DNA of 64,000 bases from Flavobacterium ichthyis. GTDB taxonomy: Bacteria > Bacteroidota > Bacteroidia > Flavobacteriales > Flavobacteriaceae. The notes under the pieces are model-generated. The model had not been told where the DNA came from and did not search any database. It worked only from the letters and a program-made list of their open reading frames with translations. The stretch covers positions 56,260 to 120,259 of the forward strand of contig NZ_JAABLM010000010.1 of assembly GCF_009915155.1 (NCBI RefSeq), written 5' to 3'. Position numbers and translations under genes: made by a program. Shown here piece by piece: positions 1 to 64,000 of the stretch (its first letter is position 1; each line of letters opens with the position of its first letter).

Positions 1-137
1 TACTGCCGAACTTCGCTAAAAGTCATACCTCGGCCTTTGAACGAAGTATGGTATTCTCCGGAGAAAATATGATCGCTCAACCGACGGGTTTTAATTTCTA
101 TTTTGCGTACTTTTTTGAGTAATTCTTTGGTATCCAT
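1..137 (-). CDS. DUF58 domain protein, N-terminal fragment
   Basis: The complement of this stretch encodes the first 45 residues of a protein that runs off the left edge, starting at an ATG whose complement is at 135-137. The N-terminus begins MDTKELLKKVRKIEIKTRR, and the segment following is of the SGEYHTSFKGRGMTFSEVR type typical of DUF58 proteins. DUF58 genes usually follow a MoxR ATPase, as here with a spacer of 81 bp. By family knowledge they belong to stress or aerotolerance (Bat-like) operons with VWA-domain partners; those partners would lie to the left of the window. Function beyond that is inference. Confidence 0.8.
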   Translation of the reverse strand, partial: MDTKELLKKVRKIEIKTRRLSDHIFSGEYHTSFKGRGMTFSEVRQ

Positions 138-140
138 ATA

Positions 141-215
141 ATTTGTTTAAAAGTTGGAGGTTTATCGTTTAACGTTGCTTTCACAACAACTTTAAACTTT
201 AAACATTAAACAAAT
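141..215. repeat. Inverted degenerate heptamer arrays filling the moxR-DUF58 spacer
   Basis: From 141 to 176 the plus strand reads as consecutive words ending in GTT, mostly 7 bp (ATTTGTT, GGAGGTT, TATCGTT, TAACGTT, plus one 8-mer). From 188 to 215 it reads as words starting with AAC (AACTTTA twice, AACATTA, AACAAAT). The second set is the reverse complement of the first type, and the outermost words, ATTTGTT and AACAAAT, are exact complements. The array occupies nearly the whole spacer, from just after the moxR stop to 3 nt before the next ATG, and could fold as a long imperfect hairpin. Confidence 0.8.
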
Positions 216-218
216 TTT

Positions 219-1223
219 TTAAGGCACTTCAACCTCGTTTACAATTTTATTGATGATGTCCACCGAAGTTACATTTTCTGCCTCGGCTTCATATGTAATG
301 CCAATTCTGTGGCGAAGCACATCGTGAACAACCGCACGAACGTCTTCTGGAATTACATAACCTCTTCGTTTGATAAACGCATAACATTTTGCCGCAACAG
401 CTAAATTGATACTTCCACGAGGTGAAGCTCCAAAACTGATTAATGGTTTTAAACTTTCGAGTTTGTATTTTTCAGGGAAACGCGTGGCGAAAATAATATC
501 GAGTATGTATTTTTCGATTTTTTCGTCCATATAAACCTCGCGAACTACTTGTTGCGCACGAAGAATTTGATCGGTAGAAACCACTTGATTTACCTTGTCA
601 AACGCACCTTTTAAATTTTGACGAATTACCATGCGTTCTTCATCAATTTTTGGATATTCGATTACGGTTTTCAACATAAATCGATCCACTTGTGCTTCAG
701 GAAGCGGGTAAGTTCCTTCTTGTTCCACGGGATTTTGCGTAGCCAATACCAAAAAAGGTTTTTCTAATTTAAAAGTGGTATCGCCAATGGTAACCTGTTT
801 TTCTTGCATGGCTTCGAGCAAAGCCGATTGCACTTTTGCAGGGGCACGATTGATCTCATCCGCCAAGACGAAATTGGCAAAAATCGGTCCTTTTTTTATC
901 GAAAAATTATTGTCTTTAATATTGTAAATCATTGTTCCTACAACATCCGCAGGAAGCAAATCTGGAGTAAACTGAATTCTGCTAAAAGTACCGTGAACTG
1001 CTTGTGAAAGTGTGTTGATGGCCAGAGTTTTAGCTAATCCCGGAACACCTTCAAGCAAGATGTGTCCTTGACCTAATAATCCAATCAGCAATCGTTCTAC
1101 CATGTGTTTTTGGCCTACGATTACTTTGTTCATCTCCATCATCAGGAGGTCAATAAAAGCACTTTCTCTCTCAATTTTTTCATTGATTGTCCTAATGTCT
1201 AATGCTGTTGCATTTTCTTCCAT
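219..1223 (-). CDS. MoxR-family AAA+ ATPase
   Basis: A 334-residue AAA+ ATPase of the MoxR family. Visible motifs are Walker A GVPGLAKT (residues 59-66), Walker B FVLADEIN (about 118-125) and sensor 1 ATQNP (161-165) followed by the MoxR signature EGTYPLPEAQVDRF. MoxR proteins are thought to act as chaperones that help metal-cofactor or VWA-domain proteins mature; the client here is not visible. The ATG at 1223 gives the usual family length. The DUF58 gene downstream on the same strand completes the common MoxR-DUF58 pairing, and the two are probably co-transcribed across the heptamer-array spacer. Confidence 0.93.
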   Translation of the reverse strand: MEENATALDIRTINEKIERESAFIDLLMMEMNKVIVGQKHMVERLLIGLLGQGHILLEGVPGLAKTLAINTLSQAVHGTFSRIQFTPDLLPADVVGTMIYNIKDNNFSIKKGPIFANFVLADEINRAPAKVQSALLEAMQEKQVTIGDTTFKLEKPFLVLATQNPVEQEGTYPLPEAQVDRFMLKTVIEYPKIDEERMVIRQNLKGAFDKVNQVVSTDQILRAQQVVREVYMDEKIEKYILDIIFATRFPEKYKLESLKPLISFGASPRGSINLAVAAKCYAFIKRRGYVIPEDVRAVVHDVLRHRIGITYEAEAENVTSVDIINKIVNEVEVP

Positions 1224-1393
1224 AATTTAAGTTTTAAGGGCTTTTGTAAAATACATTTTGAATAGGGGTGCAAATTGAAAATTTAATTACACGTATCTTG
1301 TTAAGAATTAGTTAAAAAATTTCTGAATTCCTTGTCTTTAAGGATGATTTATGATTTTGTTTTCATAATTTTAGGTTCTAAAATATTTCTTGC

Positions 1394-2263
1394 GTGAAAA
1401 CTAAACTATCGCCTGTAATTGCAGGAACTATGAGTTGGGGAAAATGGGACAAAAACCTCACTCCAAAAGAGATGGCAAACCTAATCCACATTTGCCTGGA
1501 AAATAAAATTTCAACCTTTGATCATGCCGATATTTATGGAGGTTACACAACCGAAGCTGAGTTTGGTTTGGCTTTCGCCGAAAGTGGAATCAACAGAAAC
1601 TTGCTGCAATTCATTTCGAAATGTGGTATCAAGATGCCAAATGGAAATCGCGATTATAAAATAAAATCCTACGATTATTCTAAAGAATACATTATTTGGA
1701 GCGTTGAAAATTCTCTTAAAAATCTTAATACAGATTATTTGGACGTTTTGTTATTGCATCGTCCGAGTCCTTTGATTCAGGCTGATGAAGTTGCAGAAGC
1801 GGTTGAAAAATTAAAAAGCGAAGGCAAAATATTAGATTTTGGACTTTCGAACTTTACCAATCTTCAAACCGAATTAATTCGTTCAAAAACTGAAGTTTCT
1901 TATAATCAAATACAATTTTCAGCTACAGATTTTCAACCCATGATTGACGGAAGTTTAGATTATATGCAATTGCACAACATTCGCCCAATGGCTTGGAATC
2001 CTTTAGGAACGGTTTTCAGAGCAAAATCAGATGCAGCAAGACGATTAAAAACATTGTTAGCAGATTTGGTGGCCAAATACCACGTGGGTTCTGACACGAT
2101 TTTGTTAGCGTGGATTTTACAGCATCCCGCCAAAATTATCCCTATTGCCGGAACGGTAAATGTAGCGCGACTTCAACAACTCCCAAAAGCTGAAGAAATT
2201 AAACTCACACAAGATGAATGGTTTGCCATTTGGACAGAAAGTATGGGGAATGAAGTTCCGTAG
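1394..2263 (+). CDS. Aldo/keto reductase, YdhF-like
   Basis: A 289-residue aldo/keto reductase with the (beta/alpha)8 family motifs. The catalytic tetrad is Asp in FDHADIYGG (D43 or D45), Tyr48, Lys77 in SKCGIK and His122 in LLLHRPSP; the NADPH-binding part is near WNPLGTVF and IPIAGT. Overall layout resembles E. coli YdhF. The start is a GTG at 1394, because no ATG lies in frame upstream and the KTKLSPVIAGTMSWG beginning fits the family. Substrate is unknown. The stop codon at 2261-2263 abuts a heptamer array, and an SDR gene follows in the same direction, which suggests a small oxidoreductase operon. Confidence 0.92.
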   Translation: MKTKLSPVIAGTMSWGKWDKNLTPKEMANLIHICLENKISTFDHADIYGGYTTEAEFGLAFAESGINRNLLQFISKCGIKMPNGNRDYKIKSYDYSKEYIIWSVENSLKNLNTDYLDVLLLHRPSPLIQADEVAEAVEKLKSEGKILDFGLSNFTNLQTELIRSKTEVSYNQIQFSATDFQPMIDGSLDYMQLHNIRPMAWNPLGTVFRAKSDAARRLKTLLADLVAKYHVGSDTILLAWILQHPAKIIPIAGTVNVARLQQLPKAEEIKLTQDEWFAIWTESMGNEVP

Positions 2264-2312
2264 GATTTATGATTTAAGATATATGATTTATGAAGTGAGA
2301 TATAGGATTTGT
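2264..2312 (+). repeat. Degenerate heptamer array after the aldo/keto reductase stop
   Basis: Seven consecutive 7-bp words begin on the base after the stop codon: GATTTAT (twice), GATTTAA, GATATAT, GAAGTGA, GATATAG and GATTTGT. All start with GA and most match GATTTNN. No clear inverted partner arm is seen before the next ATG at 2359. Confidence 0.75.
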
Positions 2313-2358
2313 TCAGAAAATCATTGAGATTTACTTTTAGTAAAAAAATAAAACAAAC

Positions 2359-3111
2359 ATGAAAACAGTGTTGATTACAGGAGCCACAAGCGGAATAGGA
2401 CGAGCGACTGCTATTGAATTGGCAAAACATAATTTTAAATTGATACTTTGTGGTCGTCGAGAAGATCGATTGACAGAATTACAAATAGAATTAGAACATC
2501 GAACCAAAGTCCATACTTTAAATTTTGATGTAAGAAAGAAAAAAGCTGTTCAAAACGCAATTCATTCTTTGCCGACGGATTTTTCTACTATAGATGTTTT
2601 AATTAACAATGCGGGAAATGCTCATGGTTTAGATCCTGTAGAAAACGGAGATTTAGAGGATTGGGACGCCATGATTGACATTAATATTAAAGGACTTTTG
2701 TATGTTTCCAAAGCCATTATTCCCAAAATGGTGGAAAAAAAAAGTGGCCATATCATCAACATCGGTTCTACAGCTGCAAAAGAAGTTTACCCCCATGGGA
2801 ATGTTTATTGTGGCACAAAACATGCGGTAGATGCCATAAATCAAGGTATGAGAATGGATTTAAATCAATATGGAATTCGTGTTGGTGCCATTCATCCCGG
2901 AATGGTTGAAACCGAATTTTCTCAAGTTCGGTTTAAAGGAGATGCCGAACGTGCCGCTAATGTTTACAAAGGTTTTCAACCGCTAAAACCCGAAGATATT
3001 GCCGATATCATTCGGTTTGTCATCACCAGACCTTATCACGTAAACATTGCCGATTTGATGGTCATGTCAACCGCGCAAGCCTCTTCGACCATCGTCAACC
3101 GAATTATTTAA
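2359..3111 (+). CDS. Short-chain dehydrogenase/reductase (YdfG-like)
   Basis: A 250-residue classical SDR with a Rossmann fold. The cofactor-binding TGATSGIG is at residues 7-14 and NNAG at 83-86. The catalytic residues are Ser137 in INIGSTAA, Tyr150 and Lys154 in the YCGTK motif. Arg at the end of the second strand (CGRRED) suggests NADP(H) preference. Length and motifs resemble the YdfG/serine 3-dehydrogenase subgroup, which oxidises small hydroxy acids, but the substrate cannot be read from sequence. It is preceded by an aldo/keto reductase and followed, after 23 nt, by the AlbA_2 gene on the same strand. Confidence 0.93.
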   Translation: MKTVLITGATSGIGRATAIELAKHNFKLILCGRREDRLTELQIELEHRTKVHTLNFDVRKKKAVQNAIHSLPTDFSTIDVLINNAGNAHGLDPVENGDLEDWDAMIDINIKGLLYVSKAIIPKMVEKKSGHIINIGSTAAKEVYPHGNVYCGTKHAVDAINQGMRMDLNQYGIRVGAIHPGMVETEFSQVRFKGDAERAANVYKGFQPLKPEDIADIIRFVITRPYHVNIADLMVMSTAQASSTIVNRII

Positions 3112-3134
3112 TTTTTAGAAAATTCTTTCACTAA

Positions 3135-4295
3135 ATGATTAACAAGCGGTTGCTCATCAAAAATCTTTTGGCTCATAATGATGAGAATGTTTTTTATGAT
3201 AAAAAACGGCAGCTGAACTTACATTTTAAAGAAGGAAAAGCCAAATTTTTAAAACATATCTGTGCACTTTCAAATTCCAATCCATACAATAATTCTTACA
3301 TTGTAGTTGGGGTGGAAGACCAAGATAATGCCATCGTTGGCGATGATTTTTTTGACGACAGCCGCATTCAAAATCTTGTAAACGCTTATCTCGAAAATCC
3401 GCCGAAAATTCAGTACGAAAATGTACCTTTTCCACATCTTCCGAAAGACAAAGTCGTGGGATTAGTAACAATAAAACCAGGGAAACAAAAATCTTTCTTT
3501 AAAAAATCGATTTACACCATTCCCGCAAAAACTACTTTTATGAGGGTTGGAAGCAACTCGCTTCCGGTGGAAAATTTCCCTTCAGATACCAGCCGAAATC
3601 AGCAAAACATTGAATTAGTTAACAATTTAGAAAATAATTCGCGCAACAGCATTGCCGATACTTTGGAAGGTGTGATTGATTTTTTGAACAACCGCCACAA
3701 AGACATGCAAGCTGAATATAAAGTTTTTAAAGAGCTTTTCGTTGTATGTTGGGCGGGAATATCAAAAAAAGTTAAAGATAAAAAATATTTGTCACGTGTT
3801 GATATTGAGTTAGTTAACGAGCAGGTCAAGTTGTTTTATTCTGCGTTAGACGAAGTATTGATTGAATATGATGCCAACAGTTTTCAAATCACCGAATTTC
3901 TGCCGTTGGGATTAAACGATAAAACCAGCTATTATCCTTTAGAGCGCAAAAAAATCCTTTTTTTTGAAAATGGTTATTACAAAATCGAAACTGAATTTTT
4001 GTTCGAACCTCCGCAATACAATCGCAAAGTGTTGTTCCACATCTACAATGCGAACCTCGCAATTTTAAACAAAATGGAAAAAAAAATTCCCCTAAACGAA
4101 CGCGAAAAAAAAGACCTCCAAAACCTGCCATCAACCCTCATGATTTGCCACATGAACGATTTTCCAGACGCCAAGAAAATTTTGGCGGAAGCCAAACCCT
4201 TACTCAAATCCTTCGAAAATCCAGCCATTTACGTCAGCTTCAAAGAAGCGATGAGGATTCTCCGAAAAATGAAATACGACAGTTCCGACAATTAA
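3135..4295 (+). CDS. AlbA_2 (Schlafen-type) domain protein
   Basis: A 386-residue protein whose first 150 residues look like an AlbA_2/Schlafen-type domain, often annotated as ATP-binding. The pattern is LNLHFKEGKAKFLKHICALSN, then YIVVGVEDQD, then a strand with FMRVGSNSLPV. The rest (about 160-386) is predicted helical and I do not recognise it; it is rich in Lys and Glu and lacks membrane segments. AlbA_2 proteins are often annotated as putative regulators or nucleic-acid-associated factors, and the role here is unknown. The gene follows the SDR gene by 23 nt. A structured repeat follows its stop codon. Confidence 0.75.
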   Translation: MINKRLLIKNLLAHNDENVFYDKKRQLNLHFKEGKAKFLKHICALSNSNPYNNSYIVVGVEDQDNAIVGDDFFDDSRIQNLVNAYLENPPKIQYENVPFPHLPKDKVVGLVTIKPGKQKSFFKKSIYTIPAKTTFMRVGSNSLPVENFPSDTSRNQQNIELVNNLENNSRNSIADTLEGVIDFLNNRHKDMQAEYKVFKELFVVCWAGISKKVKDKKYLSRVDIELVNEQVKLFYSALDEVLIEYDANSFQITEFLPLGLNDKTSYYPLERKKILFFENGYYKIETEFLFEPPQYNRKVLFHIYNANLAILNKMEKKIPLNEREKKDLQNLPSTLMICHMNDFPDAKKILAEAKPLLKSFENPAIYVSFKEAMRILRKMKYDSSDN

Positions 4296-4320
4296 ATTTC
4301 TATAATTTTTTTTTTTAGCA

Positions 4321-4449
4321 GGAGCGAAAGGTCCGTGAATTTTTGCCATCCTTGTTCCTGCTGCTGTAACTCGCTTTAAACCTGTTTTTTGCAAACAGGT
4401 TTAAGAGCTCAAACAATTACAGCATCAGGGCTATGGGAAAATCTTTTGG
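4321..4449 (-). repeat. Long structured intergenic repeat, copy 1
   Basis: Between convergent genes. It contains a strong hairpin, with TTAAACCTGTTT (around 4376) pairing with AAACAGGTTTAA (around 4404), flanked by GAGCGAAAGGTC at one end and CAGGGCTATGGGAAAA at the other. A second copy in the opposite plus-strand orientation lies at 29213-29350. In both places the element has the same orientation relative to the gene it follows: the 153-residue membrane protein here and HAAO there. Confidence 0.8.
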
Positions 4450-4502
4450 CATTTTTATAATCGTCGTTGCCAATATTGCGAAAAAAATTTTCCGTTACAT
4501 CA

Positions 4503-4532
4503 TCCTGCAAGGTTTTTCAAAACCTTGTAGGA
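4503..4532. repeat. CCTGCAAGG/CCTTGTAGG palindrome, copy 1
   Basis: An imperfect palindrome: CCTGCAAGGTTTTT pairs with AAAACCTTGTAGG across a loop of a few bases. It sits 6 nt beyond the stop codon of the minus-strand membrane protein gene and could act as its terminator or as an mRNA-stabilising hairpin. Related copies are at 8860-8888 and 10008-10035. Confidence 0.8.
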
Positions 4533-4537
4533 TGAAA

Positions 4538-4999
4538 CTACCATCTCAAGAAATTAAACGGAACTTCGCCAAGATTTTTCACTTTATTAGCAATTTCAAT
4601 TTTTAATTGATGATAATTTTTTTGGTGGAATTCAGAGATTGGTACCACTCTACGGTTTTTTATAATGAGATACAAAACTTCAAAACTTCCTCCTTTAGAA
4701 GTTTCAATAACAGTTTGGAAGCCATCAAATTCCTCAAAATCGTAGTGCGCGAATTTTGAAAAAATGTTTTTTACGGAAATGTGTTTGTCAAGAATTTCTA
4801 TTAAAATCGCCCTTTTGTACGTTGCAATTAAGATATACATAAACGCTAAAAATCCTAAAATCCCAATGAATAAAAACTTAAGATTGTAATGATTGCTGAA
4901 AGCGGATTTGCGATTAAAAAATAGAAAGATTAGCGACACTAATAAAGGAAATGAACAAAATCCCATAATGTAAGCACGTAAAGATAGCTTAGATTTCAT
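4538..4999 (-). CDS. Two-helix membrane protein of unknown function
   Basis: A 153-residue protein that I do not recognise. It has two hydrophobic segments: about 10-28 (IMGFCSFPLLVSLIFLFF) and about 39-57 (LFIGILGFLAFMYILI). A soluble tail of about 90 residues follows, with alternating strands like a PH or YcxB-type domain. The start at 4999 (MKSKLSL) was chosen because it lies 4 nt after the upstream cytochrome stop; an in-frame ATG at 5014 would overlap that gene by 11 nt. It is probably translated together with the cytochrome c lipoprotein, but no functional link can be shown. Confidence 0.65.
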   Translation of the reverse strand: MKSKLSLRAYIMGFCSFPLLVSLIFLFFNRKSAFSNHYNLKFLFIGILGFLAFMYILIATYKRAILIEILDKHISVKNIFSKFAHYDFEEFDGFQTVIETSKGGSFEVLYLIIKNRRVVPISEFHQKNYHQLKIEIANKVKNLGEVPFNFLRW

Positions 5000-5003
5000 A
5001 GAT

Positions 5004-5384
5004 TTATTCTGCAAAAATCATCATGTATTTTTCCACTGCGATTAATTCTTCAGGAGTGAAAGTTTTCGTGATGGCAAAATTGGTTTTCATTACCGAATAT
5101 TGGCTTGGATCTACGATGGGTTCACTTTTTTCTTGCAAAAAAAGTTTAATGTCGGCATTATTTTTTTTGTAGATATTGGCAATTTCCTTGATACTTGGAC
5201 CAATGATTTTAGCATCCGGTTTATGGCAAGAATAACACATGCCTTTGCCATCGAAAATTTCTTGACCGAGATTGTCGGATTTGGTTTCCGTTACGGTTTC
5301 GGGAGCTGGTTTTCCAAAGTTTTCTTCGGTTTTTTTGCAGGAAAATAGGAGGAAAGTGAGTAGAATTAGAAACGCTGGTTTCAT
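5004..5384 (-). CDS. Cytochrome c lipoprotein
   Basis: A 126-residue lipoprotein with one heme c site. The start at 5384 gives MKPAFLILLTFLLFSC, a lipoprotein signal with the lipidated Cys at residue 16; an in-frame ATG upstream at 5420 would bury that signal. The heme-binding CYSCH is at residues 50-54, and a Met in VMKTNF near residue 99 is a plausible second axial ligand. The size and fold fit a class I cytochrome c exported to the periplasm and anchored in a membrane, probably carrying electrons in respiration. The partner oxidase or reductase is not in view. A small membrane protein gene follows. Confidence 0.88.
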   Translation of the reverse strand: MKPAFLILLTFLLFSCKKTEENFGKPAPETVTETKSDNLGQEIFDGKGMCYSCHKPDAKIIGPSIKEIANIYKKNNADIKLFLQEKSEPIVDPSQYSVMKTNFAITKTFTPEELIAVEKYMMIFAE

Positions 5385-5483
5385 GGTTTGGATTTTTGAT
5401 AAATTTACGAAAAATTGCATTTTCCTGAAAATATTTTGATAGACAAAGATTGGAAAACTAGCATTTAAAAAATGCCCGAAGTT

Positions 5484-5600
5484 TTCCCTTAGCCCCGATT
5501 GTAGCGGAAATCCTTCTCGATTTTTCTTCGGGAAGATTGTAGCGAAAAGCGGGAATTACGTTTAAAAAAATGCCTAGTCCCGAAGCTTCGGGAGGCTCCT
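5484..5600 (-). repeat. Sense-oriented 3' structured repeat, copy A (after hemB)
   Basis: Read on the minus strand directly after hemB: AGGAGCCTCCCGAAG, a TCCCGAAGCTTCGGGA palindrome (5578-5593), then TTCCCGCTTTTCGCTAC, a hairpin-forming middle, and finally GGATTTCCGCTACAATCGG with GGGCTAAGGG. The same order of blocks is seen after hemC (13254-13340) and after HAAO (28981-29142). Confidence 0.75.
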
Positions 5601-5607
5601 AAAAAAT

Positions 5608-6603
5608 TTATTGATTCAGAATTATTGCGGCTTCTTTGGCAAAATACGTCGAAATTAAACTGGCTCCGGCACGTTTGATACACATGAGTTGCTCCATCAT
5701 AATTTTGTCGTGGTCGAGCCATCCTTTTTCGGCAGCGGCTTTGATCATGGCATATTCGCCGGAAACGTGGAAGACGGTAACGGGAACATTTACAGCGTTT
5801 TTGACTTCACGAACAATATCCAGATAAGCAATCCCGGGTTTTACCATGACCATATCGGCACCTTCTTCAACGTCCCAAAGGGCTTCTTTCACGGCTTCAA
5901 GACGATTAGAATAATCCATTTGATAGGTTTTTTTATCTTTTGGAACCACGATATCGGCTTCTTTTGGCGCAGAATCCAAGGCGTCGCGAAATGGTCCGTA
6001 AAAAGCCGAGGCATATTTAGCGGAGTAGCTCATAATGCCAACATTTTCAAAACCTGCAGCATCAAGACCTTGACGAAGTCGAAGGACACGACCGTCCATC
6101 ATGTCGCTTGGTGCTACAAAATCGGCTCCGGCTTTTGCATGCGAAACCGCCATTTTTACGAGTGCTTCGTTGGTTTCGTCATTGGCGATATCACCGTTTT
6201 TGATGATTCCATCATGACCGTAAATGGAATATGGATCGAGAGCCACATCGGGCATCACAATCATTTCAGGACAGGCGATTTTGATTTCGCGAATGGCACG
6301 TTGCATCAATCCATTATCGTTCCAAGCTTCTTTTCCGGTATTGTCTTTCAAAGATTCATCAACCTTTACATAAATATTTACGGCACGAATTCCTAAAGCA
6401 AAAAGTTCTTTCACTTCTGCTACCGTTAAATCAATAGAACGACGGAAAATTCCGGGCATCGAGGGGATTTCTACTTTGTAGTTTTCGCCTTCGGCAATGA
6501 ACATTGGGAACATAAAATCGCTCGGACTTAATGTGGTTTCGCGGACTAATGAACGGATGGATTCGTTGGTTCGTAGTCTTCTACCTCTTTGTAATGGGAA
6601 CAT
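5608..6603 (-). CDS. hemB: Delta-aminolevulinic acid dehydratase (porphobilinogen synthase)
   Basis: Joins two 5-aminolevulinate molecules into porphobilinogen in the cytoplasm. The 331-residue length is normal. The two active-site lysines are visible: Lys196 in SAKYASAFYGPF and Lys255 (Schiff base) in MVMVKPGIAYLD. The metal site reads DVALDPYSIYGHDG (119-132), with Asp where zinc enzymes have Cys, so this should be the magnesium-type rather than the zinc-type enzyme. The antisense strand carries a long open frame that is only a shadow. hemB ends the minus-strand heme run; a heptamer array lies 2 nt before its ATG and a structured repeat follows its stop. Confidence 0.97.
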   Translation of the reverse strand: MFPLQRGRRLRTNESIRSLVRETTLSPSDFMFPMFIAEGENYKVEIPSMPGIFRRSIDLTVAEVKELFALGIRAVNIYVKVDESLKDNTGKEAWNDNGLMQRAIREIKIACPEMIVMPDVALDPYSIYGHDGIIKNGDIANDETNEALVKMAVSHAKAGADFVAPSDMMDGRVLRLRQGLDAAGFENVGIMSYSAKYASAFYGPFRDALDSAPKEADIVVPKDKKTYQMDYSNRLEAVKEALWDVEEGADMVMVKPGIAYLDIVREVKNAVNVPVTVFHVSGEYAMIKAAAEKGWLDHDKIMMEQLMCIKRAGASLISTYFAKEAAIILNQ

Positions 6604-6605
6604 GG

Positions 6606-6661
6606 TTTTAGCTTTTAGCTTTCAGCAATTAGCAATTAGCTACATGCTGTTGGCGATTAAA
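6606..6661 (+). repeat. Heptamer array, NNTTAGC type, between the four-helix-bundle gene and hemB
   Basis: Seven words in perfect 7-bp register from 6606 to 6654: TTTTAGC (twice), TTTCAGC, AATTAGC (twice), TACATGC and TGTTGGC, then the decayed GATTAAA. The array ends 2 nt before the hemB ATG. The stretch 6617-6633 is a perfect 17-bp inverted match to 7079-7095 on the other side of the four-helix-bundle gene. Confidence 0.85.
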
Positions 6662-6663
6662 AT

Positions 6664-7017
6664 TTATTTATTTAACTTTGATATTAAACTATTTAGCATT
6701 TTTTTAATCTCTTCAATTTGAAACAATAATTTCTCTGCTGTTTCTAGATTTAGAAAATTTAAATCTCTACTTAATATAAATTGATACTCTAATTCGTTTG
6801 CTGATCCGAATGCAATGATTAGAAATCGGGCAAAATCTTTATCTGAGTTTCTACCACAACCTTCCGCAATATTTGTTGGAATCGAACTTGAAGATCTTTT
6901 CATTTGACTAGTTAGTCCAAACTGTTCTTCTTTTGGAAAATTAATTACAATTTTATAAACATCTAAAGTCAATTGATGGGATTTTTGCCAAACTGTGAAA
7001 TTTTTATAATCTTTCAT
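6664..7017 (-). CDS. Four-helix bundle protein (S23/bAvd family)
   Basis: A 117-residue protein of the four-helix-bundle family first named from proteins encoded in 23S rRNA intervening sequences (S23) and related to Avd, the accessory protein of diversity-generating retroelements. Family signatures visible are FTVWQKSHQLTLDVYK near the start, FPKEEQFGLTSQMKRSSSSI, then NIAEGCGRNSDKDFARFLIIA with a conserved GSANELEYQ. Function of stand-alone members is not established; a nucleic-acid-binding role is likely from their positive surface. No reverse transcriptase or rRNA gene is nearby. The gene sits between hemF and hemB, and heptamer arrays reach within 4 nt of its ATG, so it looks like an inserted cassette. 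Confidence 0.93.
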   Translation of the reverse strand: MKDYKNFTVWQKSHQLTLDVYKIVINFPKEEQFGLTSQMKRSSSSIPTNIAEGCGRNSDKDFARFLIIAFGSANELEYQFILSRDLNFLNLETAEKLLFQIEEIKKMLNSLISKLNK

Positions 7018-7021
7018 ATTT

Positions 7022-7117
7022 TTAAAGCTGTTAGCTGTTAGCGATTAGCTGTTAGCTATTTTTTTACTTTTTTTGGAAGCTAATTGCTGAAAGCTAACAG
7101 CTAATCTCTATCAGCCA
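7022..7117. repeat. Inverted heptamer arrays between hemF and the four-helix-bundle gene
   Basis: The forward arm at 7022-7056 has words TTAAAGC, TGTTAGC (three times) and GATTAGC. After a T-rich spacer, the reverse arm from 7079 has words GCTAATT, GCTGAAA, GCTAACA and GCTAATC, the complements of the NNTTAGC type, and stays in register into the hemF stop codon at 7118-7120. The arms can pair into a long hairpin. Confidence 0.85.
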
Positions 7118-8029
7118 TTATACCCAATCAACGGGTTTTTCTAACACTGTAATTAATTTTTCTTCTTCTGAACCTGCTTCTGGGTGATAATCATAAATCC
7201 ATTGAACGTGTGGCGGCAAACTCATCAGGATGCTTTCGATTCTTCCATTGGTTTTTAGCCCGAAAAGAGTTCCTTTGTCATGAACCAAATTGAATTCAAC
7301 ATAACGACCACGACGGATTTCTTGCCAGGTTCGTTGTGCTTCGGTATAAGGTAAATCTTTTCTTTTTTCAACAATTGGAACGTATGCTTCAAGGAAAGAA
7401 TCGCCAACTTCGGTTACGAAATTGTACCAGTCTTCCATTGACATCTCTTCATTTGCCTTGCAATAATCGAAAAATAACCCTCCGATTCCTCTGGCTTCGT
7501 TTCGGTGTGCATTCCAGAAATAGGCATCGCATTGTTTTTTATATTTTGGATAAAATTCGGGATTATGTTTGTCGCAAGCGGTTTTGCAAGTTTGATGAAA
7601 ATGTGTGGCATCTTCTTCAAACAAATAATAAGGTGTTAAATCTTGTCCGCCACCAAACCAAGCCCCAACCAACTTCCCCGAAGGGGAAGAGTTATCATAC
7701 ATTTCAAAATAACGCCAGTTTGCATGAACCGTTGGCACCATTGGGTTTTTCGGATGAATGACCAAACTCAAACCGCAGGCAAAAAAATCGGCTTCGCCAA
7801 CGTTGAACATTTTTTGCATGGATTCGGGCAATTTTCCGTGAACGGCCGAGATGTTGACGCCTCCTTTTTCGAAAACTTTTCCGTTTTCGATGACACGTGT
7901 TCTTCCTCCACCGCCTTCTGGACGTTCCCAAATGTCTTCGCGGAATTTGGCTACTCCATCGACTTTTTCAAGTCCGGTGACGATGGTGTCTTGGAGGTTT
8001 TGTATGTAGGTGTAGAATTTATTTTTCAT
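7118..8029 (-). CDS. hemF: Oxygen-dependent coproporphyrinogen III oxidase
   Basis: Converts coproporphyrinogen III to protoporphyrinogen IX using O2, in the cytoplasm. The 303-residue protein shows the family signatures VPTVHANWRYFE, WFGGGQDLTPYYLFEED, and FNLVHDKGTLFGLKTNGR near the C-terminus. Just before WFGGG the sequence DNSSPSGKLVGA is encoded by a GC-rich palindrome (7661-7692), which seems to be an in-frame insertion at a surface loop. Its ATG overlaps the end of the upstream broken glycosylase-like gene by 11 nt. Presence of HemF rather than only HemN indicates aerobic heme synthesis. Confidence 0.97.
   Translation of the reverse strand: MKNKFYTYIQNLQDTIVTGLEKVDGVAKFREDIWERPEGGGGRTRVIENGKVFEKGGVNISAVHGKLPESMQKMFNVGEADFFACGLSLVIHPKNPMVPTVHANWRYFEMYDNSSPSGKLVGAWFGGGQDLTPYYLFEEDATHFHQTCKTACDKHNPEFYPKYKKQCDAYFWNAHRNEARGIGGLFFDYCKANEEMSMEDWYNFVTEVGDSFLEAYVPIVEKRKDLPYTEAQRTWQEIRRGRYVEFNLVHDKGTLFGLKTNGRIESILMSLPPHVQWIYDYHPEAGSEEEKLITVLEKPVDWV
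7661..7692. repeat. GC-rich palindrome inside hemF
   Basis: CTTCCCC and GGGGAAG (7673-7689) pair around a 3-nt loop, preceded by an AGCCCCAACCAA flank like that of the other GC palindromes. It lies in frame in hemF and encodes part of NSSPSGKLVG. Confidence 0.75.
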
Positions 8030-8854
8030 TATTTAGTAATTCTGATATTTTTTTTATATTCCATGCTCCTTTTCTTGAAAAAGTTACAACTTTAAATTTG
8101 TATTGAATATCTTTTCTTTTTATTATTTCAGATGATGAGAACACTTTGTTTTTTTTTGAAGTATCTTTTAAAAATAAATCTTTGTAAACAGAACTTCCAA
8201 CACACACGATACGTTTGGTTGAAGTTCTAAAATTAAATCAATTGTTCTTTGACGGAAAAAATTTTGAATTGTTCCGTTCCAATGATTTTTTAATGTTTCT
8301 TCCTGTGAAAGTTTTTTGTAAATTGACTTTAATTCTTTTGTTGATTTTGTGGCTATTGGGCAAATATTAGTGTAAACAATTTTATTCGCAATTTCATTGA
8401 TAAATAAATTTCTTTCGTCTTCATTTTTAAGATTAATTCTTTTTCCTAATTTTTTTTCCGAAAAATTTAAAAGAATATCAATCATTTGCTTTGGAAAAGA
8501 GTTTTTAGTTTTTGCTTTTTCATCAAACCACTTTCCATGTTTGGCATTGTTATCTTTAAACCAATTTAATTCTGAAGAGGTGTTTTTAGTTAATAGTTCT
8601 TTAGGGAAATAGAAAGTATTTCCACTTTTGTGATTTTTTTCAACAAATGCACCTTCACCAGGATTTATACCAAGAAATAAAATTTCAGGTTGATATGAAA
8701 TCTTACTTTGAATAGAAATAATTCCTTTATATAAATTTCTGTATTTAAAATTATTTTCCGTTTTCTTTTCTTCCAAAATCTTAATTAACGGATTGTATTT
8801 TTCTTCAATTAAAATAATTTTATCAATAAGTTCATTGGTTTCCATAATTTTCAT
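8019..8854 (-). pseudogene. Uracil-DNA glycosylase-like gene, frameshifted
   Basis: Two overlapping frames make one protein. The main frame carries EILFLGINPGEGAF, a motif like the active-site GxNPG of uracil-DNA glycosylase-fold proteins, and FPKELL, and runs to LELQPNV. Adding one A to the CCAAACG run (complement at about 8213-8218) joins it to the second frame, giving QPKRIVCVGSSVYKDLF and then SRKGAWNIKKISELLNNEK, ending at 8019. The likely start is 8854 or 8845; the longer frame begins inside a palindromic repeat. The gene is visibly more AT-rich than its hem neighbours, which suggests transfer. It is either recently broken or shows a homopolymer sequencing error. Confidence 0.75.
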
Positions 8855-8859
8855 TTTAT

Positions 8860-8888
8860 ACCTACAAGGTTTTTGAAACCTTGCAGGA
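8860..8888. repeat. CCTACAAGG/CCTTGCAGG palindrome, copy 2
   Basis: ACCTACAAGGTTT pairs with AAACCTTGCAGG. It lies between hemE and the broken glycosylase-like gene, just beyond the hemE stop on the minus strand. Confidence 0.8.
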
Positions 8889-8915
8889 AAACTAATCACT
8901 GCAAACTGCGACTGA

Positions 8916-9941
8916 TTACTTCTTATACTCCTTCACAGCATCCACAAAAGCCTTCGCATGGTCAACAGGAATATTGGGTAAAATTCCGTGACCAAGATTT
9001 ACAATGTATTTGTCTTTACCGAATTCGTCTATCATTTGATGCACCATTTTTTTGATGGTTGGAATGGGCGAAAGCAATCTTGAGGGGTCGAAATTTCCTT
9101 GCAAAGTGATGTTGCCACCAGACAAATATCTTGCATTTCGTGGTGAACACGTCCAGTCTACTCCAAGTGCCGAAGCCTTGCTTTTTCCCATTTCACCAAG
9201 TGCAAACCAACATCCTTTTCCGAAAACAATAACATGCGTTTCATCGGCTAAAGCCTCAACAATTTGGTTGATGTATTTCCAAGAAAATTCTTGATAGTCA
9301 ACCGGAGAAAGCATTCCGCCCCAAGAGTCGAAAATTTGAACGGCATTTACTCCCGCTTTTACTTTTTCTTTCAAATAGGCAATTGTTGTGTCGGTGATTT
9401 TTTGCAATAAAACGTGTGCTGCTTCTGGATGTGTGAAACAAAATCCTTTGGCCATATCAAAACTTTTCGACCCTTTTCCTTCCACAGCATAACAGAAAAT
9501 TGTCCAAGGCGAACCCGCAAAACCAATCAATGGCACTTCGTCGTTTAGCATTTCCTTGGTCAGTTTAATCGCATCCATCACATAACCTAAAGTCTCGTGG
9601 ATATTTGGAACTATCACTTTTTCAACATCTTGTGGTGTACGGATTGGGTTTGGCAAAAACGGACCAACGCTTTCCTTCATCAAGACTTCGATTCCCATTG
9701 CTTGCGGAACAACCAAGATATCTGAAAATAAGATTGCTGCATCTGGTGCGATTCTTCTGATAGGTTGTACTGTGATTTCAGCCGCCAATTCTGGTGTTTG
9801 ACAACGGGTGAAGAAATCATATTTGTCGCGTAATGCTCTGAATTCTGGTAAATATCTTCCGGCTTGACGCATCATCCAAACGGGTGGACGTTGAACTGTT
9901 TCTCCTCTTAATGCTTTTAAAAATAGGTCGTTTTTTATCAT
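8916..9941 (-). CDS. hemE: Uroporphyrinogen decarboxylase
   Basis: Removes four carboxyl groups from uroporphyrinogen III to give coproporphyrinogen III. The 341-residue length is standard. The N-terminal signature [18 protein letters not shown] is complete, with the substrate-binding Arg residues, and the second family motif [16 protein letters not shown] is present. The C-terminal GNFDPSRLL and [11 protein letters not shown] segments match the family. It lies between hemD (upstream on this strand, across a repeat) and the broken glycosylase-like gene. The clusters of palindromes on both sides suggest that this part of the heme operon has been open to insertions. Confidence 0.97.
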
Positions 9942-10007
9942 TTTTTTTGTTTTTTTCTTTCAAGCTTTTAAAACCTTGTAAGTGTTTTTTTTGTATTTCT
10001 TAATTAT

Positions 10008-10035
10008 ACCTACAAGGTTTTGAAAACCTTGCAGG
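10008..10035. repeat. CCTACAAGG/CCTTGCAGG palindrome, copy 3
   Basis: ACCTACAAGGTTTT pairs with AAAACCTTGCAGG immediately after the hemD stop (10046). A decayed half copy (AAAACCTTGTAAG) lies at about 9970-9983, before the hemE ATG. Confidence 0.8.
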
Positions 10036-10045
10036 ATTAAGATAG

Positions 10046-10717
10046 TTATTTGTAAAAATTTATCGCTTGAATAATCGTGTTTTCAACTGTTGGCTGATTT
10101 GCGATTACGATATTTTTTGTTGTTTTTTCTAATGCTTCGGCTGTTGTATTCCCGATGCAGAAGCACAATTCGTTTTCTATTTTGTTATCTTTCAAGTAAC
10201 TCTCTACACCTGAAGGACTGAAAAATAGTATTCCATCAAGCGGTGTAGCTATTTTTTGTGGCGTTAAATGCGTTTCATACACTTCAATTTCATTGAACTT
10301 GACATTGGCTTCTTTTAAAAAATTTGGCAACGTATCCCTTCGAAGGTTTCCGCTGAAAAAAGTGAAGCTTTCTTTGGCATAAATCAAAGCGATAATTTCG
10401 GCTAAATCTTCAGCATAACCTGTATAAGCTATCACATTGAAGCCATTTTTTTCTAATAATGCTTTGGTTTTTAGTCCGACACAAAAAGCATTTTTTTCTT
10501 GAAGTTTTGGCAGAACTTCTTTTGCATTTTCCAGCAAACTATGAACAGCATTTTGGCTGGTAAAAATTAAATTTTCGTTAATTTCTTTTAGCTCAAAAGG
10601 CTTGCTTTCGGTTGTGATAAAATCGGCTTCGATAACAGAAAAATTGGCGTTTAGCAAAAATTGCTTCTGATTGCTCAAAAGTTTTTTGGTAGATAAAATA
10701 CGGATTTGGTTTTGCAT
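10046..10717 (-). CDS. hemD: Uroporphyrinogen-III synthase
   Basis: Cyclises hydroxymethylbilane to uroporphyrinogen III. HemD proteins diverge strongly; the call rests on the 223-residue length, on the layout (LLFTSQNAVHSL-type segment near residue 50, then GILFFSPSGVESYL, then CFCIGNTTAEAL), and on its place directly upstream of hemE. The NLIFTSQNAVHSL and SPSGVESYL segments are the usual HemD signatures in the two domains. It is 11 nt downstream of the potassium-channel regulatory gene on the same strand, so the ktr pair and hemD are probably on one transcript. Confidence 0.9.
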   Translation of the reverse strand: MQNQIRILSTKKLLSNQKQFLLNANFSVIEADFITTESKPFELKEINENLIFTSQNAVHSLLENAKEVLPKLQEKNAFCVGLKTKALLEKNGFNVIAYTGYAEDLAEIIALIYAKESFTFFSGNLRRDTLPNFLKEANVKFNEIEVYETHLTPQKIATPLDGILFFSPSGVESYLKDNKIENELCFCIGNTTAEALEKTTKNIVIANQPTVENTIIQAINFYK

Positions 10718-10728
10718 TTTGGTTGAAA

Positions 10729-11415
10729 TTATTTACAATCGCAATAAAACGATATGTTTTTATTTTCTCCATAAACCACTAAAATATCGTCTTCTAACAA
10801 AATGGTTTCGGGTGTTGGAAGTCCAATGGTTTCTTTCACAATAGACTTTTTACCAATGAGGTTTACTTTTTCTCTTTTGCGAATTATTGTAACTAATTTC
10901 AGATGGTATTTGTCGATTGTGTCAAGTTCTGCCAAGGTTTTTCCGTGAAATTCTGGTTTAGATTTTACTTCGGATATGGTATAATTATTGTCTAATTGGT
11001 AGTTTTCCAAAGTGGTTTTAAAATTAATTTGCTTGGTCAATCTGTCGGCCGATTCTTGTTCGGGATGCACAATACTGTGAATTCCCATCGCTTCCAAAAC
11101 TGTATCGTGAATGGGTGAAAGTGCTCGACTGATGATTTTTACATCGGATAATTTTTTGATAATAGCGGTTGTGATAATAGCAGCACCTTCATTTTCTCCA
11201 ATCGCCACCACTACTTTGTCGGCATCTTTTAGCGGCAAGGCTTCGTAGGCTAATTCGTTAGTAGAATCCATGCAAATGGCGTGCGAAATTTTGTCTTTTA
11301 CTAAATTTACTTTATCCATTTGGCGGTCCACACCAATGACTTCATTTCCTGTTTCTGTTAGGCTTAACGCCAATGACATACCGAAATTTCCCAGACCAAA
11401 AACTATAATTTTCAT
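10729..11415 (-). CDS. Potassium uptake regulatory subunit (KtrA/TrkA family)
   Basis: A 228-residue cytoplasmic RCK protein. The N-terminal Rossmann domain starts with VFGLGNFGMSLA, a nucleotide-binding glycine motif, with the acidic end of strand 2 in VIGVDR. The C-terminal half is an RCK_C (TrkA_C) domain. A single RCK_N/RCK_C pair at this length is the KtrA type rather than the doubled E. coli TrkA. It gates the membrane subunit encoded 11 nt upstream according to bound nucleotide. The last residues, FYCDCK, add two cysteines at the tip, which I cannot explain. Confidence 0.92.
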   Translation of the reverse strand: MKIIVFGLGNFGMSLALSLTETGNEVIGVDRQMDKVNLVKDKISHAICMDSTNELAYEALPLKDADKVVVAIGENEGAAIITTAIIKKLSDVKIISRALSPIHDTVLEAMGIHSIVHPEQESADRLTKQINFKTTLENYQLDNNYTISEVKSKPEFHGKTLAELDTIDKYHLKLVTIIRKREKVNLIGKKSIVKETIGLPTPETILLEDDILVVYGENKNISFYCDCK

Positions 11416-11426
11416 TTCAATCGGTT

Positions 11427-13169
11427 TTAGTTAATCAAAATATTTTCTTTTGGATACTCATAAAATTGATGGTTGATTTGACGAAGCATTCCAATCATCA
11501 AGTTGAGCATTCCGATTCTTCCTATAAACATGGTAGCAATTAATATATATTTGCTTGGCTCTGAAACGGATGGCGTAAAATTAAGCGATAACCCGACTGT
11601 ACTATATGCCGAAAAACATTCAAAGACAATCGTCAACAAATCGGTTCCTTCGGGTTCAAAAATCAGCAATCCTAAAATCGCAAATCCTATGACTATCAAA
11701 GATATACAAAGAATGGCGAACGCTCTAGAAGTCGATTCGCTTGAAATTCTTCTGCCAAAAAGTTGGATTCTGCTTTTGCCTCTAGCAATAGAGAAAATAT
11801 TAAGTGTTGCTAATGCAAAGGTACTGGTTTTTATTCCGCCTCCCGTAGAAGCTGGCGACGCTCCAACCCACATCAAAAAAATAATAAAAAGGAGTGAGGG
11901 CACTCTCATTTCGGTATAATCAATAGTGTTAAACCCTGCCGTTCTGGGTGTTACGGCGTGGAAAGCAGTTGTGGTTATTTTACCAAAAATGGTTTGGTGT
12001 TCTAATAAAGTATGATTTTGTTCTAACAAATAAATAAGCAAAAATCCTCCAAATAATAAAATTACTGTGGTGTAGAGTACGATTTTAGTATTTAGGGTTA
12101 CAATATGATTTTTTTTATGAATGATTTTCTTTTGGAACAATTCTAAAATATAATTCTTTAAATAGGAATAAAAGTTAAAGATGATGGAATAACCCAAGCC
12201 TCCAAAAACAATGAGACCAATGATAATCCAATGAAAATAATAGTCATAGAACAAAAAACTCTCACTCATTCCATTATTTAAAGTAGAAAATCCAGCATTA
12301 CAAAAGGCTGAAATCGAATGGAATATTGAGAAGAATATTTTGTTAGAGATTCCGGCTTCATCAGCTATGGACGTATAAATAAAAATGGCCCCAATTGCTT
12401 CGACCGAAAGGGTAAAAATCACAATATTCAGAGCAACTTGAAGGACGTCTTTCAGATTTTCGTGCGATGTAAAATCTTTTACATTCAAGCCTTCTCTAAA
12501 CGATGAACTTCCACGGAAGAAAAAGGAAAAAAAGGAGGTGAAAGTTAATATTCCTAATCCACCAATTTGAATCAAACACAATAAAATAGTTTGGCCTAAC
12601 ATGGTAAAAGTAGTCGAAACATTTAATACGCTAAGTCCTGTAACACACACGGCACTTGTGGAGGTAAAAAGAGCATCAGTAAATGTAATTGAACCTTTTG
12701 TGGCAGTGGGAAGCATCAATAAAAATGCACCAATAAGGATAATTACAAAAAAACTTCCTACGAAAACAATGGCGGGATTGTAGTAAACATCATAGATGTA
12801 ACGCACTAAAATCATCAGACGGATGATGAAATACATAATAATTCCCAACTCTAACAGCGTTCTTATTTTTTGAGAAATCTCTATGTAACTAAGGTTAAGG
12901 TTTACTAATGCTGTTATTGCCGAAATCAATAATAACCCTCCTATAATGATAACATTTACAAACGCAATTTTTTTCTTTCCTGAAGTGGTATAATAATTAA
13001 ATTTATAGATATTGAAAATCAATAAGGCAATAGAAAGGGTAACTAAAGCGATGAATTTTGGGGTTTTATATAAATCATGAACACTGTATCCAAAGTCAAA
13101 TACAAGAAAAGTTAAGACAATTAAGTCGAAAAAACGATAGATAAACTTTAAAACAGAGTCCTTTTCCAC
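11427..13169 (-). CDS. Potassium transporter membrane subunit (KtrB/TrkH family)
   Basis: A 580-residue polytopic membrane protein of the Trk/Ktr/HKT superfamily. All four pore loops with their selectivity-filter glycines can be seen: SAVCVTGLSV, SAFCNAGFSTL, VTPRTAGFNTI and SAYSTVGLSLN. About four extra hydrophobic segments precede the core, and the protein is longer than Bacillus KtrB for that reason. With the RCK subunit gene following, this is a complete K+ uptake system. The pair lies between hemC and hemD and splits the heme genes, with no obvious metabolic reason. Confidence 0.93.
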   Translation of the reverse strand: MEKDSVLKFIYRFFDLIVLTFLVFDFGYSVHDLYKTPKFIALVTLSIALLIFNIYKFNYYTTSGKKKIAFVNVIIIGGLLLISAITALVNLNLSYIEISQKIRTLLELGIIMYFIIRLMILVRYIYDVYYNPAIVFVGSFFVIILIGAFLLMLPTATKGSITFTDALFTSTSAVCVTGLSVLNVSTTFTMLGQTILLCLIQIGGLGILTFTSFFSFFFRGSSSFREGLNVKDFTSHENLKDVLQVALNIVIFTLSVEAIGAIFIYTSIADEAGISNKIFFSIFHSISAFCNAGFSTLNNGMSESFLFYDYYFHWIIIGLIVFGGLGYSIIFNFYSYLKNYILELFQKKIIHKKNHIVTLNTKIVLYTTVILLFGGFLLIYLLEQNHTLLEHQTIFGKITTTAFHAVTPRTAGFNTIDYTEMRVPSLLFIIFLMWVGASPASTGGGIKTSTFALATLNIFSIARGKSRIQLFGRRISSESTSRAFAILCISLIVIGFAILGLLIFEPEGTDLLTIVFECFSAYSTVGLSLNFTPSVSEPSKYILIATMFIGRIGMLNLMIGMLRQINHQFYEYPKENILIN

Positions 13170-13253
13170 GGTGAAGTTTTACATTTATAATCTATAAGTT
13201 ATTGTTTTGTAGTTACAAACATCGGTATTTTTTGTTCCGAAGTTTTACAATTA

Positions 13254-13340
13254 GCCCCGACTGGAGGGAAAATCCTTTTTATTTTTTTTCAAATAAAAAG
13301 ATTTGGAAGGAAGGCGGGAACATGGTTTGTCCAAATGCCT
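13254..13340 (-). repeat. Sense-oriented 3' structured repeat, copy B (after hemC)
   Basis: On the minus strand, 16 nt beyond the hemC stop: TTCCCGCCTTCCTTCCAAATC, a hairpin with CTTTTTATTTG and AAAATAAAAAG arms, then GGATTTTCCCTCCAGTCGG and GGGCTAA. Block order and orientation match copy A after hemB and copy C after HAAO, while the middle sequence differs but keeps its pairing. Confidence 0.75.
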
Positions 13341-13356
13341 GCCGATTTGCTTCTTA

Positions 13357-14355
13357 TTATTTTTTTAGAGATATTTTTATATTTTTCATTAACTCGTTTC
13401 CGCCGCTGTCTAATATTTCCTGAGCAGCGTGAAACCCAAGTTTTTTCCACTCCGAAATATCGACGTTTTTATTGATTTCGAGTTTTTGTTTCCCGTCAAT
13501 TGACAGCAAAACTCCCTGAAATTCAATGCTATCCGTTTGTTCATTGTATTTTGCCAAAGCGCCAATTGGTGCCGTACAACCGCCTTCGAGCGTTCGCAAA
13601 AATTGTCTTTCGATGTAAGTGCAAATTTCGGTTTCAATATCGTTTAGTTCTGAAACGGCCTCGCGTGTAAAATCGTCATTAGCCATTGCTACCACAACCA
13701 TTGCTCCTTGAGCTGGTGCGGGAATCATCCAGTCTAAAGCCTCTCCAACCCCTCCAAAGGAGGGGCTTTTTATCAGTTTGTCGTCAACAAAATTTAATCT
13801 TTCTAATCCCGCTGCTGCAAAAACAGCTCCGTTCCAATGGTTATCTTGAAGTTTTTGTAATCTAGTATTGACATTTCCACGTAAATCTACCACATTGTGA
13901 TTTGGATATTTATTAAGCCATTGAGCCTGACGGCGAAGACTTCCTGTGGCAATTGTTCCTTCGGAATTTAAAAAGTCAAGATTGCCTTTGTGCACCAAAA
14001 TATCCAAAACAGTGGCTCTTTCTAAAACAGCAGCTTGAACAATTCCTTGAGGTAAAGCGGTTGGAACATCTTTCATCGAGTGAACCGCAATATCCACTTC
14101 GCCTTTGATCATCGCGATGTCTAAGGTTTTGGTGAAAATTCCGGTAATTCCGAGTTCGTATAGTGGCTTGTCCAGGATGATATCGCCTTGGGATTTTACG
14201 GCAATGATTTCGGTTTTATAACCTAAATCGTTCAGTTTTTTTTCGACCGTATGAGCTTGCCAAAGTGCTAGTTCGCTGTCGCGTGTTCCGATTCTGATTG
14301 TTTTTAGCCCCCTAACCCCCGAAGGGGGAATAGTTGACGTTGAATTATTTTTCAT
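13357..14355 (-). CDS. hemC: Hydroxymethylbilane synthase (porphobilinogen deaminase)
   Basis: Polymerises four porphobilinogens into hydroxymethylbilane. Signatures are KTIRIGTRDSELALWQA near the start, the RRQAQWL and DLRGNVNTRL region, and the dipyrromethane-cofactor Cys260 in TLEGGCTAPIGA. Two oddities come from GC palindromes: the first 20 or so residues (with TIPPSGVRGLKT) are extra compared with the normal MKTIRIG start, and KSPSFGGVGEALD is an internal loop encoded by a palindrome at 13738-13769. The ATG overlaps the hemA stop by 11 nt, so translation is coupled. Catalytic residues look intact. Confidence 0.96.
   Translation of the reverse strand: MKNNSTSTIPPSGVRGLKTIRIGTRDSELALWQAHTVEKKLNDLGYKTEIIAVKSQGDIILDKPLYELGITGIFTKTLDIAMIKGEVDIAVHSMKDVPTALPQGIVQAAVLERATVLDILVHKGNLDFLNSEGTIATGSLRRQAQWLNKYPNHNVVDLRGNVNTRLQKLQDNHWNGAVFAAAGLERLNFVDDKLIKSPSFGGVGEALDWMIPAPAQGAMVVVAMANDDFTREAVSELNDIETEICTYIERQFLRTLEGGCTAPIGALAKYNEQTDSIEFQGVLLSIDGKQKLEINKNVDISEWKKLGFHAAQEILDSGGNELMKNIKISLKK
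13738..13769. repeat. GC-rich palindrome inside hemC
   Basis: CCCCTCC (13749-13755) and GGAGGGG (13759-13765) pair around AAA. It is in frame and encodes KSPSFGGVGEALD, in the segment before the WMIPAPAQG motif. Confidence 0.8.
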
Positions 14356-14403
14356 TATAGACAGGCTTTTGTGGAGTTCCCCCTTTGGGGGTTAGGGGGC
14401 TAA
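14304..14403. repeat. Inverted pair of GC palindromes spanning the hemA stop/hemC start
   Basis: Two palindromes, TTAGCCCCCTAACCCCC with its GAAGGGGGAA arm (to 14330) and the inverse TTCCCCC with its TTTGGGGGTTAGGGGGCTAA arm (14377-14403), face each other across 46 nt. The spacer holds the hemA stop (14345-14347) and the hemC ATG (14353-14355). Each unit folds alone, and the two units can also pair with each other. They are translated as SPLTPKGGT in HemA and IPPSGVRGL in HemC. Confidence 0.85.
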
Positions 14404-15640
14404 TCTGAAAAACTTTTTCAATCCATTCAATACTTTCATCTACCATTGTCGCGTCATCTTTTAAATGATTGGCAAAATGTGTCGTAATTTTCTGGATAAT
14501 TCTTCGGCTTATGATTTCGGCTTGTTCTTCATCAAAATTTTCAATCTTTTTACGTTGAAAATTCAATTCCGTATCTTTAATCGAATTTAATTTTTCTTTT
14601 AGTGCATGAATTGTTGGCGCAAATTTACGACTGTTCATCCATGCGATAAATTCGTCTTTTATTTCTTCAATAATCATTTCCGCTTGCGGAATATGCTTTT
14701 TACGATTTTCCAATGTAACATCAGTAATTTTCGACAAATCATCTAAATGAATTACCGTAACGTTTGGAATATTTTTGACATTATCGTGCACATTTTTAGG
14801 CATCGACAAATCTAAAATTAAAAGCGGTTTTTGAAGTTGCAAAATCGACTCGTCAATTGTAGGTTCAAGAGCTCCTGTCGCTACAACCAAAACATCGGCT
14901 TTAGGTATTTCAAGCGGCAAAACATCGTAGTCTTTTACAATTAGATTAAACTTTCCCGCAATTTTTTCTGCTTTATCTTTAGTTCTGTTGACTAAAACGA
15001 TGTGGTCATTTTTAGTGTGTTTTACTAAATTTTCGCAAGTATTTCTACCAATTTTTCCCGTTCCGAAAAGCAAAATATTTTTTTCGCTCACATTGGCCAC
15101 ATTGTTCAAAATATATTGTACTGAAGCAAAGGATACCGATGTCGCGCCAGAGCTAATTTCCGTTTCGTTTTTAATTTTTTTACTTGCTTGAATCACACTG
15201 TTCACCAATCGTTCCATAAAAGCGTTGGCTAAACCTTCAGCTTTTGCCTCCGCAAAACTGTTTTTTATTTGCGCAATTATCTCAAAATCGCCCAAAATCT
15301 GGCTGTCTAAACCAGTTCCAACCCTAAAAATATGGTTAATCGCCTCCTGATTTTTGTACACAAATCCCACTTCCTGAAACTCGTTGACAGTTCCGTTACT
15401 ATTGTCACAAAGCAATTTAATGAGCTGAAAAGGGTGTTCTGCAAAACCGTAAATTTCCGTGCGATTGCAAGTAGAAGTTACAATTAAACTTTTAATACCT
15501 TCTGCTTTCGCCTGTTGCATCACAGTGGCTTTTGCTAAATTTCCAAGGCTAAATTTTCCTCGTATTTCGGCATCAGCTTTCTTGTAACTCAACCCAACCG
15601 CATAAAAAGTTTGATGTTTCACCGGATTTTTTTTCTCCAT
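14345..15640 (-). CDS. hemA: Glutamyl-tRNA reductase
   Basis: Reduces glutamyl-tRNA to glutamate-1-semialdehyde, the committed step of C5-pathway heme synthesis. The nucleophilic Cys58 is in STCNRTEIYG; the NADPH domain has LLFGTGKIGRNT; a helical dimerisation domain ends the protein. Length is 431 residues. The last 20 residues contain SPLTPKGGT, encoded by a GC palindrome, and appear to be a tail replaced or extended by that insertion. It is the first gene of the minus-strand heme run and its start overlaps hemC at the other end (11 nt). hemL, needed for the next step, is not in the window. Confidence 0.97.
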   Translation of the reverse strand: MEKKNPVKHQTFYAVGLSYKKADAEIRGKFSLGNLAKATVMQQAKAEGIKSLIVTSTCNRTEIYGFAEHPFQLIKLLCDNSNGTVNEFQEVGFVYKNQEAINHIFRVGTGLDSQILGDFEIIAQIKNSFAEAKAEGLANAFMERLVNSVIQASKKIKNETEISSGATSVSFASVQYILNNVANVSEKNILLFGTGKIGRNTCENLVKHTKNDHIVLVNRTKDKAEKIAGKFNLIVKDYDVLPLEIPKADVLVVATGALEPTIDESILQLQKPLLILDLSMPKNVHDNVKNIPNVTVIHLDDLSKITDVTLENRKKHIPQAEMIIEEIKDEFIAWMNSRKFAPTIHALKEKLNSIKDTELNFQRKKIENFDEEQAEIISRRIIQKITTHFANHLKDDATMVDESIEWIEKVFQISPLTPKGGTPQKPVYNEK

Positions 15641-16057
15641 AAATAATCTTCAAATTTTTTTTCAGAAGCCTCCCGAAATTTCGGGACCAGGCATTTTTTT
15701 CATCATTTTCCTGCTTTTGCCATTATCTCACTTCTCCTTTGAAGTCGTGAGGACACTAGTTCTCCCGAAGCTTCGGGAAGTGCTATGTTTCATCATTAGG
15801 CTTCTTTTAAACTTTTGGCAAAACCTAAAAAACAGACTTTGCACTTTAGCCCACAAAATTATTAGTATCATCTTTACAAAAATAACGCTACAAGTGCTAA
15901 TTGTGTCGCTCTCGGATATTTTGATAATTTTGGCAATTCTAAATTAGAAAAAGGCTACATTTGCAATGAAATCAGGCATTTTTAACCGTTTTAGTTTAGA
16001 ACTATTCTAAATAAAACTTAAATCGAAAATAAAATTACCGACAAAAAAAATACCGCT
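15641..16057. other. Divergent intergenic region hemA / AraC regulator, with repeats
   Basis: A 417-nt region. Near hemA it holds two perfect palindromes, TCCCGAAATTTCGGGA (15671-15686) and TCCCGAAGCTTCGGGA (15763-15778), bracketed by AGAAGCCT (15664) and its inverse AGGCTTCT (15798). The right half carries the promoter of the AraC-family gene and possible minus-strand -7 elements for hemA, TATTTTTG (complement of 15877-15884) and TAATTTTG (complement of 15854-15861). An open frame at 15717-15947 is not convincing as a gene. Confidence 0.6.
15930..15963 (+). promoter_or_regulatory. Flavobacterial promoter of the AraC-family gene
   Basis: TTG at 15930-15932, a 23-bp spacer and TACATTTG at 15956-15963 match TTG-N17-23-TAnnTTTG. 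Transcription would start about 15970, giving a leader of roughly 88 nt. Confidence 0.6.
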
Positions 16058-16936
16058 ATGAGTTCACCGGAAGAAATTAAAATTGAGGACGACTTTATTA
16101 TCATCAGGTTTCAAAACGATTCGGACGCTGTTTCACATTTTGAACGAGATGTTAACAAAGAATTAATACAGTTTCATTTTGGCATAAAAGGGCGGGCCAA
16201 ATTTATTTTTAATCAAGGTCATTATGCTTTAGATTTGCGGGAAGATTTGTCGCTTTTTCTATACAATCCACAAAAAGAATTGCCTGTTCATCTCGAAATT
16301 GCACCCCATTCTTGGATTGTTTCGGTATTAATTTCTATCAAAAAATTTCATGCTTTATTTTCTACCGAAGCCGATTACATCCCATTTTTAAGCGAAGAAA
16401 ATAAAGACAAAAAGTATTACAAAGACGAGCCCATTTCACCTTCGATGTCTATTGTATTGAACCAACTTTTCAATTTTAACCTAAATCCTTCAATTAAAAA
16501 TTTATATTTCAAAGGTAAAGCCTACGAATTGTTAAGCCTTTATTTCAACCGAAACGAAGATTCAAATGCCGAACAATGTCCGTTTTTAGTTGATGAAGAT
16601 AATGTTTTGAAAATAAAAAAAGCCAAAGAAATTGTCATCGCCAACATGTCAGAACCGCCGAGTTTGCAGGAATTGTCAGACCAGGTAGGCATCAATCTCA
16701 AAAAATTAAAAATGGGATTTAAACAGATTTATGGCGATAGCGTTTACAGTTTTTTATTCGACTACAAGATGGAATATGCAAGAAAATTATTGGATAGCGG
16801 TTCATATAATGTCAATGAGGTGGGACTAAAAATAGGGTACAGCACAGCAAGTCATTTTATAGCCGCGTTCAAGAAAAAATTTGGTACCACACCTAAAAAG
16901 TATTTAATGTCGATTAACTCTAATGCATCAATTTGA
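16058..16936 (+). CDS. AraC-family transcriptional regulator
   Basis: A 292-residue regulator. The C-terminal 100 residues are an AraC/XylS double helix-turn-helix: PPSLQELSDQVGINLKKLK is the first, and NVNEVGLKIGYSTASHFIAAFKKKFGTTPKKYL, in which G-Y-S and F-x-x-x-F-K-K are typical, is the second. The N-terminal 190 residues form the effector domain, which I cannot assign to a ligand. Divergent placement from hemA and direct placement before hemH suggest it controls heme or iron-related genes, but no operator can be shown. Its stop codon is followed at once by a heptamer array. Confidence 0.9.
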   Translation: MSSPEEIKIEDDFIIIRFQNDSDAVSHFERDVNKELIQFHFGIKGRAKFIFNQGHYALDLREDLSLFLYNPQKELPVHLEIAPHSWIVSVLISIKKFHALFSTEADYIPFLSEENKDKKYYKDEPISPSMSIVLNQLFNFNLNPSIKNLYFKGKAYELLSLYFNRNEDSNAEQCPFLVDEDNVLKIKKAKEIVIANMSEPPSLQELSDQVGINLKKLKMGFKQIYGDSVYSFLFDYKMEYARKLLDSGSYNVNEVGLKIGYSTASHFIAAFKKKFGTTPKKYLMSINSNASI

Positions 16937-17073
16937 GAATTTGGAAATTTGAAAATGGTTCGTTCCTGATCAATTCCTTCTCTGCTAAATAAAATTCAAA
17001 TAGTTAAATATAATAAATTGTGATTTTGAACTTTTTGCTTTTTCCAAATCTTCAAATTCTCATTTTTCAAATC
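16937..17073. repeat. Inverted heptamer arrays between the AraC gene and hemH
   Basis: The left arm starts on the base after the AraC stop: GAATTTG, GAAATTT, GAAAATG, then GTTCGTT. The right arm, read as its complement from 17073 backwards, gives GATTTGA, AAAATGA, GAATTTG, AAGATTT and GGAAAAA, and ends 8 nt before the hemH ATG. About 75 nt of unrelated AT-rich sequence separates the arms. Confidence 0.7.
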
Positions 17074-17080
17074 AACACAA

Positions 17081-18139
17081 ATGAAAGGCGTATTATTAGT
17101 AAATCTGGGTTCTCCGAAAAGTCCCAATCCAAAAGATGTAAAACCGTATTTAGACGAATTTTTAATGGACAAATATGTGATAGACGTTCCGTATTTGTTA
17201 CGTGCGTTATTAGTTCGTGGTATTATTTTAAGAAAACGTCCGGAAGAATCCGCTCATGCTTATCAAAAAATTTGGTGGGAAGAAGGTTCTCCCTTAATGG
17301 TTTTGTCCGAAAGAATGCACAAAAAAGTTCAGGCAAAAACGGATATTCCGGTAGCGTTGGCCATGCGTTACGGTGAAATGACCATTGAAAAAGGTTTGCA
17401 AGAATTGCACAACCAAGGCGTTACAGAAGTTTTGCTTTTTCCGTTGTATCCACAATATGCAATGGCATCTACATTGACAATTCTGGTTTTGGCCGAAAAA
17501 ATCCGCAAAGAGAAATTTCCACATATGACATTTACAGATGTTCCAGCGTTTTATAACAAACCGGATTATATCAAAAACCTTTCGGATTTAATCCAAAAAA
17601 GTTTGGAAGGATATGAGTATGACCAACTGGTTTTTTCCTATCACGGAATTCCAGAACGCCATATCAGAAAAACGGATGTAACAAAATCTCATTGTAAAAT
17701 TAATGGTTCATGTTGCAACACGCCTTCTGCGGCACACGCTTTTTGCTACCGTCATCAATGTTACGAAACCACACGTTTAGTAGTAGAACAATTAGGAATT
17801 CCGAAAGAAAAATATACCCAAACTTTCCAATCCAGGTTAGCAGGCGACAAATGGCTCGAACCTTATACTGATGTTGAAATCGACAAAATGCCTTCTAAAG
17901 GAATCAAAAAAATTGCGGTGGTAACGCCAGCTTTTGTAACTGATTGTTTAGAAACTTTGGAAGAAATAGCTATGCGTGCTAAAGAAGACTTTGAAGCCAA
18001 TGGAGGCGAAGAATTTTTAGCAATTCCATGTTTAAATGATGATGATAATTGGGTGGAAACAGTTGTGAATTGGATTGAAGAATGGAAATGCCCCCTAACC
18101 CCCAAAGGGGGAATTCAGGAAAACGCTAAGTTAAATTAA
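17081..18139 (+). CDS. hemH: Ferrochelatase
   Basis: Inserts Fe2+ into protoporphyrin IX, the last step of heme synthesis. 352 residues. Visible signatures are GVLLVNLGSPKSP at the start, FSYHGIPERHIRKTD with the metal-binding His, and the Cys-rich CCNTPSAAHAFCYRHQC segment. SRLAGDKWLEPYTD is also typical. The C-terminus, CPLTPKGGIQENAKLN, is encoded by a GC palindrome (18089-18115) and extends past the usual end near WIEEW. The MATE gene begins 2 nt after the stop, so hemH, MATE and hemJ form one operon. Confidence 0.96.
   Translation: MKGVLLVNLGSPKSPNPKDVKPYLDEFLMDKYVIDVPYLLRALLVRGIILRKRPEESAHAYQKIWWEEGSPLMVLSERMHKKVQAKTDIPVALAMRYGEMTIEKGLQELHNQGVTEVLLFPLYPQYAMASTLTILVLAEKIRKEKFPHMTFTDVPAFYNKPDYIKNLSDLIQKSLEGYEYDQLVFSYHGIPERHIRKTDVTKSHCKINGSCCNTPSAAHAFCYRHQCYETTRLVVEQLGIPKEKYTQTFQSRLAGDKWLEPYTDVEIDKMPSKGIKKIAVVTPAFVTDCLETLEEIAMRAKEDFEANGGEEFLAIPCLNDDDNWVETVVNWIEEWKCPLTPKGGIQENAKLN
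18089..18115. repeat. GC-rich palindrome at the 3' end of hemH
   Basis: CCCCC (18099-18103) and GGGGG (18107-18111) pair around AAA, with the TGCCCCCTAAC flank. It is translated as CPLTPKGGI, the same reading as in HemA. Confidence 0.85.
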
Positions 18140-18141
18140 AT

Positions 18142-19482
18142 ATGGCGGTTTCTTCGGAAGAATTAGGAAAAAAAGACATCAGAAAACTGCTGATTACGCA
18201 AGCCATTCCGTCCTCAATTGGGATTTTGTTTATGTCGGTAAATATCTTAGTTGACACGATTTTTGTAGGTCAATGGGTGGGTTCGTTGGCAATTGCAGCA
18301 GTTTCGGTGGTGTTGCCTTTTACTTTTTTAATTTCTTCTTTGGGAATGGCAATTGGCGTTGGCGGAGGTTCAGTGCTTTCTCGGGCTTTAGGTTCAGGTA
18401 ACAAAGAAAAAGCTGATATTGTTTTTGCGAACCAAATCATGATGACTTTTATCTTGGCATCCGTGTTCGTGTTGTTAGGATTATTTTTCGAAGAAGAAAC
18501 GCTTTTGATTTTTGGTGCGAACGGAAACATTATGAAACCCGCCAAAGAATTTTTTCTTTCGGTTTTGCTAGGTGTTCCGCTCTTGGCACTTTGTATGATG
18601 GGAAATAACGTGATTAGAGCTGAAGGAAAACCTACTTTTGCCATGATAAGCATGATCATTCCAGCGTTTGTCAATATTATACTGGATGTAGTTTTTATCA
18701 AAATTTTAGACCTCGGAATTACCGGAGCTGCTTATGCCACGTTTGTCTCTTACTTGAGCAGCTTTTTATTTGTATTGTGGTTTTTTATCTTTAAAACCGA
18801 ATTAAAATTAGGTTGGCATCATTTTAAATTTCACAAAAAAATCGTAGCTGAAATTACCTCGTTGAGTTTTGTAACCTTTGCAAGACAAGGCGTTGTTAGT
18901 ATTTTGTCGATTATATTAAATCATACCTTATATACTTTTGGTGGCGAACATTCGGTAACTGTTTACGGAATTATTAGTAGGATGTTGATGTTTGCTCTAT
19001 TTCCTGTTTTGGGAATTACTCAGGCATTTTTACCGATTGCGGGTTATAATTATGGAGCCGATAATTACCACAGAGTCAAACAAAGTATTCGGATTTCCAT
19101 ACAATATGCGGCGGTTTTGGCAATTGCAATTTTTGTGGTAATTTTAATTTTTTCAAAATCTATTGTGACGGTTTTTACTACTGATCAATTGGTGATTGAT
19201 GAAACGCCAAATGCTTTGCGATGGGTTTTTGCGGCATCGCCAATTATCGCAATTCAGTTAATTGGAGCCGCTTATTTTCAAGCGGCCGGAAAAGCTAAAA
19301 AAGCGTTATTGCTTACTCTGACGAAACAAGGTTTTTTCTTGATTCCGCTGGTGTTAATTTTACCACATTTCTTCGGGATTTTCGGGGTTTGGATTGCGTT
19401 TCCCATTGCCGATATTTTGTCAACCATTATCACCGGAATTTATTTGAAAAAAGAAATGAACGAACATTTAATTGAAGAATGA
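18142..19482 (+). CDS. MATE-family efflux transporter
   Basis: A 446-residue membrane protein with about 12 hydrophobic segments in two similar halves, the MATE arrangement. Family features are GSLAIAAVSVVLPF, GVGGGSVLSRALGSG in the first half and GITQAFLPIAGYNYGA in the second. These antiporters export drugs or metabolites using Na+ or H+. Lying between hemH and hemJ with a 2-nt gap on one side and a 4-nt ATGA overlap on the other, it could export porphyrin intermediates; that link is inference from position only. Confidence 0.92.
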   Translation: MAVSSEELGKKDIRKLLITQAIPSSIGILFMSVNILVDTIFVGQWVGSLAIAAVSVVLPFTFLISSLGMAIGVGGGSVLSRALGSGNKEKADIVFANQIMMTFILASVFVLLGLFFEEETLLIFGANGNIMKPAKEFFLSVLLGVPLLALCMMGNNVIRAEGKPTFAMISMIIPAFVNIILDVVFIKILDLGITGAAYATFVSYLSSFLFVLWFFIFKTELKLGWHHFKFHKKIVAEITSLSFVTFARQGVVSILSIILNHTLYTFGGEHSVTVYGIISRMLMFALFPVLGITQAFLPIAGYNYGADNYHRVKQSIRISIQYAAVLAIAIFVVILIFSKSIVTVFTTDQLVIDETPNALRWVFAASPIIAIQLIGAAYFQAAGKAKKALLLTLTKQGFFLIPLVLILPHFFGIFGVWIAFPIADILSTIITGIYLKKEMNEHLIEE

Positions 19483-20024
19483 TAGACTATTACAACTATA
19501 TCAAATCACTACATCTTATTTTTGTAATCACTTGGTTTGCAGGGCTTTTTTACATTGTTCGATTGTTTGTTTACCAGATTGAAGCCAATGAAAAACCTTC
19601 GCCTGAAAAAGAAATTTTACAGAAGCAGTATAAACTCATGAGTTACCGTTTGTGGTACATTATCACTTGGCCGTCGGCGGTTTTAGCCATTATTTTTGCC
19701 ATTGTACTTTTAATTTTAATGCCAGGATGGTTGGAACAATCATGGATGCATGTCAAACTTGGCTTTGTTTTTGCCCTCATTTTGTACCAATTAAAATGCC
19801 ATCAAATATTTAGGCAATTGCAAAATGATGAGGTAAAACATTCGGCTAATTTTATGCGTTTGTGGAACGAAGGTGCAACCATCATACTTTTTGCAGTGGT
19901 TTTTTTGGTAATTTTGAAAAATGCCTTCAACTGGATTTTTGGTGTTGTCGGTATTATTTTATTTTCAATATTACTAATGTTAGGTTTTAAATTTTACAAA
20001 AAAATTAGAGAAAAAAACCGTTAG
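19479..20024 (+). CDS. hemJ: Protoporphyrinogen oxidase HemJ
   Basis: Oxidises protoporphyrinogen IX to protoporphyrin IX in the membrane. 181 residues with four or five hydrophobic segments. The start YYNYIKSLHLIFVITWFAGLFYI holds the conserved His, and RLWYIITWPSAVLA and WLEQSWMHVKLGFV are other HemJ blocks. No HemG or HemY gene is in the window, so HemJ fills the step between HemF and HemH. Its ATG overlaps the MATE stop (ATGA), and the sensor kinase gene begins 2 nt after its own stop. Confidence 0.93.
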   Translation: MIDYYNYIKSLHLIFVITWFAGLFYIVRLFVYQIEANEKPSPEKEILQKQYKLMSYRLWYIITWPSAVLAIIFAIVLLILMPGWLEQSWMHVKLGFVFALILYQLKCHQIFRQLQNDEVKHSANFMRLWNEGATIILFAVVFLVILKNAFNWIFGVVGIILFSILLMLGFKFYKKIREKNR

Positions 20025-20026
20025 CA

Positions 20027-21499
20027 ATGCTCAAACCCATTAAAATCAAACGATTGTCACTTCGGGTACGGATATTTTTATCCATGATTTTTCTCACCCT
20101 AATTTCATCTGTTTTAATGGCTTCGCTTTCGATTTATCAGTTTAAAGAAGCGGCAAAAGAATACCATGAAGAACGGCTCGAACGGCGGGAAACTGCTATC
20201 AAAGAACACATTAATTATGTGTTGAATACCACGACTTATCCGCTTACTTCAGAAAATTTGCCACTCATTTTTAAAGATAAAATTTACGAATTAGCTGATA
20301 TTCACAGTCTTCCGATTAATTTGTATAGCCTTGACGGTAAGCTGTTAAAATCGTCGAAAGCTTCTTTTACGGTTGATACCATTTTACCTCCCGTTCCGGA
20401 TTATATTTTGAAATTAGTAAAATCTTCGATGGATAAAAGGTATGTGGATGTGCAAAGTATTGACGGCGTAAAGTTTCGATCTTCGTATGCACAAATTAAA
20501 GATACAAAGTTTAAACCGCTCGGAATTTTAAACCTTCCTTACATTCCAGACGATGGTTTTTATGAACGAGAATTGCGAAATTTCCTCATTCGGCTTGGGC
20601 AAGTTTACGGGATTATGTTGGTCGTGGCATTCGTTTTGGCGTATTTTTTATCGAGTTACATTACGCAATTTTTAAAGTCAATTACCGATAAAATTACCGA
20701 AACGCGTTTCAACCAAAAAAACGAAAAAATCAATCTGGAGGATAGCTCCAGAGAAATTGCGCTTTTGGTCCATGCTTATAATGCGATGGTGGATGAATTG
20801 GAAGAAAGTGCTTCGAAATTGGCGCAAAGCGAACGGGAACAAGCGTGGCGCGAAATGGCGAAACAAGTAGCTCATGAAATTAAAAATCCGTTGACCCCGA
20901 TGCGTTTGACCGTGCAAAGTTTCCAACGAAAATTTAACGCCAACGATCCAGAAATTCAACAGAAAATGGCGGATTATTCCAATACCTTGATTCAACAAAT
21001 TGACACGATGAGTTCCGTAGCTTCGGCGTTTTCTAACTTTGCCTCCATGCCAGCCCAACAAAATGAAACCCTCAATGTGGTGAATGTGGTGCAGCTTACT
21101 TTGGATATTTTTAATGAAGATTATATTCAATTTAAAAGTGAAGAAGACGAAATTATTACGGTGATGGATCGAACCCAATTGATTCGTGTGGTGACGAATT
21201 TGGTGAAAAATGCCATTCAGGCGATTCCCGAGAATCAAGTGGAAAAATCAGTCGAAGTTTTGGTTAAGAAAGAAGAAAATCAGGTTTTGATTAGTGTGAA
21301 AGACAATGGAACCGGCATTGAAGGCGATCATCTTGATAGAATTTTTGAGCCAAAATTTACCACCAAAAATTCCGGAATGGGACTTGGTTTAGGAATCATT
21401 AAAAATATTATAGAAAACTACAACGGAACAATTACCTTTGAAACTGCTGCTGGAAAAGGCACTGTTTTTTGTGTTTTTCTTCCGATAATAAAAATGTAA
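20027..21499 (+). CDS. NtrY-like sensor histidine kinase
   Basis: A 490-residue membrane kinase. A first membrane segment is at about 15-35 and a second at about 192-212; between them is a periplasmic sensor domain of about 155 residues. A HAMP-like linker follows, then the H-box VAHEIKNPLTPMRLT, the N-box NLVKNAIQAI, DNGTGI and GLGLGI. The H-box with KNPLTP is the NtrY type. No response regulator gene is adjacent, so the partner is elsewhere. It is translationally close to hemJ (2-nt gap), which may tie its expression to heme genes, though the signal sensed is unknown. Confidence 0.93.
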   Translation: MLKPIKIKRLSLRVRIFLSMIFLTLISSVLMASLSIYQFKEAAKEYHEERLERRETAIKEHINYVLNTTTYPLTSENLPLIFKDKIYELADIHSLPINLYSLDGKLLKSSKASFTVDTILPPVPDYILKLVKSSMDKRYVDVQSIDGVKFRSSYAQIKDTKFKPLGILNLPYIPDDGFYERELRNFLIRLGQVYGIMLVVAFVLAYFLSSYITQFLKSITDKITETRFNQKNEKINLEDSSREIALLVHAYNAMVDELEESASKLAQSEREQAWREMAKQVAHEIKNPLTPMRLTVQSFQRKFNANDPEIQQKMADYSNTLIQQIDTMSSVASAFSNFASMPAQQNETLNVVNVVQLTLDIFNEDYIQFKSEEDEIITVMDRTQLIRVVTNLVKNAIQAIPENQVEKSVEVLVKKEENQVLISVKDNGTGIEGDHLDRIFEPKFTTKNSGMGLGLGIIKNIIENYNGTITFETAAGKGTVFCVFLPIIKM

Positions 21500-21509
21500 A
21501 AATTTCAAT

Positions 21510-22295
21510 ATGATGAATTACGACAATATTTTAATCCATTCGGAAAATGGAATTGCAACGCTAACGATTAATCGTCCGGAAAAGTTGAATGCTTTGAATA
21601 AAGCGACGATTGCTGAACTACACAATGCGTTTGAAACTTTGGAACAACAAGCGGAAATTCGTGCGATTATTTTAACCGGAAGCGGCGAAAAAGCCTTTGT
21701 GGCTGGAGCAGACATTTCAGAATTTGCCAGTTTTTCTGTTGCCGAAGGCGAAATGCTTGCCGCACAAGGTCAGGAACAATTGTTTGATTTTGTAGAAAAT
21801 TTAAAAAAGCCTGTAATTGCTGCTGTTAACGGTTTTGCGCTTGGCGGCGGATTAGAGTTGGCGATGGCTTGCCATTTCCGTATTGCTTCAGACAATGCTA
21901 AAATGGGTCTGCCAGAAGTTTCGCTTGGCGTAATTCCGGGTTATGGAGGAACACAACGTTTGCCACAATTAATTGGCAAAGGCAAAGCGATGGAATTGAT
22001 CATGACGGCAGGAATGCTAACTGCTGAAGAAGCGAAAACCTGCGGATTGGTAAATTATGTCGTGCCACAAAGCGAACTTTTGGATTTGGCAAAAAACATT
22101 GCCGTAAAAATTTTACGCAATTCACCAATGGCAATCAGCAAAGCCATTGAAGCGGTAAATGCCAATTTTAAACACGACGTAGATGGTTTTAGAGCCGAAA
22201 TTAAAGCCTTTGGCGAATGTTTTGGAACCGAAGATTTTAAAGAAGGAACGACTGCATTTTTGGAGAAGCGGAAACCAACTTTTTTAGGAAAATAA
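21510..22295 (+). CDS. Enoyl-CoA hydratase/isomerase (crotonase)
   Basis: A 261-residue crotonase. The oxyanion-hole segments are AFVAGADISEF and NGFALGGGLELAMACHFRIA. Both catalytic Glu residues of true hydratases appear to be present, one in GGGLELAMA and one in LPEVSLGVIPGYGGTQRL. The enzyme would hydrate short-chain enoyl-CoA (butyryl/crotonyl type) in fatty-acid or amino-acid breakdown. Two adjacent ATG codons (21510, 21513) give equally good starts. It follows the kinase gene by 10 nt and ends at a bidirectional terminator. Confidence 0.94.
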   Translation: MMNYDNILIHSENGIATLTINRPEKLNALNKATIAELHNAFETLEQQAEIRAIILTGSGEKAFVAGADISEFASFSVAEGEMLAAQGQEQLFDFVENLKKPVIAAVNGFALGGGLELAMACHFRIASDNAKMGLPEVSLGVIPGYGGTQRLPQLIGKGKAMELIMTAGMLTAEEAKTCGLVNYVVPQSELLDLAKNIAVKILRNSPMAISKAIEAVNANFKHDVDGFRAEIKAFGECFGTEDFKEGTTAFLEKRKPTFLGK

Positions 22296-22344
22296 ATGAA
22301 AACTGGAAGAAATCACGTTTTTTTGTTTCATTATTAATCAAAAA

Positions 22345-22376
22345 AAAACTCCGGAAAATTTCTGGAGTTTTTAGTT
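22345..22376. terminator. Bidirectional terminator, crotonase / DUF5689
   Basis: AACTCCGGAAA and TTTCTGGAGTT pair around a very short loop, with A-runs before and T-runs after. It serves the converging crotonase and lipoprotein genes. Confidence 0.8.
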
Positions 22377-22391
22377 TTTTGTGGTGGAAGA

Positions 22392-23762
22392 TTAGTTACC
22401 TCCGAATACTCTAATATTATCAATTTGATAAGTTGAAGTAATTCCTGTGGCAGAACCTCTGTAACGGAATGCGATGTAAACATTTCCATTGTAAGAAGAA
22501 AGATCAACAGGACCTGAACTTGTAAAATCTGTTGGATAAGATTGCGTTTGTGGTGCCATAATTGGATTTAATTGTGTCCAAGTTGCAGCGTTAATTGCAG
22601 CAGCTGTTCCAGCTCCACTATAATTTGTAGAAATGTGAACGGTTACTGCTTCGCCATTGGCAAAACCAATTTTAGAACCAAACATTAAAAACTCTCCTGT
22701 TGTAGCATCTAAATTAATCGCTGGAGTAATTAACCAAGTATCCATGTTGCTTTCTCCTGTTCCAAAAGCAGAAAGTTGTGCATATTTGTTTCCGCTGAAA
22801 ATTCTCGCTTCCCATCTTTCTGCTCCACCGTTAAGGGAAACATTAGACCATCCTGGTAAGTTAACAAATTGATTGTTTCCTGTTGCAGCAATGCTTTCGA
22901 AATCTTGGCTAAAAAAAGCTTCAATTCTTGGATCTCCCAATTGTACATCGTTTTCTGTTCTAATCATAAACTGAAAATCGTTGTTGAATTTGGTCATGAC
23001 ACCACGAATTTTTCCACTTCCGGTAGGTGTTTGGTTTTTTGCAAATTGTGCATATTCACTCACACGAACAATTAAAGTGTTTCCTTGAAGATCCGTAATG
23101 TTATGGTTTGTTGCACCACCAATGCTATTTAACGACGCATCGTAATACGTTTTTCCGTTAGATGCCGACGAAAATTGAACCTCATCTAATTCAATCAACA
23201 TGTTTAAGTATTGATTGCTTTTAGCTTCGGCAATAGTAAGATGTTTTACAATTTCATCTTCGTTTACTTTATCACAAGATCTGATGATTGTTTGCGGATA
23301 TTCTACTCTCGACATTCTTCCTACTGAATCATCATTTGGATTATCTGGAGTATTGTTGTTGTAAAGCGAACCGATGATAGTTGATGAATGTTGGTTTACA
23401 AAATACCTGTCTTTTAATTTGACATATACTTTTCTTCCTGGTTCATACTTTGTATATAAATTGTAATCATCTGCCGGCATGCTGAAACCTTTTGTACCAT
23501 CAACTGACATCAAAGTGATCGATTTGTAAAAATTTCCACCTTGGTCGCTTGAGGTAACATAAGCTTCAATTACATCATCAGCTGTATATTGCTGATAGGT
23601 AGCTGTAGCAGCACCTGTAATGTCCGAAACTTGTTTGGTTACGGCAAGAGTTTGGCATTTTCCTTCTAAATTAGGAACACCGTAGTCATCGTCATGAGAG
23701 CAATTGGTTAGCAACGCAACGGTTGCTAATGCGATGGCTCCTTTATAAAATATCTTCTTCAT
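22392..23762 (-). CDS. DUF5689 / choice-of-anchor J lipoprotein
   Basis: A 456-residue lipoprotein. The signal MKKIFYKGAIALATVALLTNC puts the lipidated Cys at 21, followed by the Asp-rich SHDDDYG that often marks surface export in Bacteroidota. Residues about 30-265 look like a DUF5689 domain, an OB-like domain common in this phylum. Residues about 285-456 form a jelly-roll choice-of-anchor J domain ending in YQIDNIRVFGG. The neighbouring 201-residue lipoprotein is a paralogue of this last domain. Cotranscribed with a TonB receptor and divergent from a nuclease-type enzyme, it probably binds a substrate at the cell surface. Confidence 0.88.
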   Translation of the reverse strand: MKKIFYKGAIALATVALLTNCSHDDDYGVPNLEGKCQTLAVTKQVSDITGAATATYQQYTADDVIEAYVTSSDQGGNFYKSITLMSVDGTKGFSMPADDYNLYTKYEPGRKVYVKLKDRYFVNQHSSTIIGSLYNNNTPDNPNDDSVGRMSRVEYPQTIIRSCDKVNEDEIVKHLTIAEAKSNQYLNMLIELDEVQFSSASNGKTYYDASLNSIGGATNHNITDLQGNTLIVRVSEYAQFAKNQTPTGSGKIRGVMTKFNNDFQFMIRTENDVQLGDPRIEAFFSQDFESIAATGNNQFVNLPGWSNVSLNGGAERWEARIFSGNKYAQLSAFGTGESNMDTWLITPAINLDATTGEFLMFGSKIGFANGEAVTVHISTNYSGAGTAAAINAATWTQLNPIMAPQTQSYPTDFTSSGPVDLSSYNGNVYIAFRYRGSATGITSTYQIDNIRVFGGN

Positions 23763-23772
23763 AATTTAATAA

Positions 23773-24378
23773 TTAATATACGATTACATTATCAATTTGA
23801 AAGCCTCCTGCAAGAGTTGTGCCGTTTCCGGTAGCTTTAAATCCGATAAAAATTTCGCCGTTATAATTTGATAGGTCAATTGTTCCTGAATTTACATATT
23901 CGTACCAATCGTTGTCCATATCTGCAAAATTAGCCGTAAGAGGTTGCCAGTTTGCAGTTGTGGCGTTGGTTCCGTCATAATCTGTAGAAACAAACACCTC
24001 TATCGTGTTACTTGCTGATTCAAGGTGATGTTGAGCCGACTGAAAAGTTAGCTTTTTTTCGCCACCTTCTAAATTAATTGCTGGCGTAATTAACCAAGCA
24101 ATGTTTGAGGGTTGTCCGGAATTAAAAGATGAAAATTCGGCATAGCCTGCGTTGTCATCGGTAAAAACTCTTTCTCTCCAAACTACGGTTCCGGCTTCGG
24201 CAACAGTGGACCAGCCTTCTGTATTCAATGGCGTTTCATAGTTTGTATTATCATTGAAATCCTCGAAAAACAAAGCGGATTTTACCGGTGGGATGTCAAA
24301 ATCATCTTCGCTAACACAAGAAATTCCTGAAGTTGCGAGTAATGTTATTAGTGAAAATTTTAAAAAAATATTTTTCAT
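23773..24378 (-). CDS. Choice-of-anchor J lipoprotein
   Basis: A 201-residue lipoprotein. The ATG at 24378 gives MKNIFLKFSLITLLATSGISC with lipidated Cys at 21, followed by VSEDDFDI; the codon further upstream (TTG) is not needed. The body is a single choice-of-anchor J jelly roll with FFEDFNDNTNYETP, WLITPAINLEG and a final GFQIDNVIVY. It matches the C-terminal domain of the next gene closely in layout, which points to duplication within the operon. It starts 9 nt after the TonB receptor gene ends and presumably works with it at the outer membrane. Confidence 0.85.
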   Translation of the reverse strand: MKNIFLKFSLITLLATSGISCVSEDDFDIPPVKSALFFEDFNDNTNYETPLNTEGWSTVAEAGTVVWRERVFTDDNAGYAEFSSFNSGQPSNIAWLITPAINLEGGEKKLTFQSAQHHLESASNTIEVFVSTDYDGTNATTANWQPLTANFADMDNDWYEYVNSGTIDLSNYNGEIFIGFKATGNGTTLAGGFQIDNVIVY

Positions 24379-24387
24379 AATCAATTT

Positions 24388-27165
24388 TTAGAAGTTGATG
24401 TATAAATTTACGAAAAATGTTCTGCCGTAACCGTAGAAATATTTCGTTCCGAAAGAGCGAATTCCGCTTGTGTTATCTTGAACATAATCTGGGTAAGCAG
24501 CTTTACGTGATTGTTCGAATCCTCCTGTTTTGTAGGTAATATCAAAAACGTTGTTTACCGAAGCAAAAAATCCGAAAGTATTGCCATCAATTCTCCAAGA
24601 TTTTCCTCCTGTTAAATTTACCAACGTAAATGGGTCGAATTTTTCTTGACGAAGTGCATTGGTCACATTTTCTGTAGTGGCACCGTCATAAGAAATTCCT
24701 GTGGCCGGGTTAATGGTAAAGTTAGAAGTTCTCAACACGTTAGAAACATCTACGTAATTATCGTCAAGATAGTTTACATTGGCTCCAATCCACCAAAAAT
24801 GTGGGTCGCGATATTCTAAACCAAATGAATACGCTTGTTGCGGCATTCCTGGCAAACGGTAATTTTTTAAATAAGCCGTTCCGAAATTTCTCAACGGAAG
24901 TGGGTTTGTTTCGGTAGCCAAAGCATCATCGTTTAGACGTACGTTTGGATTATTGTCATAAATGTACTGACCATAAGAAGCCGCTGCAGTAGCTTTAATT
25001 GTAGAAGTAATTTGGTATTCTAAACCAAGTTCTCCTCCGATATTTCTTTTGTTGATTCCGGTTACAATTTCACTTACAAATGAATCTGCATCTCCTTCGA
25101 TATCACCTATACTTTCTGCGTAGAAAAATGATAAATCGGCACTATTTTGAATTTTTGAGAAAAATCCTGTAATTCTTGCTTTTAATTTTGGCATTCTCAA
25201 GATGTAACTTGCGTCTGCACTCATGATTCTTTCACTTTCAAGATCAGGTGTGATGTTGTTGTTCAAACGTGCGTTTGTAAACGTATTTCTCAAATTCGGC
25301 GCTTTAGTCATGTAAGCTCCGTTAAAATCGAACAAGTGGTTTCCGGTTACTTTAAATGTTACCCCACCTTTGAATCCGAAGTTTTCGAAGATCATTTTTT
25401 TACTTTTTCCAAAAGAGTTGTTTGCATAAATTCCGTTACGGTACAATCCTTCTCTTTGGTATTCGCTTCTTGAGAAACTTTGTGCCAAATAAAAATCAGC
25501 TTTTCTGTAAGTAAATTTAAATTGCGTGAAAGCATCTACAACATCTGCAAATAAATTGTAGTTGTAACCATATTTATCTCCAACTCCAATTTGACGGTTT
25601 GGATTATTTAAGTCTGATTGCGAAGCATTTCCTTGGAAAAATGGATCAAAGTCAATAAAGTATGGACCACCAAGCAAATCGAGCAAGTTTTGGAAATTGC
25701 TTGATTGTAATTTTCTGTAAGTAACACCAGCATTTAAAATGATGTTATCAGAAAGGTCTGAAGCAAACAATGAATTTGCGGTCCAAGTTTTGTCATCCGT
25801 TCTGTCTTCGTACAAAGCATAAATACTATTTCCTAAAGCAGAATTTTGGTTGGCCAAATACATTGCATCCCAGTCAATTTGACTGTTGTTTAAGAAATAA
25901 CCTCTTAAAGCATCCGCTTCTTCATAATCCGGAAGCCAAGTGCCATCTGGAGTAAAATAATTTAAAGCATAACTCGGGAGGTTTCTGTAGTAAGTTGGAT
26001 CTGGATTGTTTGCGTTTTGGAAATCAATACGCGAGTTCCCGATAGAACCAAATTGGTAAGATACATTAGTGTTTAAGCTATTTTTATCATTAATTTTCCA
26101 ATAGTGGCTTAACATAAAAATTGGCTCTTCTACGTCTTTATCACGTGAATTTCTTTTTTTACCATCTTGCCAACCCCAATAAGAGTTGTATTTCACACCC
26201 ATAAGGTCGTTTACTTCTTTAGTATTTGGCGAATTTTTTCCTCTACTGTTTTGAGCGTAAATAGCAGTAAAATTCAAACTGTGGTTAGCGTTAAATCTTT
26301 TTTCAACACTTGCAAACATCGAAAGTGCATCATAGTCCGTTCCTTCAAAATGACCTTCTTCAGCCCATCGTTTTGAAGCAGATAAAACGTAAGCCCAACC
26401 GTCTTTGTCCATTCCTGAAGCATGAGTAATCATTGATCTCCAGTTATAATTTGTGTTAGTTCCTGAAAATGAAATTCTGGTTCCAGGTCTGTAAAAAGAA
26501 GCTCTTGTATTAATTTCTTGAGTTCCTAAAATCCCTCCAAAAGTATAATCTGAAGGAGCAGAACCCATTGTAAATTCTTGGTTTCTTGTTGCATCGTTTA
26601 ATCCACCCCAGTTACTCCATTGTGGTCTTCCGTCGTACAACTTGTTCATTACAATACCATTAATCATGGTAGTTCCGTATTCGTTATCTAAACCTCTGAT
26701 TCTAAAACGTGCTTGTCCCCAATTAAAAGCAGCAGATTGCTGAAACGCATCTCTTGTGGCTTGTAAAAGTCCAGCAGTACTTTCTGATCCACTGTTATCA
26801 TCACCCAAATCACTTTCGGTAATGGTAATTAAACTCAATTGTTGTTCAGAAGTAATATCTTCTTCCAAAACAACTAATCCAATGTCTAAAGGCTCGCCTT
26901 CAACTTCAATTGATAATAATTGACGAGAGAACCCCGTACTTTTTACCTCCAAAAGGTAAGTACCTTCAGAAACTTTTTCAAAAACAAAAATACCGTCAGA
27001 ATTTGTCAATACGGTTAAAGTTGTGTTTTGAAGTGTTGCAACAACATTCTGCATCGGCTTTTGTGTTTTTGAATCCACAACACGTCCTTTAACTAAAGAC
27101 TCTTGTTGCGCAAATGCAAAAACAACCTGCATTACAAATAGAATACTAATTACAAGTTTTTTCAT
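24388..27165 (-). CDS. TonB-dependent receptor with carboxypeptidase-like domain
   Basis: A 925-residue outer-membrane receptor. A signal peptide (about 1-19, ending FAFAQ) is followed by a carboxypeptidase-regulatory-like domain (KGRVVDSKTQKPMQNVVATL, about 25-100), a plug domain (ARFRIRGLDNEYGTTMING near 155) and a 22-strand-type barrel with the terminal FVNLYINF. There is no SusD-like partner; instead two choice-of-anchor J lipoproteins follow. It imports an unknown substrate with TonB energy. Divergent from a secreted endonuclease/exonuclease/phosphatase enzyme, so a nucleic-acid or phosphoester substrate is a reasonable guess. Confidence 0.93.
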   Translation of the reverse strand: MKKLVISILFVMQVVFAFAQQESLVKGRVVDSKTQKPMQNVVATLQNTTLTVLTNSDGIFVFEKVSEGTYLLEVKSTGFSRQLLSIEVEGEPLDIGLVVLEEDITSEQQLSLITITESDLGDDNSGSESTAGLLQATRDAFQQSAAFNWGQARFRIRGLDNEYGTTMINGIVMNKLYDGRPQWSNWGGLNDATRNQEFTMGSAPSDYTFGGILGTQEINTRASFYRPGTRISFSGTNTNYNWRSMITHASGMDKDGWAYVLSASKRWAEEGHFEGTDYDALSMFASVEKRFNANHSLNFTAIYAQNSRGKNSPNTKEVNDLMGVKYNSYWGWQDGKKRNSRDKDVEEPIFMLSHYWKINDKNSLNTNVSYQFGSIGNSRIDFQNANNPDPTYYRNLPSYALNYFTPDGTWLPDYEEADALRGYFLNNSQIDWDAMYLANQNSALGNSIYALYEDRTDDKTWTANSLFASDLSDNIILNAGVTYRKLQSSNFQNLLDLLGGPYFIDFDPFFQGNASQSDLNNPNRQIGVGDKYGYNYNLFADVVDAFTQFKFTYRKADFYLAQSFSRSEYQREGLYRNGIYANNSFGKSKKMIFENFGFKGGVTFKVTGNHLFDFNGAYMTKAPNLRNTFTNARLNNNITPDLESERIMSADASYILRMPKLKARITGFFSKIQNSADLSFFYAESIGDIEGDADSFVSEIVTGINKRNIGGELGLEYQITSTIKATAAASYGQYIYDNNPNVRLNDDALATETNPLPLRNFGTAYLKNYRLPGMPQQAYSFGLEYRDPHFWWIGANVNYLDDNYVDVSNVLRTSNFTINPATGISYDGATTENVTNALRQEKFDPFTLVNLTGGKSWRIDGNTFGFFASVNNVFDITYKTGGFEQSRKAAYPDYVQDNTSGIRSFGTKYFYGYGRTFFVNLYINF

Positions 27166-27219
27166 AAATTAATTTAAGTTAATACATTCTTGTTAAGTTA
27201 ATTATTTCTTAACAGCCGG

Positions 27220-27227
27220 CAAAGTTA
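27220..27227 (-). promoter_or_regulatory. -7 element for the TonB receptor operon
   Basis: On the minus strand TAACTTTG fits TAnnTTTG. No clear TTG lies at the expected distance upstream, so this may need an activator. It faces away from the element at 27248-27255. Confidence 0.5.
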
Positions 27228-27247
27228 TATTATTTAATTATATTATT

Positions 27248-27255
27248 TACTTTTG
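27248..27255 (+). promoter_or_regulatory. -7 element for the secreted nuclease-type gene
   Basis: TACTTTTG fits TAnnTTTG, with transcription expected near 27262 and the ATG at 27302. The two divergent -7 elements are only 20 bp apart, so the promoters overlap and are probably regulated together. Confidence 0.5.
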
Positions 27256-27301
27256 CAGCGAGTTTTATATCAAACTTCACATTAAATTAATATTTCTATT
27301 T

Positions 27302-28342
27302 ATGAGAATTTCCAATTTTATCGCCCTGTTTACTGTGATTTTGTCAATGAATGTGGCTACAGGGCAGGAAAAAAAATTTAAAGTTCAAACCGTTGCATTT
27401 TACAATTTGGAGAATTTATTCGACTTTTCGGATGATCCGAACATCAATGATGAAGAATATACTCCTGCTAACGGATGGACAAAAGAAAAATATCAAACCA
27501 AGTTAACCAACTTGAGTCGAGTGATTTCCGAACTTGGAACAAGTGAACACCAAAAAGAAGCACCTGCCGTTTTAGGCGTTTGCGAAATCGAAAACCGTGG
27601 TGTTTTGGAAGATTTAATAAAACAACCTTTACTAATCAATAAAGATTACGGAATCGTGCACTTTGATTCACCTGATCGTCGTGGAATTGACGTAGGATTT
27701 TTATACCAAAAAAAGCATTTCAAACCCACAAGTTACATCAATGTTCCTTTAATTATCTACGATCAGTCAGATAATACTAAAAGAATTTACACTCGTGACC
27801 AACTTTTAGTTTCCGGACTTTTTGATGGCGAAGAAATGCACTTCATCGTAAATCACTGGCCATCACGTTCTGGAGGAGAAAAAAAATCAAGCCCTAACCG
27901 TGAAGCTGCCGGAAGATTGAACCGAAAAATTATCGATTCGTTGTACAACATCAACCCAAATGCAAAAATCATTACTATGGGAGATTTAAACGATGGACCT
28001 TACAATAAAAGTGTAAAAGTTGAAATTGGTGCCAAAGCTAAAAAAGAAGAAACCAAAGCTAGAGGAATGTTCAACCCAATGGAAGAAATGGCAAACAAAG
28101 GAATTGGAACCTTAGCTTACCGTGACGCTTGGGATCTTTTTGACCAAATGATTCTATCAGAACCACTCATCAAAAAAGATTATTCAAGCTACACTTTTTG
28201 GAAAGCAGGCGTTTATAACAAGCCGTTCCTAACCCAAACCAGCGGAAGATTTAAAGGATATCCACTTCGTAACGCCAATGGCGAAGTAGGATTTAGCGAT
28301 CACTTCCCGGTTTACCTCTACCTTATCAAAGAAGTAAAATAA
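27302..28342 (+). CDS. Secreted endonuclease/exonuclease/phosphatase family protein
   Basis: A 346-residue EEP-fold enzyme with a cleavable signal peptide (about 1-21, ending VATGQ). The catalytic blocks are FYNLENLFD, GVCEIENRG (metal-binding Glu), NHWPSRSGG, ITMGDLND (Asp-x-Asn) and the last FSDHFPVYL (Asp-His). These fit a metal-dependent phosphodiesterase or phosphatase acting outside the cytoplasm. It diverges from a TonB receptor operon through an overlapping promoter region. Together they look like a scavenging system for nucleic acid or another phosphodiester; the true substrate is not known. Confidence 0.92.
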   Translation: MRISNFIALFTVILSMNVATGQEKKFKVQTVAFYNLENLFDFSDDPNINDEEYTPANGWTKEKYQTKLTNLSRVISELGTSEHQKEAPAVLGVCEIENRGVLEDLIKQPLLINKDYGIVHFDSPDRRGIDVGFLYQKKHFKPTSYINVPLIIYDQSDNTKRIYTRDQLLVSGLFDGEEMHFIVNHWPSRSGGEKKSSPNREAAGRLNRKIIDSLYNINPNAKIITMGDLNDGPYNKSVKVEIGAKAKKEETKARGMFNPMEEMANKGIGTLAYRDAWDLFDQMILSEPLIKKDYSSYTFWKAGVYNKPFLTQTSGRFKGYPLRNANGEVGFSDHFPVYLYLIKEVK

Positions 28343-28347
28343 ATATC

Positions 28348-28375
28348 AAGGTCGGTTCATTCCGGCCTTTTTTAT
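28348..28375 (+). terminator. Intrinsic terminator after the secreted nuclease-type gene
   Basis: AAGGTCGG pairs with CCGGCCTT over a 6-nt loop, followed by a T-run. It separates this gene from the next. Confidence 0.8.
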
Positions 28376-28399
28376 TTTAGTAAATTAGTCAAAAAATTA

Positions 28400-28942
28400 A
28401 TGATGGCCACAACACCTCCCTTCAACCTCAATAAATGGATTGACGAAAACCGACACTTGCTCAAACCACCCGTTGGCAACAAAAATATTTACGTCGATTC
28501 GCAAGATTACATCGTGATGATTGTCGCCGGACCAAACGCCCGAAAAGATTATCATTATAACGAAACCGAAGAATTATTTTACCAACTCGAAGGTTCAATA
28601 AAAGTCATTGTCCAAGACAATGGCGAAAAAAAAGAATTTGAGCTCAATGCTGGCGACATGTATCTTCATCCGCCCAAAACGCCACATTCACCAGTTCGTT
28701 CTGCTGGTTCCATAGGTTTAGTGATTGAGAGAAAACGAGCCGGAAAAGGTTTCACAGATGGTTTACTTTGGTTCTGCGAAAACTGTAACCACAAACTCCA
28801 CGAAGTCTATTTTGAACTCAACGACATCGAAAAAGATTTCCTTCCCCATTTTCAGCATTTTTACAATTCCAAAGCCTTGCGACAATGCAAAAAATGTGGC
28901 ACCATCATGGAAGCCGACAAACGTTATACATTAAAAAGGTAA
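28400..28942 (+). CDS. nbaC: 3-hydroxyanthranilate 3,4-dioxygenase
   Basis: Opens the ring of 3-hydroxyanthranilate in the kynurenine pathway, leading to quinolinate/NAD or to further breakdown. A 180-residue cupin. The Fe ligands are in YHYNETEELFYQLEG and HPPKTPHSP; the C-terminus carries the four-Cys rubredoxin-like site of bacterial enzymes (WFCENCNHK and QCKKCGT). Two adjacent ATG codons are possible starts. A tryptophan 2,3-dioxygenase-family gene lies at 57072, so parts of the pathway are scattered through the window. Large structured repeats follow it. Confidence 0.95.
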   Translation: MMATTPPFNLNKWIDENRHLLKPPVGNKNIYVDSQDYIVMIVAGPNARKDYHYNETEELFYQLEGSIKVIVQDNGEKKEFELNAGDMYLHPPKTPHSPVRSAGSIGLVIERKRAGKGFTDGLLWFCENCNHKLHEVYFELNDIEKDFLPHFQHFYNSKALRQCKKCGTIMEADKRYTLKR

Positions 28943-28980
28943 TCCGGCAAAGTTTTTAAAACCTTTTATAGATTCTATTT

Positions 28981-29142
28981 TTTTAGGAGCTATTTCCCGC
29001 TTTTCGCTGCAAGTCCTCAACAAAAAAGCCGTGTTTTTAAGTTCTGCAAAGAGCTTCTCCCGAAGCGTCGGGAGTCGCTTTTGCAAAACAAAAAACACAG
29101 GCTTTTTTGTTTCCGGGCTTTCCGCTACAATCAGGGCTAATT
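28981..29142 (+). repeat. Sense-oriented 3' structured repeat, copy C (after HAAO)
   Basis: Starts AGGAGCTATTTCCCGC with CTTTTCGCTGCAAG, contains a TCCCGAAGCGTCGGGA near-palindrome (29058-29073), complementary AAAAAAGCCGTGTTTT and AAAACACAGGCTTTTTT arms, and ends CTTTCCGCTACAATCAGGG. Same block order as copies A and B. Confidence 0.75.
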
Positions 29143-29212
29143 ATGCATCCAGTACCAAGTCTACTAAGTTTATGAAACCTATTCGGCAACAACAATTCCA
29201 AAAATTCCAAAA

Positions 29213-29350
29213 AATTTTCCCATAGCCCTGATGCTGTAATTGTTTGAGCTCTTAAACCTGTTCTTTAAAAAACAGGTTTAAAGCGAGTGGCTGCAGCAGG
29301 AAAATGTCCCGAAGCTTCGGGATAAAAAAAATTCACAGACCTTTCGCTCC
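29213..29350 (+). repeat. Long structured intergenic repeat, copy 2
   Basis: The inverse of 4321-4449 in window orientation. It shares CATAGCCCTGATGCTG, AATTGTTTGAGCTC, the TTAAACCTGTT and AACAGGTTTAA hairpin, GCAGCAGG and GACCTTTCGCTCC. It also has an extra TCCCGAAGCTTCGGGA palindrome (29307-29322) that copy 1 lacks. Confidence 0.8.
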
Positions 29351-29392
29351 ATGAAAATCATAAGAGACAAGATTGCCAAAATCATAATTTTA

Positions 29393-29424
29393 TTGGTAAA
29401 ATCCACCTATAAATTATAACTTCG
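29393..29424 (+). promoter_or_regulatory. Promoter of the aldehyde dehydrogenase gene
   Basis: TTG (29393-29395), a 21-bp spacer and TAACTTCG (29417-29424), one mismatch from TAnnTTTG. The leader would be about 30 nt. Confidence 0.55.
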
Positions 29425-29461
29425 CAAAAAAATATTACAATTTACAATTAAAAAGTTATAA

Positions 29462-31015
29462 ATGGCAACAATAGCAAATCAGTTTGGAATGCAGGAAGCC
29501 TTGCAACAATTAGGCTTAAAAGATATTAATGAAGGAACTTCTACTGGAAATTCTTGGTTTTCAAATGGAGAAATTATCGAAAGTTTTTCACCAGTTGACG
29601 GACAATTAATTGGCAAAGTTAAAGCCACCACCAAAGCCGATTACGAAAAAGTTATGGAATCAGCGGCTGAGGCCTTTAAAACTTTTCGCGTGATGCCAGC
29701 TCCGCAACGTGGTGAAATTGTTCGTCAATTCGGACAAAAATTACGTGAGAAAAAAGAAGCACTCGGAAAATTAGTTTCTTATGAAATGGGAAAATCACTG
29801 CAAGAAGGTTTGGGCGAAGTGCAGGAAATGATTGACATTTGCGACTTTGCCGTTGGATTGTCGCGCCAGTTACACGGTTTTACCATGCACTCTGAACGTC
29901 CTGGACATAGAATGTATGAGCAATACCATTCGCTTGGAATTGTGGGAATTATTTCTGCGTTTAATTTTCCGGTTGCGGTTTGGTCTTGGAACACGGCTTT
30001 GGCTTGGATTGCCGGAGATGTTTGCGTTTGGAAACCATCAGAAAAAACGCCTTTATGTGGTGTGGCTTGTCAAAATATCATTGCCGAAGTGTTGAAAGAA
30101 AACAACCTTCCGGAAGGAATTTCTTGCCTGATTAATGGGGATTACAAAGTAGGAGAATGGATGACAAATGATGTTCGTGTTCCTTTAATTTCTGCCACAG
30201 GTTCTACCCGAATGGGGAAAATTGTCGCGCAAACCGTTGCCGGAAGATTAGGAAAATCCTTACTTGAATTAGGTGGAAACAACGCCATTATTGTAACTCC
30301 AGATGCTGATGTAAAAATGACGGTGATTGGAGCGGTTTTTGGCGCTGTTGGAACGGCGGGACAACGTTGTACTTCAACCCGAAGATTGATTATCCACGAA
30401 AGTATTTATGATAAAGTGAAAGAAGCAATTGTTTCGGCTTATGGACAATTAAAAATTGGAAATCCTTTGGATCAAAACAATCACGTTGGCCCGTTAATTG
30501 ACAAAGGTGCTGTTGAAGCTTACAACCACGCTTTGAAAAAAGTAGTGGAACAAGGCGGAAAAATTATTGTAGAAGGTGGCGTACTTTCGGGTGAAGGTTA
30601 CGAAAGCGGTTGTTATGTAAAACCTGCCATTGCGGAAGCCGAAGGTCATTTTGAAATCGTGCAACACGAAACTTTTGCTCCGGTTTTATATCTGTTAAAA
30701 TATTCTGGCGAAGTGGACAATGCTATCGAAATTCAAAACGGAGTAGCACAAGGATTGTCGTCTGCTATTATGACCAATAATTTGCGTGAAGCGGAAAAAT
30801 TCCTTTCTGTTGCAGGTTCTGATTGTGGAATTGCCAATGTAAACATCGGAACTTCTGGTGCTGAAATTGGTGGCGCTTTTGGAGGTGAAAAAGAAACCGG
30901 AGGCGGTCGCGAATCGGGTTCTGATGCTTGGAAAGTATATATGAGAAGACAAACCAATACCATTAATTACACGACAAATTTACCTTTGGCACAAGGAATT
31001 AAATTTGATTTGTAA
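29462..31015 (+). CDS. Aldehyde dehydrogenase, ALDH7 (antiquitin) type
   Basis: A 517-residue NAD(P)-dependent aldehyde dehydrogenase. The catalytic Cys303 is in GTAGQRCTSTRRL and the general-base Glu in LELGGNNAIIV. The N-terminal INEGTSTGNSW and the middle IISAFNFPVAVWSWN, KPSEKTPL and SAIMTNN are typical of the ALDH7 group, whose members oxidise alpha-aminoadipate semialdehyde in lysine breakdown. It stands alone with its own promoter and a bidirectional terminator. The substrate assignment is from family resemblance; the general class is certain. Confidence 0.92.
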   Translation: MATIANQFGMQEALQQLGLKDINEGTSTGNSWFSNGEIIESFSPVDGQLIGKVKATTKADYEKVMESAAEAFKTFRVMPAPQRGEIVRQFGQKLREKKEALGKLVSYEMGKSLQEGLGEVQEMIDICDFAVGLSRQLHGFTMHSERPGHRMYEQYHSLGIVGIISAFNFPVAVWSWNTALAWIAGDVCVWKPSEKTPLCGVACQNIIAEVLKENNLPEGISCLINGDYKVGEWMTNDVRVPLISATGSTRMGKIVAQTVAGRLGKSLLELGGNNAIIVTPDADVKMTVIGAVFGAVGTAGQRCTSTRRLIIHESIYDKVKEAIVSAYGQLKIGNPLDQNNHVGPLIDKGAVEAYNHALKKVVEQGGKIIVEGGVLSGEGYESGCYVKPAIAEAEGHFEIVQHETFAPVLYLLKYSGEVDNAIEIQNGVAQGLSSAIMTNNLREAEKFLSVAGSDCGIANVNIGTSGAEIGGAFGGEKETGGGRESGSDAWKVYMRRQTNTINYTTNLPLAQGIKFDL

Positions 31016-31040
31016 GATTTTTTTAAAATTTTTGAAAGAT

Positions 31041-31068
31041 AAAAATCCCGCTGAAAAAGCGGGATTTT
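31041..31068. terminator. Bidirectional terminator, ALDH / egtD
   Basis: AAATCCCGCT and AGCGGGATTT pair around a loop of a few A residues, with flanking A- and T-runs. It serves both converging genes. Confidence 0.85.
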
Positions 31069-31070
31069 TT

Positions 31071-32030
31071 TTATTTCTCCCACAAACTATCTGTAAAATA
31101 AAACTTACAATCCATAAAATTTTCGACCACTTTAAAGTCTAAATCGGTGGCTAAATTTTCGATTTCTTCGAAGCTGTATTTTTTGGAAAGTTCGGTCCAA
31201 ATAAGTTCATCTTTTTGGAAATTAAAAGTTTTGTCGAGCGTTTTGCTGTACACATTTTGCTTCACCAAACTGCACAAATAACTGTTGACTTCGCCATTTT
31301 CGGGATTGTAATGGCAATAGAACTCAAATTGGTCTAAAGAAATATCGGCTTCTAATTCGCGGTTGATTCTTCGCAGTAAATTAATGTTGAAGGCTTTTGT
31401 GATGCCGTGAGGATCATCATACGCTTTTTGAATGATTCGCGGATTTTTTTTAAGGTCGATTCCCATCAATAGTTTGTCGCCTTTTTTCATTCCCGAAGCA
31501 AATTTTTTCAGTAAATCTCGGGCTTCAATTTCGCTATAATTTCCAATGTTTCCGCCTAAAAACAAAAATAAATTAGGAATTTCTTCTTTGGAAATATCTT
31601 CTAAAATATCAAAATAGTCGCCAATTTTTGAATTCATTTTCAATTCAGGAAGCGAAATTTTCATATTTTCTTCTAAAATTAAAATGGCTTCCTCCGAAAT
31701 ATCGATTGGTACGTATGTGAAATCGGCTTTTTTATGCAAAAAAGTTTTGAGCAAATGTTTCGTTTTCACACCATCTCCCGAACCAAACTCCACAATATTA
31801 AAAGGTTGGCTGAAGTTGAGCTTTTGCAAAATGTTCTCGGATTGTTGCGATAAAATTTCGAATTCGCAACTTGTGGGATAATATTCCGGCATTTTCATGA
31901 TTTGCTGGAAAATATGGCTTCCTTCATCATCATAAAAATAGCGTGAAGACAAATGTTTTTTAATGTCTGTAAAGCCTTTCAGGACGTCTTTTGCGAAAGC
32001 AGTATTTTGTATTGTGGTAGTAGTTTCCAT
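31071..32030 (-). CDS. egtD: L-histidine N-alpha-methyltransferase EgtD
   Basis: Adds three methyl groups to histidine to make hercynine, the first step to ergothioneine. The 319-residue protein has the SAM-binding VEFGSGDGVKTKHLL, the FLGGNIGNY segment and, near the start, YYPTSCEFEIL, in which the Tyr helps bind histidine. It lies 6 nt downstream of egtB, in the order egtB-egtD on the minus strand. No egtE or egtA gene is nearby, so the sulfoxide lyase step must be encoded elsewhere. Confidence 0.93.
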   Translation of the reverse strand: METTTTIQNTAFAKDVLKGFTDIKKHLSSRYFYDDEGSHIFQQIMKMPEYYPTSCEFEILSQQSENILQKLNFSQPFNIVEFGSGDGVKTKHLLKTFLHKKADFTYVPIDISEEAILILEENMKISLPELKMNSKIGDYFDILEDISKEEIPNLFLFLGGNIGNYSEIEARDLLKKFASGMKKGDKLLMGIDLKKNPRIIQKAYDDPHGITKAFNINLLRRINRELEADISLDQFEFYCHYNPENGEVNSYLCSLVKQNVYSKTLDKTFNFQKDELIWTELSKKYSFEEIENLATDLDFKVVENFMDCKFYFTDSLWEK

Positions 32031-32036
32031 GTTTTT

Positions 32037-33182
32037 TTATTTTGCCAAACGAATTCCGTTGAATTGCCAACGTTCGTTTGCGTGAAAGAAATTTCTATAT
32101 GTTTTTCGGCTGTGATTTGGGGAAGTCGCACAACTCGAACCACGTAAAACCATTTGGTTAATCATGAATTTTCCGTTGTATTCGCCAATGGCACCTTCGG
32201 GTTTTTTAAAATTTGGATACGGCAAATAAGCAGAATTCGTCCATTCCCAACGTTTTCCCCAGTCTAATTTTTCTGAAGCAATTTCCCATTCAAATTCAGT
32301 AGGAAGTCGCATTTTTTTCCATTCGGCAAAAGCCAAAGCTTCGTAAAAATTAACATGTGTAACAATGGCTGCGGGGTTTATTTTCTGCAAACCTTTTAAT
32401 GTGTAATAAAACCATTCGCCGTTAATTTTATGCCAATAAAGTGGCGCTTCAATTTTATTTTCTGTCACCCAGGACCAACCTTCGTCGAGCCACAAATTAA
32501 AGTCTTGGTAACCTTTGGCTTCAATAAATTCTAAAAATTCGGCATTGGTAACAAGGGATTTAGAGATTTCAAATGTGTTGAGATACACTTTGTGTTGACC
32601 ATGTTCATTATCGTAAGAAAATCCTTCGCCAGAAAATCCAATTTCGTAAAGACCTTCGTTAATTTTTTCAAAACCATTTTGGGAATTGCTTTGATTTTCA
32701 CCTTCAAAATTTTCGCTGTAAACCGGAAAAAGAGGATTGTTCCCTAAAATATATTTGATGTCAGTCAACAATAATTCCTGATGTTGTTGCTCATGATTTA
32801 ATCCCAGCATGACCAACTCTAGCAATGCATCGGCTTTGGTTTGCAACAAAATTTGCATGTGCAAATCCACATATTTTCGGTATTCAAAAATTTTTTCAAC
32901 TCCCGGGCGTGTGATATTTCCGCGATCAGCACGAAAAACTCGATCCCCAACATTGTTATAATAACTGTTGAATAAAAAATTAAAATCAGCATCAAAAACT
33001 TGGTAATCGGGTAAATTTTCTTTGAGAATAAAAGTTTCAAAAAACCAAGTGGTATGTGCCAAATGCCATTTCGGAGGACTCACAAAATGGGCGGGTTGTG
33101 GCACATAATCTTCCGTTTGCAAGGGTTGGCAAAGCGTTTCGCTGTGTTTTCTGATGCTAAAATATTGTTCAGACAAAGTCAT
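32037..33182 (-). CDS. egtB: Ergothioneine sulfoxide synthase EgtB
   Basis: A non-heme iron enzyme that joins hercynine to a thiol donor (cysteine or gamma-glutamylcysteine) with O2. 381 residues: an N-terminal DinB-like domain and a C-terminal FGE-sulfatase-type domain. The iron triad is visible as His in HLAHTTWFFETF and the pair in NHEQQHQELL. The sulfatase-modifying part has the WEWTNSAYLPYP and VLRGSSCATS motifs and ends with NGIRLAK. Whether cysteine or gamma-glutamylcysteine is used cannot be read safely; absence of egtA nearby favours cysteine but does not prove it. Confidence 0.94.
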   Translation of the reverse strand: MTLSEQYFSIRKHSETLCQPLQTEDYVPQPAHFVSPPKWHLAHTTWFFETFILKENLPDYQVFDADFNFLFNSYYNNVGDRVFRADRGNITRPGVEKIFEYRKYVDLHMQILLQTKADALLELVMLGLNHEQQHQELLLTDIKYILGNNPLFPVYSENFEGENQSNSQNGFEKINEGLYEIGFSGEGFSYDNEHGQHKVYLNTFEISKSLVTNAEFLEFIEAKGYQDFNLWLDEGWSWVTENKIEAPLYWHKINGEWFYYTLKGLQKINPAAIVTHVNFYEALAFAEWKKMRLPTEFEWEIASEKLDWGKRWEWTNSAYLPYPNFKKPEGAIGEYNGKFMINQMVLRGSSCATSPNHSRKTYRNFFHANERWQFNGIRLAK

Positions 33183-33335
33183 CGTTAGGTGGTGTTTGAA
33201 ATAAATTTACAAAGAATGAACGGTTATGTTTTTAAACGAAGTGGTTTTTAACCAATTTATAACGTTTTTTTGATTGTATGAATTTTTGTCAAGCAACCTT
33301 TTTTTTGAAATAGCATCTCTAGAAAAAATAAAAAC

Positions 33336-33701
33336 ATGAAAAAAATAATTTTACTATTAATTGTGTTAACATTGGGTTGTAGTAACGATGATGATAATCA
33401 GCGATATTGCACTGAAGAATTTGTTTTTGGGTTAGAAGTAACCGTGAAAAATGCCGAAACCGGAGCCAATTTACAAGAAGGAGTAACCGTTGTTGCCACA
33501 GATGGAAATTATTCCGAAACTTTAGAATTGGCGTATTATGGACTCTCAACTTTTCTTGGAGCAGGTGAAAGGCGTGGAAATTATACCCTAACAGTTACCA
33601 AAGCAGGTTTTCAAACGTATGTATCGCAACCCATAAACGTAACCGCTGACGAGTGTCATGTCATTACCGAAAGAGTTACTGTGGAGCTACAGCCTGAATA
33701 A
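33336..33701 (+). CDS. Small lipoprotein with carboxypeptidase-regulatory-like fold
   Basis: A 121-residue lipoprotein. Signal MKKIILLLIVLTLGC puts the lipidated Cys at 15, followed by SNDDDNQ. The rest is a single beta-sandwich resembling a carboxypeptidase-regulatory-like domain: EVTVKNAETGANLQEGVTVVA, then GNYTLTVTKAGFQTY. Two cysteines (in RYCTEE and DECHVI) may form a disulfide. I cannot give it a function. It stands alone and ends at a bidirectional terminator. Confidence 0.75.
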   Translation: MKKIILLLIVLTLGCSNDDDNQRYCTEEFVFGLEVTVKNAETGANLQEGVTVVATDGNYSETLELAYYGLSTFLGAGERRGNYTLTVTKAGFQTYVSQPINVTADECHVITERVTVELQPE

Positions 33702-33726
33702 TTTTTTAAAAAGATAAAAACAAAAA

Positions 33727-33753
33727 AAATTCCCGGAATTTCCGGGAATTTCT
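33727..33753. terminator. Bidirectional terminator, lipoprotein / outer-membrane protein
   Basis: AAATTCCCGGAA and TTCCGGGAATTT form a near-perfect hairpin with A-rich and T-rich flanks. Confidence 0.8.
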
Positions 33754-33756
33754 TTA

Positions 33757-34536
33757 TTAATTGATGTAATAAATATAACCTACGTTCAGCCATACGAGCC
33801 AATCGTTAGCCTTATTTTCTGGATATCTATTTGGATCGGGATTTAATCCATCAACCCAGTTTGAAAAATAATATTGAAATCTTAAATCTATCATTAAATC
33901 GGAAAGTTCGCTTAATTTATATCGTGTTCCTACACTAGAAACGATAGACCAAGTTGTGCCGCTGTCATTTCTAAAAGCATCACGATATTTTTCGGGAGTG
34001 TTGATAATGGTTAATGGTCCGGTTGTAGAAGTAGCTTCCGGATCAAAATAACTAAATTGCGCTCCAAGACTCACAAATGGTGCAAAACTTCCTCTACTTA
34101 CTGTAAAATCACGAATACTCCAAGGAAAATATTCTAATTGCATCCCAATATTAGTTACAGCAGTTTCACCACGCATGTTGCGAAGCTGTTCTGCAATAAC
34201 TGAGGTTCGAGATTCATCAACCCATTTACCAAAATGTTTTAACTGGGTTTTATTATAAGACAATTCACTACGTAACTTAAAGTGATCGCTAAAATAAGAA
34301 TAGGATCGCATACAGTTACATTCAGGATTATATGCAAAATTTAAATAATGCACAATACCTATTCCGTATCCGGTGTTGCCAGCATTTGTACTCATGTCTC
34401 GACGTTCACCATAATCAGATTGCATGGCAACCGGACCTGCAATTACACCAACTTCGTGGCCTAAACCAAATTGTGCAACGCTATTTTGAAGTCCTCCAAA
34501 CATCAATGTTATTATGAGGAGTATTTTTTTAGGCAT
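33757..34536 (-). CDS. Outer-membrane beta-barrel protein (THC0290_0291-like)
   Basis: A 259-residue exported protein. Signal peptide about 1-21 (ending SVAQ), then amphipathic strands with aromatic girdles, ending in VWLNVGYIYYIN, like a small outer-membrane barrel. CNCM near the middle contains two close cysteines. In layout it resembles the flavobacterial family annotated as THC0290_0291, but that is from memory and no function is known. It diverges from gdhA. A shared regulatory region of 264 nt separates them; besides the gdhA -7 element I see no other signal there. Confidence 0.65.
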   Translation of the reverse strand: MPKKILLIITLMFGGLQNSVAQFGLGHEVGVIAGPVAMQSDYGERRDMSTNAGNTGYGIGIVHYLNFAYNPECNCMRSYSYFSDHFKLRSELSYNKTQLKHFGKWVDESRTSVIAEQLRNMRGETAVTNIGMQLEYFPWSIRDFTVSRGSFAPFVSLGAQFSYFDPEATSTTGPLTIINTPEKYRDAFRNDSGTTWSIVSSVGTRYKLSELSDLMIDLRFQYYFSNWVDGLNPDPNRYPENKANDWLVWLNVGYIYYIN

Positions 34537-34746
34537 TTATTTCGGGTTAAATCATTTTTGCCAACAAATATATAAAAACAAAAATTACATACTAAAATAA
34601 ATAACTAAAATACTTTTTTTCTTCACAAAAATGTCTTAAAAACCTATAAAACGCTGTATTAAAGATAAGTTTCATTTCTATTTCTTAACAAAAAAATAAA
34701 TTACCACTCTTACGCAAAAAAACTTAGGTAATATTTAACTATAATG

Positions 34747-34754
34747 TATATTTG
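34747..34754 (+). promoter_or_regulatory. -7 element of gdhA
   Basis: TATATTTG fits TAnnTTTG. The ATG lies 46 nt downstream. No good TTG is seen upstream. Confidence 0.5.
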
Positions 34755-34800
34755 TGCGGTAAAACGAAAACGTTTTCAATAACGTAATAACTTAATAATC

Positions 34801-36144
34801 ATGACAGAAAGCATTAATTCTTTTGTTGAAGCAGTTGCTAAAAGAAACCAAAACGAGCCTGAATTTTTACAGGCTGTGAAAGAAGTTGCAGAAACAGTGA
34901 TTCCTTTCATCGAAGAAAATAAAAAATACCAAAATAAAATGCTCCTCGAAAGAATGGTCGAGGCAGAACGTATTATCACTTTCCGTGTTGTTTGGATTGA
35001 TGATGCTGGAAATACACAAGTTAACAGAGGTTACAGAATTCAAATGAACTCTGCGATTGGTCCATATAAAGGAGGAATTCGTTTCCATCCATCAGTAAAT
35101 TTGAGCATCCTTAAATTTTTAGCTTTTGAACAAACTTTTAAAAATAGCTTGACTACGTTACCAATGGGTGGCGGAAAAGGAGGAGCTGATTTTGATCCAA
35201 AAGGAAAATCTGATAATGAAATCATGAAATTCTGCCAAGCGTTTATGACAGAATTGTCAAAACACATTGGTGATAATACTGACGTTCCAGCTGGAGATAT
35301 TGGCGTTGGCGGAAGAGAAGTAGGTTACATGTTTGGCCAATACAAAAGACTTAGAAATGAATTTACCGGAGTTTTAACCGGAAAAGGAATTTCTTTCGGG
35401 GGTTCATTAATTCGTCCGGAAGCTACAGGTTATGGCGATGTGTATTTTGCACAAAGCATGTTGCAAACTAAAGGCGAAAGTTTCCAAGGAAAAACAGTTG
35501 TCATTTCTGGTTCTGGAAACGTGGCGCAATATGCCGCTCAAAAAGCCACTCAATTAGGCGGAAAAGTAGTAACACTATCGGACTCGGCTGGATATATTTA
35601 TGATGCTGAAGGAATTGATGCTGAAAAATTAGCACACGTGATGCAAATTAAAAATGTGGACTACGCAAGAATCAGCGAATATGTCAAAAAGTACCCTAAT
35701 GCAAAATATGTGGCCGGAAAACGTCCGTGGGAAGTAAAATGTGATGTGGCTTTGCCATGTGCCACTCAAAACGAATTAAACGGTGAAGAAGCAAAAATGT
35801 TAGTAGATAACGGTTGTATTTGTGTGGCTGAAGGCGCAAATATGCCGTCAACTCCAGAAGCAATTGAAGTATTTCACAAAGCAAAAATTCTTTTTGCACC
35901 TGGAAAAGCTTCTAATGCAGGAGGTGTTGCCACTTCCGGTTTAGAAATGTCGCAAAACTCTCTTCGATTAAGTTGGACTTCAGAAGAAGTAGATGAGCGT
36001 TTGAAAAAAATCATGTTAGACATTCACGCTTCATGTGTAAAATATGGTTCAGATGGTAACGGCTACGTAGATTACGTAAAAGGAGCCAACATTGCAGGTT
36101 TCGTAAAAGTAGCTGATGCCATGTTAGCGCAAGGCGTTGTGTAA
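34801..36144 (+). CDS. gdhA: NADP-specific glutamate dehydrogenase
   Basis: Aminates 2-oxoglutarate to glutamate with NADPH, a main route of ammonia assimilation. 447 residues, the length of hexameric GdhA. Signatures are GPYKGGIRFHPSVN, the catalytic Lys in LPMGGGKGGADFDP, DVPAGDIGVGGREVGYMFG, and the NADP-binding VVISGSGNVAQYAAQ. The gene stands alone between its promoter and a strong terminator. Confidence 0.97.
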   Translation: MTESINSFVEAVAKRNQNEPEFLQAVKEVAETVIPFIEENKKYQNKMLLERMVEAERIITFRVVWIDDAGNTQVNRGYRIQMNSAIGPYKGGIRFHPSVNLSILKFLAFEQTFKNSLTTLPMGGGKGGADFDPKGKSDNEIMKFCQAFMTELSKHIGDNTDVPAGDIGVGGREVGYMFGQYKRLRNEFTGVLTGKGISFGGSLIRPEATGYGDVYFAQSMLQTKGESFQGKTVVISGSGNVAQYAAQKATQLGGKVVTLSDSAGYIYDAEGIDAEKLAHVMQIKNVDYARISEYVKKYPNAKYVAGKRPWEVKCDVALPCATQNELNGEEAKMLVDNGCICVAEGANMPSTPEAIEVFHKAKILFAPGKASNAGGVATSGLEMSQNSLRLSWTSEEVDERLKKIMLDIHASCVKYGSDGNGYVDYVKGANIAGFVKVADAMLAQGVV

Positions 36145-36170
36145 ATTTTTACAAAAAATAAAACTGAAAA

Positions 36171-36200
36171 ATGCCTTCTTTTAAACGGAAGGCATTTTTT
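36171..36200 (+). terminator. Intrinsic terminator of gdhA
   Basis: ATGCCTTC pairs with GGAAGGCAT (one G-U or bulge) followed by a run of eight T. Confidence 0.85.
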
Positions 36201-36252
36201 TTAGATAAATTTTTGTCAATTGATATGAAAATCGAAATAAAACCGTTTGTAG

Positions 36253-36260
36253 TATATTTG
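36253..36260 (+). promoter_or_regulatory. -7 element of porZ
   Basis: TATATTTG fits TAnnTTTG, 19 nt before the ATG. An upstream TTG at the right spacing is not obvious. Confidence 0.45.
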
Positions 36261-36279
36261 TAGCCAATACTTAAAAAAC

Positions 36280-38571
36280 ATGAAAAAGCAGCTGCTTCTT
36301 TTTTTTATCATTTTCCTTTCAAGCACCGTTTTTGCCCAAAATAATTTGGTTTGGAAAAGTTATTTTTCCTACAACCAAGTCAACGATTTGACAGAAGCCA
36401 ACACCCAAATTACAGCTGCTACACAAAAAGCACTTTTTTCGCAAAATCTTGCCACCAACGAACTTAAAACGATTACCACAATTGACGGTCTTTCCGGGCA
36501 AGATATTTCCGCAATTTTTTACAGTGCCACTTTTAACAAAACTATAATTGGTCATAATAACGGTTTAATTTTGGTGAGAAATGAAACCGACGGCAATATC
36601 GTGATTGCTCCCGGAATTCGAGACCAAGCAGGCGTTTCGCCCACTAGAAAAAAAATCAACCATTTCTACGAACACGAAGGAATATTATATATTTCAACTG
36701 ATTTTGGCGTAGTACAATTTAACTTGACCAACAATCTTTTTGGTGATACTTATTTAATTGGAACTTCTGGTCAAGAAGTCATGGCTTATCAATCTACAGT
36801 TTTAAACGGAAATATTTACGTTGCCACCAATCAAGGTATTCGTTCGGCAAGCCTTGCTAATCCTAATCTTAACGATTTTGCACAATGGCAAACTTTTGAT
36901 GCTGGTTCATGGATTGGCGTGACCACTCACGGAAATATTTTGGCTGCCGTCAATACCTCAGGAGTGGCTTCGCGACACAACGGAACTTCTTTTGTGGCTT
37001 TCGCCAATATTTCTCAGCAAGCCGTTGATTTCAGGTCTTTTAACGGAAATCTTACAATCACAACAGCTAACAATGTTTACGTTTTTGATGCTAATTATTC
37101 GCAATTGGTGCAGTACCAAAGCAATTTTTATGCAGACGAAATCGTTACATTTAATTGCGGAACAACAATTAGCAACCAAATTTTCATAGGTACCAATCAA
37201 GCCGGAATCATCAAAGTTCCCTTAAATAATTTAGCAAACGGCATCAGCATTAAACCTGATGGACCTTCCCGAAATAATATTTTTGCGTTAAGCGTTACTC
37301 CTTCGGGAAATATCTGGACGGTTTATGGAGGTTATAACGTGTTTTACGTTCCAGACGTGAGTAGTTACGGCATTAGTAAATTTTCTGAAACTGGCTGGCT
37401 CAACATCCCTTTTGAAGAAACCATGAACGCTAATTCACTAGTGCGAATTGCTGTAAATCCGCAGGATGAAAATAATGTTTTTATCAGTTCGTTTCACAGC
37501 GGTTTAATCGAAATTCAAAACGATGTTGTCATTGCAAAATACAATCATCTAACGCCAAACGGTCCCGAAGCCTTAATCTTTCCGCCAGACCCTAACTACA
37601 AATCTGTAAGAATAAATGGTTTAGCTTTCGACCGAAATAATGATTTGTGGTTTAATAATTCTTTGATTTCTAATGCTTTAAAAGTTCGTAGAGCAAATGG
37701 TTCTTGGCAAAGTTACTCAGTTGAAAATGTTTTGAATACCATTGAACAAAATTATTCCCGAATGGTGATTGACAAAAACGGCACGAAGTGGTTTGGTTCA
37801 GAACAACAAACATTGATTGGGTTTAACGAAAATGTAACGCCAAATTTTAAACGTGTCACTTCTGACGAAGACGAAGGCTTGCCATTAAACAACAACATCA
37901 CTGCAGTTGCGGTAGATAACAGTAACCGTCTTTGGATTGGTAGTATGAAAGGTTTGCGAGTGATGGCTGGAGTGGATCGTTTTTTAGGCGAAGGCGAACT
38001 CAAATCTAATCCTATTATTATTTTGGAAGATGGTTTGGCGCAAGAACTTTTATACGAACAATACATTACAGATATTCGTGTCGATGGTTCTAACCGAAAG
38101 TGGATTGGAACCGCTGATTCTGGAGTATTTTTAGTTTCGGCAAATGGTCAAGAAACGATTCATCATTTTACCATCGAAAATTCGCCTTTACCGTCTAACA
38201 ATATTTTCGACATTGATATCAATGAAGCTACCGGCGAAGTTTTTTTTGCTACCGAATCCGGAATGATTTCGTTTCTTGGAACTGCAACGCAAGGTGCGGA
38301 AAGCTTGGCAAACGTATATATTTATCCTAATCCCGTTCGGCCGGAATTTACCGGAACCGTAAAAATTGCCGGATTAATTGACGATGCCAATGTAAAAATC
38401 ACTGATATTGAAGGTAATTTAGTTTTTGAAACCACCTCTCAAGGAGGTACAATTGAATGGGATACCCGTGCTTTTGGAAAATATCGAGTGGCTTCCGGCG
38501 TTTACATGGTTTTCATCGCATCGGAAGATGGCACGGAAACCAAAGTGAAAAAAGTGATGATTATTCGCTAA
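36280..38571 (+). CDS. porZ: Type IX secretion system protein PorZ
   Basis: A 763-residue exported protein. Signal peptide about 1-19 (ending STVFAQ). Residues about 25-660 form two beta-propeller domains of the two-component-regulator type, with repeated blocks such as GLSGQDISAIFY, DLWFNN and SNRLWIGSMKGL. The last about 90 residues, from NVYIYPNPVRPEF to KVKKVMIIR, are a T9SS C-terminal sorting domain. In Porphyromonas gingivalis, PorZ is part of the attachment complex that joins anionic LPS to secreted proteins. The adjacent recO gene (17 nt downstream) is the usual neighbour in this phylum, which supports the call. Confidence 0.88.
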   Translation: MKKQLLLFFIIFLSSTVFAQNNLVWKSYFSYNQVNDLTEANTQITAATQKALFSQNLATNELKTITTIDGLSGQDISAIFYSATFNKTIIGHNNGLILVRNETDGNIVIAPGIRDQAGVSPTRKKINHFYEHEGILYISTDFGVVQFNLTNNLFGDTYLIGTSGQEVMAYQSTVLNGNIYVATNQGIRSASLANPNLNDFAQWQTFDAGSWIGVTTHGNILAAVNTSGVASRHNGTSFVAFANISQQAVDFRSFNGNLTITTANNVYVFDANYSQLVQYQSNFYADEIVTFNCGTTISNQIFIGTNQAGIIKVPLNNLANGISIKPDGPSRNNIFALSVTPSGNIWTVYGGYNVFYVPDVSSYGISKFSETGWLNIPFEETMNANSLVRIAVNPQDENNVFISSFHSGLIEIQNDVVIAKYNHLTPNGPEALIFPPDPNYKSVRINGLAFDRNNDLWFNNSLISNALKVRRANGSWQSYSVENVLNTIEQNYSRMVIDKNGTKWFGSEQQTLIGFNENVTPNFKRVTSDEDEGLPLNNNITAVAVDNSNRLWIGSMKGLRVMAGVDRFLGEGELKSNPIIILEDGLAQELLYEQYITDIRVDGSNRKWIGTADSGVFLVSANGQETIHHFTIENSPLPSNNIFDIDINEATGEVFFATESGMISFLGTATQGAESLANVYIYPNPVRPEFTGTVKIAGLIDDANVKITDIEGNLVFETTSQGGTIEWDTRAFGKYRVASGVYMVFIASEDGTETKVKKVMIIR

Positions 38572-38588
38572 AAATTTTTTCCTAAAAA

Positions 38589-39293
38589 ATGCTCGTCAAA
38601 ACCAAAGCCATTGTCATCAGTTCCTTAAAATATCAGGAAAAAAGTTTGATTGTAAAATGTTTTACAGCTTCGGATGGATTAAAAAGTTACTTTGTTCACA
38701 ACGCTTTTACCGGAAAAAATAACCGACAAAAGTCGAGCTATTTCCAACCCTTAAATTTACTCGAAATTGAAGCGGTTCACAAAAACAAAGGCACACTCGA
38801 AAATTTTAAAGAAATTCGTTTTTTTTCGCCTTATCACAATATCAATACCGACGTTTATAAAAGCACCATCGCTATTTTTTTGTCCGAAGTGTTGCATTAT
38901 TGTTTACACGAAAATGACGCCAATCCACCTTTTTACCAATACCTCGAAACCGCTTTTTTGTGGCTGGACAACCACGATGAAACCGCTAATTTCCATTTGA
39001 TTTTATTGGCAGAAATGACCAAGTTTCTCGGCTTTTTTCCGGATACTTCCGAAGGAAATTTTTTCGAAATGACCGAGGGTTTTTTTACCGAAAGAGAAAG
39101 CCTGACTTGTCTTTCCGCAGAAGAGTCGCTTTTGTTTAAAAAATTACTCGAAATCAAATTCGATAATCCGCTGGTTTTTTCGGTAAAACAACGCCGTTTG
39201 TTGCTCAAAATTTTGATGGATTATTACAGTCTTCATATCGAAAGTTTCCGTCATCCCAAGTCGCTCGAAGTATTGACGGAAGTTTTTTCTTAA
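38589..39293 (+). CDS. recO: DNA repair protein RecO
   Basis: Mediates loading of RecA on SSB-coated DNA with RecR. 234 residues, typical length. The N-terminal OB domain begins VKTKAIVISSLKYQEKSLIVKCFT, followed by HNAFTGKNNRQKSSYFQPLNLLE, a RecO hallmark. The C-terminal zinc-finger cysteines of many RecO proteins are absent, as in other Bacteroidota. It follows porZ by 17 nt and converges with alkB, overlapping its end by 4 nt. Confidence 0.93.
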   Translation: MLVKTKAIVISSLKYQEKSLIVKCFTASDGLKSYFVHNAFTGKNNRQKSSYFQPLNLLEIEAVHKNKGTLENFKEIRFFSPYHNINTDVYKSTIAIFLSEVLHYCLHENDANPPFYQYLETAFLWLDNHDETANFHLILLAEMTKFLGFFPDTSEGNFFEMTEGFFTERESLTCLSAEESLLFKKLLEIKFDNPLVFSVKQRRLLLKILMDYYSLHIESFRHPKSLEVLTEVFS

Positions 39294-39892
39294 TCGATTA
39301 TCGTTCGAAACGTCAGGTTAATTCTGGGAGATTTTACTTTTTTTGTGGGCGGCAATCTGTGTAACCAGTTCGTTTGCGTTTCGTCTTTCATCAATAATAA
39401 ACTGCCGTGTTCTAAAAATGTAGAAACAGTTTCCGCGGTTTTTTTGTGCTTAAACGCAAATTTCCTTTCTGCACCAAAACTCAACGAAGCAATGGAAGTA
39501 TGTTTGCCCAAAGCTTTTTCATCATCGCTATGCCAAGCCATGCCTTCATCGCCGTCGTGGTATAAATTGAGCAAGCAAGAATTGTAAATCGTTCCGGTTT
39601 TTTCTTCGGCTAAATTTTTTAGTTCGAGCAATTCTTCTGTCCAAGGCAAAGCAGTTTTAGTGGTTTTTGAATAAGTATAATCAAAATTTTTATCGCCATA
39701 CCACGCCACTTTTCTTTTGGTAATAATCAATTTGCCAAAAATAATCGCTTCGTCATTTTTCCATTCAATCGAATGCATTAGTTTCTCATAATAAAAATCA
39801 GCTTTTTCTCTCGGAATTATTTTTCCGAAATAAATCACATTTCCGCCGTAAGGCAAAATATTTTGAAGCGGATTTTGGTCAAAAAGATTCAT
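39290..39892 (-). CDS. alkB: AlkB-type alpha-ketoglutarate-dependent dioxygenase
   Basis: Removes alkyl groups from DNA bases by Fe(II)/2-oxoglutarate oxidation. The 200-residue protein carries the iron site HxD in MAWHSDDEKALG, a later His in NWLHRLPP, and the 2-oxoglutarate-binding RINLTFR near the C-terminus. NSCLLNLYHDGDEG is also family-typical. This is the shorter ALKBH2/3-like type common in Bacteroidota rather than E. coli AlkB proper. It converges with recO, 4 nt overlapping. Confidence 0.92.
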   Translation of the reverse strand: MNLFDQNPLQNILPYGGNVIYFGKIIPREKADFYYEKLMHSIEWKNDEAIIFGKLIITKRKVAWYGDKNFDYTYSKTTKTALPWTEELLELKNLAEEKTGTIYNSCLLNLYHDGDEGMAWHSDDEKALGKHTSIASLSFGAERKFAFKHKKTAETVSTFLEHGSLLLMKDETQTNWLHRLPPTKKVKSPRINLTFRTIID

Positions 39893-40017
39893 TTTAAACT
39901 AATTTTTAATCGAATAATTTCTAACAAAAAAATGAAATTTCCCTCGAATTATTTTTCCATAAAAATAACATTTCAAAATGATAAAAACCAACCGACTTAT
40001 TTCAGAAAAAAAATCAT

Positions 40018-40025
40018 TACTTTCG
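40018..40025 (+). promoter_or_regulatory. -7 element of ileS; decides the start codon
   Basis: TACTTTCG is one mismatch from TAnnTTTG and lies 28 nt before the ATG at 40053. It sits inside the upstream extension of the open frame (from 39978), so the later ATG is the likely start. Confidence 0.5.
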
Positions 40026-40052
40026 CAAATCTATTTTAGAAAAAGGCAAATA

Positions 40053-43000
40053 ATGAATACTAAATTTACTGAATACAAAGCACTTGACCTTCCAACAGTA
40101 GCGTCTGAAATGCTTGATTTCTGGAAAAAACAAAATATTTTTGAAAAAAGCGTAACTACTCGCGAAGGACAACAACCCTACGTGTTTTTTGAAGGACCGC
40201 CATCTGCAAACGGTTTACCGGGAATTCACCACGTTATGGCACGTTCTATCAAAGATATTTTTTGCCGATACAAAACTCAAAAAGGTTTTCAGGTGAAGAG
40301 AAAAGCTGGTTGGGACACGCATGGACTTCCGGTAGAATTGGGAACTGAAAAAGAATTAGGCATTACCAAGGAAGACATTGGAACAAAAATTTCGATTGAA
40401 GATTATAACGAAGCTTGTAAAAAAACCGTCATGCGTTACACCGATGTGTGGAATGATTTGACCGAAAAAATGGGCTATTGGGTGGATATGGAAAATCCGT
40501 ATGTGACCTACAAACCTAAATATATGGAAACGGTTTGGTGGCTTTTAAAACAGATTTATAATAAAAATTTGTTGTACAAAGGTTACACCATTCAGCCGTA
40601 TTCGCCAAAAGCCGGAACCGGATTATCTTCTCACGAAGTGAACCAACCCGGAACGTATCGTGATGTTACCGACACAACCATTGTGGCGCAATTTCGTGCC
40701 CTAACCCCCAAAGGGGAAACTGGCAACTCAATTGCAAAGGCTTTCGGCATCGACTCTCCCCCTTCGGGGGAGTTGGAGGGGGCTTTTTATTTCTTGGCAT
40801 GGACGACAACACCTTGGACTTTGCCTTCAAATACCGCTTTAACCGTTGGGCCAAAAATTGATTATGTTTTAGTCAAAACATTTAACCAATATACTTTCGA
40901 ACCAATCAATGTGATTTTGGCAAAAAATTTGGTTTCGAAACAATTCGTAAAAAATTATTTTGAAAGCAAAGAAGAATCCGACTTCAAAAAGTACGCAACT
41001 GTTCCCCCTTCGGGGGTTAGGGGGCCGATTCCTTTCCAAATTTTAGCCGAAGCAAAAGGCGAGGATTTAGTCGGAATTCAATACGAACAATTGTTGCCGT
41101 ATGCCTTGCCGTACCAAAATCCGGAAAATGCTTTTAGAGTAATTTCGGGAGATTTTGTTACAACAGAAGATGGAACCGGAATTGTTCATACAGCTCCAAC
41201 TTTTGGGGCAGACGATGCCAAGGTTGCCAAAGAAGCTTCGCCAGAAGTGCCGCCAATGTTGGTTTTAGACCAAAACGGAAATCCGGTTCCATTGGTTAAT
41301 TTGCAAGGAAAATTCATTGAAAATTTAGGAGAACTTTCGGGCAAATACGTTAAAAATGAATATTATAATGATGGCGAAGCTCCAGAAAAATCGGTAGATG
41401 TAGAAATTGCCATCAAATTAAAAGAAGAAAATAAAGCCTTTAAGGTAGAAAAATACGTTCACAGTTATCCGCATTGCTGGCGAACTGACAAGCCAATTTT
41501 GTATTATCCTTTGGATTCTTGGTTTATCAAAATCACAGAGGTAAAGGAACGCATGTTTGATTTAAACGAGACCATCAACTGGAAACCGAAGGCAACTGGT
41601 GAAGGGCGATTTGGGAATTGGCTCAAAAATGCGAACGACTGGAATCTTTCACGTTCACGTTATTGGGGAATTCCTTTGCCTATTTGGCGTACGGAAGATA
41701 AATCCGAAGAAATTTTGATTGGTTCGGTTGAAGAATTGTACAACGAAATCGAAAAATCAATCGCAGCTGGTTTCCAAAAAGAAAATCCGTTTAAAGGTTT
41801 TGTTTTAGGCGATATGTCTGACGAAAATTACGAATGGATTGACCTTCATAAAAACGTGGTGGACAACATTGTTTTGGTTTCGCCTTCCGGCAAAAAGATG
41901 AATCGCGAAACAGATTTGATTGACGTTTGGTTCGATTCTGGAGCGATGCCTTATGCTCAATGGCATTATCCTTTTGAAAACAAAGAAAAAATTGACGGAA
42001 ACAAAGATTTTCCAGCCGATTTTATTGCAGAAGGTGTTGATCAAACGCGTGGTTGGTTTTACACTTTGCACGCCATCGGGACTTTGGTTTTTGACAATGT
42101 AGCGTATAAAAATGTCGTGTCAAACGGTTTGGTTTTGGACAAAAACGGACAAAAAATGTCCAAACGTCTTGGAAACGCGGTAGATCCGTTTACTACTTTA
42201 GGTGATTTTGGTGCCGATGCAACCCGTTGGTACATGATTGCTAATGCCAATCCTTGGGACAATTTAAAATTTGATTTAGAAGGAGTTGCTGAAGTTCGCC
42301 GGAAATTTTTCGGAACACTCTACAACACTTATTCATTTTTTGCTTTATATGCCAATGTCGATGGTTTTTCTTATGCTGAAGCCGAAATTCCGCTGGAAAA
42401 AAGACCGGAAATTGACCGTTGGATTCTCTCGGAATTAAATACTTTGGTTAAAAATGTAGATGAATTTTATGCCGATTATGAACCAACTCGTGCAGCAAGA
42501 GCTATTTCTGAATTTGTTCAGGAAAATTTGAGCAACTGGTATGTTCGTTTGTGCCGAAGACGTTTTTGGAAAGGGGATTATGCCGAAGATAAAATTGCAG
42601 CTTACCAAACGCTTTATACCTGCTTGATTACCGTAGCAAAATTAGGAGCACCAATCGCTCCATTCTATATGGACAGGCTTTACAAAGACCTTACTTCCGC
42701 GACAAATAAGGAAAATTTTGAAAGTGTACACTTGTCAGATTTCCCGAAATATGCTGATAACTTTGTTGATAAATCGCTCGAAAGCAGAATGCAGAAAGCG
42801 CAAACCATTTCTTCCTTAGTATTATCACTTCGGAAAAAAGAAATGATTAAAGTACGTCAACCGTTGCAAAAGGTAATGATTCCGGTACTTGACGCCAAAC
42901 AAAAAGCGGAAATTGAAGCAGTTTCTGACCTGATAAAAGCCGAAGTAAACGTAAAAGAAATTGAGCTTTTAGACGACGCTTCGGATATATTGGTAAAGCA

Positions 43001-43511
43001 AATTAAGCCTAACTTCAAGACATTAGGACCTCGTTTTGGTAAAGATATGGGTTTGATTTCCAAAGAGATACAAAATTTCTCACAAGAACAGATTAATCAA
43101 TTGGAGAAAACAGGCTTGTTAGTGCTTGATATATCAGGAAAAAGTATTAATTTAACATCACAGGATGTGGAGATTTCTTCACAAGATATTGAAGGTTGGT
43201 TAGTGGCAAATGCCGATGGAATTACCGTTGCTTTAGACATAACCATTTCCGAAGAATTAAAAAGCGAAGGAATTGCCCGAGAATTGGTAAATAGAATTCA
43301 AAACATCCGTAAAGATTCAGGATTTGAAGTAACCGATAAAGTAAAAGTAAAATTACAGCAAGAGCCTGTATTGGAAAGTGCGGTTGCGAAAAATTTGGAA
43401 TACATTAAAACCGAAACATTAACCGAAGAATTAATTTTTTCCGAAGAATTAAAAAATGGCGCGGAAATTGAATTTGATGACATAAAAACCAAAATACTAA
43501 TTTCAAAATAA
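40053..43511 (+). CDS. ileS: Isoleucyl-tRNA synthetase, eukaryote-like type
   Basis: Charges tRNA-Ile. The start at 40053 gives 1152 residues beginning MNTKFTEYKALDLP. The class I signatures are ANGLPGIHHVM (about 52-62) and GQKMSKRLGNA (about 698). The anticodon-domain block ENLSNWYVRLCRRRFWKG is typical of the long eukaryote-like IleRS (type 2), a group usually tolerant of mupirocin. Three GC palindromes are read in frame: RALTPKGETG and DSPPSGELEGA around residues 215-245, and TVPPSGVRGPIP around 317-327. They lie in or next to the editing domain, before FLAWTTTPWTLPSN and after it. Confidence 0.96.
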   Translation: MNTKFTEYKALDLPTVASEMLDFWKKQNIFEKSVTTREGQQPYVFFEGPPSANGLPGIHHVMARSIKDIFCRYKTQKGFQVKRKAGWDTHGLPVELGTEKELGITKEDIGTKISIEDYNEACKKTVMRYTDVWNDLTEKMGYWVDMENPYVTYKPKYMETVWWLLKQIYNKNLLYKGYTIQPYSPKAGTGLSSHEVNQPGTYRDVTDTTIVAQFRALTPKGETGNSIAKAFGIDSPPSGELEGAFYFLAWTTTPWTLPSNTALTVGPKIDYVLVKTFNQYTFEPINVILAKNLVSKQFVKNYFESKEESDFKKYATVPPSGVRGPIPFQILAEAKGEDLVGIQYEQLLPYALPYQNPENAFRVISGDFVTTEDGTGIVHTAPTFGADDAKVAKEASPEVPPMLVLDQNGNPVPLVNLQGKFIENLGELSGKYVKNEYYNDGEAPEKSVDVEIAIKLKEENKAFKVEKYVHSYPHCWRTDKPILYYPLDSWFIKITEVKERMFDLNETINWKPKATGEGRFGNWLKNANDWNLSRSRYWGIPLPIWRTEDKSEEILIGSVEELYNEIEKSIAAGFQKENPFKGFVLGDMSDENYEWIDLHKNVVDNIVLVSPSGKKMNRETDLIDVWFDSGAMPYAQWHYPFENKEKIDGNKDFPADFIAEGVDQTRGWFYTLHAIGTLVFDNVAYKNVVSNGLVLDKNGQKMSKRLGNAVDPFTTLGDFGADATRWYMIANANPWDNLKFDLEGVAEVRRKFFGTLYNTYSFFALYANVDGFSYAEAEIPLEKRPEIDRWILSELNTLVKNVDEFYADYEPTRAARAISEFVQENLSNWYVRLCRRRFWKGDYAEDKIAAYQTLYTCLITVAKLGAPIAPFYMDRLYKDLTSATNKENFESVHLSDFPKYADNFVDKSLESRMQKAQTISSLVLSLRKKEMIKVRQPLQKVMIPVLDAKQKAEIEAVSDLIKAEVNVKEIELLDDASDILVKQIKPNFKTLGPRFGKDMGLISKEIQNFSQEQINQLEKTGLLVLDISGKSINLTSQDVEISSQDIEGWLVANADGITVALDITISEELKSEGIARELVNRIQNIRKDSGFEVTDKVKVKLQQEPVLESAVAKNLEYIKTETLTEELIFSEELKNGAEIEFDDIKTKILISK
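40698..40786. repeat. Inverted pair of GC palindromes inside ileS
   Basis: First unit 40698-40720 (GCCCTAACCCCC with AAAGGGGAAAC), second unit 40755-40786 with CTCCCCC/GGGGGAG arms at 40756-40772 and a GTTGGAGGGGGC flank. They are in opposite orientation, separated by about 35 nt, and read as ALTPKGETG and SPPSGELEGA. Confidence 0.85.
41002..41027. repeat. Single GC palindrome inside ileS
   Basis: CCCCC (41004-41008) and GGGGG (41012-41016) pair around TTC, followed by GTTAGGGGG. Read in frame as VPPSGVRGP, the same peptide as at the N-terminus of HemC. Confidence 0.85.
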
Positions 43512-43517
43512 TACAAA

Positions 43518-43898
43518 ATGACAGATGAGGTTGTACGATACTCAGACGCCGATTTGGCTGAGTTCAAAGAAATTATTGTAAAAAAGATTGAAAAAGCAAA
43601 AGCTGATCTTGACCTTATCAAGAGTGCTTATATGAATGACCTTAACAACGGAACTGACGATACTTCGCCTACTTTCAAAGCCTTTGAAGAAGGAAGCGAA
43701 ACCATGTCAAAAGAAGCCAACTCGCAATTGGCAATCCGTCAGGAAAAATTCATTAGAGATTTAAAAAATGCGCTTTTCCGCGTGGAAAACAAAACTTACG
43801 GGGTTTGCAAAGTTACAGGTAAATTGATTAGCAAAGAACGTTTGAAAATTGTTCCTCATGCAACCATGAGCATAGAAGCAAAAAATCTTCAGAGATAA
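43518..43898 (+). CDS. TraR/DksA-family protein lacking the zinc finger
   Basis: A 126-residue protein with the DksA layout: a long helical hairpin (ADLAEFKEIIVKKIEKAKADLDL, then REKFIRDLKNALFRVENKTYG) and a compact end. At the tip where DksA has CxxCG and CxxC, this protein has GVCKVTGKLISKERLKIVPHATMS with a single Cys, so no four-Cys zinc site can form. Close relatives in Bacteroidota share this form. By family knowledge it may bind RNA polymerase through the secondary channel. It is 6 nt after ileS and ends at a strong terminator. Confidence 0.88.
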   Translation: MTDEVVRYSDADLAEFKEIIVKKIEKAKADLDLIKSAYMNDLNNGTDDTSPTFKAFEEGSETMSKEANSQLAIRQEKFIRDLKNALFRVENKTYGVCKVTGKLISKERLKIVPHATMSIEAKNLQR

Positions 43899-43921
43899 CA
43901 AAATTTTACTTTAAATTATGA

Positions 43922-43950
43922 AACGCTCCTAATTTTGGAGCGTTTTTTTT
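43922..43950 (+). terminator. Intrinsic terminator after the TraR/DksA-like gene
   Basis: ACGCTCC pairs with GGAGCGT over a TAATTTT loop, followed by eight T. Confidence 0.85.
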
Positions 43951-43963
43951 GAATATTATTGAT

Positions 43964-43971
43964 TACTTTTG
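43964..43971 (+). promoter_or_regulatory. -7 element of lspA; decides the start codon
   Basis: TACTTTTG fits TAnnTTTG exactly. It lies inside the upstream extension of the open frame (from 43949), so the ATG at 43988 is the start and the leader is only about 10 nt. Confidence 0.6.
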
Positions 43972-43987
43972 CACCAAATTTTGCATA

Positions 43988-44596
43988 ATGTCGTTAAAAA
44001 AGGCCTATATCATCGTTTTTTTGATTTTAATCGTTGATCAAATCTCAAAAATTTACATTAAAACTAATTTTCAACTGGGTGAAGCCGTTCATGTAGCCGG
44101 AAATTGGTTTCAAATCTATTTTACCGAAAACGAAGGAATGGCATGGGGAACCAAAATTCCTGGCGATTATGGAAAGCTGATTCTCACACTTTTTAGAATT
44201 TTTGCAGTTTTCGGGATTGGTTGGTGGCTTTGGGATGCCGTGAAAAAAAACAGCTCACGTTACCTAATTATTGCCATTTCGTTGATTTTGGCAGGCGCTT
44301 TCGGAAACATTTTAGACTCTGTTTTTTATGGGGTAATTTTCGACCATAGTAACAATCAAGTGGCTACTTTATTTTCAGATCAGCCTTACGGAACTTGGTT
44401 TCACGGTAAAGTTGTCGATATGTTTTATTTTCCAATTTGGGAAGGAAATTTACCGTCATGGTTGCCTTTTTGGGGCGGACAATATTTTACTTTTTTCAAT
44501 GCTATTTTTAATGTAGCTGATGTTGCTATTTCAACAGGAGTTGGTATTTTAATCGTTTTCAATCGCAAAGCATTTTCGGTGCCACAAAACTCCTAA
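43988..44596 (+). CDS. lspA: Lipoprotein signal peptidase (SPase II)
   Basis: Cuts signal peptides from lipidated prolipoproteins in the inner membrane. With the start at 43988 it is 202 residues, beginning MSLKKAYIIVFLILIVDQISK. The catalytic Asp residues are in GNILDSVFYG and FNVADVAIS. A loop with NNQVATLFSDQPYGTWFHGKV between the two motifs is longer than in E. coli, as in other Bacteroidota. Many lipoproteins in this window depend on it. Confidence 0.95.
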   Translation: MSLKKAYIIVFLILIVDQISKIYIKTNFQLGEAVHVAGNWFQIYFTENEGMAWGTKIPGDYGKLILTLFRIFAVFGIGWWLWDAVKKNSSRYLIIAISLILAGAFGNILDSVFYGVIFDHSNNQVATLFSDQPYGTWFHGKVVDMFYFPIWEGNLPSWLPFWGGQYFTFFNAIFNVADVAISTGVGILIVFNRKAFSVPQNS

Positions 44597-44660
44597 AGTT
44601 TTCCTAACGGCTGTCGGTTTTGGTATCTTTTCAATTATATTTTGAAAAAAATACTACCAC

Positions 44661-45587
44661 ATGAACAATCAGTTTAGTTTTGAAGTTGTGATTATCGGCG
44701 GAAGTTACGCGGGTTTGGCAGCTGCAATGGCGTTAGGACGTTCCCTCAGAAATATTTTGGTCATCGATTCTGGAAATCCGTGTAACCAACAAACGCCCCA
44801 AAGCCATAATTTTATCACACAAGATGGAAAACCGCCCGCAACTATTTCTAAAGAAGCCAAACATCAAGTTTTACAATATCCTTCGGTACAATTTTTAAAC
44901 GATGAGGTTCATTCCGTGACGCAAGAAAATCTTGGGTTTTTAGTACAAACCGGTTCAGGCAAAAAATTTACTTCCAAAAAAATTATCATTGCCACAGGTT
45001 TACAAGATGTCATGCCGGAAATTCCCGGTTTTGCGGCATCTTGGGGGATTTCTGTGTTGCATTGCCCTTATTGTCACGGTTACGAAGTGCGAAATAAAAA
45101 TTTGGGAATATTGGCAGATGGCGCTTTGGCGTATGAGTTGGCAAAATTAATTTCTCATTGGTCGTCAAACCTCACCATTTTTACAAACGGCATTGGCGAA
45201 ATTGATTTAGACAAACTCGAAATTTTAGAAAAATTAAATATTGCTGTGATAGAAAAACCAGTTGAATCCATAAGTCATCATTCGGGTTATGTGGAAGCTG
45301 TGAATTTCAGTGATGGGACTTCGCAAAAAATTGATGCTATTTTTTCTCGACCAAAATACCATCAAAAAGCGTTGCATTTCATTGAAAAATTAGATTGTGA
45401 TTTAGACGAAAACGGAATCATTAAAACCGATCATTTCCAGAAAACTTCTGTTGAAGGTGTTTACGCTGTTGGAGATTGTGCGACCTTGTTTCGCTCTGTT
45501 TCTGCTGCAGTTGCTGCCGGAAACTTGGCTGGAGCAATCGTAAATAAAGAGTTAATTGAAGAAAAGTTCTTAGCTTTAAAATGCTAA
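44661..45587 (+). CDS. Thioredoxin-reductase-like FAD oxidoreductase
   Basis: A 308-residue flavoprotein of the thioredoxin reductase family. The FAD-binding start is VVIIGGSYAGLAAAMALGRS; the redox pair is in LHCPYCHGYEVR; the C-terminal FAD block is GVYAVGDCATLFRSVSAAVAAGN. The CxxC is CPYC rather than the CATC of true TrxB, a form seen in TrxR-like proteins of uncertain partner. The NADPH-binding site is less clear. It converges with the cyclo-ligase gene, overlapping by 4 nt. Confidence 0.88.
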   Translation: MNNQFSFEVVIIGGSYAGLAAAMALGRSLRNILVIDSGNPCNQQTPQSHNFITQDGKPPATISKEAKHQVLQYPSVQFLNDEVHSVTQENLGFLVQTGSGKKFTSKKIIIATGLQDVMPEIPGFAASWGISVLHCPYCHGYEVRNKNLGILADGALAYELAKLISHWSSNLTIFTNGIGEIDLDKLEILEKLNIAVIEKPVESISHHSGYVEAVNFSDGTSQKIDAIFSRPKYHQKALHFIEKLDCDLDENGIIKTDHFQKTSVEGVYAVGDCATLFRSVSAAVAAGNLAGAIVNKELIEEKFLALKC

Positions 45588-46147
45588 AATGAATAAATTT
45601 TTGAAGGCGTTATGCAAAAATCCATTGGAATATCGCCTTCAAAAATGCCATCAATTTCAGTTTCCGGTTCAAAAAAAGAAAGCCCAATTTTAATCGTTTC
45701 CGGAGTACATTTTCTTAAAAAATTATCATAAAAACCCTTGCCGTAACCCACCCGATTTCCTTTGATATCATATGCCAAAAGAGGCATAAAAACCACTTCT
45801 ATTTTCTCGGGATTTACTTCGAAACCGTTTTCAGGTTCTGGAATTCCGTGACTGTTGACCACAAATTTTGTGCTGTCAGTCAATAAAAAATGCGTCATGC
45901 TTCTGCTGGAAAAATCAGCTTTAGATACCACAATGTCTTTGTCTTTTCCGGATAATATTTGCAATAAAAATTCAGTATCAACCTCTTTGTTTGCAATAAT
46001 TGGTAGATAAATATGGTAAATTTGTTTGTGCCAAAAAGTTCCTTGTAAAGCCATGTTTGCAATTGCCATACTTTTGGTTTCCACATCTTCAGCCGATAAA
46101 TTTTCGCGTAATTTTTTATAGTGGTTTCGTAGCTCTTTTTTTGTCAT
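45584..46147 (-). CDS. 5-formyltetrahydrofolate cyclo-ligase
   Basis: Converts 5-formyl-THF to 5,10-methenyl-THF with ATP. The start at 46147 (MTKKELRNHYKKLRENL) gives 187 residues; the open frame extends upstream to 46231, but that part overlaps the preceding gene. The signature blocks are MPLLAYDIKGNRVGYGKGFYDNFL and, at the start, KKELRNHYKKLR. It lies 13 nt after the AstE/AspA-family gene on the same strand. Confidence 0.92.
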   Translation of the reverse strand: MTKKELRNHYKKLRENLSAEDVETKSMAIANMALQGTFWHKQIYHIYLPIIANKEVDTEFLLQILSGKDKDIVVSKADFSSRSMTHFLLTDSTKFVVNSHGIPEPENGFEVNPEKIEVVFMPLLAYDIKGNRVGYGKGFYDNFLRKCTPETIKIGLSFFEPETEIDGIFEGDIPMDFCITPSKIYSF

Positions 46148-46160
46148 TTTGTTAAAAATT

Positions 46161-47132
46161 TTAATCCTCCAAAGCCGTTGAAATATGAAATATTGCATCG
46201 CCTTGATATACAATTGGAGCTTCATTTGCATTAATAATATAGCCAGAATTTGGGGCTTTTACTTTCACTTCAACCGCTCCATAAGGATCGGAAATTTTAG
46301 CCAAAACTGTTCCTTTTTCCACAAAACTTCCCACTTTTGTCACGCTGTGAAACATCCCCGAACGATTGGCGCGAACCCAATTTGACTTTTCGATGTAAAT
46401 GGTATTGATCTCCGCTTTTTGTACCGTTTTTTTAGGGTTTAACATCCCAAAATGCGCCAAAAAACGCTTGGTTCCTTCAATGCCTTCTTGGGTAACATCG
46501 GCATTTATATCCATGGATTTTCCCCCTTCAAAAAGTAACATTTTTACACCCAATTTATCGCAAGAATTTCGAAACGAACCTGAAATATTTTTGGAATATA
46601 AACCAAATGGCGCCTGAAAAACGTCCGCTAATTTTTTAAGGTCGTGGTTGTGTGGCACAATTCTTATTTGTGGTGCGTTAAATCGATCTGCTCCACCAGC
46701 GTGAAAATCAATACAATAATCTACCAGCGGAATAATTTCGTGTAACAAATAGTAAGCAAATCTACTTGCCAGCGAACCGTTTTTGCTTCCTGGGAAAACA
46801 CGATTCATGTCGCGACCGTCGGGGAATTCACGGGTTTTGTTCAAAAATCCAAAAACATTGATTACCGGAATACAAATAATTGTACCAATTTTTGGTTTGT
46901 TTATTTTTTGGGTAATGATTTGTCGCACGATTTCAACGCCATTAATTTCGTCGCCATGCAACCCCGCCGAAAATAAAATCACCGGACCGTCAACCAGCGA
47001 CCGTTCGACGATTACGGGAATTTTGAGTTTGGTCATGGTGTGCAATTTTGCAATTTCCATGTTAAGCGTTCGGCTTTCTCCTGGCAAAATAGTTTCTCCT
47101 AAAATTGTGATTTCTTTGGGCGTTTTCGGCAT
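46161..47132 (-). CDS. Succinylglutamate desuccinylase/aspartoacylase family protein
   Basis: A 323-residue zinc carboxypeptidase-fold protein. The metal site is visible as SAGLHGDEINGVEIV (His and Glu) and later CIDFHAGGADRFN (His). A biotinyl-lipoyl-like beta domain seems to close the C-terminus (GSFVEKGTVLAKISDPYGAVEVKV). The architecture fits the AstE/AspA subgroup widespread in marine and freshwater Bacteroidota, whose substrates are unknown; deacylation or transfer on amino acids is likely. It is the first gene of a pair with the folate cyclo-ligase and diverges from uvrC. Confidence 0.87.
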   Translation of the reverse strand: MPKTPKEITILGETILPGESRTLNMEIAKLHTMTKLKIPVIVERSLVDGPVILFSAGLHGDEINGVEIVRQIITQKINKPKIGTIICIPVINVFGFLNKTREFPDGRDMNRVFPGSKNGSLASRFAYYLLHEIIPLVDYCIDFHAGGADRFNAPQIRIVPHNHDLKKLADVFQAPFGLYSKNISGSFRNSCDKLGVKMLLFEGGKSMDINADVTQEGIEGTKRFLAHFGMLNPKKTVQKAEINTIYIEKSNWVRANRSGMFHSVTKVGSFVEKGTVLAKISDPYGAVEVKVKAPNSGYIINANEAPIVYQGDAIFHISTALED

Positions 47133-47203
47133 AAATTTTCTTTAAAAAGCTAAATGTATAAAATTTTGCAAGATTGGTGTTTGTTAAAATGAAATTTCCT
47201 CGC

Positions 47204-47234
47204 TTGCAATTCGGCATTTTTGCCCGTAACTTTG
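47204..47234 (+). promoter_or_regulatory. uvrC: Consensus promoter of uvrC
   Basis: TTG (47204-47206), a 20-bp spacer and TAACTTTG (47227-47234). The uvrC ATG is at 47239, so transcription should start within or next to the start codon. Confidence 0.7.
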
Positions 47235-47238
47235 TAAG

Positions 47239-49041
47239 ATGCGAACGCCAATAGAACTTCAGATTCAAACTTTGCCCGACGGTCCGGGCGTTTACCAATA
47301 TTACGATAAAGACGATAAAATTCTTTACGTGGGTAAGGCAAAAAATTTGCGCAAGCGAGTGGCTTCGTACTTTAATAAATTGCACGATAACGGCCGAACC
47401 AATGTGCTCGTTCGGAAAATTGTAAACATCCGACACATTGTGGTTCCTACGGAAACGGATGCGTTGTTGCTCGAAAATAATTTAATTAAAAAACTGCAAC
47501 CACGCTACAATGTCATGCTCAAAGACGACAAAACGTACCCGTGGATTTGTATTAAAAAAGAACCTTTTTCGAGGATCTTTACCACCAGAAACATGGTCAA
47601 AGATGGTTCGGAATATTTTGGGCCATACACCAGTTTTAAAACCGTTCACACGCTTTTGGATTTAATCAAAGAATTATACCAATTGCGAACTTGTAACTAC
47701 GATTTGTCTCCAGAAAATATTGATTCGGGCAAATACAAAGTGTGTTTGGAATACCATATTGGCAATTGCAAAGGACCTTGTGAAGGCCATCAATCATTGG
47801 AAGAATATCAAAAAAATGTAGATGCGATTCGTGAAATTTTAAAAGGAAATTTTAGAGAAAGTTTGAAGGATTTTAAAACTTTGATGAAAAATTTGGCGTT
47901 GGAAATGCGATTTGAAGAAGCCCAGAAAATTAAGGACAAAATTGATGTTCTCGAAAATTATCAGGCAAAATCTACAATTGTAAATCCGAAAATTTCTAAC
48001 GTGGATGTTTTTTCAATCGTTTCTGACGAGAGTGCGGCTTATGTTAATTTTATCCAGATTTCTCATGGCGCGATTGTACGTTCGCACACGATGGAAATGA
48101 AGAAAAAATTGGATGAAACCAATCAGGAACTGCTCGAATTAGCAATCGTAGAAATCAGGGAGCGGTTTAGATTATTGTCAAAAGAAATTATTGTGCCTTT
48201 TGAAGTGGATTTAGGGGGTCCCGAAGCTTCGGGATTAAAAATTACTGTTCCGCAATTGGGCGATAAAAAGCAAGTGTTGGATCTCTCTGAACGCAATGCA
48301 AAATTTTACCGGATGGATCAAATGAAGCAGTTGCAAATTGTAGATCCGGATCGTCATACCAACCGAATTATGGCGCAAATGAAAAAAGATTTACGCCTTT
48401 CATCAGAGCCACGACACATTGAATGTTTTGATAACTCCAACATTCAGGGAACCAATCCTGTGGCGGCTTGTGTGGTTTTTAAAGATGGAAAACCCAGCAA
48501 AAAAGATTACCGACATTTTAATATCAAAACGGTTGAAGGACCAAATGATTTTGCTTCGATGGAAGAAGTGGTTTTCCGGAGATACAAGCGATTGCTGGAA
48601 GAAAATGAACCTTTGCCGCAACTCATTGTGATTGATGGTGGAAAAGGACAATTGTCTTCGGCATTAAAAAGTTTGGAACAATTAGATTTGCGTGGAAAAA
48701 TTGCCATTATTGGTATTGCAAAAAGATTGGAGGAAATTTTTTATCCCGGCGATTCCATTCCGTTGTATTTGGATAAAAAATCTGAAACGTTAAAAATCAT
48801 CCAGCATTTGCGAAACGAAGCACACCGTTTCGGGATTACATTTCATAGAAATAAACGCAGTAATAGCGCGTTAAAAACTTCAGTAGAAAGCATTCCGGGT
48901 ATTGGCGAAAAAACAATGATTACATTGATAAAGCATTTTAAATCTGTTAAAAGACTTTCGCAAGCCACAGAAAAAGAAATTTCTGACGTTATTGGAGTTT
49001 CAAAAGCGAAAAAAATTGTCGAATTTTACAGCAAAACCTAA
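47239..49041 (+). CDS. uvrC: Excinuclease ABC subunit C
   Basis: Makes both cuts in nucleotide-excision repair with UvrB. 600 residues: GIY-YIG domain (LPDGPGVYQYYDKDDKILYVGKAKNLRKRV, 11-40), UvrB-interacting UVR motif (NLALEMRFEEAQKIKDKID, near 215-235), RNase-H-like domain (ECFDNSNIQGTNPVAACVVF, then IVIDGGKGQLSSA), and a C-terminal helix-hairpin-helix (SVESIPGIGEKTMITLIKHF). A TCCCGAAGCTTCGGGA palindrome at 48219-48234 is read in frame as GGPEASGL near residues 326-333. The transcript seems leaderless. The patatin gene begins 15 nt after the stop. Confidence 0.97.
   Translation: MRTPIELQIQTLPDGPGVYQYYDKDDKILYVGKAKNLRKRVASYFNKLHDNGRTNVLVRKIVNIRHIVVPTETDALLLENNLIKKLQPRYNVMLKDDKTYPWICIKKEPFSRIFTTRNMVKDGSEYFGPYTSFKTVHTLLDLIKELYQLRTCNYDLSPENIDSGKYKVCLEYHIGNCKGPCEGHQSLEEYQKNVDAIREILKGNFRESLKDFKTLMKNLALEMRFEEAQKIKDKIDVLENYQAKSTIVNPKISNVDVFSIVSDESAAYVNFIQISHGAIVRSHTMEMKKKLDETNQELLELAIVEIRERFRLLSKEIIVPFEVDLGGPEASGLKITVPQLGDKKQVLDLSERNAKFYRMDQMKQLQIVDPDRHTNRIMAQMKKDLRLSSEPRHIECFDNSNIQGTNPVAACVVFKDGKPSKKDYRHFNIKTVEGPNDFASMEEVVFRRYKRLLEENEPLPQLIVIDGGKGQLSSALKSLEQLDLRGKIAIIGIAKRLEEIFYPGDSIPLYLDKKSETLKIIQHLRNEAHRFGITFHRNKRSNSALKTSVESIPGIGEKTMITLIKHFKSVKRLSQATEKEISDVIGVSKAKKIVEFYSKT
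48219..48234. repeat. TCCCGAAGCTTCGGGA palindrome inside uvrC
   Basis: A perfect 16-bp dyad identical to the ones at 5578, 15763 and 29307. In uvrC it encodes PEASG in frame at the domain junction before the nuclease domain. Confidence 0.85.
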
Positions 49042-49056
49042 TTATCTTTTTTTTAC

Positions 49057-51258
49057 ATGAAAAACTGGCTCATCATTCTCATAACGATTTTTTCCATTCA
49101 AGTTTTTCATGCACAAGAGGCAAAAAAACCGAAGATTGGATTGGTGTTGAGTGGTGGTGGTGCAAAAGGTTTGGCACATATAGGGGTTTTAAAAGTTCTG
49201 GAAGAAAATAATGTAGAAATTTCTTACATCGGTGGAACCAGCATGGGGGCCATTATCGGTGGTCTTTACGCTTCGGGCTACAAAGCTGCCGAGATTGATT
49301 CGATTTTTAGGACTACGGATTATGATGCTTTAATCCAAGATTATATTCCAAGATCTACCAAAAATTTTTACGAAAAAAGGAATGACGAGTTATACGCTTT
49401 ATCGCTTCCGTTTAATAAGATGCGATTGAGTTTCCCAAGGGCTTTGTCTAAAGGATTGTATAATTTTAATTTGATTAGCAAACTTACACATCATGTAAGA
49501 CACGAGCGCGATTTTAGCCAACTTCCCATTCCGTTTCTATGTATTGGAACGGATATTGAAACCGGAAAACAGGTATTGCTCAACAAGGGTTCTTTGCCGC
49601 AAGCGATGTTGGCAAGTGCAGCTTTTCCCTCTTTGTATATGCCGGTTGAAATTGACGGAAAAATTTTAATTGATGGCGGTGTGGTCAATAATTATCCTAT
49701 TGACGAAGTCAAAAAAATGGGAGCTGACATTATTATTGGTGTGGACGTTCAGGATGGTTTTCGGGATAGAAAACAATTGACTGATGCTACGAAAATTTTG
49801 GTGCAAATTACCAACATGCAAATGATTCAAAAAATGCCGGAAAATGTCAAAAAAACGGACATTTATATCAAGCCGGATATTGAAGGTTTTAATGTAGTTT
49901 CTTTTGACGAAGGCAATGAAATTATCAGTCGAGGTGAAAAAGCGGCTTTAGCAGTTGTAGATCAGCTAAAAAAAGTGAGTTCGTTGAAACCTTTGAAAGA
50001 AATTCCGAAACTTCAGGTTGATTCTTTATGTATAGACGATATTTCTATTTCAAAATTGGAAAATTATACGCGATCTTATGTGATTGGGCAATTAGGTTTT
50101 AAACCCGGAACTAGTATTTCTTACGAAGATTTGAACCGTGGAATCGCTACTTTAAATGCTACGCAAAACTTTAGCGCCATAGGTTACAATTTTGCCATAA
50201 ATGAATATGGAGCCGAAACGATGAATTTATCTTTGGTGGAAAATCCAAATCGCACTTATTTAAAATTCGGACTGCATTATGACGGATTGTACAAAAGTGC
50301 TTTACTTGTAAACATTACCCAAAAAAAAATGTTTTTTAAGAATGATGTTGCGTTATTAGACATTGGTTTAGGCGATAATTTCCGATATTACTTGGATTAT
50401 TACGTGGACAATGGCTTTAACATTAGTTATGGTTTTAAGTCGAGATACAATACTTTCAACCGAAATGTTTTGACTGATTTTAAAAATGGTGAACTTTTAG
50501 ATTTATTCGGTTTAAATTCGCTCAACATAGATTATACTGATTTTTCAAATAAAATTTATTTCCAAACCCTTTTTGCCCAAAAATTCTTGATTGGTGTGGA
50601 GGCGGAATTAAAGCATCTCAAGATCAAAAGTAGGACATTGGCCAACACAGAACCTATTTTGGAAAACAGCGATTATTTCTCTGGGAACGCTTATGTTCGT
50701 TACGATTCTATGGACAAAAAGTTTTTTCCTAAAAGCGGTGTTATGTTTAGCGGTGATTTTCAAACACTAGTGTACTCTTCGGATTACACCAAAAGTTTTG
50801 AACCGTTTTCTATTTTAAAAGGAGAATTGGCTTTCACAAAAACCTTTTGGAAAAAACTTACTTTGACCGCACAATCCGAAGCAGGATTTACGATTGGCGA
50901 AAGCACGATACCTTTTTTTGATTTTATTTTGGGCGGATATGGTTACAATACGATTAATAATTTTAGGCATTTTTATGGATATGATTTTGTAAGCCTCGCC
51001 GGAAACAGCTATATCAAAGGCTCATTAACAGCAGATGTCGAAATTTTTCGTAAAAATCACTTGAATTTTACTGCTAATTATGCCAATATAGGTTCAAAAA
51101 TTTTCGATACCGCAGATTGGTTTGCAGATCCTACACATTCGGGTTATGCCTTTGGTTATGGACTAGAAAGTATTATTGGTCCAATTGAGTTAAAACATTC
51201 GTGGTCACCCGAAACCAGAGACCATCATACTTGGATTAGTTTAGGATATTGGTTCTAA
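49057..51258 (+). CDS. Patatin-like phospholipase with BamA-like barrel
   Basis: A 733-residue outer-membrane protein. Signal peptide about 1-20 (ending FHAQ). The patatin domain (about 27-290) has the oxyanion hole SGGGAKGLAHIG, the nucleophile Ser62 in GGTSMGAIIGG and the Asp dyad in LIDGGVVNNYP. A POTRA-like segment follows, then a C-terminal 16-strand BamA/Omp85-type barrel (about 385-733) ending in HTWISLGYWF. This is the PlpD-like arrangement in which the lipase is carried by its own barrel. Substrate is a phospholipid by family inference. It follows uvrC by 15 nt. Confidence 0.93.
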   Translation: MKNWLIILITIFSIQVFHAQEAKKPKIGLVLSGGGAKGLAHIGVLKVLEENNVEISYIGGTSMGAIIGGLYASGYKAAEIDSIFRTTDYDALIQDYIPRSTKNFYEKRNDELYALSLPFNKMRLSFPRALSKGLYNFNLISKLTHHVRHERDFSQLPIPFLCIGTDIETGKQVLLNKGSLPQAMLASAAFPSLYMPVEIDGKILIDGGVVNNYPIDEVKKMGADIIIGVDVQDGFRDRKQLTDATKILVQITNMQMIQKMPENVKKTDIYIKPDIEGFNVVSFDEGNEIISRGEKAALAVVDQLKKVSSLKPLKEIPKLQVDSLCIDDISISKLENYTRSYVIGQLGFKPGTSISYEDLNRGIATLNATQNFSAIGYNFAINEYGAETMNLSLVENPNRTYLKFGLHYDGLYKSALLVNITQKKMFFKNDVALLDIGLGDNFRYYLDYYVDNGFNISYGFKSRYNTFNRNVLTDFKNGELLDLFGLNSLNIDYTDFSNKIYFQTLFAQKFLIGVEAELKHLKIKSRTLANTEPILENSDYFSGNAYVRYDSMDKKFFPKSGVMFSGDFQTLVYSSDYTKSFEPFSILKGELAFTKTFWKKLTLTAQSEAGFTIGESTIPFFDFILGGYGYNTINNFRHFYGYDFVSLAGNSYIKGSLTADVEIFRKNHLNFTANYANIGSKIFDTADWFADPTHSGYAFGYGLESIIGPIELKHSWSPETRDHHTWISLGYWF

Positions 51259-51264
51259 GGAATT

Positions 51265-51414
51265 TTAATTTCTTTCGATTTCGTTGTCATTATCACTAAA
51301 CGAATCTGGTTCTTGCTTAGGTTTGGTAGTCAAAACCCTGTAGAAAAAATATCCTGCAAAGGCTATCACTAGTCCTTGAGTGATTACCATGGTAATTAAT
51401 GCTTCAGTATTCAT
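51265..51414 (-). CDS. metS: MetS-family NSS transporter small subunit
   Basis: A 49-residue protein: MNTEALITMVITQGLVIAF, then the rest of a single membrane helix (AGYFFYRVL) and a charged tail rich in Asp and Glu. It starts 19 nt after the stop of the NSS transporter on the same strand. In Corynebacterium, MetS is a small subunit that MetP needs to import methionine and alanine. Size, one helix with N-outside layout and position all fit, although sequence identity in such a short protein is weak evidence. Confidence 0.82.
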   Translation of the reverse strand: MNTEALITMVITQGLVIAFAGYFFYRVLTTKPKQEPDSFSDNDNEIERN

Positions 51415-51433
51415 ACAATTATCGAATTAAAAA

Positions 51434-53104
51434 TTATAATGTGGCACGGCCTTCACGGCGTCTTTTTAAGAATGCTAAATAAACCAAAATACTTATAAAC
51501 AGGAATAGAGAAAGTAAGAGTAATCTTGCCATATCTAGATAAAAGATTTTATCCTTTAAAGTTTGAATAACCTGATTATCTGTGGCCATGGCTATTTGCT
51601 CTTTAATTCCCGCATGCGTTAACGTTTTGATAATTGATCCATTATCAAGATTCCATCCATTTCCTGAAAATAAACTTGCAAAGTTTCCAGACCAATCATT
51701 ATTAATAGGCTTAAATAATGATCCTAAAAAGATTATGATTAGTAAAATTGGAGTGACGAATTTTATGATGTATTTGAATAGTAAAGGAACCTTAATATCA
51801 GCACCACTATTGATTTCTGCCCATCCTTTATTCATTCCAAAAATCCAAGAGAATAAAATGGTTTCAAACATAGCGAATACTACTAAACTCACGGTTCCAG
51901 CCCAATAGTCATATTCGTCAAAAACGCCTTGATTGTAAAAAAATACGGTTGGTAATCCCATGATTAATATAAGCGCTCCAAATGACCAAGCTCCTTTATT
52001 TCTGTTCCAGTTAAATTCGTCTCGCATAAAGCCCATCCACGGCGTACCCATAGCGAGCGATGAAGTAATACCTGCGAAAAATAAAAGACCAAACCAAAAT
52101 AATCCGCCGAGTGCCGCTAAAAGTGGACCCCATTGTTGAAATAGATAAGGCATGGTTTGAAATGCCATTCCAAATCCTGCATTTTCAATTATCCAGTCTA
52201 ATCCCAAATAGCCAGCTGCAATTGGAATTACAATCATACTACCCAATACAACCTCAACAAATTCATTCATAAACCCTGCCGAAACGGCATTTAAAGCGAT
52301 ATCATCTTTTGGTTTGATATATGCTGCATAACAATGTATTGTACCCATTCCTACTGAGAGGGTGAAAAAAATCTGTCCGGCAGCAGCCATCCACACTTTT
52401 AAGTCTAAAAGTGAACTGTATTGTGGTGTCCATAAAAAATTTAAACCATCCCAAGCATTGGCATCCGGAAATAAATCAGAAGCTCCGCTGGTTCCAAGTG
52501 TTAACCCTCTAACTGCTAAAATTACTCCAAAAAGTATCAAAAGCGGCATTCCTATTTTAGCTACTTTTTCAATTCCACCGAGACCTTTTGATAATATGAA
52601 TGTGTTTAAGATAAGACATAAAATATAAAAAATCACAGCTTCATATGGAATTCCAGTAGTAGATTCGGCAACATTTACATATGAGTTAAAAAACTCAGCA
52701 ACACCCGTTTGACTCATGCCTTCAAATGTACCGGAAAGAGAATGATACACGTAGGACATCGTCCAAGACTCAATATAACAATAGTAAGCTGCTACAGCTA
52801 CATTTGTAAAAATTCCGAACACTCCAATATATTTAAGAACCCTGCCCTTTACCATTGAATCCAATATGTAAGGGGTACTATGATTTCCGAATTTACCTCC
52901 AAAACGTCCCGAAGCCCATTCAATGTATAACAATGGGATTCCCATCAATAAAAAACAAACCAAATAAGGAATAATAAATGCGCCACCACCATTTTGAACG
53001 GCTTGAACAGGGAATCGCAAAAAATTACCTAAACCTACAGCGTTTCCTGCCATTGCTAAAATGAGACCAACTCTGGAGCCCCACGATTCTGATTTTGACG
53101 ACAT
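51434..53104 (-). CDS. NSS-family sodium-dependent transporter (MetP-like)
   Basis: A 556-residue neurotransmitter:sodium symporter with about 12 membrane helices. TM1 carries the Na+-binding motif GLILAMAGNAVGLGNFLRFP with the unwound centre NAVGLGNFLRFP. GIPLLYIEWASGRFGG, FFTLSVGMGTIHCY and GITSSLAMGTP are other family blocks. Together with the 49-residue MetS-type subunit it probably imports methionine, alanine or another amino acid with Na+. The complement of 53136-53143 gives TATCTTTG, a good -7 element 32 nt before the ATG. Confidence 0.93.
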   Translation of the reverse strand: MSSKSESWGSRVGLILAMAGNAVGLGNFLRFPVQAVQNGGGAFIIPYLVCFLLMGIPLLYIEWASGRFGGKFGNHSTPYILDSMVKGRVLKYIGVFGIFTNVAVAAYYCYIESWTMSYVYHSLSGTFEGMSQTGVAEFFNSYVNVAESTTGIPYEAVIFYILCLILNTFILSKGLGGIEKVAKIGMPLLILFGVILAVRGLTLGTSGASDLFPDANAWDGLNFLWTPQYSSLLDLKVWMAAAGQIFFTLSVGMGTIHCYAAYIKPKDDIALNAVSAGFMNEFVEVVLGSMIVIPIAAGYLGLDWIIENAGFGMAFQTMPYLFQQWGPLLAALGGLFWFGLLFFAGITSSLAMGTPWMGFMRDEFNWNRNKGAWSFGALILIMGLPTVFFYNQGVFDEYDYWAGTVSLVVFAMFETILFSWIFGMNKGWAEINSGADIKVPLLFKYIIKFVTPILLIIIFLGSLFKPINNDWSGNFASLFSGNGWNLDNGSIIKTLTHAGIKEQIAMATDNQVIQTLKDKIFYLDMARLLLLSLFLFISILVYLAFLKRRREGRATL

Positions 53105-53524
53105 AAATTTTCTTAAATAAAGTTAAATTGAGTCTCAAAGATAAAAAAACAATTGAAAAAAGACATAAAATCTAAAGATGGCGCTCAATTTTTATGATAT
53201 TGGTAGTTTTTTAATAATCTTGTTCGATATTTTTAAGCTTTATTATAACTGGAGTATTATGCAATTTTATTTTTATTAAAATCAATCTTAAAGCAAAAAC
53301 AATAAAAATGTAGGTGATTATGTTCTAAAATCGCAAATTTTTCCGATATTTGTTGCTATGAATACAATTTGGTCAGGACTTTTACCACATTTAAAATTTC
53401 TCATTAAAAGAAATCCGGAATGAATTTAATTAGATAATTAGTCAATTAGAAAATGAGCTAATTATCTAACGACAAAACCCATTTTCTAATTATCTAATTT
53501 TCAAAATTATCTAATTAAAAAGTT
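53105..53524. other. Divergent intergenic region NSS / hmgA
   Basis: A 420-nt AT-rich region without a gene. The left end has the NSS -7 element (minus-strand TATCTTTG, 53136-53143). A weak plus-strand -7 (GATATTTG, 53345-53352) is possible for hmgA. The right end is an octamer array. I see nothing else. Confidence 0.5.
53426..53518. repeat. Inverted octamer arrays upstream of hmgA
   Basis: Here the period is 8 bp. The left arm has TTAATTAG, ATAATTAG, TCAATTAG and AAAATGAG (53426-53457). The right arm carries the complements CTAATTAT (twice), CTAATTTT and CTAATTAA, with CCCATTTT as the inverse of the AAAATGAG word. The array ends 6 nt before the hmgA ATG. Confidence 0.75.
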
Positions 53525-54688
53525 ATGCCTATCTATCATAAATTAGGAGATTTTCCACAGAAAAGACATACACAATTCGAAAAACCAGAAGGAGGTTTCT
53601 ACTACGAACAACTTTTTGGAACCGAAGGATTCCACGGTCATTCTTCTTTGTTGTATCACGTTCACAGACCCACACAAGTAAAAGAAATTTTAGCTTCGCA
53701 CAATGTTGAACCAAAAATTGCTATCGGGAAAAATATAAAATCACTTTTGCTAAAAGGTTTCGAATTGAAACCTGCAGCTGATTTTCTGGATAGTCGAAAA
53801 GCAATGCTAGTCAATCGAGATTGCACCATCGGGCTTGCTGCACCAAAAAAATCTTTACGGGACTATTTTTATAAAAATGCCGATGCCGATGAAATGATTT
53901 TCATCCACAAAGGTTCGGGAACACTTCGCACGATGATGGGAAATATTCCTTTCGAATACGGCGATTATCTCATTATTCCACGAGGAATTATCTATCAAAT
54001 CGATTTTGACACCGAAGAAAATCGTTTGTTCTATGTAGAATCTTTCGCACCATTTTATACACCAAAGCGTTATAAAAATGAATCAGGTCAGCATTTAGAG
54101 CATTCTCCATTCTGCGAAAGAGATTTTAAATTGCCAACAGAACTCGAAACACACGACGAAAAAGGTGATTTCCTGATTAAAATTAAAAAAGAAGGAATGT
54201 TACATGAAGTGGTTTATGCCACACATCCCTTTGACGTTGTCGGTTGGGATGGTTATAATTTCCCGTACGCTTTCAGCATCCATAATTTCGAGCCGATAAC
54301 AGGTAGAGTGCATTTGCCACCGCCAATTCATCAAACATTTGAAACATCAACTTTTGTAGTATGTTCTTTTGTTCCAAGATTGTACGATTATCATCCAAAA
54401 TCAATTCCGGCTCCTTATAACCATAGTAATATTGATAGTGATGAGGTTTTGTATTATGTAGATGGCGATTTTATGTCTAGAAATAATATTGAACAAGGTC
54501 ACATCACTTTGCATCCAAAAGGAATTCCGCACGGTCCAGCACCAGGAGCGATGGAAAGAAGTATTGGACAAACTGTCACCGAAGAATTGGCTGTTATGGT
54601 CGATACCTTCCGTCCGTTGATGGTTACAGAAGAAGCGATGGGATTAGACGATGGACAATATTATAAATCGTGGGTGGAAGCCCCCTAA
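53525..54688 (+). CDS. hmgA: Homogentisate 1,2-dioxygenase
   Basis: Opens the ring of homogentisate in tyrosine breakdown. 387 residues, slightly shorter than the mammalian enzyme. The cupin C-terminal half holds the iron ligands: PPPIHQTFE, then DEVLYYVDGDFMSR, then GHITLHPKGIPHGPAPG with His and Glu. The stop codon TAA is formed by the first part of a GC palindrome (GAAGCCCCCTAAC), so the C-terminal VEAP may be a product of that insertion. hppD, the preceding enzyme of the pathway, follows after a structured spacer. Confidence 0.94.
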   Translation: MPIYHKLGDFPQKRHTQFEKPEGGFYYEQLFGTEGFHGHSSLLYHVHRPTQVKEILASHNVEPKIAIGKNIKSLLLKGFELKPAADFLDSRKAMLVNRDCTIGLAAPKKSLRDYFYKNADADEMIFIHKGSGTLRTMMGNIPFEYGDYLIIPRGIIYQIDFDTEENRLFYVESFAPFYTPKRYKNESGQHLEHSPFCERDFKLPTELETHDEKGDFLIKIKKEGMLHEVVYATHPFDVVGWDGYNFPYAFSIHNFEPITGRVHLPPPIHQTFETSTFVVCSFVPRLYDYHPKSIPAPYNHSNIDSDEVLYYVDGDFMSRNNIEQGHITLHPKGIPHGPAPGAMERSIGQTVTEELAVMVDTFRPLMVTEEAMGLDDGQYYKSWVEAP

Positions 54689-54838
54689 CCCTAAAAGGGA
54701 GAAAAGGTTTCTCTATCAGCTTTTGAATAAAAAATATTAACTAACTAATTTTCCTTATGGTAATTAATTTTTAAGGAAACAAGATAAAATCCTATTGACC
54801 CCTAATAGGAATTGCCCCTTCGGGGGTTAGGGGGCAAA
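54679..54838. repeat. Inverted pair of GC palindromes in the hmgA-hppD spacer
   Basis: First unit 54679-54704 (AGCCCCCTAACCCTAAAAGG), second unit 54812-54838, ending 2 nt before the hppD ATG (TTGCCCCTTCGGGGGTTAGG). Between them lie two more perfect stems, TTTCCTTA/TAAGGAAA and CCTATT/AATAGG (54791-54809). The whole 160-nt spacer is therefore made of hairpins. Confidence 0.8.
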
Positions 54839-54840
54839 TT

Positions 54841-56004
54841 ATGAGTAAAGAAATAAAATCAGTAGAATACGGATTAGAAAAAATATTTGAAGGAGCTCAA
54901 GATTTCTTGCCTCTTTTAGGAACAGATTATGTAGAATTTTATGTAGGAAATGCAAAGCAAGCGGCTCATTTCTACAAAACAGCTTTTGGATTTCAGTCCT
55001 TGGCTTATTCTGGATTGGAAACAGGAGTTCGTGATCGGGCTTCGTATGTTTTAAAGCAAGACAAAATCCGAATTGTGCTAACAACGGCTTTAAACAGCAA
55101 TTCACCTATTGGCGAACACGTAAAAAAACACGGAGATGGCGTTAAAGTTATTGCACTTTGGGTGGAAGACGCTCGAAAATCGTTTGAAGAAACCACACAA
55201 CGTGGAGCAAAACCTTATTTTGAACCCGTAACTGAGAAAGACGAAAATGGCGAAGTGGTTCGTGCCGGAATTTATGGTGCTTATGGCGAAACCGTTTTTG
55301 TTTTCGTAGAACGTAAAAATTATAACGGCATCTTTTTGCCAGGTTACGTAGAATGGAAATCCGACTATAATCCAGAACCTGTTGGATTAAAATTTATTGA
55401 TCACATGGTTGGAAATACGGGCTGGAACCGAATGAATGAAGCTGTAAAATGGTTTGAAGATGTGATGGGATTTGTCAATTTCCTATCGTTTGATGACAAG
55501 CAAATTACAACAGAATATTCTGCCTTGATGTCTAAAGTAATGAGTAACGGAAATGGTAGAATCAAATTCCCTATCAATGAACCTGCTAACGGGAAAAAAC
55601 GTTCTCAAATAGAAGAATATTTAGATTTCTATGAAGATGAAGGCGTTCAACACATTGCCGTTGCCACGGATGATATCTTGACAACCGTTGCAAAAATGAA
55701 ATCTCGTGGAATCGAATTTTTGAGCACACCACCACAAGCGTATTATGATGCCATTCCAGAGCGATTGAAAGACCACATGGATAAGTTTAAGGAAGACATC
55801 AATGAGCTTCAAAAACTCGGAATCATGATTGATGCCGATGAAGAAGGTTATTTGTTGCAAATTTTTACCAAACCAGTAGAAGATCGTCCAACTTTATTTT
55901 TCGAAGTTATTCAAAGAATGGGAGCTCGCGGTTTTGGAGCTGGAAATTTCAAAGCTCTTTTTGAATCTATTGAAAGAGAACAAGAAAAAAGAGGAACTTT
56001 GTAA
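54841..56004 (+). CDS. hppD: 4-hydroxyphenylpyruvate dioxygenase
   Basis: Turns 4-hydroxyphenylpyruvate into homogentisate. 387 residues with two VOC-fold halves. The iron ligands are His in KFIDHMVGN, His in GVQHIAVATDDI and Glu in LFFEVIQRMGARGFGAGNF; the last block is the family hallmark. With hmgA upstream it gives two successive steps of tyrosine catabolism. Transcription probably ends at the AACGTTT/AAACGTT hairpin (56041-56057). Confidence 0.97.
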   Translation: MSKEIKSVEYGLEKIFEGAQDFLPLLGTDYVEFYVGNAKQAAHFYKTAFGFQSLAYSGLETGVRDRASYVLKQDKIRIVLTTALNSNSPIGEHVKKHGDGVKVIALWVEDARKSFEETTQRGAKPYFEPVTEKDENGEVVRAGIYGAYGETVFVFVERKNYNGIFLPGYVEWKSDYNPEPVGLKFIDHMVGNTGWNRMNEAVKWFEDVMGFVNFLSFDDKQITTEYSALMSKVMSNGNGRIKFPINEPANGKKRSQIEEYLDFYEDEGVQHIAVATDDILTTVAKMKSRGIEFLSTPPQAYYDAIPERLKDHMDKFKEDINELQKLGIMIDADEEGYLLQIFTKPVEDRPTLFFEVIQRMGARGFGAGNFKALFESIEREQEKRGTL

Positions 56005-56040
56005 ACAAAATAGCTTAATATTGATATTTTGATAAAAAAC

Positions 56041-56064
56041 AACGTTTCGAAAACGTTATTTTTG
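56041..56064 (+). terminator. Probable terminator of hppD
   Basis: AACGTTT pairs with AAACGTT over a loop of two or three bases, followed by ATTTTTG. The T-run is short. Confidence 0.55.
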
Positions 56065-56093
56065 AAAAATATTTGTTAAAATCGATTTTTTAT

Positions 56094-56123
56094 TTGGAAT
56101 AATATAAAATCGATGTACCTTTG
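56094..56123 (+). promoter_or_regulatory. Consensus promoter of the candidate small RNA
   Basis: TTG (56094-56096), a 19-bp spacer and TACCTTTG (56116-56123), the best promoter match in the window. Confidence 0.75.
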
Positions 56124-56129
56124 CACTCG

Positions 56130-56240
56130 CAAAATGAGAGGGGGTGGTTCCCTTTGAATTTTATGTAGATTTTCATAATTTATAGTTTTTTGGTTGGTTA
56201 ATAGCATAAAAACTCAGTCATTGTTTGGCTGGGTTTTTTT
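56130..56240 (+). ncRNA. Candidate small RNA, about 110 nt, between hppD and DUF3108
   Basis: A consensus promoter starts transcription near 56130 and an intrinsic terminator ends it: ACTCAGTC (56212-56219) pairs with GGCTGGGT (56227-56234) and seven T follow. Inside, AGGG/CCCT forms a hairpin, TTTTATG pairs with CATAAAA near the end, and AATGA can pair with TCATT, closing the molecule. There is no open frame of note. The length and closed-rod shape would suit a 6S-type RNA, but I do not recognise the sequence. It could instead be a leader that attenuates DUF3108. Confidence 0.6.
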
Positions 56241-56302
56241 GTTTTGTTACTTTGGAACAGAAATTGTATATTCAGTATAAAAAAACAGAATATATTTACA
56301 CT

Positions 56303-57070
56303 ATGAAAAAAATAATAGCAATAGTACTACTTTCAATTTCTACACTCCAAGCGCAAACCAGTTCTTTCGATGTAGGTGAATGGTTTAAATTTAGAATTCA
56401 TTATGGGTTAGTTAACGCAGGCTACGCAACACTCGAAATAAAAGAAGCTACCAAAAGTGGGAAAAAAGTTTTCCATGCAGTGGGAAATGGCTACACTACC
56501 GGAATGACAAAATTTTTCTTTAAAGTAAATGACGATTATCAAAGTTATTTTGACAAGAAAACAGGTAAACCCTACCAGTTTGTAAGAAAAATTAACGAGG
56601 GAGGCTACACTAAAAATCAAGAAGGATTTTTTAACCCATCAGCCAATAACGTTTTAGTAAAAGACTACAAGAAAAAAACCGAGAAAACGATTTCGGTTCC
56701 TGATAATGTACAAGATATTGTGTCCTCCTTTTATTATTTACGTAACCATCCTAATATAGACAAGCTAAAAGAAGGCGAATCTATTACCATTGACATGTTT
56801 TTTGACGACGAAACCACAAAGTTTAAGTTAAAATTTATGGGGAAAGAATTATTAAAAACTAAATTTGGAAAAATTAATGCAATGGTTTTTCGCCCGTACG
56901 TTCAAGCGGGAAGGGTTTTTAAAGAAGAAGAAAGTTTAACTGTCTGGATATCAGACGACGAAAACAAAGTGCCGCTTCGAATTAAAGCCAGTCTTGCTGT
57001 AGGCTCGTTAAAAGCAGATCTAGATGGATTTCGCGGGCTTCAAAAACCATTTAGAGTATTAGCAGAATAA
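56303..57070 (+). CDS. DUF3108 domain exported protein
   Basis: A 255-residue protein with signal peptide 1-19 (ending TLQAQ). The start at 56303 is chosen because the longer frame from 56225 overlaps the small-RNA terminator and would hide the signal. Blocks such as GEWFKFRIHYGLVNAGYATLEI and FKVNDDYQSYFDKKTGKPYQFVRKINEGGY are the DUF3108 pattern, a periplasmic beta-rich protein of unknown role, possibly envelope-related. The next gene begins 1 nt after its stop, so it is cotranscribed with the dioxygenase and peptidase genes. Confidence 0.88.
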   Translation: MKKIIAIVLLSISTLQAQTSSFDVGEWFKFRIHYGLVNAGYATLEIKEATKSGKKVFHAVGNGYTTGMTKFFFKVNDDYQSYFDKKTGKPYQFVRKINEGGYTKNQEGFFNPSANNVLVKDYKKKTEKTISVPDNVQDIVSSFYYLRNHPNIDKLKEGESITIDMFFDDETTKFKLKFMGKELLKTKFGKINAMVFRPYVQAGRVFKEEESLTVWISDDENKVPLRIKASLAVGSLKADLDGFRGLQKPFRVLAE

Positions 57071-57071
57071 C

Positions 57072-58013
57072 ATGGAAATCACCCCCCAACTTCAAAATCA
57101 ATTGGATCAATTAGAAGAAAAATTTTCCGCAATTGACCAAAAAACAGAAACGCACCTCGAAGGTTTACTTTGGTCGAAACCCATTACCTATTGGGATTAC
57201 ATCCAAACCGATGCCTTGCTCAACCTTCAAACCCAAAGAACAACGCTTCCTGACGAAATGGTTTTTATCATGTATCATCAGGTAAATGAGTTGCTTTTTA
57301 AAATGATTTTATGGGAAATTGACCAACTTTGTCACACACCTAAACCCGCAACGGATTATTTTACCGAAAAATTAATGCGGATTAGCCGCTACTTTAATAT
57401 GTTGACTACTTCCTTTAATATTATGGGAGATGGAATGGAAGTTGACCAATACATGAAATTCCGCAATACTTTAACTCCGGCAAGTGGTTTTCAAAGTGCA
57501 CAGTACCGTTTAATCGAATTTGCTTCAACTGATTTAATTAATTTAATTGATTACAGATTTCGCGCAACTATTGACCGCAACACCCCATATGAACACGCTT
57601 TAGAACATTTATATTGGCAAGCAGCTGGAAAAGATTACAAAACCGGAGAAAAATCTTATCTGTTAAAAGCGTTTGAAACAAAATATAAACCACAATTTTT
57701 GAGTTATATGGAAGAATATAATACCATTAACGTGTGGAGGAAATTTAAGGAATTACCAGAAATTGATCAAAAAAATCCAGATTTAGTCAATGCCATGAGA
57801 CATTATGACCATACCGTGAACATCACCTGGGTCATGCAACATCTCAATACGGCTAAAAAATATATCGACCAAAGTGGTCAGGGCGATGGCGAAGCCACCG
57901 GAGGAAGCGATTGGAAAAAATACATGCACCCAAAATACCAACGAAGAATATTTTTCCCCGAACTTTGGACGGAAACTGAATTAGCCAATTGGGGCGAAGA
58001 AAAAAAAGTATAA
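57072..58013 (+). CDS. Tryptophan 2,3-dioxygenase family protein
   Basis: A 313-residue all-helical heme protein of the tryptophan 2,3-dioxygenase family, which opens the indole ring to N-formylkynurenine. YWDYIQTDALLNLQ and IMYHQVNELLFKMILWEI match the active-site helices, with the distal His. The proximal heme His is probably in WVMQHLNTAKKYI, followed by EATGGSDWKKYM, the family's GTGGSSG-like turn. The motifs are relaxed compared with E. coli-type TDO, so the enzyme may differ in substrate preference. It sits in an operon with DUF3108 and an M23 peptidase. Confidence 0.88.
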   Translation: MEITPQLQNQLDQLEEKFSAIDQKTETHLEGLLWSKPITYWDYIQTDALLNLQTQRTTLPDEMVFIMYHQVNELLFKMILWEIDQLCHTPKPATDYFTEKLMRISRYFNMLTTSFNIMGDGMEVDQYMKFRNTLTPASGFQSAQYRLIEFASTDLINLIDYRFRATIDRNTPYEHALEHLYWQAAGKDYKTGEKSYLLKAFETKYKPQFLSYMEEYNTINVWRKFKELPEIDQKNPDLVNAMRHYDHTVNITWVMQHLNTAKKYIDQSGQGDGEATGGSDWKKYMHPKYQRRIFFPELWTETELANWGEEKKV

Positions 58014-58031
58014 ATCACAAAAATTAAAGGT

Positions 58032-59276
58032 TTGAATTACAAAGTTTTAGCCCTTTTATCACTGTTGCTGTTTTTTTCGTGCGACAAAAAAGGCGAAAAT
58101 ACCACATCTACACCAAAAGCAGTTATAAAAAAGGATCCCATCATCAAAGAATTTGGGTTTACCCTCAATGATTTTAAGGTCGAACGAGACACCGTAAAAA
58201 GCGGTGAAACTTTTGGCACGATTATGCAAAAACACCAATTAGGCGATTTACGCGTTCATGAAATTACCGAAAAAGCTCGCGATTCGTTTAAATTTAGAGA
58301 CATTAGAGCCGGAAAACCTTACACGATTCTAAAGTCTAAAACAGCTCCAAATCCGGTTCAGGTTTTTATTTACGAAAGAGACAATATTCACTACAGCATC
58401 ATCGATTTGAGAGATTCTATCGTGGCTTACAATAAAACCAAACCCATTTCCATAAAAAAAAGAACCATCGCTACCAAAATTGAAGGTTCTCTCTCCGAAA
58501 CGCTAAATGCCGCAGGCGTTGATGCTTCGCTTGCGCAAAAGTTAGCCAGTATTTATGCTTATTCTATAGATTTTTTCAAAATTCAAAAAGGAGATCAGTT
58601 TGCTGTCACATTTAATGAAAAATATATTAATGACTCCATTTACGTTGGTGTTGAAAGTTTAGAAGCCTCTTTTTTTGTTCACAAAGGCAAAAAAATATAC
58701 GCTTTTCCTTTTAAACAAGATACGTCTTCTACAAAAGTTAACTATTACGATCAAGAAGGTAAAGTGTTGAAAACCATGTTTTTAAAAGCGCCGCTAAAAT
58801 TTGGATTTAGAATTTCTTCCAAATTTTCAGCCAATCGTTTTCATCCAGTTCAACACCGATGGAAAGCCCACAAAGGCACAGATTATGCTGCACCACATGG
58901 CACGCCAATTGTTTCTACTGCAAATGGAGTTGTGGAACAAACGGGTTATACAGCCGGAAACGGGAATTATGTAAAAATAAAACACAATTCCACTTATTCC
59001 ACTCAATATTTACACATGTCGAAAATTTTAGTTCGTCGTGGGCAACGCGTTTCTCAGGGTGATGTAATAGGAAAAGTGGGAAGCACAGGATTAGCAACTG
59101 GACCACACGTTTGTTATCGTTTTTGGAAAAATGGCGTTCAGGTAGATGCTTTAAAACAAAAATTACCCAACTCAATCCCAATGGAAACCAAATACAAAGC
59201 CAGATTTATGGCAGAAATGGAACCCATGAAAAAAGAGCTTGACAGCGTTGCAGCGCTAAAATTTAAATCAAACTAA
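58032..59276 (+). CDS. M23-family (LytM) peptidase, lipoprotein
   Basis: A 414-residue lipoprotein. It starts at a TTG (58032), since no ATG is available, and this gives [17 protein letters not shown] with lipidated Cys at 17. A LysM/OapA-like middle region (about 45-245) precedes the LytM domain (about 260-385). Zinc ligands are His and Asp of HKGTDYAAP. The catalytic STQYLHMSK His is present. The last motif, normally His-x-His, reads [10 protein letters not shown], with Cys in place of the final zinc-binding His. It probably cuts cell-wall cross-links or activates cell separation. Confidence 0.9.
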
Positions 59277-59323
59277 TTCTTAATTTTGAGCCCAAAAAAA
59301 CTCAAAAACAAAATAACCTTATA

Positions 59324-60967
59324 ATGGCATTAGCAACAACAAATCCTTCCGGAACCGTAGCTTGGGAGAAACTTCGCGAACATTTTTATGATAAAATGCA
59401 ATATGCATCAATGAAAGAAATGTTTGCTCAAGATTCAAAACGTGCTGAAAAATTTTCGATTCAGTGGAAAGATTTTTACGTGGATTTTAGCAAAAATATC
59501 ATCACCGAAGAAACCCTGAAATACCTTTTGGAGTTGGCGGACGAAATGGAACTTAAAAAAGCGATTTCCCAATATTTTTCTGGCGAAATTATTAATCAAA
59601 CTGAAAACAGAGCCGTTCTACATACCGCTTTGAGAGCTCAAGAAAATGCCCAAATTTTTGTGGATGGCAAAAATGTGATGCCGGAAGTTTTCGCCGTCAA
59701 ACAAAAAATGAAAGGTTTTTGTGATGAAATTATTTCGGGAACGAGAAAAGGTTTTTCCGGAAAAAATTTTACAGATGTAGTCAATATCGGGATTGGAGGT
59801 TCGGATTTGGGTCCGGCAATGGCGGTTGAAGCATTGGCTTTTTACCAAAATCATCTCAATGTTCATTTTGTTTCAAATGTTGATGGCGATCACGTTCAGG
59901 AAAAAATTAAAAAATTAAATCCCGAAACTACGCTTTTTGTCATTGTTTCCAAAACATTTACTACTCAAGAAACTTTGTCAAATGCCGAAACGATCAAGAA
60001 ATGGTTTTTAGAAACAGCTACGCAACAAGACGTGGCAAAACACTTCGTGGCCGTTTCGACTAATATCGAAAAAGTAACGGATTTTGGCATCGATTCTGAA
60101 AATATTTTCCCAATGTGGGACTGGGTTGGCGGAAGATTTTCGCTTTGGAGTGCCGTAGGTTTGTCTATCGCATTGGCGGTTGGTTATGATAATTTTGACC
60201 AATTGTTAAAAGGTGCTCACGAAATGGATGAACATTTTAAAAATGAAAGTTTCGACAAAAATATCCCGGTAACATTGGCTTTATTGAGCATTTGGTACAA
60301 TAATTTTTTTGGTGCCGAAAGCGAAGCTTTGATTCCATATACTCAATATTTGCAAAAATTAGCGCCATATCTTCAACAAGGAATTATGGAAAGCAATGGT
60401 AAAAGTGTAGGCCGTGACGGAAATCCGGTGAATTATCAAACCGGAACAATTATTTGGGGTGAACCCGGAACCAATTCGCAACACGCATTTTTTCAATTAA
60501 TTCATCAAGGGACAAAATTAATTCCAACGGATTTTATTGGATATATAAATTCACTCCACGGTAATAAAGACCATCATGATAAATTAATGTCAAACTTTTT
60601 TGCCCAAACCGAAGCACTTTTAAATGGAAAAACCGAAGAACAAGTAAGAGCCGAATTTTCTAAAACCAGTGTATCTTCCGGACAAGCAGATTATTTAACC
60701 CCGTTTAAAATTTTCCAAGGAAATAAACCCACAAATACTTTGTTAATTGATAAATTAACTCCGGAATCATTAGGATCACTTATCGCCTTGTACGAACATA
60801 AAATTTTTGTTCAAGGTATTATTTGGAATATTTTTAGTTATGACCAATGGGGTGTTGAATTAGGAAAACAGTTAGCTAATAGTATCTTATCTGAAATTAA
60901 TGCTGCGGAGATTAATATCCACGATAGTTCTACTTCTAATTTGCTTAAATTTTATTTAAAAAAATAA
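59324..60967 (+). CDS. pgi: Glucose-6-phosphate isomerase
   Basis: Interconverts glucose-6-phosphate and fructose-6-phosphate. 547 residues, the length of the common PGI family. Signatures are [35 protein letters not shown] and [12 protein letters not shown], plus the catalytic-His region [13 protein letters not shown]. It is 47 nt after the M23 peptidase gene and followed by a hairpin terminator. Confidence 0.97.
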
Positions 60968-61004
60968 ACTTTAGTTTAAGAATTTAATGTTAATAAATTG
61001 TAAA

Positions 61005-61030
61005 CAAAGCCTCCATATTCCGGAGGCTTT
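61005..61030 (+). terminator. Hairpin terminator of pgi
   Basis: AAAGCCTCC pairs with GGAGGCTTT over an ATATTCC loop; the T-run is short. Confidence 0.75.
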
Positions 61031-61137
61031 AACGTTTTCGGGAGTTATCAAAATTTTCAGTTGCTTAACATTTACTTAATATCTGTTAAAATATTACTAA
61101 AGAAATTTGTACGCATAAACAATACATAAACTTACAA

Positions 61138-63828
61138 ATGAAAAATTTTAAAAAGCTTTTATTTACCGGGTTTTTAATGCTATGTTTTTCGGCAATTCAG
61201 GCTCAGGTTACAATCGTCGGAAAAGTAATGGATACACAATTAAATTCACCACTTCCAGGCGCAAATGTTTCAGTGCCGGGAGGCTCTACTTCAACGGATA
61301 TTGACGGAAATTTTGAAATTACTTCTAATGCAACATCCGGAAATGTAACCATTTCTTTTATTGGTTATGTCACTAAAACAGTTGCTTTTTCGGGAACTTC
61401 TGGACAAACCGTAAATCTTGGAGAAATTAGTGTAGCCACTGATGCGAGTCAATTAGATGAGGTAGTGGTGATTGGTCGTGGTATTATCGACTTAGCAAAT
61501 GACAGAAAAACGCCTATCGCAGTTTCAAACCTAACAGCGCAAGAAATTCAGGATAAAGTAGGTTCGTCAGATATTACGCAAACGATGGTCAACACACCAT
61601 CAGTTTACGTTGCCGGACAAGCGGGAGGTTTTGGAGATTCGAGAATTGTGGTTCGTGGTTTTGGTCAAGACAACACTGCATTTTTATTAAACGGTCAACC
61701 TATTAATGGTATGGAAGATGGTTTAATGTATTGGTCAAACTGGTCTGGAATGGCGGATATTGCTAATATGATTCAAATTCAGCGTGGTTTGGGTTCATCA
61801 AAATTAGCCATTTCTTCTGTGGGTGGAACCGTAAACTTTATCACCAAAGCAACTTCAATGAGAGAAGGTGGATTTATTTCTGCGGGAGTGGCAAATGATG
61901 ATTATTTAAAAACAACTGTAGCTTACAATTCCGGATTGATGAACAGTAATTTCGGAGTGAGTGTAATGTTAACACATTGGCAAGGTGATGGTTATAATGC
62001 TGGAACACGTGGAGAAGGACAAAATTATTTTATTTCTTTCGGATACAAACCTTCGGACAAACACAACTTTAACTTTTTAATTACTGGTGCTCCGCAAAGA
62101 CACGATCAAAATTTTACCAAAAGACTTTCGGATTATAAAACGTACGGAAGAAAATACAATAATAACTGGGGAACGCTTAATGGAGAATACCTTTCCGAAA
62201 GAACAAATTTTTACCATAAACCGGTTGCTAATTTAAACTGGGATTGGATTATTAGCGACAAATCTGAGCTTTCAACCGTGTTGTATGCTTCTTGGGGACG
62301 TGGTGGTGGAACCGGAAACTACGGTGCTTCGGCAATTCGTGCCAACGGACAAATTAATTGGGATGCAATCGTAGACAGAAATGAAGCTGTTGGAAATGGG
62401 GTTCAAGGCGATGGACAATCGTACTTAATTCGTTCTTCGGTAAATAACCACAGCTGGTATGGTTTGGTTTCAAATTTTGAGCATCAAATTAACCAAAATC
62501 TAACCTTAAACGTTGGAGCAGATTTAAGAACGTATTACGGAACTCATTACCGTCAAGTAAATAATTTCTTGGGATTAAATAACTGGACAGAAACTCGTGG
62601 ATTGAGAGATTTTTCACATCAAATTGCACAACCAAATGTGCCAAGAACTGTTACCGAACACCAAAGAATCGACCCTTGGTTATCTACTTTTAATGCTGTA
62701 GGCGAAGGGCAAAGAATTGATTATGACAACAGCGAAAGAATTTCTTACGGTGGTCTTTTTGGGCAAGTTGAATACGCAACGGATAAATTCTCGACCTTTT
62801 TCCAAGGAGCCATTTCTACACAAAGCCACCAACGCTTCGATCGCTATGATTATCTTCCGGAAGCAGAAGATTCAGAAAAAGTGAACAATGTGGGTTACAA
62901 CTTAAAAGCGGGTGGAAGTTTTAATATTAACGAGCAAAATTCGGTTTATGTAAATGCAGGTTACTATTCTCGTCAACCTTACCACGATAATATTTATTTG
63001 AATTTTACCAACCAAATCAACCCCTTAACTGAAAACGAAAAAATTTTAGGACTTGAAGCAGGTTATAGTTTTAAAAGCCGATATTTTTCTGCTAACTTAA
63101 ATGCTTACAGAACTTCTTGGAAAGACCGTGTAACCACAAATTCAAGAGTAGCAGCAGCTTCAGATTTAGAAACATATCCAAGTCTTATTATTGGCGATCA
63201 AATTTTTACAACCAATCAAGGTGTGGAACAATTACACCAAGGTCTTGAACTTGATTTCACTGCAAAACCTTTTACATTGTTAGACTTAAGAGGATTTGTT
63301 TCAGTTGGAAACTGGGAATACCAAGGGAATTCTGTTAATGTAATTAGAGATGAAAACAGGAATGTACTAGCCGAAAATTCCCGAGATGTTGACGGAGGTA
63401 AAGTAGGAGATGCCGCACAATTTACAGCTGGAGCAGGATTTGTGGTTCGTCCTGCACAAAGATTTTCAATTGATGCAGATTATAGATTTTATGATAATTT
63501 ATATTCAAATGTTGGAGCAGTGAAAGACAACTTACAATTGCCATCATTTGGAATTGTGGACGCCGGAATTTCGTATAAATTATTATTAGGAGAAGAAAAA
63601 AATGAATCGTTAAATTTTAGATTAAACGTGAACAACCTTTTCCACGAAATTTATATTTCTGAAACGAGAACAAACGTTAAAGCAACTGATAGAATCAACC
63701 CAACCAGCACCACAGATTTTTCAACTTACGAATCAGCAGGAAGATTAATCAACGGTTTGGCAGACGCTAACCAGGGTTTCTACGGTTTAGGAAGAACCTG
63801 GAATTTCACCATCAGATACAACTTTTAA
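61138..63828 (+). CDS. TonB-dependent receptor with carboxypeptidase-like domain
   Basis: An 896-residue outer-membrane receptor. Signal peptide about 1-22 (ending AIQAQ). The carboxypeptidase-like domain (GKVMDTQLNSPLPGANVSVP, about 28-105) is followed by a TonB-box-like VVVIGRG, a plug (IVVRGFGQDNTAFLLNGQPIN) and a barrel ending in FTIRYNF. No SusD-like or other partner is within view, so the substrate is unknown; many such lone receptors take up siderophores, peptides or glycans. The leader from 61030 has a GAAATTTG, one mismatch from the -7 consensus. Confidence 0.93.
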   Translation: MKNFKKLLFTGFLMLCFSAIQAQVTIVGKVMDTQLNSPLPGANVSVPGGSTSTDIDGNFEITSNATSGNVTISFIGYVTKTVAFSGTSGQTVNLGEISVATDASQLDEVVVIGRGIIDLANDRKTPIAVSNLTAQEIQDKVGSSDITQTMVNTPSVYVAGQAGGFGDSRIVVRGFGQDNTAFLLNGQPINGMEDGLMYWSNWSGMADIANMIQIQRGLGSSKLAISSVGGTVNFITKATSMREGGFISAGVANDDYLKTTVAYNSGLMNSNFGVSVMLTHWQGDGYNAGTRGEGQNYFISFGYKPSDKHNFNFLITGAPQRHDQNFTKRLSDYKTYGRKYNNNWGTLNGEYLSERTNFYHKPVANLNWDWIISDKSELSTVLYASWGRGGGTGNYGASAIRANGQINWDAIVDRNEAVGNGVQGDGQSYLIRSSVNNHSWYGLVSNFEHQINQNLTLNVGADLRTYYGTHYRQVNNFLGLNNWTETRGLRDFSHQIAQPNVPRTVTEHQRIDPWLSTFNAVGEGQRIDYDNSERISYGGLFGQVEYATDKFSTFFQGAISTQSHQRFDRYDYLPEAEDSEKVNNVGYNLKAGGSFNINEQNSVYVNAGYYSRQPYHDNIYLNFTNQINPLTENEKILGLEAGYSFKSRYFSANLNAYRTSWKDRVTTNSRVAAASDLETYPSLIIGDQIFTTNQGVEQLHQGLELDFTAKPFTLLDLRGFVSVGNWEYQGNSVNVIRDENRNVLAENSRDVDGGKVGDAAQFTAGAGFVVRPAQRFSIDADYRFYDNLYSNVGAVKDNLQLPSFGIVDAGISYKLLLGEEKNESLNFRLNVNNLFHEIYISETRTNVKATDRINPTSTTDFSTYESAGRLINGLADANQGFYGLGRTWNFTIRYNF

Positions 63829-63875
63829 ATTTCATACGTTAGTTAGTTTAAAATGAAGAAAACCTCCTGAATGTT

Positions 63876-64000
63876 TGAACATGCCCCAAAAAGTTAGACA
63901 CTATTTGGGGCATTTTTTATGGAAAGAAAAGTTAAGTATGATTACGCATTTAAATTAGAATGTGTTAAGTTAGTTTTAGAGAAACATTATTCTGTTTTGT
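63876..64000 (+). mobile_element. Left end of an IS3-family (IS150-like) element, truncated by the window
   Basis: CCCCAAAAAGTTAGACAC at about 63884 is the typical inner part of an IS150-group inverted repeat; the exact tip is probably the TG at 63876. TGCCCC (63882) and GGGGCA (63907-63912) form a hairpin just before the transposase ATG. Such a hairpin can limit expression from transcripts entering from outside. The right end lies outside the window. Confidence 0.8.
63919..64000 (+). CDS. IS3-family transposase OrfA, N-terminal fragment
   Basis: The first 27 residues (MERKVKYDYAFKLECVKLV and the following LEKHYS) are the start of a helix-turn-helix OrfA like that of IS150 elements. The reading frame runs off the window's right edge. 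The ATG is 6 nt after the IS-end hairpin. Confidence 0.82.
   Translation, partial: MERKVKYDYAFKLECVKLVLEKHYSVL

Follow-up and report, generated by a model that had tools for sequence, protein, structure and literature searches.

The window, i.e., the whole 64,000-nucleotide stretch analysed here, contains five inter-gene spacers that the initial annotation had described as degenerate tandem arrays of 7–8 bp words. One of them is the hemF–hemB spacer, which had been read as one array covering 6606–7117. Its middle is a protein gene that was overlooked in that reading, and the spacer is better described as a cassette in which two repeat-bearing sides enclose a single small gene (Table 1). Read on the coding strand, the hemF stop codon is followed by a TTAGCNN array, a facing GCTAANN array and the start of the enclosed gene, and this 5′ side is self-folding; the 3′ arm is also a GCTAANN array (fold z −2.5).

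Table 1. Features of the window. Periodicity p values derive from 2000 dinucleotide shuffles, using the maximum over lags 4–13, with 0.0005 as the floor; fold z scores derive from 200 shuffles per locus.
Feature	Position	Strand	Evidence
Solo hairpin array, word GTTTAAN	138..218		lag 7 p 0.0005; fold z −4.2
Solo one-sided array, word GATTTNN	2264..2312	+	first base directly follows a stop codon
hemB (porphobilinogen synthase), downstream host gene	5608..6603	−	PF00490
Cassette 3′ arm, GCTAANN array, IVP stop to hemB start	6604..6663	−	lag 7 p 0.0005; TRF 6606–6641, period 7
IVP gene (23S rRNA-intervening sequence protein, four-helix bundle), 117 aa	6664..7017	−	PF05635, E 7.6e-42
Cassette 5′ side (coding strand)	7018..7117	−	lag 7 p 0.0005; fold z −5.2; TRF 7026–7057, period 7
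hemF (coproporphyrinogen oxidase), upstream host gene	7118..8029	−	PF01218
araC–hemH spacer, two short facing GAATTTG arms	16937..17080	+	best lag 8 p 0.33; fold z −0.8
Solo hairpin octamer array, word NNAATTAG	53423..53524	+	lag 8 p 0.0005; fold z −6.2

The enclosed gene encodes a 23S rRNA-intervening sequence protein (IVP), and its product passes the cut-offs of both family profiles by a wide margin (PF05635, 142.3 bits against 33.8; TIGR02436, 141.1 against 24, E 1.4e-41). A match to the bAvd profile PF22296 (E 5.7e-06) lies under the curated cut-off of that profile, and marks a relationship to Avd of diversity-generating retroelements, whose likeness to PF05635 has been noted (PMC10053308). 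In a Pfam search the product matched IVP and bAvd only, with no recognised catalytic domain and no transposase domain. The solved relatives 2gsc and 2rld contain five chains each.

The coordinates and registers originally assigned to the five spacers are correct. The array begins on the base after the stop codon at 2264 and 16937, abuts the hemF stop at 7117 and is separated by 3 nt from the stop near 215, and at four loci it ends 2–8 nt before the next start; the start to the left of 141, whose frame runs off the window, was read from the sequence. Significant 7- or 8-bp arrays are present at four of the five loci, the exception being 16937–17080, which does not qualify because of the high p value of its best lag. 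Facing arms, reported at four loci, are supported at three; they are visible but not significant at 16937, and absent at 2264, where the region to 2358 is periodic (lag 7, p 0.0015) but forms no hairpin (fold z +1.0). The GTTTAAN word resembles, by eye, the flanks of the resident IVP locus L008, and the best arm match of the GATTTNN array is another resident IVP, L010. For the octamer array it is L035, an IVP of another species.

IVP genes are found in many phyla and, within the genus, in 296 of the 299 genomes examined, with up to 16 matches per genome among the matches listed; the genome studied here has eight. Flanks were compared at 117 IVP loci, made up of these eight, the 29 best-scoring genus loci and the best 80 of 408 relatives. 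Flank-to-flank complementarity exceeds the 99th percentile of shuffles at 73 of them (own genome 7/8, genus 25/29, others 41/80), with a median of 18 against 11 at 43 control genes of the window. When the arms of other loci replace shuffles as the control, the number above this percentile falls to 19 of 117, because words are common to many loci. The set was enlarged with 40 loci hand-picked from the genus matches listed, and three duplicates, each a stretch of DNA listed twice with different names (L190 = L045, L199 = L043 and L203 = L062), were removed. Facing arms were detected at 101 of the resulting 154 distinct loci and went undetected at 53, including L007 of the own genome. Among 97 loci with clear periodicity the period is 7 in 66, 8 in 24 and 6 in none. 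The thresholds, i.e., an arm score of 17, a sharing score of 14 and lag scores of 10 and 12, were set by us. IVP genes are co-directional with both neighbours in 134 of 149 cases, compared with 128 of 169 non-IVP gene triples from the same loci. Stop codons occur in all three frames in 53% of 5′ arms and 56% of 3′ arms, compared with shuffle values of 34% and 28%, which is a mild effect.

The words are non-random for each locus, and the IVP sequence is tracked by the word. At strictly unrelated sites, words are shared by 23 of 28 locus pairs with an IVP identity of at least 70%, by 69 of 109 at 60–70%, 207 of 705 at 50–60%, 60 of 2727 at 40–50%, and 18 of 1064 below that; shuffled arms gave 1, 4, 6, 11 and 0 sharing pairs in the same five bins. 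Of the 28 pairs in the highest bin, at least 16 contain L223 or L229, so that these pairs are not independent. The correlation between IVP identity and word is r = 0.43 (Mantel test, 0 of 2000 permutations). The coupling is also seen between Bacteroidota and other phyla, where words are shared by 26 of 34 pairs at 60–70% identity, 134 of 341 at 50–60% and 32 of 742 at 40–50%, and it persists when TTAGC-type loci are left out (22/27 at 70% or more, 17/1273 at 40–50%). The IVP genes of Pseudanabaena and Nostoc (L071, L081) adjoin TTAGC/CTAAC heptamer arrays. Single-linkage clustering of words placed 99 of 103 loci in two groups, and pair tables were therefore used instead. The idea that words are created locus by locus is thus not upheld, as they are common to cassettes with similar IVPs, also across phyla, and nothing was seen of a process that "writes" words. 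In the literature searched, no report of a coupling between IVP and word was found, and a tie of IVPs to tandem arrays or mobility is unstated in the paper listings searched, which mostly omit subscription papers and preprints; four-helix bundle genes are merely listed in the relevant passages of PMC5524665 and PMC8700078.

Arrays also occur apart from IVP genes. In 464 kb of the own genome (the window and 20 stretches of 20 kb, out of 2.86 Mb), the proposed periodicity test of intergenic gaps showed enrichment at both lags, with scores of at least 10 in 26 gaps against 6.6 expected for lag 7 and in 13 against 5.8 for lag 8. The remaining lags between 4 and 13 are close to expectation, the largest departures being lag 13 (8 against 4.4) and lag 5 (3 against 6.1). 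The 19 solo arrays in this sample match the arms of resident IVPs with a score of 14.2, compared with 11.3 (s.d. 0.95) for length-matched foreign arm sets, of which 17 of 3889 equal the resident match after removal of duplicates. In an earlier version of the test 2 of 1000 foreign sets equalled the resident match, but the resident arms used there were longer (878 against 590 nt in total); with length capped and duplicates still included the count was 9 of 3869. Solo arrays have no bias to co-directional gaps (27/45 against 627/986 for all gaps), and among 14 usable arrays no trend in polarity was seen near stops or starts.

A resident IVP as a requirement for arrays was considered and found no support as a rule, as the array excess overlaps among genomes with zero, one and 9–12 IVPs. 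In the three genomes of the genus from which IVPs are absent, arrays occupy 5 gaps against 1.1 expected (G062, some of them long), 6 against 4.0 (G169, two of them long) and 4 against 3.7 (G035, no excess). Two genomes with a single IVP have 11 against 2.3 (G039) and 6 against 4.7 (G127), and G200, with 12 IVPs, has 5 against 4.2. Raised counts are found in G031 (12 against 3.0), G187 (9 against 3.1) and G162 (7 against 1.8), and per genome there is no correspondence between IVP number and array excess.

Orthologous gaps were compared at the species level for hemF–hemB (50 of 60 hits), hemH (30 of 61 genomes) and groES (30 of 61 genomes, with two IVP-holding additions). As the initial annotation had anticipated for active turnover, the hemF–hemB, groES–groEL and araC–hemH gaps are filled by differing words or by an IVP cassette, or are empty. 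The GAATTTG arms of the araC–hemH spacer were, by eye, found in none of the corresponding spacers of 29 relatives, and a CTTAAAGC array at or upstream of hemH looks like growth from a seed that is present in relatives. In G034, two gaps 2.8 kb apart hold the same word and IVPs that are 97% identical, which we count in favour of copying. The groES–groEL gap is occupied by a cassette in G055 and is 81–86 bp long in G049, G005, G042 and G036 (GroES identical). The final 11 nt before the start are common to G055 and G049, G005 and G042, and in this comparison the cassette appears to have replaced the old spacer rather than split it; no target duplication is visible in this one case. Of the initial interpretation, a single architecture, many words, a location in inter-gene gaps and turnover are supported, but the words are not free-standing at each locus.

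That no described system behaves in this way was too strong a statement, and precedents exist in three groups of elements. Intervening sequences of 23S rRNA share with the cassette the PF05635 family, one small gene, terminal inverted repeats, patchy distribution and suspected mobility, as described in PMC4990558. They differ in location, since the present copy lies between hemF and hemB, with no rRNA found by Rfam in the window, and in their arms, which here are degenerate 7–8-mer arrays. REPIN–RAYT systems likewise consist of extragenic inverted words, each group beside its own resident gene (in the account of PMC3116915), and the 19 solo arrays are comparable extragenic copies matching the flanks of resident genes. 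Here, however, a four-helix bundle gene takes the place of a tyrosine transposase, with nothing besides IVP and bAvd recognised in the window's enclosed gene, the arms are tandem 7–8-mers, and the gene lies inside the cassette. Tandem heptamers between genes, as found here, are also known from the TAACTGA-type direct repeats of Beggiatoaceae, Cyanobacteria and Bacteroidetes, often near starts and with other heptamers mixed in for some Bacteroidetes, although PMC4679880, which describes them, deals with one word, with nearly all repeats in direct orientation, and draws no connection to IVPs. The window contains no tandem TAACTGA pairs when up to one mismatch is allowed, and the terms "helix bundle" and "intervening sequence" have zero occurrences in the main text of that paper. 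The STRR of filamentous cyanobacteria are short, hairpin-capable tandem repeats in gaps; the passage of PMC2670836 on them mentions no tie to a gene, unlike the arrays beside IVPs described here.

What was observed directly is the gene, its facing 7–8-mer arms, a fit that runs from stop to start codon, and a word that goes with the IVP both at unrelated sites and from one phylum to another. Because the word follows the IVP across sites and phyla, the IVP likely recognises its own word. We therefore favour, with reasonable though far from full confidence, a reading in which the cassettes are small mobile elements, each IVP being predicted to read the word of its own arms, and in which the gene-less arrays are probably derivatives or remnants. 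With the two five-chain relatives as a guide, the IVP may bind four to five tandem words per arm, and the two ends marked by this binding could then be copied or exchanged into a different gap by an enzyme of the host or of a partner, with later gain and loss of units through slippage. Both neighbours would be left working, as the cassette runs in the direction of the operon and carries stops in its arms, with A-rich sequence ahead of the next start, and recognition of its own word by the IVP would aid spread of the cassette. Weighing against this reading are the clear arrays of at least one IVP-free genome, the mismatch between IVP number and array excess, the 53 IVP loci at which arms went undetected, the growth-like array at hemH and the missing catalytic domain of the IVP; neither target duplications nor excision products nor transposition events were seen.

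Template switching perfects inverted repeats, and together with ordinary replication slippage of 7–8 bp units it might produce the arrays, IVP genes then sitting in such unconstrained gaps by chance. The hemH-upstream array and the arrays of IVP-free genomes agree with such an origin, as does a polymerase contact favouring 7 nt (a proposal of Mrazek et al. 2007, cited in PMC4679880). We nevertheless judge it unlikely, given the coupling of IVP identity to word, the complementarity of IVP flanks above both shuffles and control genes, and the uneven variation between phases (p < 0.05) in 34 of 115 arrays. Alternatively, the arms could form an RNA stem cut by RNase III, as in 23S rRNA, with the cassette as a harmless passenger. 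The protein family is identical, and the Coxiella intervening sequence has terminal inverted repeats and is excised by RNase III according to PMC4990558, but the location between protein genes is different, and being a passenger does not by itself account for words that track the protein.

Conservation as an RNA hairpin should leave an excess of G·U over A·C mismatches. The counts of 93 G·U and 140 A·C at 73 arm loci do not show it, and wobble pairing gives no support for the suggestion of the initial annotation that arrays are kept as hairpins. With 103 loci, three duplicates included, the numbers are 105 and 187 in Bacteroidota and 24 and 27 elsewhere, and the A·C bias in Bacteroidota would fit with coding strands that are rich in A. 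With G·U not favoured either, we find the classical intervening sequence an improbable explanation for these cassettes. The same absence of a wobble signal speaks against arrays that serve purely as binding sites for an IVP regulating, as an RNA-binding protein, the translation of its own and neighbouring genes. Arrays that directly precede start codons, the co-directional setting and the word–protein coupling would suit such a regulator, and a regulatory role has been proposed for TAACTGA repeats (PMC4679880). Patchy filling of orthologous gaps with differing words and the presence of solo arrays outside co-directional gaps would not, and regulation without mobility seems to us somewhat less likely still.

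Returning to mobile cassettes, a wider version can be formulated, in which the IVP reads the words for a large, so far unrecognised class of mobile elements of gene gaps that have no transposase of their own. A five-subunit ring would read about five degenerate 7–8-mers per arm, with one word per IVP lineage, and the footprints of such elements would be the heptamer and octamer arrays scattered through Bacteroidota, Cyanobacteria, Planctomycetes, Chloroflexi and others. We offer this version tentatively, as a possibility that falls short of being probable. To our knowledge, IVP genes have no established function, and we know of no agreed explanation for the heptamer arrays long known from bacterial gene gaps. 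A protein-to-word code read from genomes would provide a predicted, testable target for each IVP and would also offer a source for these arrays.

The segment 6606–7117 between hemF and hemB, read as a bare array in the initial annotation, contains a minus-strand gene for a 23S rRNA-intervening sequence protein (IVP), a four-helix bundle; the solved structures of two relatives, 2gsc and 2rld, contain five chains apiece. The nearest named relatives of this IVP, from Flavobacterium glycines and F. tiangeerense, are 89% identical. On the coding strand, the hemF stop codon is followed by TTAGCNN units, a loop, GCTAANN units and the IVP start, and the IVP stop by further GCTAANN units leading to the hemB start; we call an IVP gene with its facing repeat arms a cassette, and the repeat unit its word. 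The F. ichthyis genome (2.86 Mb in 37 contigs, Flavobacterium-like) has eight IVP genes, seven with facing arms, every one with its own word; no facing arms were seen at the eighth, L007.

The pattern is real and general. Complementarity between the flanks exceeded the 99th percentile of dinucleotide shuffles at 73 of 117 IVP loci (7/8 in F. ichthyis, 25 of the 29 best-scoring genus loci, and 41 of the best 80 of 408 relatives from named genomes of many phyla), with a median of 18 vs 11 at control genes of the window (n = 43). Flanks of other IVP loci are a hard control because words are common to many loci, and against these 19/117 exceeded the 99th percentile. In an enlarged set of 154 loci with duplicates removed, arms were present at 101, with median lengths of 4.7 and 4.9 units; the period was 7 in 66 of the 97 with clear periodicity, 8 in 24, 9 in four, 10 in two and 5 in one. 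Nearly every genome of the genus (296 of 299) carries an IVP gene, and, judged by eye, TTAGC- or TCAGC-type words stand beside IVP genes outside Bacteroidota, next to other genes (see table). At six planctomycete, verrucomicrobial or (in one case) unassigned loci (L072, L076, L083, L084, L086 and L099), the IVP gene precedes genes with N-termini that look alike by eye, as though IVP genes in two phyla shared a single operon site.

Features in the window, and IVP loci with TTAGC/TCAGC-type words elsewhere
Feature	Source	Position or locus	Strand	Remarks
IVP gene	window	within 6606–7117	minus	117 aa; PF05635, TIGR02436
Solo array	window	138–218		like own-genome IVP locus L008 (by eye)
Solo array	window	2264		best arm match own-genome IVP locus L010
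Solo array	window	53423		best arm match L035, another species
Open stretch	window	53309–53422		~38 codons, stops right before octamer array; perhaps tail of decayed gene
Flavo-1 RNA (RF01705)	window	5487–5560		Rfam
Flavo-1 RNA (RF01705)	window	13249–13325		Rfam
TTAGC/TCAGC-type IVP loci	Cyanobacteria	L071, L081, L094, L097		by eye
TTAGC/TCAGC-type IVP loci	Planctomycetes	L072, L076, L083		by eye
TTAGC/TCAGC-type IVP loci	Chloroflexi	L078, L096		by eye
TTAGC/TCAGC-type IVP loci	Verrucomicrobia	L084, L099		by eye
TTAGC/TCAGC-type IVP locus	Desulfotignum	L077		by eye

IVP identity was compared with arm likeness for all pairs of loci with arms. At unrelated sites, i.e., with flanks that have neither nucleotide nor translated similarity, the word was shared by 18/1064 pairs below 40% identity, 60/2727 at 40–50%, 207/705 at 50–60%, 69/109 at 60–70% and 23/28 above 70% (0, 11, 6, 4 and 1, respectively, with shuffled arms); the pairs are not independent, L223 or L229 being part of at least 16 of the last 28, and the flanks of these two loci do differ from those of other loci. 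The Mantel correlation is 0.43, a value reached in 0/2000 permutations. The same trend is seen at related sites (0/5, 1/15, 15/58, 98/142 and 184/197 in the same classes), in the genus set alone (22/27 pairs above 70%), in comparisons of Bacteroidota with other phyla (26/34 at 60–70%), and with TTAGC-type loci left out (22/27 above 70%). The paralogues of F. ichthyis differ from one another, with 1 of 21 pairs passing the sharing threshold. Because the word tracks IVP identity, arms and gene evolve together, and on this basis the IVP is predicted to read its own word.

Turnover of spacers, as proposed in the initial annotation, is apparent between species, where orthologous hemF–hemB, araC–hemH and groES–groEL gaps differ in words or cassettes. 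hemF and hemB are adjacent, or split only by an IVP gene, at 22 of 50 loci (50 of 60 matches, own genome included), of which four hold a cassette (three TTAGC, one GTTAAC), 17 have repeat-like gaps in which five or more words can be told apart by eye, and one has an 11-bp gap with no array. Lag scores, computed for the second batch, reach 10 at lag 7 in six of its 10 adjacent pairs. At araC–hemH, visual inspection of 29 relatives did not reveal the GAATTTG arms of F. ichthyis; at least five of these relatives have a CTTAAAGC array instead. This array lies directly ahead of the hemH start codon (L296, L298, L299, L300 and L305) and looks grown from a short seed found in relatives L295 and L302, perhaps a case of slippage.

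A cassette is present in groES–groEL at 2 of 30 loci chosen for the similarity of their GroES, own genome included, and two further loci were added for holding one. The four species are represented by L200/L321 (genome G055), L327 (G051), L202 (G019) and L221 (G024), the last three with AAGC-type words and IVPs 77–80% like that of G055. The G055 cassette occupies the place of an 81–86 bp gap in four species with identical GroES, three of which have the 11 nt directly preceding the start in common. The gene-free 141-nt gap of L325, with facing TTGGCTN/TTAGC-like units, resembles a miniature version of a cassette, and a CCCC/GGGG-rich inverted repeat in the groES–groEL gap of three species (L334, L344 and L349) is apparently a separate repeat family. 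Ahead of a thiolase-like gene, G036 and G019 have a TACAATA-type cassette and G046 a GAGTATTAAG cassette with a different IVP. In G034 (C17), two gaps 2.8 kb apart (L015 and L191) hold 97% identical IVPs and the same TTGTATA-type word, the clearest sign of recent copying; the genes that follow are, from their N-termini, presumably fatty-acid oxidation-like.

IVP genes are co-directional with both neighbours in 134/149 cases vs 128/169 non-IVP triples of the same loci, and 49–56% of triples are co-directional in sampled genus stretches. At their outer ends, the arms come close to the stop of the upstream gene (median −2 nt) and lie 8 nt (median) ahead of the next start. Read-through transcription, transcription-linked insertion or selection may account for this co-directional setting.

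The five loci of the window lie where the initial annotation placed them, and four are significant as 7- or 8-bp arrays, but 16937–17080 is not (p 0.33). In 464 kb of the F. ichthyis genome, an excess of such periodicity in gaps is clear among lags 4–13 (26 gaps vs 6.6 expected at lag 7, and 13 vs 5.8 at lag 8). Multiples are also raised in a run over lags 4–24 (15 vs 5.1 at lag 14, 8 vs 4.2 at 16, 9 vs 3.8 at 21, and 13 vs 5.0 at 24), with a smaller rise at lag 18 (8 vs 3.6). Nineteen arrays without an IVP gene (solo arrays) sampled in this genome are nearer to resident than to foreign IVP arms (14.2 vs 11.3, s.d. 0.95), and 17 of 3889 length-matched foreign arm sets are as good; by this sequence likeness, solo arrays probably derive from cassettes. 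Solo arrays have no co-directional bias (27/45 vs 627/986 of all gaps). IVP-free genomes have array gaps as well (5 vs 1.1 expected in G062, 6 vs 4.0 in G169, 4 vs 3.7 in G035), and arrays can therefore persist after the loss of a resident IVP or form where there is none. Long 7-mer arrays with words CTTTCAA, TTAGCTG and CGTGAAA occur in G062 and G169, which have no PF05635/TIGR02436 match.

Heptamer arrays are known from Beggiatoaceae, Cyanobacteria and a few Bacteroidetes, and slippage and regulation have been proposed for them in the available text of PMC4679880. The variation found here is uneven between phases in 34/115 arrays at p<0.05, which simple mutation after slippage would not produce. 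A conserved RNA stem, in its plain form, is unsupported because G.U is not favoured among arm mismatches on the coding strand. In the literature searched, no paper was found that links heptamer arrays to IVP. The closest system in logic is that of REPINs and RAYTs, as outlined in the accessible part of PMC3116915. The pattern exceeds what the initial annotation claimed, and in part differs from it. The available portion of PMC4990558 describes intervening sequences of 23S rRNA that, like IVP cassettes, combine this protein with terminal repeats and are suspected of mobility. The IVP cassettes are themselves likely to be mobile.
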